Positions 1 through 64,000 of a stretch of DNA of 64,000 nucleotides are shown here, piece after piece; within the stretch, counting starts at the first letter, position 1; the number at the start of each line of letters is the position of its first letter. This DNA is from Heliocybe sulcata. Its lineage: Eukaryota; Basidiomycota; Agaricomycetes; Gloeophyllales; Gloeophyllaceae. The translations under genes were made by a program, and so were the position numbers. The notes beneath the pieces were generated by a model. It searched no databases and had not been told where the DNA came from. It saw nothing but the letters and a program-made list of their open reading frames with translations. The stretch spans positions 472,703 through 536,702 of the forward strand of contig ML213516.1 in the NCBI GenBank assembly GCA_004369045.1. Direction: 5' to 3'.

Positions 1-564
1 CCTCTTTACGAAACGATCGCAACGTGCAGAACGACGCACACAGTTATTCCTGAAAGCCGGGTTATCTCAGGGAACTACGGGAATGGCTCCATAGGTAAAC
101 TTGTCCATGGATCACAACGAACACAAGCATGTTGCAGTTCTTGAGGTACATTTCTCTGATCTCTGATGGCGCAGTCAATCGCATACCTCGCACTTAACTC
201 ACAAGATCACTCATGCAGTCTGGGCTCTACAGACGTGCACAGAAGCCAGCACAATGACATATATATTCTGGAACAACAGGCGGGACATGCGAGGTAGACA
301 GAGGACGTGGTGGAAGAGCAGAGACAAGAAGTGGTGGCCATCGATATCGATGACGGAGATAAAACCACAAGTGTTATGGTATTGTCACCTGGCGCGTCAC
401 ATCAGTGGCGGTCACGTCTCCGTTGTGGCCACAGGCTCCTGAGGTTCCTGTGGCAAGACAGGAGACAGAGAGAGTCAATGAGAAGGTGACTATTAAATAT
501 TAAGCACCCTAATATAATCGGTGTTTATTTGAGTGGCATTCAGTCAGTCGATTGCAATCTGGAA
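1..564. other. no gene recognised
   Basis: Only short overlapping ORFs of about 60 codons are seen, with no recognisable domain. It may be the flank of a gene outside the window. No repeat or RNA gene was recognised. Confidence 0.4.
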
Positions 565-1029
565 CTAATCCATTTGCACGCAGTACTCAGATCTTAGGTA
601 TTTCATTTCGGCTGTGGAGTTAATGTACAGGTAAGCTTCACCCGCAATTGTGGGATGAATACCGTTGAATGCTGACTCTGAAGAAAGTAGAAGATGCTTT
701 TTAGGCATTATTGCGTTTATGCGTTCGGAACTGCACGTAACAGGATGCAAGGTATCACCCGTGCATTGATACGTAGCTGAAGGCTGACTTCCACCAACGA
801 CTACCCAGCGTCGCACACATCCTTCTTTAAACATCATTTGAGGAGTGATTTGGTCCCGCATAACCTCCAACTCGTGAAAAGGCATACAAAGATAGCCCAC
901 ACTTTCGCGTCGCCCAAGATACACTTGGCGATTAATGGGGAAACGGCGGTTCCGCAGTTCTGTAGCTCTGAATTCACTGGAAGCCAACAAAAGCCCCAAA
1001 TATACAATATAATACAAACTCAGCACCAC
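565..1029 (-). CDS. weak hypothetical secreted protein
   Basis: This is an uninterrupted 154-codon ORF of unknown function. The first roughly 22 residues are hydrophobic (LYYIVYLGLLLASS) and could act as a signal peptide. The remainder has five cysteines and no domain I recognise. There is no convincing intron and no homologous neighbour in the window to support it. It may equally be a chance ORF in a stretch that otherwise holds no gene. An overlapping 124-codon ORF on the plus strand is even less protein-like. Confidence 0.25.
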   Translation of the reverse strand: MVLSLYYIVYLGLLLASSEFRATELRNRRFPINRQVYLGRRESVGYLCMPFHELEVMRDQITPQMMFKEGCVRRWVVVGGSQPSATYQCTGDTLHPVTCSSERINAIMPKKHLLLSSESAFNGIHPTIAGEAYLYINSTAEMKYLRSEYCVQMD

Positions 1030-2488
1030 AATCAGAAGCGAAGACGACTCCAGATCAGCGTCAAGCTTGAACCGGGAGCACCATCACGGACGCAATACCT
1101 AGGGCCAGAGGATCGTCCATCTAGCTTCAAGAGGTATGCAGGATATTTCCGTGCCAGGACACATGACAATTTTGCAGCGAGAATGATCCGTGCTAGCCTG
1201 CGAGTAACTTAAGTTAAGTGGGCTGGCTGGTAGTGGAACTGGATATGCGAACCTGGAGCGCTGTCTGCCGTGAGGCTACTGGACGTCTGGTCCTTGAATT
1301 TGCATGATATATCCCCATCATATGGTTCTCGACCAGGTTGGTCCACGGCCTACACCGGGGCGAAGAATGGAAGCAGCTTCCGCCATATTGCCGAAGGCAA
1401 GGCCTAACCTTAGGTATGGTCCAATATTGTGCCAGCGCAAAATTGAGAGCGTATAATCTTAGACAAAATGAAATTGCTGGAAGGACTTACGCTCGTCTCA
1501 GTATACTGCGATGTCCCTGTATACCATGCGAACTTGAACGCGGGCCAATATCGTATTCAACGACCGCAGAGAACACTGTCAATCACAGATGAACTAGTAC
1601 CACCGAAGCTCGTGCGACAGAAAAGGGCAATGATCTTAGCCCGGGATGCGCACGCGATGCTGAGCGTCGATCATCGCAGTCCGGCCCTGCGGGATATGTA
1701 GCTTGAATCCTGGATCTGTGGTGCTTGCGGGAACGCGGCAAGGGTGCGTCAAAGAGTGTTCCTAAAATGTAGTTGAGAGATGAGGACCCTGTAGCCCGGC
1801 ATTGATGATCTTGAATGACGGTAGAGGAGTCATGTAGTACAAGTGTACGAGCAAGATGGCCTTGTCAATGGTCGCCACCAGTGACAAATCTCCCTCGGAC
1901 GGCATGCAGAGCAGCCTAATATGCGCATATTATCATACAAAAGCAAGTGGTAAAGAATATCCGAGATAGATACGCACCTGGAATACAGCTACTGCAATTC
2001 TCGAGGCGCATACGGAAGGGCTTTCTTCAAGTTGCCACCGTTGCCTCACGCCCGCCCAAATACCTCTAAATACACGCAAATAGCGGTAGCTTGCGAAATC
2101 CCGCACGTCCCTTTACAAATATTCAATATTCGGCAATCTGCAGTACTCTCACTGTAAGAGCCAGACTAGTATGCTTCAAAACTGTACTCGGCGACGCACA
2201 TAATTGTGCGAGAACCTGTCGGTTTCACCGCTCACAGTAGGACTGAGGACGGTCCGACGATCTTGCATAGAGCCTCCCCTTTTTTATGAACGTGCTTTAT
2301 GTTCTGAGATAGGTTACCCAGGCCTTCTCCTGACAGGTATGTTCGACATGCTCTCTATTCTAATACAAAGCAGGCGTGGTACCGGTGTCCGCCGAGTTAA
2401 ATCTCGAGGTGTCCATGAGGCAGTTCGAAGTTCTAAGTTTCCTGCGTCCAGGCCCCGTTCTCCCATCCTCCTCTGCTTACTATCCAGC
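1030..2488. other. no gene recognised
   Basis: About 1.46 kb upstream of the RING-finger gene with only short, compositionally unconvincing ORFs. It probably contains the promoter and 5' leader of that gene near its right end. No repeat or RNA gene was recognised. Confidence 0.4.
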
Positions 2489-4430
2489 ATGGTCTACTGC
2501 AACGGCCCGTTCTGTACCAACAAGTGGTTCGCTGACCATGCAGGGTTACAACAGCACATGTGGGGTTCGCCTCGCCACTCCCATTGCAAAGCTTGTAAAC
2601 GTGGATTCGTGGACAAGCGCGCTCTGCTCTCGGTAAGCTGCGTCTGTGGACATTTTGCATCGAGCTACTCATGGTGTGATACTTCTTTAAGCATAAGGAA
2701 TCAGTACATAGTTCATACAGCAAGTCCAAACGGTCATCAGGGTATTATTCAGGCTATCTTCTCTCGTCTGCGAGGCAAGTCCATGCAATATGTGTGATTC
2801 ATGCACCGTCCACTAAAGTCATGGCAGCCATTACTCCTCCAATGCTGGCATCGCTAGTTCGTCGACTTCGGTTGCCTCGAGCACTCCTACGTCGAGCCCC
2901 CTCCCAGTCGTTGCCAGATCAGAAGAGGAGCATCCTGTTGAGAAAGTCGACGAGGATGTCAAAGAGCACCCTTCAGACGATCCGCAGAGTAGCCCTCAGC
3001 ATGACCAATCCGGGCGTCTCGACCACCACTGCCACTCATGTTACAGAGCCTTCGATGATGGCAATATGCTGCAAGAGCACTACAAAGCGTCCGCTTTACA
3101 TCCTTCGTGTGCGGAATGTGATGTAGGGTTACCAGATTCCCATGCTCTAGCCGAGGCGAGTCTTCCGCGTGGGTCTGCGATAGAAGCATACTAAGTCGAG
3201 CGACTCTTCAGCATCGCTTGTCTATGCATCTGACTTTTTCGTCGGAGGTGATCAGATGCGTACTCGTGTATGTTGGCCCTATTGACGGATCTACTTAGGG
3301 CGGACCGGTTGATGACGGACATGAGTCTAGTGAGGAGGGGACCTTAACGCCGCAGACAGAGGCGGTCTACGGCGCTCAGGCTCCTTCTCCGCTGCAGCAA
3401 ACTGACAGCGCTACATTAGAGAGCGAGCTGGACGATTCGCAACAGCCTGCGGCTGGCGTGAGACAGGCTGCTGACAGTCTAGTCGGAAACCATCCGGTGA
3501 GTGCCTCGTTCGAATGATGACCACGCAAAGAGTGGACTGGTCGATATTACAGGAGGATATCTCCGGGAATTACGGTGGCGCTCTCGACGTCCCTGGGGAA
3601 CGTTTGGACACGAAGGCGCATCACGGTGACGAGCGCAAGACATTCGTCGGTGAAGTGGCACTCGCATCAGCAACATTGGCAGCAAGAATAGATAGCCCAG
3701 GAATAGTCAGTGGCCAAACAAATGGCTCATTCATATTCCCCATAGACGCCTCAACGTTGCGGCCTCCACCATCTCTAAAAATTGTGAATGAAGATGGCGT
3801 ACAGACGGATTTTGAGGATTCGCCGACAAGCGTGGATAACCTCTCGTCCCCTCCTTCTTCATTCACTGTTTCATTGTCTCCTTCTTCCGAGTACGCAGAA
3901 GGGGACGAGAAGCCAGTTTTTGAAGGGGTATTGGACGGTTCATCTCAGGCTTGCGCAGGGTCAGAAAGCACGGCTATATCTGCAGGTTCGATCGACTGTC
4001 TTACGCCTGTCGCGGGAGACACCCGTAAGTACAAAATACAGTGCATGTGAGATTAGCTCACGTACAGCCGCAGGCGTCACGATAGCAAACGTACTAGCCG
4101 GCCACCCAGATACTGAGATCACAGAGTCCCGACAGACTGAACCCACCACTTGCGTAGTCATCGCGACAACAGAAGAGGTTGCCTGTCAGACCACACCATA
4201 CCCGTCTCTTCGATGCAGACTGTGCCACGCCGATCCTCCAGAAGATGCCACTGCGACGATGTGTGGACATATTTTCTGCCATAGGTAAGCTCGCTGTTTC
4301 GATGCTCGGGCTATGCTAGATCTCGTTCGTTAGGTGCATCGTGAACAAAGTTATAGCGATGCCCGAATGTCCCTGCTGCCAGACGCCAACTCTTCTCTAC
4401 TGCTTGTTCAGGCTGAAACTCCATGAATGA
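2489..4430 (+). CDS. RING-finger protein with four N-terminal C2H2 fingers
   Basis: This gene encodes a predicted 527-residue protein, probably a ubiquitin ligase. Eight exons join in phase: 2489-2632, 2692-2774, 2819-3155, 3212-3247, 3299-3496, 3553-4024, 4068-4284 and 4334-4430. Two introns (2775-2818 and 3156-3211) begin with GC rather than GT. C2H2-like fingers use C4/C9/H23/H30, C33/C36/H49/H54, C147/C150/H163/H170 and C173/C176/H189/H194. Fingers 2 and 4 are completed only across introns, which supports the model. A Ser/Thr/acid-rich linker follows. A C-terminal C3HC4 RING uses C473, C476, C489, H491, C494, C497, C508 and C511. RING fingers generally recruit E2 enzymes; the C2H2 block may bind protein or nucleic acid, and the substrate is unknown. 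The start was chosen because it immediately precedes the first finger, although the frame is open further upstream. Confidence 0.82.
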
Positions 4431-5820
4431 GATGCTGGGACGCGGGCTAGCTCAAGCTCGCCTTCATCATAGAGCGGCCTTGGGACGGAACATATTCTTC
4501 GGGACTGCTTCTGTGCGGTACATCATTCCTCGCTATTCAGACCACATGTATATCAAAGTGTTGACTCAGAAGTGCGACTGAAAGTCCAGATAATGTATCG
4601 GTCGTATGCACGTCTGCGTCAATACATCGTGCCTATGTATAAGTGTACACACCAACTAGCCACACTAGATCTCTGAGCGACTATGGGCAATGTATGTTGG
4701 TGTTTTTTAAAGGATGTACACCACGGTTCCCGCAATTATGCATCGTTCTTCAGAATTCACTGTAACCTGCAGCGCAGAGACTTCATTGACTCAAATACAG
4801 CTCGACGAAAGCAAGGACAGCTGAAGGATGTCCTGAATCGCGCTGGGGTATCAGGTCATGTTGTCCTCGACAGTTCAACAGCACAAGCGCGTCGGAATTT
4901 ATCCACGCCAGGCACCTCTGAAAGATCACGAGCTCCTTGTCCTGTAATGTCTCGCAAGACCGGTGACGACCCCCGTGCTGCAGCTCGTATCCGGCACCTT
5001 CCTCATTGCTGTCGTCCTACCTGGATTGTGGCAGCGACTACTCTGTGGTGCATGTAGAATACCGGCTGGTCAGAGGGGGCTTCATATCTCCTGACGAGTT
5101 AGCAAAAGCAAAGAGGCTCTTACAAGTATTGACATCTCGACAGGCGGTGGTGCCCAAGCTGGAGCGACTTGACATCCGTGGCATGTGCTGGTCGAACAAG
5201 GACATACCTTACCTGCGGGATGCGGCTAGGGAGGGTCCTTTGCACTCTGTCCGGAGTTCCCGTGGAATGTCGTTCCGAACGAGGAAGCCAATCGAACGAA
5301 ACCCGGTGGAACGTGGAAATGAAACTTTGAACAGTGGAGGTGACAAAGTGGCAAGCCTTGTGCAGCGAGCTGAGGACCTGTTGCCGGGAGTTCGCGACAT
5401 CAGGTGCAATGCGAATTAGTGTTGTGCTCGCCGACAGTTGCATCAGACAGTAGGATGAAAAGCGTACTTCGAGGTACTTGATCAATATGGACCGCGGGTC
5501 ACTGGGCAAGGTACTGATAGCCCTTCGCTGTACTCGCTCCAAGTGGTCAATAGAGATGGGAGTAGATATGCTTTACACACTTCCAAGCTTCACTGCTACC
5601 GCAGCCCAGCTAACCTTGATAGAACGTCGAAGGAATATGCTTCAAAGTGTGACGAGCATGCACATAGAGCGAGGAGAAGATAAGACGATCTGAAGGCCCA
5701 CCATAGGATTCCTGTCCTTCCCAGAAAGAGTGGCCAGCGCGGTCGACGCGCCAAAATTCATGTTTGCGAGCGGTAGGCGTACTCATGATACAAACCAGCA
5801 AATGATAGATTATACATTTA
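4431..5820. other. no gene recognised
   Basis: Between the RING gene and SRP19 there are two overlapping plus-strand ORFs (4683-5057 and 5006-5419) without recognisable domains. The second has a leucine-rich, helical look (around 5090-5230) and could be a decayed gene, but there is no family match and no intron support. Confidence 0.4.
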
Positions 5821-6807
5821 TCAGCCTCGCACACGCACCACCTTCCGCTTGCCTTTCTGCGAAGCTCCTCCCGGACCTATCCCAGGCGTGCCCGGTGCAG
5901 GCTCCTGTGCGTTCATTCCCGCCTTCACGGTCTCCAATAACATGCCCGTAGGTAACGCAGGGGAATAAGCCGATACCCGACTCGCAAGTTCCGGCTCCGG
6001 CTGAGGCGGTAATGGCAGAAGCGCTTTCCCGGTCCTTTTGGGGGTTAACGGCGCCCTTGCCTTCGTCGCTGGCTGCTTCCCCTTCGCGGAGGGTGCAGGT
6101 TTCGGCGCAGGCGCTGCCGGGCCAACCTGGGTGATTGAGTAGTTGTAGGGTTCCTTTGGTACATTGTCAGGCTTCAGCTGCTGTATCTGGAACGCAATTG
6201 CTTCCAGCAGCTGTTTCTCTGCGGCGCATAAGTCTGGGGTCAAACCAGTAGGTTACGCGGACACGCACTGGTTTTGATGCGCCCATTCAAAAATCGCCCA
6301 TCCTTCTTCCATTGTATCCGAACTCTGCCAGGATTGTCCCAATCACGGGGGTGGGACTTCTGCACCTCATGCAGCGCCTGCAACCCGAGCCTAGTGCTCA
6401 CGTCCGCGATGTCCTTGCTTAAAGGCCACCAGACCGCCTTCGCCCTTGATATCCGCCGCTCCCCTCTTGAGTAAGACCGCTTAGCGTCGATATAGATGGG
6501 GTAAATACAAGTCCACCTGGGGCAGCTTTACTAGACGAAGATCGGATGGCGTGCAGAGTACGCACGACTTGTAAGGCGTGATGTCCGTTACGACGTTCTG
6601 GGGCCTCCCTATCTCTCCTGGGGGCACTCGGAATTGCGGCTGCGAGGGCGATGCTGGGCCAGCTGTCGGTTCCCTTGGGGCGGGCTCCTCGAAGTCGAGC
6701 TCTTCGAGGATGGCGCCTCGTGTACCGGTGTTGGGTAAAGGACGAGACGGAAGCGGAAGGTCCGTCTCGTCGTCGAATTCTTCGACCATTGCAGTTCTGC
6801 GAGACAT
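5821..6807 (-). CDS. SRP19 (SEC65): signal recognition particle 19 kDa subunit
   Basis: SRP19 binds SRP RNA and helps assemble SRP54 onto it for co-translational targeting to the ER. Three exons join in phase (6807-6566, 6516-6269, 6233-5821) to give 300 residues. The SRP19 core is clear: the segment WTCIYPIYIDAKRS, a Gly-Glu-Arg-Arg-Ile stretch, the AVWWPLSKDIADV motif, then PRDWDNPGRVR followed by QWKKDG. The signature Trp-Thr sits on the first splice junction. The protein has an acidic Pro-rich N-terminus, usual for fungal SEC65, and a Lys/Pro/Ala-rich basic tail ending in KGKRKVVRVRG that suits RNA binding. The start at 6807 is preferred over ATGs further upstream in the same open frame because MSRR begins the fungal-type N-terminus. 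A further ATG seven codons in (MVEE) is possible. Confidence 0.9.
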
Positions 6808-7088
6808 GTCGGTTGTTTTCGTGAAATGCAAGAAGCAAGGATAGCAGTGAAGGGATACTAGTGTCCGAGATGCGAACTCGGAAATGTGATGCGGAGCTTT
6901 CTTATGCGGTGATGTGGCTGTGAGCTTGTGGCGTGCTGTGGCGTGCCACACATATCATGTGCAACCCAACAAGTTCAAGAATAGTCGTCTATTGCTTCTT
7001 TATTTTCGTACAGACAGATCATCCATCTATCTACCCAAGTAAATAAGAAATGCCCGTGTCATGAAGGTAGTAGGGTCCAATATCGACC

Positions 7089-9141
7089 TCAAAGGCCGAC
7101 AGCAGTCCGCAATTTTGCGTAGTTGGGGGTACCAAGACCGGTGACCGGGTCCCAGCCTGACGTGGCGGAGAAACCATTGGTGCTGCAGCCAGGGTTGTCA
7201 CCTAGTAAAATCATACGGACATCAGCGCTCGTCCGTACCGCTTTCAATGATCACCACTCACCAGAAGTAACGTCATTGAACGCCGAAGCGCCCGTAGAGT
7301 ACAAGAACGGGTTCAAGAACCCAAGCGGGCTCATCCCCGCCGCAATCAGCTCGTCATTCAGCAGGGACACGATGCTGGCGAAGATGGGGCTAGAGCAACT
7401 CGTGCCAGCAACGCCCTCACGAGACCCGTCAACGACGATCGCTACGTTCTCGCCCTGAGCAGAGACGTCAGGGAACCCACGGCCGGAGCTGTTGAACCTG
7501 CCCGAGTTCGTCGAGCCGATCGAGCTAAGATAGCTCGAGACGGCGGAGCTCTGGTATGAGGGGACGCCCCAGTAGTTGCTGAATCCGCCTGAGGAGAAGT
7601 CGGCGGCAGTTTCCGGGTTGATGCCGGTCGTAGCACCGACGGAGGTCATGCTAAATTGGTCGGTCAGCATAGGTGCGAGGAGCGGAGAAGGATCTGAGAT
7701 AAAACGTACTATGGGCAGCCAGAGGGGAAAGTGGGAACGAAGTTCCTGCAGCTGCTGGACTGAGAACCAGAGACACCACCGTCGCCGGAAGCGAAGAGGA
7801 TAGAGGTACCACGGGCGCCGAGCTGCATGTAAGCATTGCAAAGGTTGCTATGCCTCTGTCAGCTGAAGATCGACGGGAGTAATGTTTTCGTGCTTACTTT
7901 GCCAAGGACCTAGAGACCGTGTTCTCATTTTGGCCGTACGACGTCGTCAAGACCTGTTGCGGCTGGTCCATGTCGAGGAGATAATTGATGATGTCCAAGA
8001 ATCCCTCGAGGTCGCCGTCCTGGAAGTCCTCACCAACGGAGATGAATGACGTGGGGACGCCGGTAGCAAGGCCGACGGTGTACTGAATGTCAAGGTTCTA
8101 CAGAACGAGCAGTCAGTTACGGTAGCTTTGCAGTACGCAGGACATGCCAACTCACAGCTTCCACACCAGCGTCATATCCGCTCTGGGGGTTCGAGCCACC
8201 ATCGATCGTCTCCAGCGTGAACGTCGTCGAAGACGAGATATCCGTGCGGTAACTTCTCAAGAAGGTCCTCAGATCAGCTTGGTTGGCGTACTGCTCGATG
8301 AAGCCGGAGACCGCGAGCCTGTTGGAGGACTCGGTGGCCGGAGTCGTGGGGATGCCGTACAAGTCCTGCAGGCAGGTAGGCGTGACCGTCCGCGCGCAGG
8401 ACGACGGGACAGCGGCGTCGACCGTGACGTTCTTGGGCGCCGGGGAAGACACCACGGGCAGGTGGGAGTACGGGTTCGGGAACCTATAGCAGAATTTGTC
8501 AGCAAGCAACGAAGCCTCAAAGGTATGAGAGTTGGACGTACGTGATGGTGGGGTGGACCAGGTCAAGGTGCCCGACGAGCTCCTGCGGGATCGAATACGA
8601 TAGCGTACGGACGGCCTGCTTGCCGGACTCAGAGTGGGTGAAAACGCTGAAGTCCGCGTCGAACAGCTCATTCGCCTTGCTGACTGGGATGGAGAACTGG
8701 AGCCAGTCGCCAGCAGGGGAGATCGTGCTGGCTGAGATACCCTCCGAGGAGAGCCACTGGTTCACAGCGTCCACGGACTCTTGTTTCGGCTTGACGTACT
8801 CCTCGACCTATTTGCCATCAAAAGGCGGCAATTAGCGTCGCGAGTTCAGACTACACTGTGGTATCTATCAAAAAGCGTACCTCCTGCTTCGACAAGTGCT
8901 GTCCATACAACGAGCTGCTCGGCGTGCTAACATCATACAGCGCCTTCTCAAGGCCAGCCATATCACCCTGCACGAGAGCGATCCGCAACTTCAGGTTCGC
9001 GTCGGGGGATGCACTACCCGACTTGACGTAGCCGTCTGGGACGCCGTCGCGCGACTCATGCAGGACGAGGTTGCGCGTAGCTGGGCTGGCGCAGGCCAAA
9101 GCTACGAGGGAGGCGATGAGAGCGGCGCGGAGGGCAACCAT
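7089..9141 (-). CDS. secreted sedolisin (S53) serine protease
   Basis: A pepstatin-insensitive acid serine protease of the tripeptidyl-peptidase/kumamolisin family that probably digests extracellular protein. Seven exons join in phase (9141-8881, 8807-8542, 8483-8156, 8097-7898, 7847-7710, 7650-7262, 7201-7089) to give 564 residues. There is a signal peptide at residues 1-19, then an activation propeptide to about residue 200. The catalytic domain carries Glu284 and Asp288 (VEANLDIQY, with the Glu-Asp pair formed across an intron), Asp374 in FASGDGG for the oxyanion hole, and Ser482 in GTSCSSP. The C-terminal part has the SGWDPVTGLGTPNY signature of the calcium-binding region. All key residues are present, so it should be active after autocatalytic removal of the propeptide. 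Whether it is an endo- or tripeptidyl-peptidase cannot be told from sequence. Confidence 0.94.
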
Positions 9142-10543
9142 GTCGACTGGTGGGTGCCGGAGAGTCTGAGGGACGACTGGGGAGCCATTTGGATGAGGAG
9201 GGGGAATTTATGGCAGACGAGCACTATCTCTGCGCGTGGCAGGCTAGCTGGTTCATGAGGAGGAGTTGCGCGACGGGTCGGGCCTGTATGAGGATCGCGC
9301 TTCTCGAGCACACGACTATAGTTCGGAATCTGCCTGGTCTGATAAAATGATGCGAGGGTTAAGTTGCTTGCATGAAGCCAGGATGGACCGCAAAGTCAGT
9401 ACCATCTTTTCCAAAACAGCTGCGGGGAGAGATGACGGCTCTGACGGCACGAGGAGTAGCGCTTCAACTCGCCGCTGCTGACCATGACCATATGAAAGCG
9501 TCGTATGAGCGCAACCCTTTCGCTATACCGGCGAGATAGACGATCATGATCCGTGTCTTCCACCTGGTTGAGACGCAACGACGGGTGCAGATAACGGTTA
9601 ATAGCTATTAATAGCCTGCGTGCACAAGATGCGATGGGATGAACCCAGTACCAGAGAGATAGCCAGGTTGTGGTAGATGAATAGGCGTCAATAGCCCGGA
9701 TGCGACTCTGTCCGTAGAAAGCATATTGTGCGACTAACATAGCAGGTATTACGCAACCTGATCATCCGTAGAGACCTTGACATAGACGAGGGTCTGTGAA
9801 GAGCATTAGAGGAGCTCACTGATATTGTCGACAAGTCATTGGGACTGCATGGTACTGGGAAACGGGTCCAAGAACCAGAAGGTACTAGCAGAGGAGAAGA
9901 GGACCTAGGAGGCTTGGAGGTTGGAGTGCAGCTGCGCTACGTGTTCGGGACGTGCGTTCTCACGCCACAAGGACACTGAGGAGTGACTTGAGTCACTTGA
10001 CACCTTTATCTTCCATTTCCAGGACACTAGGACGCGTGTGTTACGGAAGTGCTGCAAGATAGATGGCAGATACGATCTCAACAGCTACATAGCGTCAGGA
10101 TGCGTCCGGTTGCTAAATTGACCATTGCGATGCATTGAGGACGAAGCTCGGCCAGGCACTGCACCGAAGCTAGATGTGATTCAAACACTATCACAATTTA
10201 TTGAGTTTGCAAGGTGTTAACAGGAAGACGCAGACTGAGACTAAGACTATAGCGATGAATTTCCCTGGAAGATATTTGAGACGTTGGCAGAAGGGAAGCT
10301 CTGGAGTAGAACGGTCCACTGGATGGCTCACGCTAGACCACAAGAAACGGTCCACATAATGCCTTGGATTAGTATCAAATCATCACGTATCGCCAGGAGT
10401 AATTCAGATGTGGCTCGTTGAAGCGACCAGCGGGTAGTGTGACACATAGAGCATCACGTGCATTATCGTCACATCCATACTGTGACAGATCTTCAGCTGA
10501 GGCACGTTTGGCCGCATCGCCGAGTAGAAGCAGACATGTTATC
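9142..10543. other. no gene recognised
   Basis: About 1.4 kb between the sedolisin start and the MYND pseudogene. Nearest the protease it must contain that gene's promoter. The remainder has only short ORFs and no similarity that I can see to the other inverted arm. Confidence 0.4.
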
Positions 10544-11060
10544 GCGCCAGGACCAGGGAAGGCCAAGCTCAAGGCTACAGTCAAGTCACCTCCAAGCTGC
10601 CCAACGCGACGAGAAGCCTTCGCAAATGACTTTGATCAGTCAGAGGGATGGGATACAACGGTAAACATCCTATACGATTACTTTCGCCTTACATCTTGCA
10701 TCATTCTGACGATACTCCTTCAAAGATCTGATATGTTGCCGAGCTGAGAGAGCTAGACGTGCGTTGACCCAGCTTCTGCTTCATTCGAGTGCGTCGTCTC
10801 ACCCGATATCGAGGACCATGCTGAGTAAGATCGAGCTTGCGGAGGAATCCAGCAGGTTTTGTGGGTATCCTGCGCCCAACACCCTAATGCGGCTGGCAGC
10901 GGGAACGGTTCTCTTGCTCCATACACCTGCTGTGCACGAGGAGTCCTGCATCATCGGCCGGATATGCGACGAGGTATTCACGCCTAGAGAAACGCGATAC
11001 ATCCATCCATCGACGCACGGGACTGGCGCCCTATCGACTGAAGGAGATATTTTTTCTCGT
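10544..11060 (+). pseudogene. truncated MYND-finger gene copy (left arm)
   Basis: A relic of the gene found intact at 40027-42379 and 47743-50096. The N-terminus is recognisable (APGPGKAK in place of MPGPGK, then EGWDTTVNILYDYFRL) up to about 10690. It then jumps directly to the part matching residues near the end of exon 3 (IILTILLQ), so roughly 460 codons are missing. The start ATG is replaced by GCG. A one-base loss near 10740 breaks the frame, and the following exon (SKIELAEESSRF, NTLMRL) decays before the MYND finger, which is absent. The position and orientation mirror the intact right-arm copy. Confidence 0.82.
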
Positions 11061-11229
11061 CTCACTCTGGAAGACTTCTGCCCTCAGGTTCGTAAATAAC
11101 TCGCCTAATAATCAGCATGCGCGTAGCTGACTTCTTCCATCTGCGTACCAAGCATCGAGTGTCTCGTAACCGACCACACAAGAACACACAAACGAAGATG
11201 GTCCGTGCACACATCGTCCAGAGCGAATC

Positions 11230-12350
11230 GCCGATGAGTGACATCGAAGCTATTCTGGATTGACGTTTGACGATTTTCGAAGCACCTTGAGGCTTCCCTG
11301 TCAGCCACGTCCCGTGATCGACGCGTCTGCCGTTCCGCCGATGTATTTGAACTCCGCTGTCAGCCACCATGCCAGAGGGATATAAACCACCGCTGCTCTC
11401 CCTTCGCCCTCATCACTTCTCTTCTCTATTTCACTTCCACTTCACCTCGTCCTCCCGTTCCAGTCTTTTATCTCTCTGCGCACTCCAGAGGCCACAGGTG
11501 CCGGTATCCTGACCTCCAACTGCAGTGGTACGCGTCTCCCCGTTACTCTTCCTGTCTACTAAGTCCTGATTGCTTTCTTGTAGACGTCCGTCTTCCGTTA
11601 TGACATGGTAGCGAGCGGAGAGAAACGCTGATATCCAGGCAAGTGCAGTCCTCCTGAGCTATGATCTTGCGAAACCACCCCTGTGTGTACCCCTTCGGTT
11701 GCGTGGGCTAGCGTCCTGTTACGTCAAGAAGGACAGAAGACCTCGTGATTCATCGCATAAGCCGTTTCAGGAGCGAGGGTCGGGGGCAGGTGGTCAGAAT
11801 TCAGTGGCTGACACTTGCGTTATTTTAGGTTTTGCCCACGTCCTTGGACACAAGTAACAATATTTAGTACTTAAAGGCGAGTGCAGCTTCCACATTTGGT
11901 GCTGTTGATGAGATGTGGCAAGGGCTGGAGGGCAAAAGAGCCCGGTGGCTACCCCAGTCTTCTAGGAGGGTAATGGAGCCCGTTAGTTGATGGAGCTGGG
12001 CCAATGCTCGTACGGATCTAAACTGGGGTAAGACATGCCGAACTCATTAACGCCCTCTGCTGCCCGGGCTTGTTCTTGAGGGGAGACAGTCGAATACAGA
12101 CCCCACGGGCTGATCACCCGGTGTCGGGACGGAGAGTTCCACATTGTTGAATGCCGTACACGTCACATCCCATGAGCGGTGAACGAATGCGAAATGGATC
12201 GTTGGAAGCTGACACTAGCGTTTTTTCAGATCGCGTCGAGGTCAAGCGAGGCTCGAGTGTACGCGCTAGACAGAGGTGAGTCTCGCATTCTGGATCGTAC
12301 TATCAGGTACTGCGGCCATGTATCCGTATCTACATAAACACTTGGTCAAT
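11230..12350 (+). ncRNA. candidate spliced structured-intron RNA unit, copy A
   Basis: First of three copies of an apparent non-coding transcription unit. A TATAAA at 11381 follows a conserved block and precedes a pyrimidine-rich leader. Inferred introns are 11528-11583, 11639-11828 (190 bases, GC donor) and 11877-12239 (363 bases, GC donor). The exons between them are only about 48-55 bases and carry no conserved ORF. Introns 2 and 3 both begin with a GC(A/G)AGTGCAG sequence that is complementary to the GCTGACACT branch-point region near their 3' ends. Intron 3 also has a second stem (GAGATGTGGC with GTCACATCCC). This copy is the most diverged of the three, but the intron lengths are unchanged. 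The function is unknown; it could host snoRNA-like or other structured RNA. Confidence 0.5.
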
Positions 12351-12559
12351 CTTCGGCACAACGTAGAGAATCGTGCAGCTTCATATCGAGTGAGAATTGT
12401 AGTAATCTAGGCAAACGGAGGCTTTGGAACCAGACGTGGACGCTGTCTGCCACTGGTGGTGGGTAACAGGTATCGCAAGTCCAGCGGCAGCCTGTCCTTG
12501 CAACCTGGTCCCTGTCCCCACCTCTGCTGCGCATTCTCCAAGGTGACAAGCCTACCAGC

Positions 12560-13163
12560 ATGCAGATGCTGGCCTTCGTTTTCCTCCTCCTCCCGTTCAT
12601 TGTATACGCCCGATTGCAAGCACCATCGCAGCACCTCAACGTCAACGCGGTAGTGTCAGGGTCTCTGGAGGCGATCTTGCAGTCGAACACGTCCGAAACG
12701 GCCACTACAAATAGAACCATGGTATGCAGGCCATTTGGTCGGTGCGAGCGATGCCCAGAAGATGCGGTACGCTATGCTCGAACCGAGCCCCGAGCAGTAA
12801 TCGTCTGACCTCGACTTGGGACTGTGAAGCTGCGCGAACCCTTCTGCCAGCCTTTCGGTAACCGCCGCCGTCTCATGCACTGCAGCAATGCCACCCAGCC
12901 GCACTCCACCGCGTCCTCACCCCGGACATTTCCCCAACCAGCCCCCAATCCGCGATCCTCCTGACCGACAAGGAGAAACGCCCGCTTGGCAATCCTGCGG
13001 GCGAATCCCCGAGCAAGAGCGGGCCGACTTTTACGAGTTCGCGTTGTGTAATTTGGCGTTTGCCCTAGTTGCGCGTGGGATGGTGGTGCTGAGGTTGAGG
13101 CGGACGGAGGCGATGCTTGCGAGGAGGGTTGCCACGAGGATTGGGTTGGTTAGGGGTGGGTGA
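12560..13163 (+). pseudogene. frameshifted JTB-like gene (left arm)
   Basis: Left-arm copy of the JTB-like membrane protein gene that is intact at 37736-38341. Exon 1 (12560-12766) is open and encodes a signal-like N-terminus and the CRPFGRCERCPEDA cysteine block. Exon 2 from 12830 begins correctly (REPFCQPFGNRR, MHCSNAT) but meets a stop at 12962. The remaining conserved part (ETPAWQSCGRIPEQERADFYEFALCN, TM segment and Arg-rich tail) continues in another frame to 13163. If translated it would give a 113-residue protein without the transmembrane segment. A sequence error or an extra intron could mimic this, but the right-arm copy shows no such break. Confidence 0.65.
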
Positions 13164-13410
13164 GGGTGAGGTGCTGGTGGTCTTGGGTTAGTTGGCGGTG
13201 AGTGATTATCGATTCGGTGAGAGGATAGTGTGAATTGAATTGAGCCGGCGCTACTGGCGTGCGGCCGTAGTGAAATAGTCGGTAGTGATTCTGAGATCGA
13301 TGCGAAGGACCGTCCGATAGTTTGGGGATGCATGAAGGAGGCCCTGTAGGGTGAGATTCTGTCGTCGGCGCTCGCAGTTGCAGTCCATGTACCCTCTAGC
13401 CTCACCCCTT

Positions 13411-13934
13411 TCACCCAACCTTCACCTTTTTCCTCCTCCTCCTCTCCTCCTCCTCCTCCTTCTCCATCCCCGCTTTCACAGCCGCAGCATTTACGACCGG
13501 AATCGGGCGCTTGCTGAACACGATTTTACGTCGAACGATCGCAAGCATGTCGTACCTCCTCCCTTCCCCCTTCTCCTCATGCTCATCGTTGTGGGAAGCG
13601 GAATTTATTGTCGGCGCAGCGCGGCGGAGGACAGCGAGCGGTTTCTGGAGCGTGACGAGCTTGCCTTCGAGAAGGTGATGTCCGATGAGAAGGGTCGGCT
13701 TTGCATTGTTATCCTGCGTGCGGTCAGTTGCAAAGCGGACTTGCACTCGCATGAAGGAGAGCGCACCTCCGGAAATGTGAGCGTCCCGACGGCCTGCCCT
13801 GCCCTGTCGCCTTCGACTTCGAGCGAGCCCTGGAGCTCTATTAGGACTACTTCGGACGAGCCGAGTTTCGCGAGGGCTCGAGGGAGCGAAGGGGAAGAAG
13901 AGGAGGGGCGGGGCAGGGTTATTGGAATTATCAT
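13411..13934 (-). CDS. ctf8: Ctf8, alternative clamp-loader subunit (left-arm copy)
   Basis: Ctf8 pairs with Dcc1 and Ctf18 in the alternative RFC that loads or unloads PCNA for sister-chromatid cohesion. Two exons (13934-13767 and 13713-13411) join in phase to give 156 residues. Family hallmarks are visible: EVVLIELQGSLE near the N-terminus, KPTLLIGHHLLEGK after the splice junction, LQKPLAVL, and the late AIVRRKIVFSKRPIPV strand. An acidic-then-basic tail (EEEE, RRRRKKVK) arises from CCT/CTC-rich DNA. It converges on the broken JTB-like gene. An ACGCGT (MluI cell-cycle box) lies about 175 bases upstream at 14109, fitting S-phase expression. The right-arm copy is about equally intact, so the genome may have two functional ctf8 genes. 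Confidence 0.8.
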
Positions 13935-14094
13935 CGGACCGGGCGGGGTGGGATGGGAATTGACGTGTAGGAGTCGATGTGTACAAGTTGTGATTGCTGG
14001 CGGCGAGGATTATTGCCTACTACGCTCGGCTACGAAACGTTCTGATTCTGAGCTGGAGCGGAGAACGGGAGAAGGGCAGGAAAGGCAGGCAAGA

Positions 14095-14150
14095 CGCGGT
14101 GTGACGGTACGCGTTCATTAGCGCGTCACACTCCTAAACACACGCGATTG
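14095..14150. promoter_or_regulatory. palindromic ACGCGT element upstream of ctf8 (left arm)
   Basis: An imperfect inverted repeat centred on ACGCGT (14109-14114) with GTGAC arms. The same block occurs at 36356-36390 in the right arm and, less perfectly, at 23549-23580. ACGCGT is the known binding core of the MBF G1/S transcription factor in fungi. Its place upstream of ctf8 in both arms makes a cell-cycle element likely, but this is inferred. Confidence 0.5.
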
Positions 14151-14159
14151 GATGGTAGC

Positions 14160-14720
14160 TAGGATTCCGAATCAGTACTTGGTACGTATACAATGTAGCC
14201 CAGTAGGCGGTGTATCATCTGGGTGTGTGAAATTTCAGGTCGCCATGCTGAACAGTTTGGCCAGCTCTCACGTCTTGCGGATAGCCTGGACAAATTTCAG
14301 TACTGGCGAGCATGCGTACTGATGCACGTTCATGTAGACCTTCGCTGACACAACCGTACGTATCCTTGCGGTCCTGAGAATCGGCGGCGCCTGACGCATA
14401 TCCGGACACAACTATAGCATAAATCAGATTAAGGTGATATATCGTATAATGACATTTCCTTCTGATACAGACCTCGAGCGCTACGGGAAGCTCAAGATCT
14501 GGACTTGTCAGTATAAGGTCCAGGGGCCCTTATGGACGAGCCACCTGAGATAGTGCGGAGCTCTTACCGTATGATAGGCTAGGGTGTGCAACGTTCTGAC
14601 AAGCAAGGGCATATGCATGCCCTGCGAGGACAAGGTCGTTATTGTCGTTAGTGTTGCGTTATCGCAGTAGCCATTGAGCGCTTGAGGGAGAGGATTAATA
14701 CAAGGCATTAAGAGAAAATC
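14160..14720. repeat. flank of left inverted arm
   Basis: This stretch matches 35880-36350 in reverse orientation. It shares the GATGATACACCGCCTA block and a relic reading LLVRTLHTLAYHTVRAPHY in one arm and LVKTLHILVYHTATAPHY in the other. The relic protein is not recognised. Similarity fades near 14720, which I take as the inner end of the arm. Confidence 0.6.
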
Positions 14721-14994
14721 AGGACAGGCGCTCGCTTCCGAATGCCACTTACGCTAAGGCACTCCGACCTGGACAGAATGGAGGTAACGACAAGGTCCTA
14801 TCGTTGGTCATATTGATGTCCCCGTATCATCATGCTTTAATTGTCACGACTTTACGGTGAGTACAGGTTTCCTGTAATCGTGAATCGCCAGCATGATTAT
14901 GCTGTATATATCGACCGTACGTGCATATAGGGGAGAAGAAGTCGCAAAAGCAATCGAGACGGCTCGCCGGCGCCGACGATGTCGTTCTTGTCGC

Positions 14995-16683
14995 CTAGGC
15001 CATGGTGGTGGGGTAGAGGTGAGCATGGGGAAAGTGCTGCTTGATGCGGGGCCAGAGCCAAAACATGGGGGTGCGGTAGGTAACGTCCGAAGTCTCCGTC
15101 TTGCCAGCGCCGCCGGTGAGAAGACCACCGATACGACCGAGTCCATCGACGATGATGGACCCGGAGTCGCCGCGAGCTGAGAACGCGCCGGACTTGTTAT
15201 CATAGTTGTATATGGCCCACGCCTTGGACCCCTGACTGGACAAGTCGGCGCGGACGAATGAGAAGATTCCAGTTGCGCGGCCGATGGTGACGCCGGTAGC
15301 GTTGCCGTTCTTGATGACGAACAAGCAGGTCTCGTTGTCGTGATCGCGCAAGTCGGGATTGCACATGCGCTCTTCGGCGATGATGTCGCGGAGTCCAAGG
15401 AGACGATCGCTGGGGTATTTGAAGGTCGTCTGCTCGTCATCGCCAGGATACATCTTTACGGTGAACTCGTGGGGTGGGATCTCCGTGCCTTAGTGAGACC
15501 GTTAGACAAGATAACCTGGAGGAGAGAATCGCAACGTACCAAGATCGATGAAGTTGCCTTTAAAGGCATCTTTGAACTTGGAACCGTCGAGCTCGAACGC
15601 GCCCCAGTCTTCGGTAAAGCCTTCGGGACCGACGTTGAAGGTGAGGGCGGGGGAGGAGCGGATGTGGCCGATGATGCGCTGTGTGGGCGTGCCCCACTCT
15701 CTCTTAACCCTATCGTAGAATTTCTCGAGGTCCTCGATCGCCTTGTGCGTCTTTTGCAACAGGCGCTCAGTCTCCTGAAGCTCCTCCCCAGCCTCCTCAG
15801 CGGCGGCCTCGTTCCTAGCCTCATCCATGGCCTTCACCTTGGCCTTTAGCTTCGTGATCTGATCCTCATGAATCGGGAGCATAATACCGTGGCCACGGAT
15901 ACGCAACTTGATGTCGTCGAGAAGCTTTTCGAAGTGGCGAGTGCCGAGAAGTTGGACATTCTTGCGCGGCGCACCAGCGCCCGCGAGAACATTGGGGTCG
16001 TTGGTGTTCTCGCCTGCCTTGAAGAGAACGTGGTGACAAGTGAGACCCAACACTTTGTCGCTACTGCCACCCTCAGCGAAGTAGAGGCCCATGGTGCCCT
16101 GGGCGTCCTGCCTGTCAGGGGTAGCGACGAAGAGTCCGAGAGCGGTAGTAAGGGGGCCACGAACGTCCGCGGTGGCGTTGAGGTTGGAAACGGAGGGAAG
16201 AAGCGCTGGACCAACCGACGGCGTGTAGATGGACTCGCGGTACTCGACCTCGACATCGTCGACGTCGTTGGTCGCGAGGAGTTCAAGGATACCGTTGCTC
16301 GAGTCGAAGGCGCCATCGCTGTCGAGGGAATCGGGGACAACACCAACCCAGATAACGACAGGACCACTGACCTTCTCGTCTCCGTCTCCGTCGGTGACGA
16401 ATCGAACGACGTCGATGGAAGTCCAAGGAACGCTCTCGGCGATGAGCAGGTCCCGAACCTTGGGACCCACGTCGTTCCAGATGGCGTTGAGTTTATGGCC
16501 GAACACGCCACACGCCTGCTCGAGCCTGCGATACGCCTCCGGTCCCTTAGGCATGACCCAGGGGTACCGGTCGCCTCCCGTACGGTAGACCAGCTTCGGG
16601 GGAGACGGCGAGATGCCCGCATAATAAAACGTGGCCTCGGCCTTGGAGACTTCGTAGCGAGAGGAAGCTCTAGTGACTGACAT
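14995..16683 (-). CDS. trypsin-fold peptidase-like protein with coiled-coil insert
   Basis: A 545-residue protein from two exons (16683-15540 and 15488-14995, in phase). It shows the order of a chymotrypsin-fold active site: His in GLTCHHVLF, Asp in TEDWGAFELD, and Ser in ARGDSGSIIVD, followed by GRIGGLLTGG. Between His and Asp lies a charged helical insert rich in Lys, Glu and Ala (KAKVKAMDEARN, EEAGEELQETERLL) that looks like a coiled coil. There is no signal peptide, so it should be intracellular. Proteins of this shape are common and uncharacterised in agaricomycetes. I cannot name a substrate. The start (MSVTRASS) coincides with the edge of RNA unit B, so the upstream promoter region is shared and divergent; an earlier in-frame ATG at 16746 lies inside the repeated block. 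Confidence 0.8.
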
Positions 16684-17830
16684 CGAAGTTATCCTGGATT
16701 GACGTTTAACGAATTTCGAAGCATCTTGACGCTTCCTGTCAGCCACATCCCGTGATCGACGCGTCTTCCGCTCCGCCGATGCATTCAGACTCCGCTGTCA
16801 GCCACCGCGCCAGAGGGATATAAACCACCGCTACTCGCCCTTCGTCCTCATCACTCCTCTTCTCCCCTTCACTTCCACTTCACCTCGTCCTCCCGTTCCA
16901 GTCTCATATCTCTCTGCGCACTCTATAGGCCACAGGTGCCGGTATCCTGACCTCCAACTGCAGTGGTACGCGTCTTCCCCGATTATGCCTGCCCTCTCAG
17001 TCCTGACGATTTCTTGTAGACATGCATCCTTTGCTGTGGCATTCCAGACGTGGTAGCGGCGGACAGCAGCATTGATCCAGGCAAGTGCAGCCCTCTGAAC
17101 CTATGATCTTGCGAAACCACCCCTGTGTGTACCCCTTCGGTTGCGTGGGCTAGCGTCCTGTTACGTCAAAAAGGCCACAAGACCTCGTGATTCATCGCAT
17201 AAGCCGTTTCAGGAGCGAGGGTCGGGGGCAGGTGGTCAGAATTCAGTGACTGACACTTGCATTATTTTAGGTTTCGTGCCGGTCCTTGAACGCAAGTAAC
17301 ATTTAGTGCATAAAGGCGAGTGCAGCTTCCACATTCAGTGGTGGTCGTGGGATGTGGCAAGGGCTGAGCGGGCATGGGGGCCGGGCGGCTACCCCGGTTT
17401 CCCAGGAGGGGAGATCTGGTATCCCCTTGGTTGAATGGAGATGGTGGATATTAATGCTCGTACACATCCGAAACCTGGGGTAAGACTTCTCGGACTCATT
17501 CGCAGCCTCTGCCCAGGCTTGCGCATGAGGGGAGACAGTCGAATACTCCCCCTACACGACGGGCTGATCACCCTGTCCGGGCGGGAGTTCCCCATCGTAG
17601 GATGCTGTACACGCCACATCCCATGAGCAGTGAACGAATGCGAAACAGATTGTTGGAAGCTGACACTCGCTTTTTCAGGTTGCGTCGAGGTCAACCGAGG
17701 CTTGATTGTGCGCGCTGGACAGGTGAGTCCCGCAGTCTCAATCACTGGACGTGATAGCATGTACTGCGGTCCTGTATATCCGTATCTATATAAACACTTG
17801 GTCAATTTTCCGTAACATTCAAGGCAAACG
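16680..17830 (+). ncRNA. candidate spliced structured-intron RNA unit, copy B
   Basis: Stand-alone copy outside the inverted arms. TATAAA lies at 16819-16824, then a CT-rich leader. Inferred introns are 16966-17019, 17081-17270 (190 bases, GCAAGT donor) and 17316-17678 (363 bases, GCGAGT donor), with exons 17020-17080, 17271-17315 and 17679-17722. A GT donor follows at 17723, with no clear 3' partner. Intron 3 has a near-continuous 16-17 bp terminal stem with one bulged adenosine in CTGAC, the likely branch point. Inside are a perfect 10-bp stem (GGGATGTGGC with GCCACATCCC) and a GGGGAG/CTCCCC hairpin. Exons contain no conserved ORF. The unit lies head-to-head with the trypsin-fold gene. The function is unknown; a snoRNA or other ncRNA host gene is one reading. 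Confidence 0.55.
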
Positions 17831-18245
17831 CAGATACGTATGCGATACACAGCTCCAGAAGATTTCTAACTCTGCGGCCCTCGCGCATTATGTTGTGAAG
17901 TTGGCGTGCTTGTACCCACTCTACCCGCCGATATAGGACTGCATATCCTGTAGAGTAGCCAATGAATCCGATCATGTTTTGCACATTACACGGGACGACG
18001 GCGCTGATAAATGAATTAACGAAGTTGAAGCGGATTGGATCTTTCCTTCCGTTGCCGCTATGTATCAAATGAGTTGTCAATGTTTCAACGTCCAACGTCC
18101 AACGTCGAACCGCGGAGCATGGGGCCAGCAACACAGCCAAGCAGATAGACTCAGACAAGTGCACATAGAAACACATGCAAGTACACTATTACACCAAAAA
18201 TACATCATTAACAAGACTGATTAGCGGAACACGTACTGGCCACAT
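17831..18245. other. no gene recognised
   Basis: Short stretch between the end of unit B and the stop of SWC5. A 124-codon minus-strand ORF (17802-18176) has no recognisable features. The region probably holds the 3' end of unit B and the SWC5 3' UTR. Confidence 0.4.
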
Positions 18246-19177
18246 TCAGAGCTTCCTCCTCTTTCCCACCCTTCCTGCATCCATAACTGCGTCCCTTCTC
18301 TCATCCACACGCTGCAAGAACTCGACTTTCTCGAGGTACCCACCTCCTCGCCTGTTAGCCTCCAGCTCGTCTTTTAGGCTTTGGTCTTTGGCGTTGGCGG
18401 CCTGCCAGTCCATTGCTGACTTGTCGAGCGTAGTGAGCTTCTTGGGCTTTTGCGAGGATGGGAGCGGGGTGAGAGCCGTTTTTGGCTTGCGTGGGCCTGG
18501 TTTGCGGGGTGGAGGTTTGGCGGTGGAGGGGGTAAGAGTGGGTGTAGGCGCAGCAGCACTTGTCGAGGTGGAGGGTGGGGTGGATGTATGCGGGGTGGAC
18601 GCAGAGGAGGAATCGTGCTGTTGGAGTGAGTCTTCGGCAGCAGGCGCGGATGGTGCTGCAGGAGTAGACGACGAAGAAGCTGGTGGGGCGTCTGCGGGCT
18701 GCCACCGGGGCCACCTCCTTGCATCCTCCGAGTCTTCAGGTACCTCCTGCGTTTCGCTGCATTATGGAAGTGAGCACGCGGTTGCAACGTGAGCAGGAAG
18801 AGGGGCACGAACACGATGTCCTCGCCTGCGAACTTGTACCGCTTCTCTATCTTCACTGTCTTTGCGGGTTCTCGTGAGCTCGATGTCGAGGATACGGAAG
18901 CTTGGAAGGTCGCCCATAGCTCATCCCTTTTCCTATAGGCACAGCAGAATACAGATATGTTAGTTTTTTAGACGAGATCACAGCCCTCGCAGTAGACGCA
19001 CCGTTTCTGAGCCTCCTTCTCCTCCTCTGTTACCTCCGGCCTCCGTTCTGCATCATTATCGATCTGTTGTTGCAGGTCCTCGTCGTCTGAGGAGGAAGCG
19101 TCGTTCGCAGGCGGGACATAGTCTGCGTCATCCTCAGAGTCGGAGTCACGGACGTGATGGTCGGCAAGAGGCGACAT
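18246..19177 (-). CDS. SWC5: SWR1-complex subunit SWC5 (BCNT/CFDP1 family)
   Basis: Swc5 is a subunit of the SWR1 remodeller that exchanges H2A for H2A.Z and helps stimulate its ATPase. Three exons (19177-19002, 18932-18813, 18756-18246) join in phase to give 268 residues. The N-terminus is highly acidic (DSDSEDDADYVPP then SSSDDEDL), the family's histone-contacting region. The middle has the RYKFAGEDIV and ETQEVPEDSEDARRWPRW segments, followed by a Pro/Ser/Thr/Ala-rich linker. The C-terminal BCNT domain is unmistakable: KKLTTLDKSAMDWQ, LKDELEANRRGGGYLEKVEFLQRVDERR and a basic end KRRKL. The second donor must be GTTCGT to keep phase. It is a nuclear protein and a single copy in this window. 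Confidence 0.93.
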
Positions 19178-20092
19178 TGTTCTATTACACTCTGTTTACG
19201 GAGAGTTGTTTGCCGACGGGATGCGGCTTGTTCTTCTACCTCAACGCGTTGCTGCTGCTGTTTCTGGACGCTCTGCGCTTGTTTGGCTCTTGTGGGCTGG
19301 GACAAAAGGAGCTATTCTTTCCGTAGTGCTGTCATGGTCATGGTGCTGCCTCGTGGATGCTGTGTAGCAGTTTTCTGAACGATGAAGAACCGGATTCGAT
19401 CATCATCTCAGTGGAACGATCCTCCTCCATGGGCAGCCTCGTCTCGACTCTGCGGATGGACCTCGATTCGCGACTCTCCGCTTGATACATCCAGGAGGAA
19501 GCTATGTATATCCGAATCATCTCAACCACGCTGTGGAGCACCATCGTGAGGTGGTGTGAAGAAATCGTCGAGTAATTCCGGGCTTGAATATCATGATGAG
19601 GAGATGCGCAAAATGTCCGGAAATTCTCAGAATAGGCTTGGGGTGAGTAACGCAGCAGATCGAATTCACCGGGGTCCGCATGCTTTCGGGCGGATTCCAA
19701 TCCAGCCCACACGTTTTGCGAACATGCTGTTCTCGAGGCTCCCAATGCATGCAGCGAAGACTGCCGAGCGTATCGGATACAGCCGCCTGTTTAGGCTTCC
19801 GCACAGGTGATCGAGCTGTGGCTATTCTTGGAACAATACCTTTGCCATTATTCTTGGACGCCAATTTTCGAGGCCTTGTGCGGCTGACTGACATGCCGTC
19901 AAACTGATCCGTGATTCTGCATTCAATTAAAAGGGCACCTTCTCGTGGCGGCACTCACACCAGACGGTTTCCGCACGCACTTGGTCTCGTACGTATTTCA
20001 GCAGGCGACTGACCTCTTCGCCGCGCTCCTTTGTCTATCACACCCCACCGAGCACTGGTCTGCTTCATACGAGTCTGATCCTCGCGATTAAT
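19178..20092. other. no gene recognised
   Basis: Intergenic region between the divergently transcribed SWC5 and chitinase genes, so it should hold both promoters. Several overlapping minus-strand ORFs (for example 19338-19745 and 19517-19954) lack recognisable domains. Just upstream of SWC5 is a Gln/CAG-rich patch around 19240. Confidence 0.4.
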
Positions 20093-21652
20093 ATGTTGTT
20101 CACGCTGCCTCTGTCGTTGCTCGCGGCGGTGCCATTTGTCTCGGCGGCACCCTTTTGCACTCTTGCCAAGAATTCGTTGGCTCCAGTCTCCTCTGCGACC
20201 AACACCTCTGGCTCAGGCAGCTCGCCTAGCGATCTCGTTGCTTCTAGTTGGTACGCTGGCTGGAACGCTGCCGACTTCCCTCCCTCGAACATCAGCTGGT
20301 CCAAGTACAGCTCTGTAGCCTATGCCTTTGCGTGAGTCTTCATCTTGAGCAGTAATCTCCTGGCAGCCAAGCTCACCCTTGCGCACCACAGCCTCACGAC
20401 ACCAGACTCATCGGTGTCACTTGCTTCATCTGACGAACAACTGCTCCCTCAATTCGTCAGTTTAGCTCATCAAAACGTACGTCCGTCACATTTCCTGATA
20501 TAGCACCATCCACTGACATTTCTTCCAGAACGTGAAAGCCATCTTGACCATCGGCGGCTGGACCGGCTCCGCTTACTTCTCGTCCTCCGTCGCTACAGCC
20601 CAGAACCGCACTGGCTTCGTCAATGCCGTCATGCAGGTCGTCAGCAAGTACGACCTGGACGGCATCGACTTTGACTGGGAGTACCCGAACAAGGCGGGTG
20701 CGGGCTGTAACACCATGAGCGCCGATGATTCCGCAAACTTCCTGTCCATGTTGCAGGAGCTGCGGTCACAGCCTGGCGGGTCGAATATCACTGTCTCTGC
20801 GGCGACCTCGATTACGCCGTGGGCCGGCCAGGATGGTAACCTGATGACTGACGTCTCCGGCTTTGCGAAGGTGCTTGACTACATCGGTACGTTTGAAAGT
20901 AATCTCACGATAGGAAGTCCTCATCGAGCTCAACGCTATTCTAGAAATCATGAACTACGACGTGTGGGGCTCCTGGAGCACGGGCGTCGGCCCCAACTCT
21001 CCCTTGAACGACACCTGCGCCCCTGCGGCTCAACAGCAAGGCTTCGCCGTCTCCGCCGTCAAGTCCTGGAGCGCCGCCGGCATGCCCGCCTCCCAGATCG
21101 TGCTGGGCGTCGCCTCGTACGGGCACAGTTTCTCCGTCGCGAGCTCCGCCGCGCAGGCGTCCGGCAACCAGAGCCTCGCGGCGTACCCCGCGTTCGACAA
21201 GAGCGCGCAGCCTGACGGGGACGCGTGGAGCGGCGATGCGACGTTTGTGCCGGGGACGCTCGACCAGTGCGGGAACCCGACGACGAAGAGCGGGATTTTC
21301 GACTTTTGGGGAATGGTGGACGGTGGGTTCTTGACGAGCAATGGGAGCGTGGCGAGCGGCATCATGTCGCGCTACGACGAGTGTTCGCAGACGGTGTGTC
21401 TCTCTTGGTTCTCCTACTGTGATTTTATTTGGCTGACGGGGGTTTGTGATGTAGCCCTACGTATACAACCCGCAAACCCAAGTGATGATCTCGTACGACA
21501 ACGCCGAGTCCTTCACCGCCAAGGGCCAGTTCATCGAGTCTGCAGGCCTCGCTGGCTTTGCGATGTGGGAGACTGGCGGGGACTACCAGGATATACTGCT
21601 CGATGCGATCACGCAGGGCGTGGGCGTGCAGGGCAGCGATGATGATTGCTAG
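20093..21652 (+). CDS. secreted GH18 chitinase
   Basis: An endochitinase-type glycoside hydrolase that cleaves beta-1,4-N-acetylglucosamine chains, probably in the cell wall or outside the cell. Five exons (20093-20331, 20392-20476, 20529-20886, 20945-21393, 21455-21652) join in phase to give 442 residues. A signal peptide (LFTLPLSLLAAVPFVSA) is followed by a Ser/Thr-rich stretch. The barrel begins with VASSWYAGWNAADFPP. The AILTIGGW strand precedes the catalytic DGIDFDWEYP motif, with Asp152, Asp155, Asp157 and proton donor Glu159 all present. The substrate-binding MNYDVWG motif follows the third intron, and the late AGFAMWETGGD strand closes the barrel. There is no chitin-binding module, and the protein ends shortly after the barrel in a DDDC tail. 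Confidence 0.94.
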
Positions 21653-21898
21653 GCGCTTCGAGACGACCATGTATCCATTAGATCTACTCATGACACGCTC
21701 CTTTGTATCGCTGCTTTCTTTGTATTAGGGCTGGGTCGTAACTTATCCTGGTGTATAAGTATGTAGGGCTTGCAATCAAGCTGGTGCTTGGCATGCGGGG
21801 TACGAAAGAAAACGAGGTTATCTCGCGGAGGGGGAGGTGATTAGTGAGGCCGAGGTGCGGATTGAGGCGTTGTGAGCGGGTCGGCGTAATTGTATGCG

Positions 21899-23266
21899 CT
21901 ACAGCTTGCTCGTCTGAGGCGCGGGCATCCTCTGATTGTACTCGGGATCTGCGACGATGTGGAGGATGGCCTCCGCCGTGCCTTTCGGCGCCATCTGCGG
22001 GACCTGGGCGACGCCTTCAGCAATCCACATCACATGAGGAGGACTCGGACTCACCATGTGGCCCGCGCCCGCGACTTCCTGCCAGGACTTGTATTTGCCG
22101 TTGCTGGCGGTAAGGACGGTGTCGGCTTTGAGCTCGAGAGGTCTGGCGGCAGTGTTAGTGGCCTTCCGTCAGGCAGAGGAAGGGACCGGACGCACAGATA
22201 GTCGGGTACGGCGCCGTTGATGAAGTGCACGGGCAGCTCGGTACAGACGTGTTTGAGGTAGGTGTAGGCGAGGGCGCTGGACTGGGCGTCGCGGTAGCAG
22301 GCCTGCGAGGATGCAAGATGAGGGGGGAAGGTGGGGAAGATGAGGAGGAGAGGAGGTGCACACCAGCTCTTGTGTCTTGACGCATTTGAGCGTGACGCCT
22401 TGTTTATCGGGGTAGAGGGCTGTCGGCAGGTCTCGGAGGGCGTGCTCCTATCATAAGAGCAGCCCTTAAGCAATGATACTTTGTCACTTGGATGAGTCTA
22501 AGGAGCGGACGTACCACGTACGCACGCATCACCTCCTCCTCGTGTCTGTACCTCGGCAACAGGCTCTTGAATGCCTCCTCCCTGCTTGCCCAGCAGTCCC
22601 TGCGCTTCAGGGTGCTGCTCTCGAGGAATCTGCCGATGGGGGCGGTGTCGAAGGACGGCCCGAGGATCATAGGGTCGATGAGGATGATGGAGGCGAAGGG
22701 GGGTGGAGGGTGGTACTGGCGGGTGAATAGCCTGGGAGTGTGTAGGTGAAGGCGGGTGAGAGGAAGAAGAACGTCGCGTACCAGGCTACAGCGCCCATGG
22801 AATGCCCGATCGCAATTATACGATGCGTCGCAAAATCGGTGGGGATGCCCTTCCCGAGGCCCGTCACGAAACGGTGCAGAACCCTTGCGTACTGAGTGTC
22901 CCATGAGACTATAATACATACCAGCTATGAGCTCTTCCCGCACGCAACAGAAACCAGCACTAAACCAGACGCACAGACAGGCTCGTACCCCACCTTGAGC
23001 TCTTCCTCGTTCAACACCGCCGCGTCCCCATGGTTCGGGCAGTCCACGCTCCACACCTCTCTCACTTTCCCAGTTCCCCCTTGAGTGATATACCTGATCA
23101 CAGGCTCCCAGCACTCCTTGTGGGCGCCCGTCGCATGCGCAAAGACTAACGTGTATGCGTCGGGGTCGTCTGGGGAGAAGGACGCGTGGCGGTACCGCTT
23201 GGCTGTTGTCAGCAGCGGATAGGAGGGCCGCGCGTCGAAGGTGAACGAGTCGATGTGTAGGTCCAT
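21899..23266 (-). CDS. alpha/beta-hydrolase fold protein
   Basis: A 356-residue predicted hydrolase from six exons (23266-22975, 22908-22782, 22731-22515, 22447-22364, 22302-22196, 22142-21899), all in phase. It has the AB-hydrolase layout: an early strand then VFAHATGAHKE (oxyanion region), the VDCPNHGDA strand, the nucleophile elbow IGHSMGA, the IILIDPMILG strand that positions the acid, and GAGHMV near the C-terminus with the catalytic His. An exon boundary just after the nucleophile elbow is supported by continuity of the GAVAW/LFTRQYHPP segment. There is no signal peptide. Related fungal proteins are annotated as alpha/beta hydrolase or toxin-biosynthesis-like; no substrate can be assigned. 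Confidence 0.88.
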
Positions 23267-23873
23267 TGCAATGGGTCCAGCGCGGTCCCAGTCCAGTCAG
23301 AGTCTATTTAAATGAGCTCTTCCCCACTTGACGCCAAGGCCGGAGCAAACTCACTTGCGGGGAAAGGTATTAATCACATGTCCGAGTATGAGGAAACAGG
23401 TTTCGCGGGCGTAAATTGCTGGACGTTCTATGATACATTCCAAGAGAAGTGATAGGCAAAGGCCAAGAACCGCTCGTCTCGAGTCGGCTATCAAGGGAAG
23501 CGCAAACCTGAACTCAAATCCCTTGAAATTTCGGAGGGTGGAACGCGCGTGACACTAATTAACGCGTAGCGTCACACCGCGTTCTGCCACCTTATATCAT
23601 GTTCTCCTCGTACGTCTCGCCGCGTTGCCCCAGCACGCTGGATTATGGTGTGTCGGCGGCGGACCTCATTCTGTATTAATGATGGCAGCCATAGAATGCC
23701 TCGTTCCGAGTCTGATGTAAGCCACAAAGCGTGGACTACGAAGATTACTGGGCTCCAACACTGCTCAAATGCGCCGGTCGACAACAAAACCTCACGGAGA
23801 CAGGCAATAGCAGAACCGAACAGCAGACCGGCATGGCATTTGCCTGTGCAAAGGCGGACCAGACTTGAGAAAG
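23267..23873. other. divergent promoter region with ACGCGT block
   Basis: Lies between the divergent hydrolase and multi-TM genes. At 23549-23580 it contains a diverged copy of the palindromic ACGCGT block seen upstream of ctf8 in both arms, including the neighbouring CGTCACACCGCGT. No ctf8 coding sequence is next to it. No gene is recognised in the rest. Confidence 0.45.
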
Positions 23874-24888
23874 ATGAGGAATTGGAAAGGCTCGTCGGAT
23901 GCGGTCGCCGCCATACCCGGAGCTGTTGACTTGTACTTCCTGGACGGAAAATCGGCCATGAATGACGCAAAACAGTACCTGTATTGCCTCAACGTATGTC
24001 CCGCAATCTTGTTGCAATAGTCATCCCGCCTCAATCACATTCAGGTGTGGATTCAGGACCTCCTTCTGGTTCGTTCTTGTTTCGCTTTCGTTTCAGCCAG
24101 GATGACCTTTATAGGTCAGATTTGGAGGTTCTGGGTTGTCTGGAACCGCCCATCTGGAAACTATGCGTTGTGCTTGTATGTCGACCTTGTTCTCGCGGCT
24201 GCGCCTGTGCACTGACGCGAAACAGCTTGCAGTTGAATCTCTGCACATCGGTACGGGATATCATATATCTTTGTCACCCTCGCAATTGCTGAGGGCGTAC
24301 GCGCTACCCTCGGCCATGTACGCGGTTGCTGTTTTCGGACGCACGGATCAAGTTCCAAAGCTGTGGGCTCTTCTGGGATGGTCGTTGGATCTTGCCCTCA
24401 ACGTGAGCCTCACGCTGGCCATCGCATACCGTCTATGGAGTGCACATCAGGAAATAGCCGCGACGTTGGCCCACAAATCGGGATCCAAGGCTGCCATGTA
24501 CACCGTCGTTGAATCGGGCGCGATCTTTGCAATAGCGACTCTGGTCCTGGAGGTACGCGGGAACCTTGGTGCCCTGATAGGCATTAATACTGTCATCCAG
24601 CTAGCCGTGAGTCACACAACCTTCAAAGAATGCAGATTTTCCTTTGAGTGCTGCACATAGACAATTACGCCTCTGTTGATTATTGTCCGAGTCGGATTGG
24701 GGCTATCGGATGCTACAACGTACGGCAGCACCGAGATATCGAAACTGCGGGCGGCAGTCAGACCCATTCAAGTCGATGTCTCTCGTTCTACAGAAGGTGA
24801 CCATGGATATCCCTCCACGGCTTTGTCTACATACGAGAGCAACAGGAAACCGTACTCCTCCCTTGAGGACGGTCATGAAGACCTTTGA
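23874..24888 (+). CDS. agaricomycete multi-TM membrane protein (possibly N-terminally short)
   Basis: Belongs to a large basidiomycete family of polytopic membrane proteins of unknown function. Proposed exons are 23874-23993, 24045-24068, 24120-about 24179, 24226-24606 and 24661-24888, giving about 270 residues. Recognised family pieces are the VWIQDLLL/IWRFWVVWNRP junction, the SLTLAIAYRLWSAHQEI helix, the ESGAIFAIATLVLEV helix and the ITPLLIIVRVGLGLSD end, followed by a soluble Ser/Tyr-rich tail. Family members normally have one or two more helices at the N-terminus. None is visible upstream in frame, so the gene may be truncated or have an unrecognised first exon. The third exon's 3' end is uncertain (TAT or CTT before the donor). 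Confidence 0.62.
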
Positions 24889-25159
24889 TATGGGTAAAGT
24901 GGTCCCTGCGATCATGTTTACTGCTTTTCCTTAGCATCGCCATAGTCACGGGTTTATTTGTTATACTGCCCGGAGCGATAAGACGCCTGCCATACATTGA
25001 CTGAAAAGTATTGTCTGTACAGACAGTTGCCGTAAAGTTATCCTAACAGAATTGCTGAAACCTAGCTGGTGACGACGATCACGATTGACATACATACAAT
25101 TGGAACAGCATCACTCCTACTTTAAACTACTGTATCGGTAAACGAAACAATATTCCTCA

Positions 25160-28100
25160 CTAGTGGCTGGGTAGGAAGCCTACATGCTTCCAATAGTCGA
25201 CCCATTGGGCAAAGTCGACCTGATGGAGCGGAGAAAGACCAGGAGCGCGCAGAGTCGCAGAAGTACCGAGAGCCCTGTCGATAGAAAGTACAGGCATCAT
25301 ACCGTTGCTCTCTACGATACCGCGGGCAGCATGGTCGGGAGGGCACGCGGAACGGTACATATTGATGATGCGAATCGCGGGCTCCAGACCCGGCGCGATT
25401 TTACGGATCCCCTGCGCCTTCCACTCGTGCTCCAGGCGAGCCAGCCAGTCCGAAAACGGAGCAGTGCCGACACCGAGCAGCTCAGCCATAGGCAGTGCCA
25501 TGCCATCCCATGCGATGGGCTTGGGATGGCGGAGATGGAGAACCTTGTCCTCGCAGTCCAACATGTCCAGCATGGCAGCGGCAGCCAAGTCCACCGGGAG
25601 CCAAGAAATGGACTACGACCGCCAATCTCAGCACATTTCACAGTCAAAGTGCAGAGTAATCACTCACATCGGTACCGGTGGGGAAACACTTTAGCGCAAG
25701 ACTGGCCGATACCATAGCAGGGAACCATTCCGATGGCTTCCACGCACCGTTCAGTCCACCGGTCAGCTGGTGGACACGCACAGTCGTGGCAGTGAATCCG
25801 GGGACCTTCTCCATCGCGATGTCGAGTAGCCTTTCCGAAACCCACTTCGACTCGGAATACCCCGACCCGAGCGATACCTTCGGATCTGGCACAGCTGACT
25901 CGGAGATAGGGGAGTACAGGTCGGGTATATATTCCAGTTCTATGCCGGAACATGTCAGTGCACTTGTGATCATAACCCTTCATGAACACCCACGCCTGAA
26001 CATGCCGCCAGAGCTGGTATAGAGTAGGCGTGCAGGCTTGCCGCTACGCACGGTGGCTGCCAGATCAATCAAAGCACGCAAACCGCCAACGTCGGGTTCG
26101 AATCTCTTCAGAGGGATGGCGAGGTTGATATTCCAGCCTGATCACGATGAGCACAATGATTAAGGACAGCCAGGTAAAGGTGCTCACCCATATGAACGAC
26201 GTGCGTGACACTGCCTCGAATCTGCCGGTTGCCCCGGTCAATGAGTGCACACGACGTGCTGAACGATTACTCACCCTCTCGTACACTTCTTCTGAAAGAC
26301 CCAGATGCGGCTCGGTGAGCACAGCCTCTAGCAACTCCAGCTTATCCGAGTTCAGTATGGCAGCGTTAATACCTCGTGCCTGTAGTGCCTCCTGTTGTCG
26401 AACAAAAGGTGACTGCGCAGAGTCCGATTTCCGCAGGAGCGCGTAGATCTTGTCGATATTGAGCGCGCAGAGCGACCGGGCAAGCATGTGGGCGCCGAGA
26501 CTGCCCAGAGTACCCGTGAGCACAATGACCCGGCTTGTAGAAGCGGACACAGTATTATCCAATGGAGGCTCGACGGCAGGGAATTCCGCGCTGAACTTTT
26601 CCACCATCGCTCGCAGCTCCCGAGCTTCGTCTTCAGGATGGCCGATTGTCGGTTCACCCGGGCTGGATTTAACTGAGCCAGTTTCTTCCACGCGAGCCTC
26701 CAATTGCTGGAGAGTGACATCGGCTAGAAGCTGGATCTGTGAGATGGCGACAATGGGGGCTAGCGCTGAAGACAAGGATGTTGCAGACAGAGAGTCGAGC
26801 CCGTACGCCGTAAGGGGGACGTCTGGAGCAAGATCATCGGGTGCCACCTCAAGGATCTTACAGACGATATCCTTCACGCTGGACGACCCCGGCGTATCCT
26901 CAGAGACAGTCACACTTGTCTCTGGAAGTAGATGCTCGAAGGTTCGGGACAAACCCATGTTAACGGCGACCTTTTGCCAATCGAAACTAGGAACGTATTG
27001 CCATATGGTCCCGCCACGAAGTTTCTGTATGCCATCTCCTAGGCATGCGCACAGTTCTACAAGAGGGGATTACTCAAAAGAATTTCAGCTAAGCCTAATA
27101 AAACCGCACCTGACGCAGTCATACCCCAATCGATGATATGCCGCAAACGACGTCTGTGCGCGTCGTCGATATGTCCTTTCAATAAGATTGCGCTATCAAT
27201 GATAGCCGGGCAGACCATGCAGAACGCGTTGCTGTACTTCTTTGTGAGTCCAGCCAGAGCAGAATTCGCACTACCATTATGTCAGCGTCGGTGCGGTATC
27301 ATATCGAGCATTGCCTTACCTTGCATAGTTGGTCTGGCCTGCGTTGCCGAACATAGCAGACACCGAGGAGACCGTGATCAGAAAATCGAGCGATTGAATG
27401 CTGACAGCCTGTTCAAGGTTCTGGAAGGCTCGGACCTTTGGCGGGAATGGCGCTTCAAATGTCTCCAGAGTTTGCGCCGTGAATGTACGATCAACTATGG
27501 CAGCGGAGAGGACCACGCATCCACCCAGTGGCTGCGTCAGACCTTGTACGACACGCTTAACATCCTCCAGCGAGATGGCGTCCGCTGCCACAGTCTCCAG
27601 GCGCAGGTCTGGAAGACTCTCCAGATGTCTGAGGATACGCTTCGACAAGACCGTACCCCTTTCAGTGATACTCCTACTGCCGGCACGGGAAGTCAAGACA
27701 ATGTTCCTAGCGCCTTGCTGCGCTGCGTTGTCAGTGAAAATCGCGCCGACATGATCCATGACTTCTCACCGAATACATCCAAAGCGCGATCTCCAAGCCG
27801 AGACTACCCATACCACCGATGAGCAGATACGATTTGAGTGGGCTCATAATGTCGAGCTGCAAGCGTACTTCCTCCGTAATAGCGGGTTGTACTAAGTGCA
27901 GTGGTTCCAAGAAGGCTGCCCTCGAGTCTATGTGGAACGCGGATGCGATACGTAGCGCATCGCCGATAGCCCAGGGGTCTCTCAGTAGTACGGCAGGAAT
28001 TCCCCGCTTGGCATCCGACCATTGGAACACTTTTCCTCTAGGAGCAACGTGGTCATCGAATATTTGAACATCTGCAGAGTCCTCGCAACCAGTCACAATG

Positions 28101-31100
28101 AAAGTAGGTCGGAGAACAGCGACAGCCTCGAGATCGGCAAGGGTGGGTTCAGCCGGACAAGAAGTGACATGCAATCCAAGAGCATTGTACATTGCGACTA
28201 CGTCGCGGCCAATGTCAGTACTTGCATGTGTCACAAATACAGAAGCTCCCTCGAGTCGTTCCGGGTGGGCGAACCGAGCAGCTCCGACTGATAGTACTGC
28301 GACAGCCTGGGCGAACACGGAGGGAAATGAAGAAGCAGCAACATCGACGATACTTCCGGAGTGGACGACAGCAACATTTGATATTTGACTGCTGACAATT
28401 CCCGCGACACATCGTGATTCCCCCGCAGGCTGTCCGACGAACGCCCACAGCTGCGAAGTTACTGGCGAGATACCAATGACATTGACGAAGACGTGGTTCT
28501 GCGGAACTGAAGGAGTGGAGATCTGCTTGATGTCCGCACCGTCATACACCCAAGGCAACTCCGGTCGGAACGCTGCACTTGATGCCGGAGGTTCGGCAAG
28601 TACAATCCTGGGCACGTGGACCGCACCGTCCTCTTGAACGTAGACTTCGTTCTCGCAGTCACTTTCCAGCAGGCGGTCCATAGCTATAGCTCTGTCTTTG
28701 CATCCCCAGGAAGCGGGGAAGACGACCAAGCGCACCGTCCAGAAGGTATACTCCTTCCCAAGAGACCTGGAGAAACCAAGAGCGGCATGCCCATCCATGC
28801 CAGCCGATGCAATGAACAAGAGCGTTAGAGGAGCACTGGAGTCCAGCTTCATGAGCCGCTGCTGGATGTTTATCTCCACACCTCGCGTATACTCAATTAT
28901 GATGATGTCTTTCTTGCCATGATCTGTGTAGCCATTGATCTCACCATTCTGGGTTGGAAGGTGCCCGTTCCCCACGACGTATCCGTTGCCCTCTTGAGCA
29001 TGTCCGTTCATCTCGATATTCCCGTTGCCCACTGCCCGTGGTAGGACAATGTCAGTTGCAATGTCGGCCACCTCGAAGCGCTTGTCCACCTTCTCCGGAA
29101 CATGACCATGACGAGCGACTTCCATGGCCTCGATGGTACACAGCCGAATGCCATCGGGACGTACGAGAGTGAAATCATAAGTAATGGCCTCTGCAGCTTG
29201 GTAAGATGCATGTTCAACACCCTTCTTTAGGCTTACCAGGGGTCCAAGCGGACATAATGCCATGCCCGAAGATGGTTTCTGGCAGTGGCTTCTCGAATAA
29301 CGCGTCGTGTACGGTGAGTGTCCTGATCTTAGCTGGCAAGTAGTATCGGGTACCATCCCAGCAATATGTCAGGATGGGGTGGACCATTGCATGCAAGGCG
29401 CCATCGAGAATTGCCGGATGCAGATTATACTCATTCAGGCTTGCAGTCCGTCAGTGTATAATAGCTACTTCAAGGCGGTCTCACTCACTCGGGTATATCT
29501 CCAAGATCACCACGGACCTCGACGAGTATCTCTTCTCTTCCCTGAGTATCCAAGCCACGATAGCAAGCCTTTACCCTTTGGTACATGGGTCCGTACTGAG
29601 CAAAACTGGCAAAGTCTTCGTAGAAATCTACCAAAGCAGGTCATTAGCATGATCCAGGATCGGTGAGGAGAAGAGCCACACTTTTCATCTCTATAGGAGC
29701 TAGGCGGTCCAAGATAGGTTCAAGCTGGACCGGACTCGGGCTTTCCGTAGCTCTATCCATTGAAAGGTAACCTCTGGCGTGAAGACGGTCGTACTAAACA
29801 AGAGCTTAGTGAATGTTATGGTCCGAGCGGGAGATAGATGTCACCTGCAAGGGCCATTTCCTTGCAATATCTATGGGAGCTGCACTGCGGACTGTCCACT
29901 TGCGACCCTCTAGCGAGATCTCCAGAGGCGTCGGCCGCTCGGATGACAAGGCGATGATGGAAATGAATTCGACATCGAATAGTGTTCGGGCACCAAATTC
30001 AAGAGCCTACATCAAGCTTTAGTCGATGAGATTACGAACACGAAGAGGACGACCGACCATCTCGAGGTAGCCGGCGGCAGGCATAATCGGTTCGCCCTTG
30101 ATAACGTGTTGTGCTAGAGCCGGGTGCGTCTTGACGTTCACCTGTATCTGAGGGTAGTTCAGTGGACCGTTACGACGTTGCCTGATCCTCGTAATCTCCC
30201 GGGACGCCCCAACGTATGGGACATCCCTCCGGGCGAAGGGATAGGGCACCTGAGGCAAATCCGTGTCGGTGTTACAGCCGGACAGACGATTGAAGTCAAC
30301 AGTGTGGTAGCCAGCAACAACAATTTTCCCAATAAATTCGACAAGCCCGTACAAGTCAGCAGCAGCCTGCCCCTTCTTGGGTCGTCGAAGCGGGCAGAGA
30401 ACGGGGATATCCTTCCCAACCATGGATGACAAATATCCACTCAGGACAGGATGAGGACCTAACTCGATGTAGACCGCGTTCGGGTACTTGCCGTGCAGTA
30501 CTTGCACCGCTTCCGCGAACCGCACGGGCCCCCGGGTGTTGTCCCAAAAGTACTGCGCGTCAAGGGCTTTAGTGAAGAAATCGCCGCTCTCCGTAGAGTA
30601 AATCTCGGCTGTTGGGTCTTCAATACGATGTCTAGCAAAGACCTCCCCTACAAGCTTCTGGTATTCGTCTTTACAGATATCCATCATAGCGGAGTGAACT
30701 GGGATCCGGGTGCGCAGACGCCTAGCAAAGATTCCCTTGGCACCCGCTGCCTGCACAGCGAGATCGATATGGGATGCTTTGCCAGATAGAGTGATAGCGT
30801 TCGGAGTGTTATAGCAGCCAATCTCGAGAGATCCAAACCCTGCATCTGAGATAACGGAAGCGATGATTTCTCTGGCTTGGTCTTCAGAGCAGTTGATTGC
30901 CGCCATGGTGCCATCAGCAGCCTCAAGTAAGGACATCGCCTTGCCTCTGGCAATGGCCAGCTCAAGAGCGAGCGCCTTGCTGCCGGAACCGGAGGCATAC
31001 AGAACTGCAGTCTCCCCAGCGGAATGTCCAATAACTGCATCTGGCTTGATGTTTAGGCTGGCGAGAGTATCGACGAGGGCCAGCTGCACCATTGTCAACG

Positions 31101-33375
31101 CAGGCAGGGTAAGTGCGATTGGCCAGATGTCTCCGAGATTGTCTTCCTGGGGCGTCTCGGAGAAGATGCCGGTGCTTTCAATGAGAGACTTTCCGACGGC
31201 CGTTTCATACACCTGGTCTAACTCAAGGATGCTCGATTGGAACACGGCGTTGGTCTTGAACAGCTCCCGACCCACTTCATATCAAGATTAGCAGAGTGAA
31301 ATTAGTATGGCACGTAAACAACGCACTGTCGAAGTACTGAGGACCTTGTCCGGAGAAGACAAAGACGAGTGGCACAGAAGATCTGTGAGAAAGAACAGGC
31401 TCCGAGAGCTGCGACATCTCATGGCCTTTGGCAGTAGCGAAGGATCGCCAGGGCATGGACCGGACACGGCGACCGTATAGGCGAGTAAGCTGGTGACCGA
31501 CATCGACCGAGTACGTCGCCCTGAGACTCTCGCCGATCTCCTTGGTGGATCGGGGAGAGAGACCGCCAACGATCAAAATCGCAGGAACCTCCTTCATATC
31601 AACACGCCAAAAGGTGCTCTCTTGCTGGGGCGGGGGCGGGGCGCCTTCGACCACGCAGTGGCCATTGGCTCCACCAATACCAGAACTCGTCATCGCGATC
31701 AGAGGCTGTCCACTAGGCGCGCGGCACTTCAATGGCTCCGCTTCAGTAGGTACGTGAATGCGATATTGATCCCACTTGATCTTCGGATTCCGCTCCTTCA
31801 AGTTGACGTTGGGCGGGATCATCCCTGTCTTCAATATCAACGACACTTTGCAGAGAGACGCTAAGAAAGATGTAATCTCGAGATGCCTTGTAGGTATCGT
31901 CAGCCTCGTCACCGTAATTAACGGAGACTTAGCTTACCCCATGTTTCCTTTGAGGCTGCCCATGATCAAGTCATCCTTTCGCGAAAATTCGGCACCTATC
32001 CAGTTAACCTCGGTCGGATCGCCTTGAGCGGTACCTATGATTTTTGCACTATGTCAGACTAGGAAGGAGTATCAAGGCATAATTCATGTGCCTGTAGTGT
32101 GCGACTCGATGAAGTCGACCTCTCGCGGTGATCGCCCCGCTTGCCGGAATGCACGCTGCATAGCTTCCTTTTGAGCCTCAGCGACGGGAGCGTGGATGGG
32201 AGCCAATTGACCCGAGGAGTTGACCCCAGTACCGAGTATCTATTCATAGCGATTAAAACACAGCCGAAATAAACAACACTCGAATATGCTTACGCTTCCA
32301 TAGATTTTGTCGGTGTCGCGCAATGCTGCATCTAGAGGCTTGAGAACTATCGCCACAACACCCTCACTGCGACTGAAGCTACACACATGAATATCTGGGT
32401 CAACAGGATGAACTCAAGAAGTGATACGAAAAAGTCTAACCCATTAGCCGATGCGTCAAAAGGTTTGCACTTCCCATCTGGAGCGAGTACGCCAGTAACT
32501 TGACTGTACGTAAGCCACTCCGTAAACCTGGCCGTGAAGTGGACACGCGGTCAAATACTTCGTCGATAATAACAGCCGCGTGGACATACCTGTGATTAAT
32601 CTGACTTCCTCCAACAACTGCAGCATCGCACTCGCCATTGAGTATCGCTTGCACAGCAAGGTGAGTGGCATAAAGACTGGAGCTGCACGCCGTGTCAAGG
32701 GGGACTGTGGGTCCTCGTAGATCGAGATGATACGAGACTCGATTAGCGATTGTCGACGGTGCATAAGCGAGCGACGCCGTGGCCTCTGCATCATCCTGGA
32801 TAGACAATACGCTCAATGATCTGCTCGATAAAAGCCTGGACATACGTGGCCAGAAATCGCGAATAAGTCATGCGCTACGCCTGACATATAACAGCCGACA
32901 TTCTTCCCTCTGTAATCAATACCGGAGTCGACAAGGCTCAGAAACGTCGTCTCAATGAGCTTGCGAGTGCTGACGGGCATAACGTGCGCATCCTTGCCAG
33001 TGATGCCGAACTCAAAGTAGTCGAAGAGGTTTATATCCTTGAGGAATGATCCCATCTCCGGAACGACACGACCCAACGCATTTCCCCGACGACTATGAGC
33101 AACCATTCAGCAAATGGGGAAAAGCTCTATATAAACACTTACTATTCTATGTTGAACCTCTCTGCAGGGATCTTCTCGTACGATTCACCCTTCTTGTACA
33201 GAAACTCGCAGAAAGATGCCAAGTCAAGGTTCCCTGGACGATTTGCTCCGGCTGGAAGTTCCACCGCTATTCCAACCTATCAAAGACATATTACATCGTA
33301 TTTCCCTTTCGCGTAGGCTTCAGGATGGAGACTCACAATTGCAACGGGAGAACGTTTGGTTTCTTGCATCGACAT
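25160..33375 (-). CDS. reducing type I polyketide synthase with terminal reductase
   Basis: A multidomain enzyme that builds a polyketide from malonyl units and probably releases it reductively. I derive 22 exons, all in phase, for 2375 residues: starts at 33375, 33276, 33092, 32795, 32527, 32378, 32239, 32034, 31886, 31274, 30006, 29793, 29627, 29439, 29196, 27717, 27270, 27056, 26221, 26137, 25962, 25612. KS: Cys177 in DTACSSS, His313 (ESHTTGT, unlike the usual EAHGTGT), His349. AT: Ser619 in GHSAGE. DH: His924 and Asp1090 (LDGALH). A linker with Asn-Gly repeats precedes an ER-like region whose nucleotide motif is not recognisable. KR: GGMGSLG, then SSVSAMFG with catalytic Tyr near 1752. 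ACP: Ser1896 in GLDSLS. A C-terminal SDR reductase has TGTLGSLG and GYSESKW. No methyltransferase is seen. Two introns need GC donors (at 32091 and 25995). The product is unknown, and no tailoring genes are adjacent. Confidence 0.9.
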
Positions 33376-34971
33376 ATTTATCCGGGTCGAAAGGTGAGGT
33401 CTGACTTGGATAGTTGGCTCCTGAAGGTTGAGCTTGATATTTATGCAAGTCCAACAAAAATGATGGTAGTCGCACCTGACATCGCCGAAGGAAGTAAAAT
33501 TGATGATCAGGGCATTTGAGATGGCCGTTCTGTATGCTCAGGCATGTAAATTGGCAATACGAGAAATGGCGGCCTTCCTAGAAACGCGCTAGAGGCAGTA
33601 ACTCAGAGTTAGCATTGCAGATAAGACAACAAGATGACAGTCCGGTCTGCGACTGCCGCCGACCAGGGTCTATGATGTGAGGTGCCTGCAGATCCAGCCA
33701 AAGCATGAGAGACATCCAGAAGTTCCGCGACATTCTCGTAAGCAAAGCCCCGAACGCGCGACTTGACATCCATCAAGCAGCAGTTTCATGTACCTCGAGC
33801 TAAGTATGCCGAGGACTTAACCTGCTAGTTTAGACTCTCTCGAGCAAGCATGAACTGCATGAAGAAGACGTGTGACCGTGACAACATCTCGTGGTGTTGC
33901 GTGGTGTGATTGGTCACGGCGAGCTAAGGACAGCATTGACGAGTAATCAAACAGCATTCTCCACGAGGATACTATCATCGACACGGTTCAGTTTGTCGCC
34001 CCTACTGCCGGATTCACCAAACCCTCACAGGCTGAATATTCCCTGGATTAGCTCGCTAAACCTGTCACAGGTCCATGCTGGTAAGTGCAGTTGTTTTGCA
34101 GGAGACTCTGTCGCGGCAAACAAGAGGGAAGCCCAGGTAGACCGCCCTTCCATGGCTATCATTCGCATTGATCTCTAATTGATCTCTAATTGTCTAAGGA
34201 ATATCCTCTGCTTTGCATAACCGAACCCAGCAGGTGCGATATCTCTCTTGCTGACCTCCGACGGGTCCGGGCACGTCACGCTTATAACCTCGTGTCACAG
34301 GCCGCTCTTCTACAGCGAGGTCTATCCTAAACTTCCCTCGCTCCCCGAATTCCCAGCCCTTGTAGGTTGATCAAATACAATGCACATATTCTACTCGAAT
34401 TGTCACGATAGCAGCACAAAATGTAGGGAAGTAAAACGTTATCAACTGGCGGCCACGGTCCGGTAGTAACAAGCACCGTGCCACAAAGCAAATCGAACCG
34501 CGCGTTCAATCATCCGCCGACGGTACCTATAGCATCAATGCATGATTGTGCATCGAAAGAAGTCGTGTAACATACTCACAGCCGGCTGCCAGTGCCGGGC
34601 ACCGACAAGACCTGCGAAAGTCGCTAATCAAAACGATTTTGATTCACAGGTCATCATCTCTCACCCAGTATCTATCATATCGTCCAGCAGCTGCGGTCGT
34701 GCAGACGCTCAAGTCTCTTCGCTAGCAGTCTAGTGCCGATTCTGCTTGCTCGGTTCAGTCATATGGCTACTTGCTATGCCGCTATATGCAAGTCATGAGG
34801 CAATCGCCCTCAACGGTCCGGACTACTATGAGATGAGCCATCTATCATAATAGATCGCAGTACTGCGCTGTTCTTGTATGCTAATCTCTCCATATGTATG
34901 GTCTCGACTCTAACTAATAATAACCCAGTCTCTCAGTGCAGACCACACTGCTTCGCCTTTCGAAAGGCTAA
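33376..34971. other. no gene recognised upstream of the PKS
   Basis: Contains the PKS promoter at its left end. Only short ORFs occur. There is a small tandem duplication of ATTGATCTCTA near 34168-34190. No transcription-factor, transporter or P450 gene that would extend a PKS cluster was found. Confidence 0.45.
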
Positions 34972-35098
34972 GGGCCTGTTCGGATTCCCAGAGAACCGGT
35001 AACTGCTGGCTTCGGTAACGCAGTTGTCGGAACCAGGCTCAGTAGCGATGCCAGCAATTAGCCAGCGCCCAGCAGTTACCGGGGGTCCGAATGGGCCC
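34972..35098. mobile_element. Tourist/PIF-Harbinger-like MITE
   Basis: A 127-bp element with terminal inverted repeats beginning GGGCCTGTTCGG on the left and GGGCCCATTCGG (reverse strand) on the right. Both are followed inward by a CCGGTAACTGCTGG block, so most of the element can fold on itself. TAA is present directly outside each end, fitting the 3-bp TWA target duplication of PIF/Harbinger elements. There is no coding capacity. Confidence 0.7.
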
Positions 35099-35879
35099 TA
35101 AGCATTGATGCATCTCTAGCTTGGGCCGACTCGGCTTAATTGCGGCACCACACTGGTTAGGTACGACTCTGGTACGTTGACCCAATTTTGTATACAGCGT
35201 TTTGCGTCTGAGTGCGGAGGATGTTTACTTCCGATCTTCCCGTCCAAGTCACGGCCTTCGTAACCTCCGGAATCAAGGTTCCATGCAGTGCGTTCATGTT
35301 TCTGGTCCCGTACTCTGAGACCAACCTTGATGGCAGGGCAAAGAGTTGCATCTCTGTTATCTATGATTTGTCGAGATTGAAGGCGCTACGGTAAGCCCAG
35401 GACAACGGTATCCAGTTGATATCCATGATCATGTCGGCATGCTTGAAGTCTCGAGCAGACGATTCCTATCCTCCTTGACAAGAGCTCTCATGTCAACGAG
35501 ACACCGTGGATGCGCCGCGGGTTCTGATAGACCATTGCAGCCTCTACTCACCTAGAATACCCGAGGTCCATCAGATTAATGTTGTTGGCGGGCGGACCTT
35601 GCGAATAATAGCCTCCCCATGGACTGTCGTATCGGCATTGCACCGATGATATTCTTGCAGTCATATGTAATGCCGGCCGGACATCGTGAGTGCAGTTGCA
35701 TGTTATCTTGCCGCCAGAGGTCTATTGCTCTCCACCGAAGCAACATTGACCTTTCCCCACAGCTTGACAGTGATTGCGACAAGGACGTATCTCGAGTAGC
35801 AAAGGGTCCCTTCCGAAGGAGAATCGCACCTCCCGCTAAGGTCCACGGTCTCCCGGCAGTCGCTCAAGCGCTCACCCAG
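35099..35879. other. no gene recognised
   Basis: Short ORFs without recognisable domains (for example 35157-35351 on the minus strand). No clear similarity to the left arm is seen until about 35880. Confidence 0.4.
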
Positions 35880-36350
35880 CGCCTGAATACGCCTTCGCTC
35901 GTCAAAACATTGCACATCCTGGTCTACCACACGGCAACAGCTCCGCACTATGTCCTCAAGTGGCTCGTCTGACAGGCCCAGATCCTAAGCTTTCCGTAGC
36001 CGAGGTCTCTATCAGAAGGAAAGGTCATTATACGATATATCACCTTGATCTGATTTACGCTATAGTTGTGGCCAAATATGCGTTAGGCGCCGCTGATTCT
36101 CAGAGCCGCAAGAATACACGGTTTGAGTACTCAGCGAAAGTCTACGTGAACGTGCATCCTAGTACGTATTCTCGTCAGGTTGTCCAGGTTGCACCTCATC
36201 GGAAGACTGAGAGCTGGCCACGCTCTCGAGCATGGCGACCTGCAAATTCACATACCCAGATGATACACCGCCTACTAGGCTATATTGTATACGTACCAAG
36301 TGACAAGTACTGATTCTAACGACCACCCAATCGCGTGTGTTTATAATTAG
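35880..36350. repeat. flank of right inverted arm
   Basis: Reverse-orientation counterpart of 14160-14720, including the relic reading LVKTLHILVYHTATAPHY (around 35900-35955) and the block near 36260-36330 matching 14130-14220. It marks the inner end of the right arm of the inverted duplication. Confidence 0.6.
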
Positions 36351-36355
36351 GAGCG

Positions 36356-36393
36356 TGACGCTAATGAACGCGTACCGTCACACCGCGTCTGCC
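36356..36393. promoter_or_regulatory. palindromic ACGCGT element upstream of ctf8 (right arm)
   Basis: Right-arm counterpart of the element at 14095-14150. ACGCGT lies at 36368-36373 within GTGACG...CGTCAC arms. A 443-bp mobile element is inserted immediately downstream, separating this site from ctf8 by about 600 bases instead of about 175 in the left arm. Confidence 0.5.
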
Positions 36394-36836
36394 CAGGACC
36401 CGGGTGACTGCTATATATGTCTGTCGGGTTTTTTGCATTTTTGAGGGCGAAAAATTGGCCGTATGTCTGTCGGAAATAGCATTTTTTAAGCTCCTGAGAG
36501 CTCTCATGAGGGAAATGTCTGTCGGATATAGCATTTTTGAGGGCCGCTAGACGCTAGACCAGGCCTGGCGGGCAGAATATTACCGGTTGGGCAGTCGTCT
36601 AGGTCCGCCTTCGTACCGGACGGCGGTAAGCGCTCTGATTTAGGTTGAAATCTGACCGAAGACACTGAAAAATCGCTTGAAAATGTCTTTCTACGGCCCG
36701 CCGCGGCGCCGAATAAGGCGTGGGAACGTGAAATGTCTGTCGGAAATAGCATGTTTGAGGCCAGTTTGGCCGCATTTTTGAGGCTGATTTGGGGCGATTT
36801 TCCCGACAGACATACATAGTAGTGACCCGGGTCCTG
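36394..36836. mobile_element. 443-bp TIR element with iterated subrepeats
   Basis: A non-coding DNA-transposon-like element with about 35-bp terminal inverted repeats. They start CAGGACCCGGGT and differ at only about three positions. It is flanked by TCTGCC on both sides, a likely 6-bp target duplication. Internally the motif ATGTCTGTCGG followed by a T-rich or ATAGCAT stretch is repeated about four times (near 36416, 36459, 36513 and 36732). The left arm lacks it, so it arrived after the duplication. The superfamily is uncertain. Confidence 0.75.
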
Positions 36837-36971
36837 TCTGCCCTCAGCTCCAGGTCAGAATCGAACGTTTCGTAGCCGTGCATACTAGGTGTCAATCCTC
36901 GCCGCCAGCAATCACAGCTTGTACACGTCGACTCGTACACGTCAATTCCCATCCCACCCCGCCCCGATCCC

Positions 36972-37492
36972 ATGATAATTCCAATAACCCTGCCCCGCTC
37001 CTCCTCTTCTGCCCCTTCGCTCCCCCCAGCCCTCGCGAAACTCGGCTCGTCCGAAGTAGTCCTATTAGAGCTCCAGGGCTCGCTCGAAGTCGAAGGTGAC
37101 AGGGCAGGGCAGGCCGTCGGGACGCTCACATTTCCGGAGGTGCGCTCTCCTTAAGCTTCATCCCGAGTGCAAGTCAAGTCCGCTGTGCGACTGACCTCAC
37201 GCAGGATAACAACGCAAAACCGACCCTTCTCATCGGACACCACCTCCTTGAAGGCAAGCTTGTCACGCTCCAAAAGCCGCTCGCCGTCCTCCACCGCGCC
37301 GTGCTGCGAACAAATCCCACTTCCCACAACGATGAGCATGGAGAAGGGATGAGGTACGACATGCTTGCAATCGTTCGGCGTAAAATCGTGTTCAGCAAGC
37401 GCCCGATGCCGGTCGTAAATGCTGCGGCTGTGAAGGCGGGGATGGAGAAGGGGGAGGAGGAGGGGAAGAGGAAAAAGGTGAAGGTTGGGTGA
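36972..37492 (+). CDS. ctf8: Ctf8, alternative clamp-loader subunit (right-arm copy)
   Basis: Second ctf8 copy, in opposite orientation to the left-arm gene. Two exons (36972-37139 and 37205-37492) join in phase to give 151 residues. The same motifs are present (EVVLLELQGSLE, KPTLLIGHHLLEGK, AIVRRKIVFSKRPMPV and a basic KRKKVKVG end). It differs by scattered substitutions and a shorter acidic run. Like Ctf8 elsewhere, it should act with Ctf18-Dcc1 at replication forks. Both copies retain the conserved strands, with no disabling change seen. The inserted TIR element upstream may have altered its promoter. Confidence 0.8.
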
Positions 37493-37735
37493 AGGGGTTG
37501 AGGCTAGAGGGTGCATGGACTCCGACTGCGAGCCCCAACAACAGAACATCATCCTATAAGGCCTCCTTCACGCGTCCCCAAACTATCGGACGGTCCTTCA
37601 CATTGATCTCATGAATCACTGACTATTTCCCCACGGCCGCATACCGGTAGAGTCCGTTCGAGTCAGGTTACACCATTCTCTCATGAATCGATAACACTCA
37701 CCTCCAAATAACCCAACCCCACCGGCACCTCAACC

Positions 37736-38341
37736 TCATCCAGCCCTAATTAACCCAATCCTCGCGGCAACCCTCCTCGCAAGCATCGCCTCCATCCGCC
37801 TCGTCCTCAGCACCACCATCCCCCCCGCAACTAGGGCAAACGCCAAATTACACAGCGCAAACTCGTAAAAGTCGGCCCGCTCTTGCTCAGGGATCCGCCC
37901 GCAGGATTGCCAGGCGGGCGTCTCTCCTTGCTCTTGTCGGTCAAGACGATTACGGGTTGGGGGCTGGCTGGGGAGATGAGGGGATGAGGACGCGGTGGAG
38001 TGCGGATGGGTGGCATTGCTACAGTGCATGAGACGGCGATTACCGAAAGGCTGGCAGAAGGGTTCGTGCAGCTTCACAATTCCAAGTCGAGGTCAGATGT
38101 TTGCTGTTCGAGGCTCGGTTCGTAGATAGCGTACCGCATCTTCCGGGCATGGCTCGCATAGACCAAATGGTCTGCATACCATGGTTCCATTTGCAGCAGC
38201 CGTTTCCGAGGTGTTCGACTGCAAGATCGCCTCCAGAGACCCTGACACTACCGCGTTGATATTAAGGTGTTGTGATGGTGCTTGTGGTTGGGCGTATACA
38301 ATGAAGGAGAGGAGGAGGAAAACGAACACTAGCACCTGCAT
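37736..38341 (-). CDS. JTB-like single-pass membrane protein (intact right-arm copy)
   Basis: A 180-residue protein from two exons (38341-38135 and 38071-37736, in phase). It has an N-terminal signal or anchor (LVFVFLLLSFIVYA) and an extracellular or lumenal cysteine-rich part (CRPFGLCEPCPEDA, then FCQPFGNRRLMHC). Next come ETPAWQSCGRI and a segment QERADFYEFALCN that leads into a hydrophobic helix, then a short Arg-rich cytosolic tail. This order of cysteine pairs, a Phe-Trp/Tyr-Glu approach to a TM helix and a basic tail resembles the JTB (jumping translocation breakpoint) family. The similarity is from memory of the family pattern and is moderate. It converges with ctf8; the left-arm copy is frameshifted. 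Confidence 0.62.
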
Positions 38342-38564
38342 GCTGGTAGACTCGTCGACTTGGAAGAATGCGCAGCAGAGGGAACAGGTTGCAAGGACAT
38401 AAGCTTGTCGCTGGACTCGCGCTGCTGTTGCAAGTCAGGCGACGTGGGACTTTCGTGAGCGTGTTCTGATATGTGGCCTTGTTTATACTTGTTACCCATA
38501 ACCAGTGGCAGACAGTGGTACGAAGCTGCAGGATTCTCTAGCAAAAGGATTTATACGTTCTGCC

Positions 38565-39700
38565 ACTAGTGTAAACATAAGGTGGACAAATATACAGATA
38601 TACATGGCCGCAGTACATGCTATTACATCCAGTGATGGAGACTGCGGGACTCACCTGTCCAGCGCGTACACTAAAGCCTCGGTTGACCTCGACGTAACCT
38701 GAAAAAGCGAGTGTCAGCTTCCAACAATCTGTTTCGCATTCGTTCAATGCTCATGGAATGTGGCGTGTAAAGCATCCTACGATGGGGAACTCCCGCCCGG
38801 ACAGGGTGATCAGCCCGTCGTGTGGGGGGAGTATTCGACTATCTCCCCTTATGCGCATGCCTGGGCAGAGGCTGCGAATGAGTCCGAGAAGTCTTACCCC
38901 AGGTTTCGGATGTGTACGGGCATTAATATCCACTATCTCCATTCAACCAAGGGGATACCAGATCTCCCCTCCTGGGAAACCGGGGTAGCCTCCCGGCCCC
39001 CATGCCCGCTCAGCCCTTGCCACATCCCATGTAAGCGCCGAATGTGGAAGCTGCACTCACCTTTACTAAATGTTACTTGCGTTCAAGGACCGGCATGAAA
39101 CCTGAAATAATGCAAGTGTCAGCCACTGAATTCTGACCACCTGCCCCCGACCCTCGCTCCTGAAACGGCTTATGCGATGAATCACGAGGTCTTGTGGCCT
39201 TCTTGACGCAACAGGACGCTAGCCCACGCAACCGAAGGGGTACACACAGGGGTGGTTTCGCAAGATCATAGTTCAGGAGGACTGCACTTGCCTGGATATC
39301 ACGTTGATCTCCGCTCGCTCCCAAGTCATAACGGAAGACGGATGTCTACAAGAAAGCGTCAAGACTGGTACTGAGAAGTCAGGCATAAGCGGGGTAGACG
39401 CGTACCACTGCAGTTGGTGGTCAGGTGGAGTGCGCAGAGAGGTAACTGGAACGGTAGGACGAGGTGAAGTGGAAGTGAAAGAGAGAAGAGGAGTGATGAG
39501 GACAAGAGGAGAGCGGCGGTGGTTTATATCCCTCTCGCATGGTGGCTGACAGCGGAGTTCGAATGCACCGGCGGAGCGGAAGACGCGTCGATCACGGGAT
39601 GTGGCTGACAGGGAAGCGTCAAGATGCTTCGAAAATCGTTGAACGTCAATCCAGGATAACTTCGATGTCACTCATCGGCGATTCGTTGCGCACGGACCAT
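38565..39700 (-). ncRNA. candidate spliced structured-intron RNA unit, copy C
   Basis: Third copy, mirror image of copy A in the right arm. TATAAA lies near 39530 on the minus strand. Inferred intron 2 is 39291-39102 (190 bases, GCAAGT donor) and intron 3 is 39060-38699 (362 bases). Here intron 3 starts with GTGAGT, a canonical donor, where copies A and B have GCGAGT. This substitution supports these being real introns. It is closer in sequence to copy B than to copy A, although A and C share the arm context. The function is unknown. Confidence 0.55.
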
Positions 39701-40026
39701 CTTCTTCGTGTGTTCTTGTATGGTCGGTTACGTGACGCTCGATGCTATGGAACAAGTCAGGTACACGCGAGCTGATTATTAGAAGATAGATTACGAGCCT
39801 GAGCGCTTGCAAAGTGAGGTACTGTAGTGGGCTAGTCCTCTGCGTCGATGGACAGCGTTTAAACCTCAGGCATGAATGGACTGCGAAAGCTTTTGCATAC
39901 ACTGGTACAAGATAGCAAGCATACAGTCGATGCCTGGAGCTCGAGTATGAATATGTTAGTATACAGCACCCCTTTTCGGGCGAATGGCAGCATCAGAACA
40001 ATGTCAGTCAATTCAGCGTATCACCA

Positions 40027-42379
40027 TCACCCGTTCTTGCAGAGACTCTTGTGAGTGGACCAATGCGACTTCTGACAGCCGGCATCGCAGTACCTACACA
40101 TACCGTCAACGCCGCCACTACCGAATATCAGTATTAGCTCAACGCACCGTGTTTTGCTGCATCCGCTGCACTTCCTCAACACCGCGCTCGGGTTGCCGCA
40201 CCACGAGCACCGGTACAAGCTCACATCATTAACATTGACCCTCGGATGCGAACAGCTCTCTGCGTGTGATTGATGTTCATGCAGGTGGACGTCATCAAGC
40301 CATGCAGCCAAGTCATCCTCCCGCCGCTCCTTTGATAGTTCGCTGGGGTCGTGGCCATCTATCTCTTCGTCGAAACGTCGGATGATGCTGGACCACTCGG
40401 CAACGGCAACTGTATAGAGCGAGAGAACCGTTTGCCTGGTCAGGCGCGTCAGCGTATCGGGCACAGGATACCCATAAAACCTGCTGAATTCTTCCGCAAG
40501 CTCGACCTTACGCAGCATGTCCTGTATATCGGATGAGACAACGCAGTCCAGTCAAATAGAAGGTGGGCCAACGTACATCCAGCTCTCTCAGCTCGGGCGA
40601 CATATCAGGTCCCTGAAGGAGTATCGTCAGGATGATGTACCAGTTCAGCATGTTCTTCATATGACGCGAGTCCGGCGGCGCGCCCTCTATAAAGGTTTTC
40701 GCGTCCTCTCGTGCACTCGTCAGGAAAGCCACACCCTCCTCCCATTTGGTCGCAGCATGGTACCCTGCCGCGCTCGTCAGAACATTCAACCCGAGCGTGC
40801 CAGCGTGATCTACAGCTCGGTGGAGCAGCGCGAACCGGACAAAAGGCGTGGTCTGCTTGGCTTTAAGCCCTTTCTTTGCGTACCGCAGACCGACGCTCAG
40901 ATCTGTAGTCGCCGTTGTGACAGCGTAGTAGTAGTAGGCAGCTTGAGGATTGCGCTTGATGGCCTCCTTAGCAAGCTCGAAACATTCTGGGTGGCGTTGC
41001 TTCATGATGAGGTACTTGAGCTCGATGATATCCGCTAGGTCTAGGTCGCCCTTGTCTCGTAATGCCTTGGTACAGTACGGCAGCGCGTCCGACCAGAAAA
41101 CATATGGCAAGCCAACGTCCATGGCCGCAGGCATGCCCGTGACAGTGTCGACATCGTCCGAGTCTGCCTGGAAAAACCCCTCCGCCATGCAAAACTCCGT
41201 CGTCGTGATGAGCCGGCCAACAACCTTGCCCAGCTTGTAGAAATCGTGGTCTTGGGCATTTTGCATGATCGCTTTCGTATGATCATTGTAGCTGTAGACA
41301 GTGAGGTATGCGTCGCATCGCGTGGGGCCGTAGCGCATCAGGACGTCGTTGAGCTGGCTTGGATAGCCGCGCTGGAGGCATGCGACCAGTTTGCGCCCGT
41401 CGTTGTGCGTCTGGTCATCCTCCGCTACGTCGCGGTGGTACCGAAGGAGGCCACCGAGGCTTTCACTGCGAATGTGGATGTCCTTGGACCGAAGAGCGGC
41501 GACGAGGAAAGTCAGGGCTGGCTCGAAGGCTTCGTAGTCTTTGCGGCAGCGATGGGTGCCGCCACCTAATAGACCTACTGCGTGAGAGATGAGGTAGTAA
41601 GAGGCGGTTGCTTTCTTGACTTCAGCGACGACCGTCCTTAGGACCTGCGGGAAATCGATAGTCTTCACGACCTTTGGGTCCGGAACCTCTTCCACGTCAA
41701 TCACCGCTCCAATGGCATGGCACATGATGACTACACAAAGCTCTGCCACTTTAGGGTCGTTATTGTGTTCTTGAAGAATCTCGAGCAAAGCTGGTGTCTT
41801 CTTTGCGATCTCGATTCTCGTCTCAAGGCCGCCATGGTGGGTGACGGTTGAAAGAGCGCGCAACGCCATCTGGCGGCAGGTGTCGTTATAGAGAAGAGGG
41901 ATGAGCTTTGAGAGGAACCCTGTCCCGCATACGTAAATAAGCCGGTAAAGATCGGGACCTGGTACATACCTGCTTTGAAGAGTTTGTCCCGCAGGATCGA
42001 GTCAGTGCACATCTTTGCATATATGCCGACTATTCCACCAAGAACTCTTTCGTTATCTCCATAGTTATCATAAGCATTGTCCAGCCTGCGATATATGCTT
42101 TCGAAATCCGCGTGCACGCGCTTCAAGCCACTCCGTGTCGTCAGATCTGGATAAGTTGTATGCACACACATTCAGCCAACATCACACCTCAAAAGAAGAA
42201 TGCAAACCTGGAAGTCGAAAGTAATCGCATAAGATGTGGACTGTCATGTCCCACCCTTCCGACTGATCGATGTCATCTACGAATGCCTCTCTTTGCATGA
42301 TTGGTGCTGACTGCGCCGGTGGCCTGGGTCTAGTCGACTTGGCTTTGGCCTTAGACTTTGTCTTTCCTGGCCCTGGCAT
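40027..42379 (-). CDS. MYND zinc-finger protein (right-arm copy)
   Basis: A 710-residue protein from five in-phase exons (42379-42208, 42146-41970, 41919-40577, 40521-40148, 40093-40027). It has a basic N-terminus (MPGPGKTKSKAKAK), a long helical repeat-like body with alanine- and leucine-rich helices that suggests an armadillo/TPR-type scaffold, and a C-terminal MYND finger. The finger CSWCGNPSAVLRKCSGCSKTR is completed across the last intron by YCDAGCQKSHWSTHKSLC, so all eight ligands are present. MYND fingers bind proline-rich peptides; no enzymatic domain is seen. Paralogues are 47743-50096 and the relic at 10544-11060. Its start is divergent from nothing obvious; 3-beta-HSD lies upstream on the same strand. 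Confidence 0.85.
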
Positions 42380-42705
42380 TGTGACCTAGCTGATATGTCG
42401 GGCGACGTGGTAGAATGTGGCCCAAAGAATTGAAAGACGGACGCGTAAGATAATTCAGATCAACTCAAAGCCGGACACGGACATAGTGACCTGTGACTGA
42501 AATAAACCACGTGACTTACTCGAGTGTGACGCGTCGCGCTCAATCAGTGGCTTACCCGATGATACCTGTACACCACTATACGCGCACGGAGCCTAGAGCG
42601 TCAGCTTCAGCATTCACATAAAAACAGAGTACCAGTACCGGCAGTCAGAAGTGCAAATGTGATATCGAATGTGTTCCTTGTGTAAAATAGTCCCAGTCAT
42701 TCCAT

Positions 42706-44330
42706 CTACTTTAAAGCTTCTGTGGCATCCACCGCAACCCTCTCAACGAGCCCGTTGCCCAGCTTCTTCTCCATATCTCTAACTCCGTTCTGTGCCTTCA
42801 CAAGGCCGAAGCCAAAGCTAACCCCGCCACCCAGCGATCTCTCCTCTCCTCCGCCGCCTCCCTTGTTAAATTCGTCCACCAGCTTACACAGCCCCTCTTC
42901 TGTGGTCCATACTCCAGTGTATCCCAGGCCGCCCTTCTCCGGAGGCAACCGCGCACGTGAGTCGTCGAAGACGAGGTGCACCATAGTCAACGCAAACATG
43001 GACGGCTGGAGGTTGACGAGGTCCCCTCCAATAGCCGGGAGCAGCCAGCCCAACATACGGAATAGGGATGACGATGAATCCATAAGGAATATGCGCGCAA
43101 CATAGTACGCCTCGAATATATGCGCCAGCAGTAACATCGCCGTAGGCGACAGAAAGGGGAACTTCACCATGCCATCTGTAAGCGCAGAGAGCCCACGATA
43201 CACGTCGCCATATGTGACAGGCGGTCCTGGGTCGGTTACCACAAAAGCTTGCCCACTGACATCCGGCTTCGCACCGCGGAGGCTCTCGATCAGGCGCTGC
43301 TCGTAGTTAAGGTGTGCCAGAGAAACGTTCTCGACGTATACAAAGTTCTGGAGGATGTGCCCGATCCATGTCAGATTATCCTTGCGGACGAGGTATGCGC
43401 CACAGAGCATATCGCCGAGTCCATAGATGCCGTTCCCTGGACGTACGCAGCCGGTCTTGAGCACGGTCTGGCCCGAAGGCGTGCCGTTGGTGCGTCGAAC
43501 AAGCAGCTCCGCGTCGCGTTTCGTGACAGCGTAGTTGGAGAAAAAGTGGTCGTGCTGTTTTGGGATAATATTGTCGTCGTCATTGAGCACCTGCACAAAA
43601 TACTTCGGCTCCTTCTCCCAAGGCCAGAGCCAGAATCGACTTCTGCGGACTGTAATTGAGCCGGAAGAGGTATAAACCAGGACGTTGGCGCCGACAGCTC
43701 GGGAGGCACTGATTATATTTTCAGTGCCTTTGATGTTAACGACAGCAGATTTAGAGACCAGGGCTGGATGCCGCTCGTAGAAGCGAATGCTGGAAGCCGT
43801 GTGGAAGATAGTTACTTCGGGCTGCGGACCATCGACCTTCGGCCAGGGAGCTTTGAACGCTTCTAAGACGGACGCGGCATTGGTAATATCGACTCTACGA
43901 AAATCCATGTCGCGAGCACGGCCACTGGTCAAGTCAGGACGTGTGGGAGCCCGTATGTCCAGCACTCTGATGCGCCGTGGGTCCTCCCCTCGGGCCAGCA
44001 GATGTATAACGATGCAACCACCTAAAAATCCTGCCTTCCATTTGAATGTACTTCAGACGGCGGTAGACATGACGAAGACCGAATTTGACGTACCCCTCCC
44101 ACTACTATGTATCTCCTCCCGGTCTTGGGTGGTAAATGTCCCTCGACAGACTTCGGTTCTTCGGCCAATCGCCCCGCTACTTCCAGTATAGACTTCGCTG
44201 TAATCCTCCTAGGATTGAATGAGGCAGCATCCGGCGGGAGCTTCAGTAGCTTGCGGTCGTTGGTCTTGATGTACAGGATAAGCAGCACCACCAGCGTACC
44301 GGGAACCGCAAGCCATGCGATCAAGGACAT
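42706..44330 (-). CDS. 3-beta-hydroxysteroid dehydrogenase/isomerase-like SDR
   Basis: A membrane-anchored NAD(P)-dependent extended SDR of 521 residues. Two exons (44330-44094 and 44034-42706) join in phase exactly within the Rossmann motif, giving GGAGFLGG. The N-terminal helix (LIAWLAVPGTLVVLLILYI) is a likely ER anchor. Family features are VFHTAS-type TIFHTASSIRF, VNIKGTENII, VYTSSGSI for the catalytic Ser, and SNYAVTKRDAEL with the Tyr-x3-Lys pair. YVENVSLAHL and a hydrophobic segment near the C-terminus, then GYTGVWTTEEG, are typical of 3-beta-HSD. It may act on sterols, but it is longer than ERG26 and has a Gly-rich insert near the end, so the exact substrate is uncertain. It is divergent from the Bin3 gene. 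Confidence 0.88.
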
Positions 44331-44673
44331 TGTAGCACAGAGCCAGAAGGCAAGACGCTCTATGCTCCGAGCAGATGAGAAAGTTCACTGGACCCAAGTG
44401 CGATGTCTGGCTACGGGAGCTTGAGAAACTTCGGCAACCACTATCGTGCCAGTAACGAGATCCCCGAAGACTCCGCGAGATCGTGAGCACTGCCATCGTC
44501 CTCGACATGGGTTCGATTGACAAGTACTGTATCTGATCACGACGAAGGCAAGACGAAGGAGCACATTCGACCAAGTAGTATCGCTGCGGAATGCATGGAG
44601 ACAAGCCGGGCCTCCCAAGTCCGGAAACCTGCTTAACCTGCTTGACCAATACGTAACCACCAGGCAGTTTAGG
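44331..44673. promoter_or_regulatory. shared divergent promoter region
   Basis: About 340 bases between the start codons of the 3-beta-HSD-like gene (leftward) and the Bin3 gene (rightward). Both promoters must lie here. No TATA-like element stands out. Confidence 0.4.
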
Positions 44674-45770
44674 ATGAGCTCGAGCAAGAACATTCCAATC
44701 CACGGCAATTATCACGGGTAAGCGAAATGATTTTGGTGCGTAATATATTGGCGGCTAATAGGCAATTCCAGATACTACTCTAAACGACCGTCGAATACGG
44801 ACGCCCGACTGGCACTTCTGCCACCCTCGACATTTGAAGGGAGACGGGTACTGGACGTAGGATGCAATGAAGGATGGCTGACGTGCGAGATTGGTACGAT
44901 CTGCATTTACGCATCGTATAATGGATGTCTAATGGAAAGATCGACAGCACAGAGATGTGGTGCTCTTCAAATCGTTGGAGTCGACATAGACGAAGCACTC
45001 GTCCGGCTCGCCTGGAAACGTAGACGGACAATCTGGAGTCTCCAGGCCCCTCCTGATGAGTCCTCTGATAGCCGGAAACGAAAACGTGGTGCAGAAGAGG
45101 TGTCTCGAGCTGTCAACACCCGACATAACTATTTCCCTGTATCCTGTGAGCACATGTTCGGCCCTCTACCAATACCCGCATTCCAAGCCTCCGAATCGCA
45201 CAAGTTCCCCCACAACGTGTCTTTTCGTGCAGCCGATTGGGTCGAACAGAGTATACCGGAAGATGCGGAGGGATACGATGCGATTGTAGCGTGAGTTCAT
45301 CGTGACGGCAGAGAGCCAGTAATCAGAATACTTCGCTTTTTAGCTTCTCTATCACCAAGTGGATACACCTCAACGGCGGCGACAGCGCCCTGCTGAAGTT
45401 CTTCAGACGTGCTTTCACCTCACTGAGATCAGGTGGGACCTTCGTTCTAGAGCCTCAGCCATGGGATACGTATGGCAAAGCAAAGCGGATGCATCCAGTA
45501 AGTATTGATCGTCTGTGCCTCCTGGTCGTTGCTCATGGTGTTTGGCACGTGAGACCTTGAAGGAGGCGGCGAAGTCATTACAGTTACGACCGGACGACTT
45601 TGAAGTCGAGCTTCAGAAGATTGGCTTCCAAGAACCACAGCATTTGGGCGTGGCTGGCGAGGGAGGTAAGTCGCGCCGTAGATATCAAAGACAACTGAAC
45701 GTGACCCCCTCTACGCCGTGAAATACTCGCAGGCTTCAAGCGTCCTGTAGATATCTATGTGAAATCTTGA
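44674..45770 (+). CDS. Bin3/MePCE-type RNA 5'-phosphate methyltransferase
   Basis: A SAM-dependent methyltransferase of the bicoid-interacting-3 family. Members cap the 5' gamma- or monophosphate of small RNAs (7SK, U6, pre-miRNA, tRNA-His). Six exons (44674-44717, 44772-44893, 44948-45290, 45344-45497, 45554-45665, 45733-45770) join in phase to give 270 residues. It begins with IHGNYHGYYSKRP, typical for the family. It has SAM motif I VLDVGCNEG (41-49), the IVGVDIDEALV strand, a basic KRKRG insert, and the diagnostic YDAIVAFSITKWIHLN followed by GGTFVLEPQPWDTY. It ends with a GFKRPVDIY strand. The insert between motif II and III is short compared with human MePCE. Its RNA target in this fungus is unknown. 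Confidence 0.92.
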
Positions 45771-46011
45771 GGGTAGGAATTACAGACCTAGTCGATGTCC
45801 AGTGCTGTTAGTACACACTATGAATGCAGTCCTCGGACATCGGAACGCTCTACCGTATCATCCCGGCGTTATCTCGGATATTAACATGATCCCGTTACCC
45901 CGCACCCGAAGGTTATTACCCCGGAGCTCGTTTACTTACATCGATCATCTCAACTCCTCCACTACTGTCAATCTCCTCGCAAGCTGCGCGTTCGCCCCAA
46001 GCTCTTCCAGG

Positions 46012-47604
46012 ATGGCATCGTCAACGACCATGAACGCGCTGCACTACGACGCGGTAGGTTGTGCCGCTTCACGCACGTCAGAAACGCTACAACTTGTTAT
46101 CTCAGCCGAAGCAATTTAGTGTCAAGCAGGTTCCTGTTCCTCAGATTTCTGATGATCAGGTCCTTGTGAACGGTAAGAGGACATGGCCATATACTGGGGC
46201 AGCCAGGACTGACCGGTCGTACAGTCAGATGCTGTGGTGTGTACTTCAAGTCGCGGGTCCTGGGAGACAGCTGGAGACTGACTCGTTCGGAGAGGCGTCT
46301 GCGGAACTGATGGGCACGTCCACGTCGGGGAGTTTGGTGCTCAGTTCCCTGTGAGCCATGGAGTCATGAATGCCGTTTCAGAACACTCATAGGCAACGCT
46401 CTACAGCTCATCCCCGGCCATGAGATTACCGTGCGTATGATCCATTAATCAGTAACAAACTGTACTCACGGTCGTGCGGGACAGGGCTCTATCGTTGCGG
46501 TCGGAAAGAATGTCAAAGGCTTCTCAGTCGGAGACCGATGCGTAGCAGACCCTTCCATCCTAGTTCGTCATAACCCTTGCACTGATCCTTCTTTGGTATC
46601 GATTTCTCATTCTAACTCCAGTGCGAGAACTGCTTCTACTGTCGCCGAGGCCAGCACGTCCTCTGCGAGAACTACCAAGGCCGCGGAGTGCACGTCGCCG
46701 GCGGTTTCGCAGAATATATCGCCTTGTCAGTCTCTCCATTCTTGGCGACCTCATCGCGTGTTCTGACATGACTTTAACGATAGCGATGCTAAAAAGGTAT
46801 ACAAGATCAACAACCTCAGCGACGAAGAAGCCGTCCTGGTTGAGCCCACCGCGTGCGCCGTACATGGCATGGACAAGCTGAACGCCCCCGTCGGCGTCGA
46901 GGTCCTCCTGATCGGCGCGGGCCCTACGGGCTTGGTTCTCGCCCAGCTGTTGAAGATCAATGGGGCGAGCAAGGTCGTGGTTGCTGCGCCCAAAGGGCCG
47001 AAGACGGAGATTGCTAAGCAGTTGGAGGCGGCGGATGAGTATGTCGAGCTGGACAGGAAGAACCCGGAGGCGCAGTGGGAGCAGTTGAAGAAGGATTATC
47101 CGTATGGGTTTGATGTTGTTGTGAGTATTTGTTCTTTACTCTTGGCTGCGGAAGATAATCAGGCTGACATGGAACAGGTCGAGGCGACAGGAACAGAGAA
47201 GGTGGCCAATGACGCTATCAACTATGTGCGGCGCGGAGGGACGTTGCTCATCTATGGGGTGTACGACGAGTCGGCGCTCGTGCATTGGGCACCGTCGAAG
47301 ATCTTCGGTGACGAGATCAATGTAAGTCTTCGACTGTTTTCCAGAGCGGAGTATGCAGGAGACCTAAACTAACTCTTCAGATCATCGGGTCCTTCGCACA
47401 AACGCACTGCTTCCCGAGAGCTGTGGCCTACTTGGAAAGCGGAAAGGTCAAGACCAAGGGAATAGTAAGCGACTTACCAATTTTTTCTTGTCTTCGTTCT
47501 AAGCCAGTTTCTAGGTGACTGACGTCCTGAGACTCGACGAGTGGCAGAAAGTCCTTGAGAAGATGGAGAATCGCGGAGCCGTCAAGATAGCCGTCAAACC
47601 TTAG
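46012..47604 (+). CDS. zinc-dependent medium-chain alcohol (polyol) dehydrogenase
   Basis: A cytosolic MDR-family dehydrogenase of 345 residues, probably acting on a polyol such as arabinitol or sorbitol. Eleven exons join in phase, starting at 46012, 46106, 46225, 46295, 46407, 46485, 46622, 46784, 47178, 47381 and 47515. The third exon is only 12 bases (46225-46236). The catalytic zinc site is formed by Cys in GVCGTD and His/Glu in PGHEITG. The structural zinc cysteines are in [18 protein letters not shown](P) binding uses [15 protein letters not shown]. Substrate-class assignment rests on the closeness of [16 protein letters not shown] and [11 protein letters not shown] to sorbitol/arabinitol-type enzymes and is tentative. 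The start includes an optional second ATG seven codons downstream (MNALHYDA). Confidence 0.9.
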
Positions 47605-47742
47605 GATAGTGGTAAATGATGAAGATTCGAGGAATACATTGATATGATACACAAGTCAGTACGCCACGGAACAAATGCTATAGATACATACGAAGGCGCG
47701 GCATCGCGACGTCTGGGTAGGAACCAATATACTTCTCAGATA

Positions 47743-50096
47743 TCATGACGCCTTGCAAGCATTCTTGTGCGTTGCCCAGTGAAGCTTCTGGCAGGCAGCA
47801 TCACAGTATCTGCGAGACTCTGGTCAGCTCACTGTCGTCTCATGGATTCGTCAGACCGACCTGGTCTTGCTACATCCACTGCACTTGCGCAGCACAGCGC
47901 TCGGATTACCGCACCACGAGCATCGGTACAAGCTCACACTGTTCACATTAACCTTTGGATGCGAGCAGCCTCTTGGGTGCGACTCTGACTCTCCTTCATC
48001 GACATGGAGATTATCCAGCCACGCAGCTAGATCATCTTCTCGCTTCTCTTTCGACAGCTCGCTGCCGTCGTATCCAGCATTTTCGTCGTCGAAGCGGCTG
48101 ATCACGTCGCCCCACTCCTTCGCTGCTGAAGAGTAAGTTGACAGTAGAAGCTGCCGAGTGAGACGCATCACGGTGTTGGGTATTGGGTACCCGTAAAAAG
48201 CGCTGAACTCTTCGGCCAACTGGAGTTTGTCCCGGGTATCCTGGCGTACAGCGAGTACTGAGATTGTGTGAATATTCAAGAGTGTGTGAATGGACGTACA
48301 TCGAGCTCTTTTAGCTCATGCGACATTTCTGATCCTTTCATTGTCAGAGTAAGAATGATATACCAATTCAGCATATTCTTCATTTGCCTAGAGTCGGGCG
48401 GCGCATTCTCGATGAAGGTCTTCGCGTCCTCCAGGGCACTCGTGAGGAAAGCAACGCCTTCGTCCCATTTCTGCTCGCCATGATATCCTTGCGGGCTAGT
48501 CAAAATCTGGATTCCAAGCGTACCAGCGTGGTCTACCGCTCGTCGTAGCAAGCCAAACCGGACAAAGGGAGTGATCTGCTTGGCTTTGAGACCCTTCTTT
48601 GCAAACCGCAAGCCCAGTTCAAGATCCGCAGTCATGGTGATAGCATAGTAGAAATACGCGACTTCAGGGCTACGCTTGATAGCGTGCTTCGCGTGCTCTA
48701 CAGCAGCTGGGATGCGCGCCTTCATGATGTGATACTTTAGGTCTATGATATCTGCCAGGTCCAGCTCGCCCTTGCTCCTCAGCGCTTTCGCACAATGCGG
48801 CAGCGCGTCGGACCACATCGTATAAGGGAGACCAACGTCAATCACCTCAGGTTGCCCAGTTACCGGGTTCTGGCTTTGGAACATGCCTTCTGCAATGGAA
48901 AACTCTGTCATCAGGATCAGGCGCGCAAGTACCTTCCCGAGCTTGAAGAAGTCACGGTCCTGCGCATTCTGCATCATTGCCGCCGTGTGATCCTTAGTAC
49001 AGGACAGCGTCAGATAGACATCGCAGCGCTCAGGACCGTACTGCATCAGGACGTCGTTGAGGCGCTTGGGGAACCCACGCTGCACGGCGCTCATCATCTT
49101 CCGTGGGTCGGCTTGTCGCAGATCGTCCTCCGCGCTCTGATGATTGTACCGGATTAACCCTCCGAGGCCTTCGCATCGGTGGTTGATATCTCTGCAGCGC
49201 AGGATGGCGACGAGGAAGCTGAGCGCAGGCGGGAATGATTTGTATTCTTTGGAGCAGCGCTGGGTGGCAGCGCCGAGCAGACCAACAGCGTGAGAGATAA
49301 GATAGTAAGATGTGGTAGGTCTTTTCAGTTGGGCAATTATGGTGCGTAGGACTTGTGGGAAGTCGACGGTCTTTATAATCTTTGGGTCCGGAGTAGTTTC
49401 AGCGTCGAGCACAGCACCAATTGCATGACTGAGGACGACTATAGCGAGTTCCGCCACTTTGGGGTCGCTGGGATTCTCGTGGATAATCTCCAGAAGTGCT
49501 GGAGTCTTTTTAGCGATTTCAACTCTTGTCTCCGATCCACCGTGATGAGTGACAGTGGAAAGAGCTCTCAACGCCATGTGCCGACAGGTGTTGTTGTAAA
49601 GGAGAGGAATCAGTTTTGATAGAAAGCCTAGAGTGCGAGAAGTACGTTGATCTGAGTACCGCAGTATCCAAACGAAGCAGTTCCTACCTGCTCTAAAGAG
49701 TTTGTCTCGAAGGATCGCATCGGTGCACATTTTAGCAAAGATACCAATGATACCGCCAAGGATTCTCTCATTGTCTGAATAATCGTTGTAGGCTTTGTCT
49801 AGTCGGCGGTATATGGAGTCGAAATTCGCATGGACGCGTTTCAAGCCGCTGCGTGTCGTGAGATCTGCTCAACAGCACCATTGACACTTGATAATCGCGT
49901 CTTACAATAAAAGTAAGCTAGACGAACCTGGTAATTCGAAGTAGTCGCACAAGATGTTGACGGCCGTGTCCCAGCCTTCCGACTGATCGATATCATCTAC
50001 AAAGGCCTCCCGTTGCGTCGATATCGAGGACGTTGAGGGTTTAGGCCGGGATGTTTTCGATTTCGACTTGGATTTCGTTGTCCCTGGCCCCGGCAT
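47743..50096 (-). CDS. MYND zinc-finger protein (second paralogue)
   Basis: A 706-residue paralogue of the 40027-42379 gene with the same five-exon layout (50096-49928, 49864-49688, 49627-48300, 48240-47861, 47809-47743). It lies in the same orientation, 5.4 kb further on. The Lys/Ser/Pro-rich N-terminus, helical body and C-terminal MYND finger (CSWCGNPSAVLRKCSGCSKTR then YCDAACQKLHWATHKNAC) are all retained. In the last-but-one intron a longer acceptor was chosen so that the next exon begins DTRDKLQLAEEF, matching DMLRKVELAEEF in the other copy. This is the only family member outside the inverted arms and could be the older locus. It is divergent from the RBR ligase gene. Confidence 0.86.
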
Positions 50097-50381
50097 GGCT
50101 ACCACTTGAGAAATGCGGGATGTAGAATGCAGAACGAAAACAAAAGAAACCAACGAAGAACGGCTTAATACAAGCTAGAATTAGCTTCGGTTTCCTCCCA
50201 CGACCGCGACGCGACGCGTGCCGTTAAGCGCTCGAGGCTCTCTGAGTTTAAATTAGCACTACAGCTACGCGACCCCTTTGTTGCCTCGCGCTCTGAATTC
50301 CGTCCTACGAGAGACTCAAGACCGAAGGCGACCGAAGGTCGAACTTATGCTATAAAGAACTACTAGCAGTCGAAATTTGGG
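50097..50381. promoter_or_regulatory. divergent promoter region with ACGCGT
   Basis: Separates the MYND paralogue (leftward) from the RBR ligase (rightward). It contains an ACGCGT near 50212 within GACGCGACGCGTGCC. A similar ACGCGT lies upstream of the right-arm MYND gene near 42527, suggesting a shared cell-cycle element for the family. Confidence 0.4.
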
Positions 50382-52813
50382 ATGGCTGCTGCTATCGCCT
50401 CGTCGAATGAAGACGCTCTGTCTGAGCTACTTATCACCCAGCTCCTCGAAGAGGACATGCGAAGCCTCGCCTCAGCCAAAGTCGCAGAGAGACTTCAGCT
50501 GGATGCGGCTATTTCTCAATCTGTCCAAGGAAAACAAAGGATCCCGAAGTTCTCAAAAACTCCTCCGAAGACAGACGATGATCTCGCTATCGAAGTACTA
50601 GCAGCGGATGCTCGTCTCACAAGTGATGCTACTTACGCGCAGATGCTTCAGCACTCCATTGACGTCGATGTCGCTGCTAGTCGTCAGTCTGCTATGCAGC
50701 TGGCAGCTGCTGAGAGGAAGGCTGTTTTGGACGCTGAGTTTGCGAGAAGGCTTCAAGAGGCCGATGAACAGGGTTTCGATATAACGGATGCCAGAATGAT
50801 GGATGCCGAGGAGTAAGTCTTCGTCGTAGGTCTTTCTTGATGTCCTATCTCAGTTCATGCAGACTCCTGGGAACGGATACCATATCCAATATAATGGTAG
50901 GTAATTCAGACCCTGTTGCACGCTCTGGGATAACAATTCTGCGCTCTTGCTAGGCTTCGGACCCCAATAACAAAGGGAAAGGGCGTTCCGACGGCCTTGT
51001 CCAAAACCAGGCTGCAGTTAATCGTGAAGCTTTCCAACATGACCATGTTATACCGATCAAACGAGAGGCAGCCCCGAGCCACCCGCAAGAGTCTAACGGT
51101 AAAGGCAAGGGTTCTGGAATCAAACGTGTAAAACTTGAAGTTTCCGACGATAGTAAATCCATTTGCCTCCCTGACTTACGAAGTACTGACAGATGTCAGT
51201 AAAACTGGAAGACGTCAAGCCTAACATAGGGTACCCCACATGCGGCATCTGCATGGAACCCTTTCAAGGCACCTCCAACCCCCTCTCCGCCTCCCGCTCG
51301 GCTAACTCCTCTACCCGCCTCCTCTTTGGTCTGCGCCTCCCCTGTCCCGAGTCTCACGGGTACTGCATGGACTGCCTCGCCTCGTACATCAATAGCAAGA
51401 TTGATTTGGAAGGCGCGGGGGCGACAAACACTGAGGCTGCGGTGTTTCCTATCCGATGCCCGGAATGTACGATCGTGGAGTGGCCGATTGGGATTGAGGA
51501 TGGGGTTGCGGAGAGGGTGCTTGGAGAGCAAGCAATAACTTTATGGGTGACACAACTGATTATATGTGCGCGTGTCGAGGCTTATTATAATTGCCGGGAA
51601 TAGCATCACCGGAAGCTGCTGGAGTCAATCCCGCGGTATTATTGCCCCAACCCGAGGTGTTCGGCTCTCGTTCAGTTGCCCGAAGACCAGGATCAAGCGC
51701 AAGCTCTTTGCCCATCGTGCTCGAAGGTAGTCTGTATCCCGTGCAGGGTTATGTGGCACGAGAGTAAGTTGTGTTTGCATTAGAGCGAGCTCACTTCATC
51801 CTGACTGGGAGATCAACTCTAGATATGACCTGCGAGGAATACCAAGTATGTCTGGACAGGACCGTTCTGGTTCGTCTCCCGGGCTCACGCCTTACACTTG
51901 CATTGTAGGCTATTCCACTAGACGAGAGATCTGCAGAAGACCAGATGTTGCTTCAGTTGGCGAGGGTGCGTCGTCGTATTCAGTCCCGGCGTCGCAGACA
52001 TCTCGACTTGCCTGTTCTCTTCTTTAGGCGAAGAACTGGCGCCGTTGCCCGAACTGCTCGGTAAGTACAACTGTTCGGCCCCTGTGTGTCATCCAGTATC
52101 CCTAACTACACCGTATCTTCGGGCACGGGTAGGTCATTGTGGAGCTCACTGTCGGGTGTAACCACATAACGTGCAGATGCAAGACCCACTTCTGCTTCAA
52201 ATGCGGTTGTAAGTCCACGCCATCCTCCCTCTCCCTCGCTATCCGTCTGACTGACGACGTCATTCAGCCCCTTGGGACATACAAGCGGTACGCTGCACGC
52301 GCGATCCGCCATGCGACTTATGGGACGAGGAAATGCTTCTTGAAGCCCGCGAGCGGGAGCGACAAGCGCAGCACGCTGCCCCTGCACCCGTTCAAGCCGC
52401 CCCGCGGGCTGCACCAGCTCAATTTGGCGCTGGTGGCTGGGCTCCTGAGGAATATTATGGTGTTCAAATCGTCAACCGCGACAGACGTGCGCTGGATTGG
52501 ATGACGGACCCGGGTGCGTGATTTTTTCCGATCTCTTTCCAGGGATCGATGCCAACATGCCGCCTTCGTTATAGCCGTAGTGTGTGGACGACACTGGTTC
52601 ACGAACCATATGCTGCAAGATCTGACGTGCGGGTATTGCGATGTTCGGCTGAATTCTGTAGCGGACTTGCAGTACCACCTGGCGCATACGATGCAGCACC
52701 CGGTTTATACGTGCTGTGGAAGGTTCTTCAAGCGGGATATAGACTTTGAGAGGCATGTGAATGCGGTGCCGAGGAGGTTCGGGAGGCATATTCATCAGCT
52801 GGAGACGCATTAG
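50382..52813 (+). CDS. RBR (RING-IBR-RING) ubiquitin ligase with C-terminal zinc fingers
   Basis: An E3 ligase that should form a thioester with ubiquitin before transfer. Eleven exons in phase (starts 50382, 50863, 50954, 51193, 51604, 51823, 51909, 52028, 52133, 52268, 52543) give 620 residues. The N-terminal 150 residues are helical and Ala/Glu-rich; then a basic KGKGKG-type linker. RING1 begins CGICMEPF (Cys230/233). The IBR reads YYCPNPRCSALV and CPSCSKVVCIPC. RING2 reads WRRCPNCS, VGCNHITCRCKTHFCFKCG, with catalytic Cys431. A charged helix and an Ala/Pro-rich stretch follow. The last exon adds Cys/His pairs (LTCGYCDVRLN, LQYHLAHTMQH, YTCCGRFFKRD, FERH) resembling C2H2 fingers. The joins before RING1 and before the last exon rely on weaker donors (GTAAAA, GTGATT). 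Confidence 0.88.
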
Positions 52814-53229
52814 TATCGTGAGTAGCTGAGGGAGTCCAGTTTGCGTTTCGTTGTAGGTCGCTTGTATGACTAGTACCTGTCGCTCCTGACTTCGGTAGCT
52901 GGAGTAAGACAATTGTTGTTTTTTGTAGCCTCGTTTTTGGGCCTGGATAATGACTTGGCCGTCATGACTTGGCCGTCCTCAGAGGATCCGCAAGCACGAT
53001 TGCGTATCCGAAGAAACCCCCGCTTTGATGGGAACCTGTGCTAGCCACGCGAGAAAGCCGCGGCGTCGTCTCGGCAAGTTTCGCGCCTGTCCGTTCACGG
53101 TCACCTTACTCGGAGGCGTCTACCCCGCACCATCGACGGTCTCTGCATTCTGCTGCCCTTGCTTGCCAACCAAGCGTCATCTAGCACAGAAATACCTCAA
53201 GTCTGAGGCCTGAGGACGCTCGTGCTCCC
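52814..53229. other. no gene recognised
   Basis: Intergenic stretch between the RBR and J-protein genes, both transcribed rightward. It should contain the RBR terminator and the J-protein promoter. A near-tandem repeat of ATGACTTGGCCGTC occurs around 52950-52975. Confidence 0.4.
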
Positions 53230-55678
53230 ATGGATGCGGCAACGCACCCGAAGGACCATTACTAGTTTCGTATGGAAATTTTGGGTTCACTTCCCACTTG
53301 CCTGCTTACAGTCTCGCAGTGCCGTTCTCAACCTCCCGCCATCAGCGTCGGACAGCGAGGTTCGAGAAAGATATAGGGCGCTCTCGGTAGTCTTCCATCC
53401 GGATAAGCAGCATGAGGAGCGGAGCAAGGGCACGGCGTCCAAGACGTTCTTAGAGATCCAAAAGGCTTATGAAGGTGCGTATCAGCAGTCTGTCCGCAGC
53501 CTGTAACAGTCTTCTAACACGATGGTTTTATATTACACAGTTTTATCTGACCCCTTCCAGCGGTATGTGATACGGTCCTAATTGACGCCATCGCTTACGG
53601 TGCAAAAGTGCTGTTTACGACATCTTAGGTCTGTCAGCCCTCGCGGAGTTGTGACAGTTGTGCGGACTAAGCCTCTTTATAGGTGAGGAAGGCCTGTCAG
53701 TAGAATGGTCTGAGTCGTGGAGGTCGAGGCCCATCGAGCAGGTAAGCTTGGAGCAGTACGAACCATAAGCAGTACAATATGACGACTTCCTACAGGTTCG
53801 TACAGACCTGAAGCGAGTCTGGATTGACTTGGAGCAGCAGCGAATAGACAGGCTTGCACAAGCTCGGGGTACAGTGACTTGCGGGATTGACGCCACCACG
53901 CTATTCGACGATGACCCGGACTACTACAGCCCTCAGCTGCACCGTCGGCTTCTGGAACGATTATCATTCTTGCGTGTCAGTAATTTTGGCACGAGATATT
54001 CTTTGAAGGTATGGCCCGCCTTGCAATGGTACTGCGTTGTTGGGTAGCCTTGCTAAGCCAGCTTGCTAGAAAACTATCTCAGACAAGACTCGCCTTGTAC
54101 TAACTACCAATGTCTCGCGAATGAGCGATGCTCTTGAGCGGAAAGTAGCAACTTCTACCAAGCTTTCTGGGACAATTCGCCATCAGTTCTCTCCGCGGCT
54201 AACGTTAGAGGTCGGTGCTGTATCCCACTCATGTCTAATCGAATATTCAAATCTTCTAGTCTACTCTGTCCCCACTCCGGACACCTGCCCTCGATCTGAA
54301 AGGCACTTACCAAACGGACCGTGGCAGCATCTCTGCAACACTCACCCTCTTACTCAATCGCCTCTTAGCCTTCCACCCACCCCTGTATCCACCTCTTCGC
54401 GTCACGATGATGCGATCATTGTCGACGAAGAGGCCCCTACAAGGGGTAATCAATGTTGCCACGGGACCCTCGCCGAGCTTCTCCATGGACATCATCTCAC
54501 CCAGCTTCTTCGACTGGAGGCCCATGCCGGTTCTAGCCGAAGAACCTGACCACGGGGACGTGAAGCCCGCCATACTAAACCCAGAGTCCCCCTTCTCCCT
54601 TGGAACGACGTACCGGTCGTTCGGCTTCGCCATCGAGGGGCTCATGACCCGCCTCAAGTCGGAGGTCGGTGTTAATTTTGAGGAACTGGCTTTGCAATTG
54701 AAGATGGCGGCTGAACTGGGGCTGACGGGGCTGACGGGACTGGCTGGCGGAATTTGGACATCGTCGGCCGGGAGTGAGGTTGGTGCATTCGTTCAATTGG
54801 GTGCCGATGGCGTGAATCTCAGGCTAGAGTGAGTACATGTATCACACATGTGTTGGTGTGGTCGTCTGACTAAGTCCAGGTTCTTCTATATGGGACAACG
54901 TTTGGTAATTCCCATTCTTCTGGGGTTGGAATACGATGGGCCCTTGGCTTTAGGTACTGTAGCAGTGCCGTCGACAGCATTCGCCCTCGGTTACTATTTC
55001 ATTCTAAGACCTAAGAGAATTCAGGAAAGAAAACGGTACTCGTCACTCCGTCCGGGCGGCTCTCTTGTTGACTGAGGCCGAGTTTCTAGGCTTATTCAGC
55101 AAGCACGACGTGAAGTGGAAGACTCGGATGCCCACAGGGAAAGCGAAGCCGTGCAGTACATGCTCAAGGATCTAGCCAACCGGCATATGCAGGCCGAATC
55201 TAAAAGAAATGGTGAACCTATTAATGACGGTCGTGGCAATTGTGAACAACGCTGATGTCCGGTGATGCTGCAGGATTGATCATTTCAGAGGCCACCTATG
55301 GCGTGGAGGATGTGGACGAAGAGAGCAGAAGTATTGGTGTAGACGTGACAATTCCCCTGCAAGCGCTTGTCCACAACAGCCAGCTCTATATCCCTGGTCG
55401 TAGCTCCAAGGTCAGCTGTTTCCGTGGTCTTGTGCCTCTGTATTGCTTAACTTCGGCTGCAGACCTCGCTGCAAGGCTTCTTCGATCCCTGTCCCCCACT
55501 GCCAAAAGTATTGCGGATTCGCTATACATTCGACGGACGCATGCACTACGCAGAAATCCCGGACGGTTCGCCGGTTGCTATTCCATTGGAGGGTGCGTTT
55601 CCGTCGAACACTCAGCAGGGTCAATTTTAACATCTCGTATGCCCTTAAATGTCTGATCCAGATCACCTCGTGGAATGA
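53230..55678 (+). CDS. DNAJC11-like mitochondrial J-domain protein
   Basis: An Hsp40 co-chaperone related to DNAJC11, which in animals associates with the mitochondrial MICOS/SAM complexes. Thirteen exons in phase (starts 53230, 53320, 53541, 53609, 53683, 53796, 54070, 54260, 54880, 55090, 55274, 55463, 55662) give 376 residues. The J domain opens HYYAVLNLPPSASDSEVRERYRALS and has the essential HPD in VVFHPDKQ, ending in VLSDPFQRAVYDILG across two tiny exons of 20-22 bases. A basic helix (LKRVWIDLEQQRIDRL) and a beta-rich central domain follow. The C-terminal DUF3395-type part has GLIISEATYG, VDVTIPLQALV and IRYTFDGRMHYAEI. It is shorter than animal DNAJC11. The start was fixed by splicing the MDAATHPKDHYY exon onto the J domain. 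Confidence 0.85.
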
Positions 55679-58600
55679 TCGATCGACGTGTCCGTTGTAC
55701 GCCCATTCTACCCACTCCCTTGCACGGGTTCACACATCCCTCTCTGATCACGAGAATATGAAGTTATTCTTGTGTTTCCCGCACCCCACACCGACTATAT
55801 TTGCCTGATCTTTACGAGATGAGCGGGCCTTCTCCGCATGGTGCAGCGTCTTCGTTGCTACCGCGCTTGACATGTGTGTACAAAACGAAGGGAGCGTCTG
55901 GAAAGCTATAGGCCGCAGGCTTCTAGGCCAATGTGAGGCTCTCCTCTTTCGATGTCCATATTCAACAACTGCTGTCCAATCGCCTGCCAAAGCAGTCCCA
56001 TCGAGATTCGTACACTTCGGCTCTCCTTCGCTTGCTTCTCCCGTGTGCCTTCAAACTCTACGTCAGTACGGGGTATGATCTTCCTGCCGTACATGTTTAG
56101 TGCGTGCTGTGTCCATGGCACTCTTGTTCCCGTTCGAGGTCTTCGGACGATGGCATGAGAGAGGCTGGTTCCGTCGGATTTCCTGGTGTTCCGGGCATAA
56201 GGAATCCTGTCGTGGTATTACACTTGACTTTCCCTGGTCCTAGTCGCGCAATGATGCATGATGTCCGGGGTGCGTACGAAAATGAACTCCGGCTGGTTCT
56301 CCGGTGCAGTCTCGGTCTGGCTGGCGCAAGGGAGCCGACTACTGGCGATTATCTGATAATAGAGATGGCCCACGTTCATATAATAAGATGAGATCACCTC
56401 TATTCAACTACTTTCGGACATAGTGCCTTCGTTCCGGAGGTGCCGCGGACCAGGAATTTGACGTATGAGAATATCCATCTGTCGGAGGACGAAGCGACGT
56501 CTGCCAAGACAGTTTGCGTCTGTAGGTCCCTACTTCCGCCACATTTGCGGAAGTGTTCTAGCCCAGGGCAATGTATCGATGGCAGCGATGCGTTGAGGAT
56601 GCCACAGCGTACAGCGCGGGTGCCGGCGCGAGAAACTAAATTGGGAGGCTGATATTCGTTTGGCGACGATGTGACAGGATGCTGGTGGTTCTAGGCCTGC
56701 TGGACATTGGATGCTTCTATTGCTTCACTGCGGGGGAGGCGGTGAGGCTAGCGGTGTCACGAGCTCTGGATATAACTCACCAATCCTGGCACCGTTCACA
56801 GCGCCTACGACCGGTACGGCTCCGGATTGCCGCGATTGTATGGCACAAGACTGCTCGAGACCTATACTCAAAGGCAATGGGCCGTCCCCGAGATCTCTGC
56901 GTGGCGACGCATTTGTCCCGCTTATACAACAGCTCGGGCAAATGCATTGCGCAAGGCCTACTTGACCACGGCGCGGCGCAACTCCCGTATTCTGCTCTCA
57001 CTCTTGGTTCGTCGTTTATATTGCGCCGTCCTTTCGTCCTTTCTGCGGGGGATCGCCGCGGGGCCATTCGCACTGCGGACCCGAGCAACGGGAGATGAGA
57101 CGCTTCTGCCAGGAGGTGCGGGTTATGTAGGCGTCCGCGTGACCTCGCCACGACTCCTGCCAGTATGTCAAGGGATCTTTGATCTTCTCTTCCCTGTGCC
57201 GTGCCTGATGGAGTTTACAGAGCAAGGGGCATCCGAAAGGCAAGATCGCATTGCAAGATGGACGCTAGGTTGGGTTCTGCTGCTGCTATGTCGCCTTTTA
57301 GTGCCGGGCAACTGGAGGATGCTCTTGGCTGGCACTTGAAGTGGAAGATGATGGTTCCCCCCTGACATTGCATGATGGATAGCACGTTTGGGGTGCCTCC
57401 GATGGAAGTGGAACCATGACTAACCTCCTGTGGTAAAGATGCACGTGGAAGGGGAAACCAAATCTCGAGTTGCGGCGCATGTATGGTAGGGAAGACGGCA
57501 CTCGTGACCCAAAGCCTAGCCAAGGGGTGTAGCTAGGTCCTGGGATCGAGTAGAAGGTCGTGCAGCATTTGAACATAGGGTACATCAGGTCTCAGCCATG
57601 CGGAAGCACGAGTTTAAGCTTGCATCTGGCGGCGACTTGGCACCTGCATGTCTCATTTTTTAGGTACCTACCGTGTGGAAGTGGCTTACGGTACTCGCTG
57701 TGACACCAGTGAAAGAGGGACATGCGAGGGTACGGTTAGAAGTTTAGTCAGCAGATGAATTACGCTGATACGCACCAGAATTGACATATCGACTTGGCCG
57801 TGTGAGTGGCAGATGCTTGCCGAGAGGCACTGGCGTCGCAAATCTGTCTGAGAAGGCTGTCGATAATCTGCTAACGTTATTAAGATCTCGGGCAGCGGTA
57901 CGATACTTGGAATTTGGAATGGCCCCCGCATTGGCACATAGTTGTGTGCCGAGCGGGATCGCAATAGCTCCCATCCGCATGTACAGTGCCTTGCAGTGCA
58001 GCCATGCTCTGCAGAAAAGTATCCGAACAGCCCTACTAAGATAATGCCTTTCAGCGAGACCTCACTGCGTCTAGGAAGTCGACGACGGACCTTAATGCAG
58101 AATACATCCGGTTCAGCATCCGAGGCTCCAGCGCATTAAGCGTCGCGTTACCTCCGTAAATAAATCAAGGTCAAGAAGATCACAGTATGACGAAGGAGGC
58201 AACATTCACGAGAATGGTCGTTGTCCATGGTTGTCACCAGGGCGGCGCCACTGGACCGGGTCATGTTGAGACAGGTGAGGCCTTGCCCAAGAGGTAGGCT
58301 CAAGGAGCTCTAGAAAAAGCAGCATGACTAGCACCGTAAGTCAGCACGGCAGGTGATCCGGCGCGATGGTCTCGACTCGGAGCACATCAAGCGCTGCATC
58401 AGTAAGAATCTGTTCCACAGTTAGCGTGAGTCTAGCGTTACTAGGCTTCTAATGAATCACTGACCCACATGAGACAAGAAGGAAAGGAAAGCTCGGACGA
58501 CAGAGCCAGCTTAACCGCGTCGAGAAATACTTCCGTCCCGGCCGCCGGAGACTAGTGATTGCCGCGCCGGACTTCTGGACTGTGGCTCTCCCGGAGATCT

Positions 58601-58961
58601 GGGGACGACTTCCGGCGGTACCCCCGAAATAGACCATATGATCGGGTCCGGGACCCCATTTGCCGAATGAAGATGTTGTTACTCATACCGATCCCCGCGT
58701 CTGCGGCGGCAGAGGCTGGCGTTCCCTCATGCGGTGAGGACCATCAATACTTTAACTCAGTTGAAACCCAACTTGAATCTTAACGCTCTGCCGAAGCATT
58801 CCATTCCCTCGGTGATACCCATCTTTATCTTGCCCTGGTCTTTCCCCCTTCATCGCGTTTATATATATTCAAGTTCTGCCACAGATTCCCTGCACTCCGG
58901 TTCTCACCCTGACCACCATCGCATCCTGGCGACCTCACTCCATTTCCGTGCTTTACAGGAT
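55679..58961. other. 3.3 kb with no recognised gene
   Basis: Many overlapping ORFs of 60-170 codons occur on both strands (largest 56827-57339, +), but none shows a domain, a convincing intron pattern or a plausible signal peptide. The right end should contain a long promoter or 5' UTR for the WOPR regulator, common for this gene class. A TATA-like TATATATAT lies near 58859, about 100 bases before the WOPR start. Confidence 0.45.
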
Positions 58962-60712
58962 ATGCAGCAGCCCACTCTCGAGAACGTCGTTGTCAGAACT
59001 GTTCGCGACGCTACCCACATCTTCTACGCCGTCGCCCGGAATCTCCTTCCTATCATCACCCGCCGTCTGGACGCAGACGAGCGGCGCGCCATAAAAGCCG
59101 GAAATGTCTATGTCTGGGAAGACAGAGGCGCGAACTCCGAGTCCTCCGGGCTGGGCATGGAGAGATGGTGAGCACCAAGGCAAGGCTGGTGTGTAAGTCT
59201 AACCTCTGCTCAGGACGGACGGGATGAGCTGGGGTCCTAGCAGAGTTCGGGATGTACGTGAAATACTGCCCAGTGTGTGCATGACTGACCAGCAGCGCGC
59301 AGGAATTTCTTTACTACACCCAAAAGGAACACGACCCCGACAACGAGTCCTCCGCAAGCTGGGTCCCTGCGCTCAGGTGAGGTTCATGCCCATCCCCAAT
59401 TGTGTTCTCGCCTCAAGGTTGGCGCATCCCGCAAGTTTGCCCGCATCGTGACATTTCCCCCTTTCTTACGTCACCCATCTATTTATTCCTGCGCTAACTC
59501 GACGGCACATGATGCTAGAAGACGAGATCCCACCACTTCTGGTGCTAATTCCTCGTATTCGCATGCACTCGGAGGCTCACGCTCGTCGAGGCGTCCAGAG
59601 CATCTGATGAAACAAACCTACAGTGTGCATGTGTTCCTCCCGCAAGACCGAGCCCAGGGTACCATGCGCAAATGGCATCTTAGTAAGTACAAATCCAACT
59701 CTATCCAGCAATCTGCGATCTTCCCGATGGACTGATGATCTATGCCCTATTTCTTGGCCTGCTCTCTTCTCATCGCTGACATCGCTGTCCGCTTTGTCCA
59801 CGCAATGACCCTGCCAATGATCCCCGCCACCTTTGGATATCCCTCTTCCCATTTGCTACCGCAGCCGCGTACTTCTCACAAGAGACAGTCGACTCACTGA
59901 CGCCCGTGAGCGCCTTGCCGGGAATCGGCGACGTCACTGTCCCCGAAGGCTGGTTCCGGTCCGCCCGGTCGAGCAAGACCCGGCGGGGTGGAGAGCCCTT
60001 TGGCCCAGGCCCATTCACTTTCCCTCCTAATGTGAGCCACACCGAGAGCGCCGTCCCACCGTTCAATTTCGCATCACCTACCGCTGCACCCTCGTTGTAC
60101 TCTGGCTACTCCATGTACTCCTTCCCGCCACGGCATGCGTCTGGGCTCGACCCCCTCCCATATGGCGTCCCTTCCGCTTCGACTTCCATGTCACTCACTC
60201 TAGGACGTCCACCGGATGCAGACATGTCCAGCAATAATAACGGCGGCCTTCCGTCTGCGTCCTTCGCTGTCGCATCCCAACCTGTCTACCATCATTCATA
60301 CGTCCAGGTCGTAACGACCTCTCACGACGCCGCTGCTTCGTATGCTTCCATACCTGCCGACACTTTCCATCCCCAGCTACAGCAGCCTCAGGCTCAGTAT
60401 TATGAGCATGCTGTGCCTAGGCTTGATGCCCAAAGCCGCTCGGCGGCCTCCTCGCCTTCTTCTGGAGCTTCTTCGGTGTCTCCTTCCACCCCGGCCAACA
60501 ATGCTTCCGACGACTCTTTGCCGCGGAGCCTGAGGTCTGGTGATAGCCCCCTCGAGGATGTCGATCTCGTCCCGCTTGAATATCTCCAGAATAAGTCATG
60601 TCCTCCCAGAGACCCTGCGGACCAGGAGATGATGCGCAGGCTAGGCGTCTTATGCCTTAGTCTACCGGGGAAGGCAGGTGAGCTTGTCGGCTTGGAGCAG
60701 CCGCCCTTGTGA
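58962..60712 (+). CDS. Gti1/Pac2-family (WOPR) transcription factor
   Basis: A fungal-specific DNA-binding regulator related to Wor1, Ryp1, Gti1 and Pac2, which control morphology and nutrient responses. Five exons in phase (58962-59167, 59214-59253, 59303-59376, 59519-59682, 59865-60712) give 443 residues. WOPRa: VVVRTVRDATHIFYAVARN, ITRRLDADERRAI, then GNVYVWEDRG and GMERWTDGMSWGPSRVRDEFL across two introns. WOPRb: MKQTYSVHVF, MRKWHLTAYFSQETVD and VPEGWFRSAR. The rest is a Ser/Pro/Tyr-rich low-complexity tail with poly-Ser and Gln-rich patches, as usual for activation regions. A 33-residue Ser-rich insert separates the two halves. Start MQQPTLENV is preferred over the in-frame upstream ATG at 58734. 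Confidence 0.93.
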
Positions 60713-63570
60713 GAAGACCTTCCGGCGCCGCGGACCGCCTCTTGTGCTGGTCGCACCTTTAAGATCCCTTATCCTTATGCGACGTGCTCGACCCCTTCAC
60801 CCTTCCATCTCATCATCAATATGTAACTTTATCCGGATCAGCATTGGCTCCTTTCGGGCACGCGGACTCGCCATCCTAAAAATGACTCCAAGGGCCGCCG
60901 AGGTACTGCACCCAAGACGCCCATGTGATCGAGTTTACAACGGCATTAGCATCACGCATCTGGCTTTACCTCACACGCACCATGGCTAACGCATTATAAC
61001 CCAACGCATGACATACCATCAGCACATCAACACTACGACTCCTGGTCCACGCTTTGATCTATTTTATTTGGTTTGCAGTCTCTCGTTCGCTGGGACAATG
61101 TACGTTTTGCTTTTAAAAATCCGGCTTGACAACTTTTATTATTGCATAGAGGAACTGGGCCCTCGCCGATGAGCTCGTTCCTTTCACCTCTTGGCAAATC
61201 GCATCTGACCCTATTGTTTTGCTTTCGAACTTGTACAGTGTACCCTTGCTCTTTCGCTGCTACCATCTCCTTCTCATCGCTATCCTTTTACGCTCTTCAC
61301 CCTCATTGCTGGATCGTTGTAAGCTTGCTATTTGTTACTATGGATGACCGGATACTGGACTATCTATCTTCTTTTTTCTGTACACTGTACGAAGGACGAG
61401 TGCATGTATTTTTAGACCAACCATGTACTCCAATGCGCCCGAACCTTTGCTGGACTGACGCAGCTTCGTCAGGCACAAACTCCGTTAGATGGTATTCGAT
61501 CTATCGACCAGGCCTTGTTAGACGTTGACCGCGAGCTTAAGGCGGAGGTAGTTCTATGAAATGAAGTCCATGGGACCTAGCAGACTGGAGTTTCGGGACA
61601 TAGCTAGCGGCGTCGCTGCTAATCCTTCTTTGTCGAGGTGAGTATTCATAGTTCTTCGCTCCAGATCGCAGATGCCCCTCCGGAGAGAAGTCCTTGAAGA
61701 TAGCGGGATGGCGTTCGCGACCTAGACCTGGACTATCGGCGGCTCGGACGAGGGTGAAGCTTGTGGGCTTCGCACGGCCGTGTAAGAGGATTGGTGAGCT
61801 CGTGCTTCGGAGAGAACACTTTGCTGGCGAAGCTCGGGCTGGAAATTGACTCTGCAGATGGGTGAGAGGCAGATAGACTCCGATATGAAAATGGAGGATT
61901 CGATGTTGTGGTTAGACTCTCGTGTGTGCGTCAAGGGGCCAGGTGCTCCCGAGCGTGCGGGACCATGCGAAGAGGACACCTACCAGAGTGGGTAGTTTCT
62001 GGAGGGCCTAGGTGCCAGGTCGACCGGAGGCATGCTTCGCTTTCTCGTGAAGCTATGACGGTATGACGGAACGCAGGCTCGGAGGAGGCGGCTCACGGAG
62101 TCTGTCTTGACGGTCGAGACAACTGGGTATTTCAGGCCCTCGGCAGGGCGGCAGATGCTTAAGGGGATCACACGCTTGTTGATCTTGTAGACTCTGACGT
62201 GCGTATGGCCGTCATTATTGGTCGAGACGTTGGCGAGGAAGCGGTAGTTTGTTGGGAGAATCGGGTCAGGCGACAGCTTCAGACGGAGCGGCATGAGCGC
62301 TTGAGTGCCGGAAGCAGTTGGCGTGGGTTCTAAGGTATCCTTTGAGACTGGAAAGGGCTGCCTGCGGGATCGCAGGTCGAGTGCCCCGGGAATCAATCGG
62401 CCAGCACATGAAGCGTGCCAACGGGATGCAGTAAGATCGCAAGTACGGGTTCGAAAGGTAGCCGAACACCCCAAAAGCCAGGACAGGAGAGTTCTCAGCC
62501 TGAGCCAACCTGAGCCAAGGATGTAGGTGCATGGGATGCGAAGCAAACGAAGCGTGCACCCCGTCCATTACACTTGCCAAACCTTGTACGCTTCGGAATG
62601 ATTGCTGTCGGGGGCCCCTAAGTGTAGCAGTCGTACCGTCCCATCTACTTTCCGCAGTACTAGAATGGTTCTCCTCAGAACTCACATCATATGAGGTTAT
62701 ATAGGCTTACAAGTGACCGGACTGCCTGCCCACCGCGACGTACGAATAGCCCATGGTGCCGACACCATCACCGACAAAATATTCGAAGCGCCAAGTCTAA
62801 AAGGTCAGGCTTCACAGTGCGGAATTTGAATAGTTTGGCTTTCCTTGTCCACCAGAATCGACATCCAACACGCTGGTAGCCAATCTATTGTTCGCGTAAA
62901 GTGGATTAATTGATAGAGTTGGTGAAGGCACTGACATACACGGACAAATATCAGCACAGAGCTTAAATGACTCATTGTGCAGATACTTACGTGTAGATGT
63001 GAATGGGCATTAATATAATGCTTCCAGGCGTGTTACGGAAACTGTGTATGCTCTTCTTCTTTTACTGCTCGCTTTGACGTTGCACGGGAATGCCCACGTG
63101 CATGCCACGCGATGGCTGTGCTTCTTCTCCCCTGGCAGCGCCACATGAAGAGGAGTTCAAGTCGACCCGCCCTACTCTACGCCTGGGTATTACGATTTCT
63201 GTCTGTCGAAGCATCGCATAACATAGTCAAGAACGATCAGAGGTATATATCTGCCATAAACTGCGACTGGGCGACTGGGCTGCTGCTTGACGTCACCAGC
63301 CGCAATCAACATCTACATGGCCCAGAAGATAACGAGCTTCGAGTAACCTGACTACCGAACGGCCTACGACCAGCTCCCAGTCGCTCCTAACATCCGTCAT
63401 ACGAACCTGCCAAGCCAGACGGCGCCCTGGATGACGCCCCACCATCGTTGCCTCTTCATTACCGACGGGCATGACGTCATGGAACAGACGCCTATATCAA
63501 GGCGGGCGCGGTGTGCTCTTCAGACCTCACAAACACCCATCTACACACACCCATCTACACTACAACAATC
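60713..63570. other. 2.9 kb with no recognised gene
   Basis: Contains the 3' UTR of the WOPR gene and probably the promoter of the small 3'-most gene. A 188-codon minus-strand ORF (61980-62546) is open but unrecognised; its best protein-like part (PLRLKLSPDPILPTNYRFLA) is not enough to call a gene. Other ORFs are short. Confidence 0.4.
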
Positions 63571-63911
63571 ATGGACACCACCTCGAACATGCAAGGCCAG
63601 CAGAACCCTGCTGCTACTACTCAGTCTACCACCGGCAACGGTGACATGCTCGACAAGGGCGTTGACTACGCCGAGAAGAGGGCTGGGCACGAGCAGGTCG
63701 GTACAGCTGAGCTCGGGTGGATGGACTGGATAAACTGACAATTTGTCTTGTATTCAGAGCCACTCTACGACTGAGAAGATCAGTGACGGTCTCCGCAAGG
63801 GCTTCACGAAGATGACCGGTCAGTACCAGAGTTTATGTAGCGTTGATGGGCATGGCTGATGTATGTCGATCAGGCAAGGACGTCCCGATCCAGGACAAGC
63901 AGTACCAGTAG
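63571..63911 (+). CDS. small conserved fungal protein (74 aa)
   Basis: Three exons (63571-63696, 63758-63818, 63874-63911) join in phase to give 74 residues. The protein is hydrophilic: a Gln/Asn/Thr-rich start, then DKGVDYAEKRAGHEQ, SHSTTEKISDGLRKGFTKMTG and a KDVPIQDKQYQ end. It looks helical and amphipathic, without signal peptide or cysteines. I recognise this as the type of small protein conserved across basidiomycetes and often abundant in stress or stationary phase, but I know no defined function. Both splice junctions fall inside the conserved block, which supports the gene model. It runs close to the end of the window and may have a 3' UTR up to about 64000. Confidence 0.75.
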
Positions 63912-64000
63912 ACGGTTGACGGACACCAACGAATGATTACTGTACGATGGCAGGATGTATCAATAATACTGTAATATCATCAGACTAAAGCGAAATTTCC

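Follow-up and report, generated by a model that had tools for sequence, protein, structure and literature searches.

A family of small, apparently non-coding genes in Heliocybe sulcata in which introns rather than exons appear to be conserved

Results

The units and their surroundings

The window, that is the whole analysed stretch of 64,000 nucleotides from contig C14 of Heliocybe sulcata, contains three repeated units, which were found where a previous sequence-only reading had placed them (11230-12350, 16680-17830 and 38565-39700). Similarity search of the 31.6 Mb genome revealed seven units bearing intron 2, namely the three of the window and four further copies on contig C4, one of which is interrupted by a run of N. 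Contig C16 gave two matches to the promoter only, ending at the contig start or at an N run. The C4 copies lie outside the window, so the units extend beyond it. The features of the window are as follows.

11200..11208, + strand: GGTCCGTGC element of unit 1, 181 nt upstream of the TATA box
11239..11388, + strand: promoter block of unit 1, ending in TATAAACC (alignment of copies)
11528..11583, + strand: putative intron 1 of unit 1, GT...AG, placed by eye from the sequence
11639..11828, + strand: intron 2 of unit 1, 190 nt, GC-AG
11877..12229, + strand: intron 3 of unit 1, 353 nt, GC-AG, one mismatch in the helix between 5' splice site and branch region
16678..16826, + strand: promoter block of unit 2, ending in TATAAACC (alignment of copies)
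16966..17019, + strand: putative intron 1 of unit 2, placed by eye from the sequence
17081..17270, + strand: intron 2 of unit 2, 190 nt, GC-AG
17120/17228, + strand: compensated pair in intron 2 (unit 2, C-G; C4 copies, U-A)
17316..17678, + strand: intron 3 of unit 2, 363 nt, GC-AG, fold z -5.2
38699..39060, - strand: intron 3 of unit 3, 362 nt, GT-AG
39102..39291, - strand: intron 2 of unit 3, 190 nt, GC-AG
39347..39405, - strand: putative intron 1 of unit 3, placed by eye from the sequence
39521..39670, - strand: promoter block of unit 3, ending in TATAAACC (alignment of copies)
39690..39698, - strand: GGTCCGTGC element of unit 3, 170 nt upstream of the TATA box

A TATA-bearing block had been described as common to the units, and the alignment of copies agrees with this. 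Over 12 C14-C4 copy pairs the promoter is conserved (K2P 0.139-0.183), but less than intron 2 (0.033-0.072). The leader, which runs from TATA to intron 2 and includes the exons, gave values of 0.571-0.747, and the 60 nt past the 3' splice site of intron 2 showed saturated divergence between C14 and C4. In the neighbourhood, 20 ORFs were compared with Pfam, and homologues were sought for one ORF next to unit 1; neither search gave a hint on the units.

The GGTCCGTGC word is present 19-25 nt upstream of TATA in the U1-like, U2 and U4 snRNA genes of the same genome, and a promoter of the snRNA type was considered for the units. This idea is weakened, because the word also precedes a five-copy gene family which is apparently protein-coding, and because it lies far from TATA in the units (162-193 nt). 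For unit 2, it was not found in the upstream stretch searched.

Intron 2

Intron 2 is 190 nt long in all three units of the window, as had been read from the sequence, and 171 of 191 alignment columns are invariant among the six complete copies. This near-invariance spans most of the intron, well outside its terminal helix. It starts at AG/GCAAGTGCAG and stops at TTAG/GTT or TCAG/GTT, which are the predicted splice sites (marked by slashes), and the GC at the 5' splice site is retained in 7/7 copies. The changes that did occur are clustered: two stretches, of 49 and 42, are free of change (P = 0.038 for the longer one and 0.0025 for both together). No further match to intron 2 was found in the genome at E <= 10 beyond the seven units, and none in viral and prokaryote contigs by exact scans with 25- and 22-base stretches of it.

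One explanation of such conservation would be that intron 2 is a part of a protein-coding exon or of a small ORF, as in the annotated proteins P0121 and P0122 (automatic models), which run through it; frame +1 is indeed open in most copies. However, unit 2 has a stop in this frame, a one-base indel separates the C14 from the C4 copies, no start codon common to the copies was seen by eye, and the variable codons comprise 1 synonymous and 9 non-synonymous, with a neutral expectation near 69% non-synonymous. A conserved frame with synonymous bias, as expected of protein-coding sequence, was not found in intron 2, to which the reading-frame test was applied, the remaining exons being judged by eye. 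Translated intron 2, used as a protein query for other fungi, retrieved only two gene models of Heliocybe sulcata, in a kind of search to which non-coding relatives are invisible. We find a coding function of intron 2 hardly credible.

For intron 2 a single long hairpin is predicted, and it is weakly supported. The folding stability of intron 2 is not unusual (z -0.72 and -0.97), 7/100 column shuffles gave an equally good alignment fold (RNAalifold), and three pairs of the consensus fold are broken in unit 2. Two of the fixed differences between C14 and C4 constitute one compensated pair, C40-G148 to U40-A148, and this single pair is thin support for the fold. Pairing of the intron 2 core with U1, U2 or U4 snRNA was not convincing against 200 shuffles, of which 192, 16 and 193, respectively, were equally good.

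Intron 3

Intron 3 was recognised in four units, that is in the three on C14 and in one C4 copy (L011, 387 nt), the other three C4 copies being without a recognisable one. The L011 intron was found by pattern, and a DNA search with intron 3 matched the three C14 units only. Lengths of 363, 363 and 362 nt had been reported for units 1 to 3; those for units 2 and 3 hold, and that of unit 1 is actually 353 nt.

The sequence of this intron changes fast, and the fold is kept, with 93.6% of cells paired. In these four sequences from one genome, and with a structure derived from the same alignment, 19 of 91 pairs were changed on both sides, compared with 7.5 +/- 1.9 in shuffles (0/500 had as many) and with 4 at most when the structure was slid along the alignment. 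The RNAalifold z value was -7.9, and 0/100 column shuffles were equally good. At the second base of the intron the sole change is C to T, so that the 5' splice dinucleotide stays valid. Conservation that ends at the predicted splice sites of intron 2, together with strong compensatory change in intron 3, lends support to the suggestion that the gene is selected for its introns. As judged from the aligned copies, selection has acted on the introns rather than on the exons.

The helix joining the 5' splice site and the branch region

U2-type spliceosomal introns are defined by the consensus of the 5' splice site, branch site and 3' splice site. Introns 2 and 3 conform to it at the level of sequence, with AG/GYRAGT, CTGAC, and YAG placed 15-17 nt past the presumed branch A, and these signals resemble those of ordinary fungal introns. 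The proposed pairing of the 5' splice site with the branch region, from which one A, the presumed branch point, bulges unpaired, was seen in 10/10 complete introns (six intron 2 and four intron 3), and the ends of the seventh intron 2, split by N, show the pairing too. In unit 1, the helix of intron 3 contains one G-A mismatch. The third pair of the intron 3 terminal helix covaries, being G-C in two copies, A-U in one and broken in unit 1. In a rough simulation, in which splice consensus and base composition were assumed, a full ten-pair helix was expected at about 5e-5 per consensus-like intron.

Computed for unmodified RNA without proteins, the energy of the helix is -17.3 to -26.4 kcal/mol, and it is stronger than the duplexes of U1 with three 5' splice sites (-6.5 to -10.1 kcal/mol) or of U2 with three branch regions (-7.3 to -10.7 kcal/mol). 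This difference, as well as the retained GC of intron 2, would be consistent with a splicing switch. In such a switch both the 5' splice site and the branch site would be hidden in the helix, the transcript would remain unspliced until a protein, temperature or a metabolite opens the helix, and function would lie with the intron-retaining transcript or with the choice of forms. However, exons barely align between C14 and C4, so that a switch acting on exon joining would have nothing conserved to control; intron 2 is also near-invariant far outside the helix. Such a switch is, in our opinion, unlikely.

The terminal helices, up to 12 and 15 pairs long, and the very stable fold of intron 3 could also be understood if these elements were not introns, but two structured RNAs cut from the primary transcript at the terminal helices by an enzyme of the RNase III/Dicer type, for example as a source of small RNA. 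Against this speak the splice signals kept outside the helix: AG precedes it in the aligned copies, 15-17 nt separate the presumed branch A from TAG or CAG, and the change at the second base of intron 3 leaves the 5' splice dinucleotide valid. We consider such processing quite unlikely.

The likeness of intron 2 between C14 and C4 might also reflect recent copying, by reverse splicing or conversion, of mobile or homogenised introns, rather than selection. Introns 2 and 3 have the same ends, and the conservation is bounded by the intron. In PMC8469720, fungal introner-like elements and the symmetrical stwintrons of the Hypoxylaceae, which are ascomycetes, are described as spliceosomal introns with paired ends (terminal inverted repeats in the stwintrons) which have spread to new positions in many genes; in the predicted hairpin the branch A often stays unpaired, as do the terminal bases. 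Introns 2 and 3 likewise look spliceosomal, with paired ends and an unpaired presumed branch A. In contrast to introner-like elements, they were found in one apparently non-coding family only, with either the sequence (intron 2) or the fold (intron 3) conserved, and copies in unrelated genes were not found: neither intron has further copies at E <= 10, and the paired-end pattern was no commoner outside the units than in the control (5 vs 8 and 1 vs 5 matches in two length ranges). Moreover, the changes in intron 2 are clustered, and two fixed differences compensate each other. Copying also leaves unexplained why the intron 3 fold is kept despite sequence divergence. Recent copying is thus a doubtful explanation, to which we give little credence.

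Discussion

The reading that we favour, at about even chances, is that the seven units bearing intron 2 form a family of small non-coding RNA genes which exist for their introns, the excised introns being the products and the helix closing their ends. According to this proposal, RNA polymerase II would make a short multi-exon RNA from the conserved TATA promoter. The spliceosome would then remove intron 2 (GC-AG, about 190 nt) and, in the units that have it, intron 3 (GY-AG, 353-387 nt), as the conserved splice signals suggest. By calculation the completed helix is stronger than the duplex with U1 or with U2, so U1 would have to occupy the 5' splice site ahead of transcription of the branch region, unless the helix is opened. 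After debranching, the helix of the intron start and branch region would close the RNA, leaving its end double-stranded apart from a short 3' tail, and this would be expected to slow decay. The two introns would then most likely act as protein-bound RNAs, intron 2 by its near-invariant sequence and intron 3 by its fold.

A bolder proposal, which we regard as improbable, is that each intron begins with ten bases which mimic the part of U2 snRNA that recognises the branch site (CAAGUGCAG in the intron, CAAGUGUAG in U2 of this genome) and which hold the intron's own branch site. The introns might then represent a new class of intron-derived RNA, being a self-gated splicing substrate, stable once excised, which could act on the splicing machinery.

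To our knowledge, few genes have introns as their evident purpose, and these are mostly snoRNA hosts. The units resemble intronic snoRNA hosts in having an apparently non-coding host, poorly conserved exons and conserved intron content; unlike them, they have neither shared C/D or H/ACA features nor an Rfam match, and their conservation reaches the splice sites. Rfam gave no match at the gathering threshold in the whole window, and chance-level matches only at E <= 10 for both unit 2 introns and loci L003 and L010-L012. C/D box snoRNAs have a C box (RUGAUGA) near the 5' end, a D box (CUGA) near the 3' end and a terminal stem. A C box with at most one mismatch is present in 2/10 introns and is not shared among copies, and CUGA occurs at the branch site. 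An H/ACA snoRNA folds into two hairpins, carries an H box in the hinge and has ACA three bases before its 3' end; the weakly supported fold of intron 2 is one long hairpin, no Rfam match was obtained, and the last ACA of the introns falls in the branch region. With no Rfam match and no common C box, the previously suggested snoRNA host is not supported in the ordinary sense. The telomerase template words CCCTAA, CTAACC and TAACCC were absent from all ten introns.

The claim that the units match no described family is too strong for the intron shape, as paired ends are known from the fungal elements named above and from euglenids. According to PMC4770533, intermediate and nonconventional introns of euglenids have a structure that joins their ends, with conserved CAG/CTG pairing near the ends (positions +4 to +6 with -8 to -6), one GC-AG case, and an unknown mechanism of removal. 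Ends brought together by structure, CAG/CTG pairing and GC-AG ends are found here as well, whereas the CAG lies at +8 to +10 and its CTG partner belongs to the presumed branch site. FLEXIs (PMC11460701) and the stable introns of stationary-phase yeast (PMC6631633) are structured, excised linear introns of demonstrated persistence. In contrast, persistence of the excised introns is a proposal for our units, whose host exons are hardly conserved and look non-coding.

A family with one intron nearly frozen in sequence and another kept in fold, both having the 5' splice site and the branch site in one helix, would offer a natural test of the splicing of masked introns. The same two introns would also test whether excised introns act as RNAs. 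As public gene models of Heliocybe sulcata exist, expression of the family should be checkable soon.

Results

The three units had been described by a sequence-only reading at positions 11230-12350, 16680-17830 and 38565-39700 of the window, and reading of the sequence at these places bore them out, as did the length of 190 nt claimed for intron 2 in all three. Intron 3 measures 353, 363 and 362 nt in units 1, 2 and 3, respectively; thus, the lengths reported for units 2 and 3 stand, but the 363 nt reported for unit 1 is wrong. Units 1 and 3, together with a neighbouring gene, belong to an inverted duplication. The start of this gene resembles, by eye, a signal peptide; one of its ORFs, 13336-14118, gave no homologue at E <= 0.001, and, among the repeats listed, no copy of the gene was found at unit 2. 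The accompanying features are:

12537-13948, neighbouring gene, copy beside unit 1
36958-38364, neighbouring gene, inverted copy beside unit 3
26068-31281, minus strand, located between units 2 and 3, polyketide synthase pieces (acyl transferase, phosphopantetheine site, NAD-binding reductase-like domain; dehydratase start below the cut-off)

A search of the genome (31.6 Mb, 51 contigs) revealed intron 2 in at least four further units, all on contig C4 at about 1.14 to 1.21 Mb, one of them interrupted by a run of N. Beyond these seven units, no intron 2 match was obtained in the genome at E <= 10, the match counts being lower bounds. Two matches on contig C16 comprise the promoter only; since these are cut off by a contig start and by a stretch of N, more units may be hidden there. 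When intron 3 was used as a DNA query, only the three window units were matched. A fourth, diverged intron 3 of 387 nt was recovered from the C4 unit L011 by pattern search and direct reading; the pattern used, which a more diverged copy could escape, did not find it in the other three C4 units. Irregular C/T-rich repeats of CCCTNTAACCCGCTCTC-like units were seen by eye downstream of three of the four C4 units (L009, L010 and L011).

Conservation of intron 2 is bounded by the intron itself, starting at AG/GCAAGTGCAG and stopping at TTAG/GTT or TCAG/GTT. Across the 12 pairs of window and C4 copies, K2P distances were 0.033-0.072 in intron 2, 0.139-0.183 in the promoter, itself conserved, and 0.571-0.747 between the TATA and intron 2; the 60 nt downstream of intron 2 were saturated. 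The six complete copies agree in 171 of 191 columns, and the longest unvarying runs, 49 and 42, have P values of 0.038 (longest) and 0.0025 (sum) when changes are placed at random. As judged from these comparisons, selection is acting on intron 2.

In most copies, frame +1 of intron 2 is uninterrupted, and an existing annotation treats it as protein; the translated four-copy alignment matched two entries of the protein collection, both Heliocybe sulcata gene models from one 1.84-Mb sequence, and both agree, by eye, with two C4 units where the exon joins intron 2. Nothing points to coding constraint, however: unit 2 carries a stop codon in this frame, a one-base indel separates the window copies from those of C4, and of the ten variable codons, too few for significance, nine changed non-synonymously, where about 69% would be expected under neutrality.

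The pairing between the 5' splice site and the branch region, proposed from the sequence for introns 2 and 3, was found in both. In each, the opening ten bases, GYRAGTGCAG, form a terminal helix with CTG[A]CACTYGC, from which the presumed branch A bulges. In intron 3 of unit 1, which reads CACTAGC, the helix has one mismatch; the third pair of the intron 3 helix differs among the copies, two having G-C and the C4 copy A-U, whereas unit 1 has lost it. The chance of all ten pairs in a random intron obeying the consensus is about 5e-5 in a simulation with assumed consensus and composition. For unmodified RNA with proteins absent, computed energies were -17.3 to -26.4 kcal/mol for the helix (five introns), -6.5 to -10.1 for the 5' splice site with U1 of this genome (three) and -7.3 to -10.7 for the branch region with U2 of this genome (three). 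Because the helix outweighs both pairings, either U1 would prevail by binding first, or splicing would be gated.

The intron start, CAAGUGCAG, also resembles the stretch CAAGUGUAG of U2 from this genome, which we take to be its branch-recognition stretch; the 5' splice consensus alone accounts for much of this resemblance. In intron 3 of the window units, the predicted U2 pairing is two pairs shorter, but the internal helix is complete in units 2 and 3 and interrupted by a single mismatch in unit 1. For this reason, the kept feature looks like internal pairing, and imitation of U2 by the intron start is improbable.

The fold predicted for intron 3 is strongly supported. Folded one at a time with controls, the copies of units 1, 2 and the C4 unit had z scores of -5.17 to -2.26 (the middle value being -3.03), and the four-copy consensus contains 91 pairs, with 93.6% of cells paired. 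The pairs covary: 19 are changed on both sides, compared with 7.5 +/- 1.9 in shuffles (0 of 500 reach 19) and at most 4 in the slid-partner control, and the RNAalifold energy has a z of -7.9 against column shuffles (0 of 100 as good); these statistics concern four copies from one genome, take the structure from the same alignment and ignore the relatedness of the copies. Evidence for the single long rod predicted for intron 2 is limited. In its favour, two fixed differences between window and C4 copies, in columns 40 and 148, make up one compensated pair. Against it, z scores of -0.72 and -0.97 show nothing unusual in the folding energy, and 7 of 100 column shuffles do equally well. Unit 2 also breaks three pairs of the consensus register, although by eye a helix shifted by one base can re-form there.

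A search for GGTCCGTGC followed by TATAWA within 3-33 nt gave 13 rows for 12 distinct places, against 4 for the reversed control; counted by hand, the spacing is 19-25 nt. For the longer word, GGTCCGTGCGC, there were 45 matches (18 for its reversed control); 29 of these places were read additionally, giving one U1-like gene, five places ahead of a protein-coding-looking family and 23 others. The loci are:

L045, L047-L057, the 12 GGTCCGTGC places: four U2, one U4, three U1-like, four others
L077, L079, L080, L084, L085, five-copy protein-coding-looking family with GGTCCGTGCGC and a GGATATAAACC box in its promoters, like the units

Rfam identified the U2 and U4 genes and, below its threshold (E 1.1e-5), one U1; two more U1-like genes were assigned by the 5' end of U1, ATACTTACCT. 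The other four (L047, L048, L053 and L055), with an snRNA-type promoter, matched no Rfam family at E <= 5 in the direction of transcription and may be either small RNA genes that have escaped recognition or coding genes; L047, L048 and L055 have common bases immediately ahead of GGTCCGTGC. A further U1-like gene, L063, bears the promoter word with a variant TATA. In the five-copy family, a start MPSVKETL was seen by eye in three copies, with variants, and on each of contigs C20 and C30 two copies are oppositely oriented. Thus placed 19-25 nt ahead of TATA, GGTCCGTGC is probably an snRNA promoter element of Heliocybe sulcata. Counting those on C16, eight of the nine unit promoters also bear it, 162-193 nt upstream of TATA, which is no more than a hint of an activator common to the units and the other genes with this word.

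Discussion

Paired intron ends have precedents. PMC8469720 describes them for symmetrical stwintrons, whose branch A is frequently unpaired, and for fungal introner-like elements. In PMC4770533, euglenid nonconventional introns have conserved CAG/CTG pairing near their ends. A partial and limited literature search found no published description of the unit.

Judging from the geometry of the helix, in the lariat the first bases of the intron, linked to the bulged A, would be unable to pair fully; upon debranching, the helix would seal the end of the intron. Excised linear introns are known from yeast and human cells, as described in PMC6631633 and PMC11460701. We infer that the units are transcribed and spliced, and that their introns are stable and functional. 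In our reading, the gene would serve as a host, and the introns would be what it produces.
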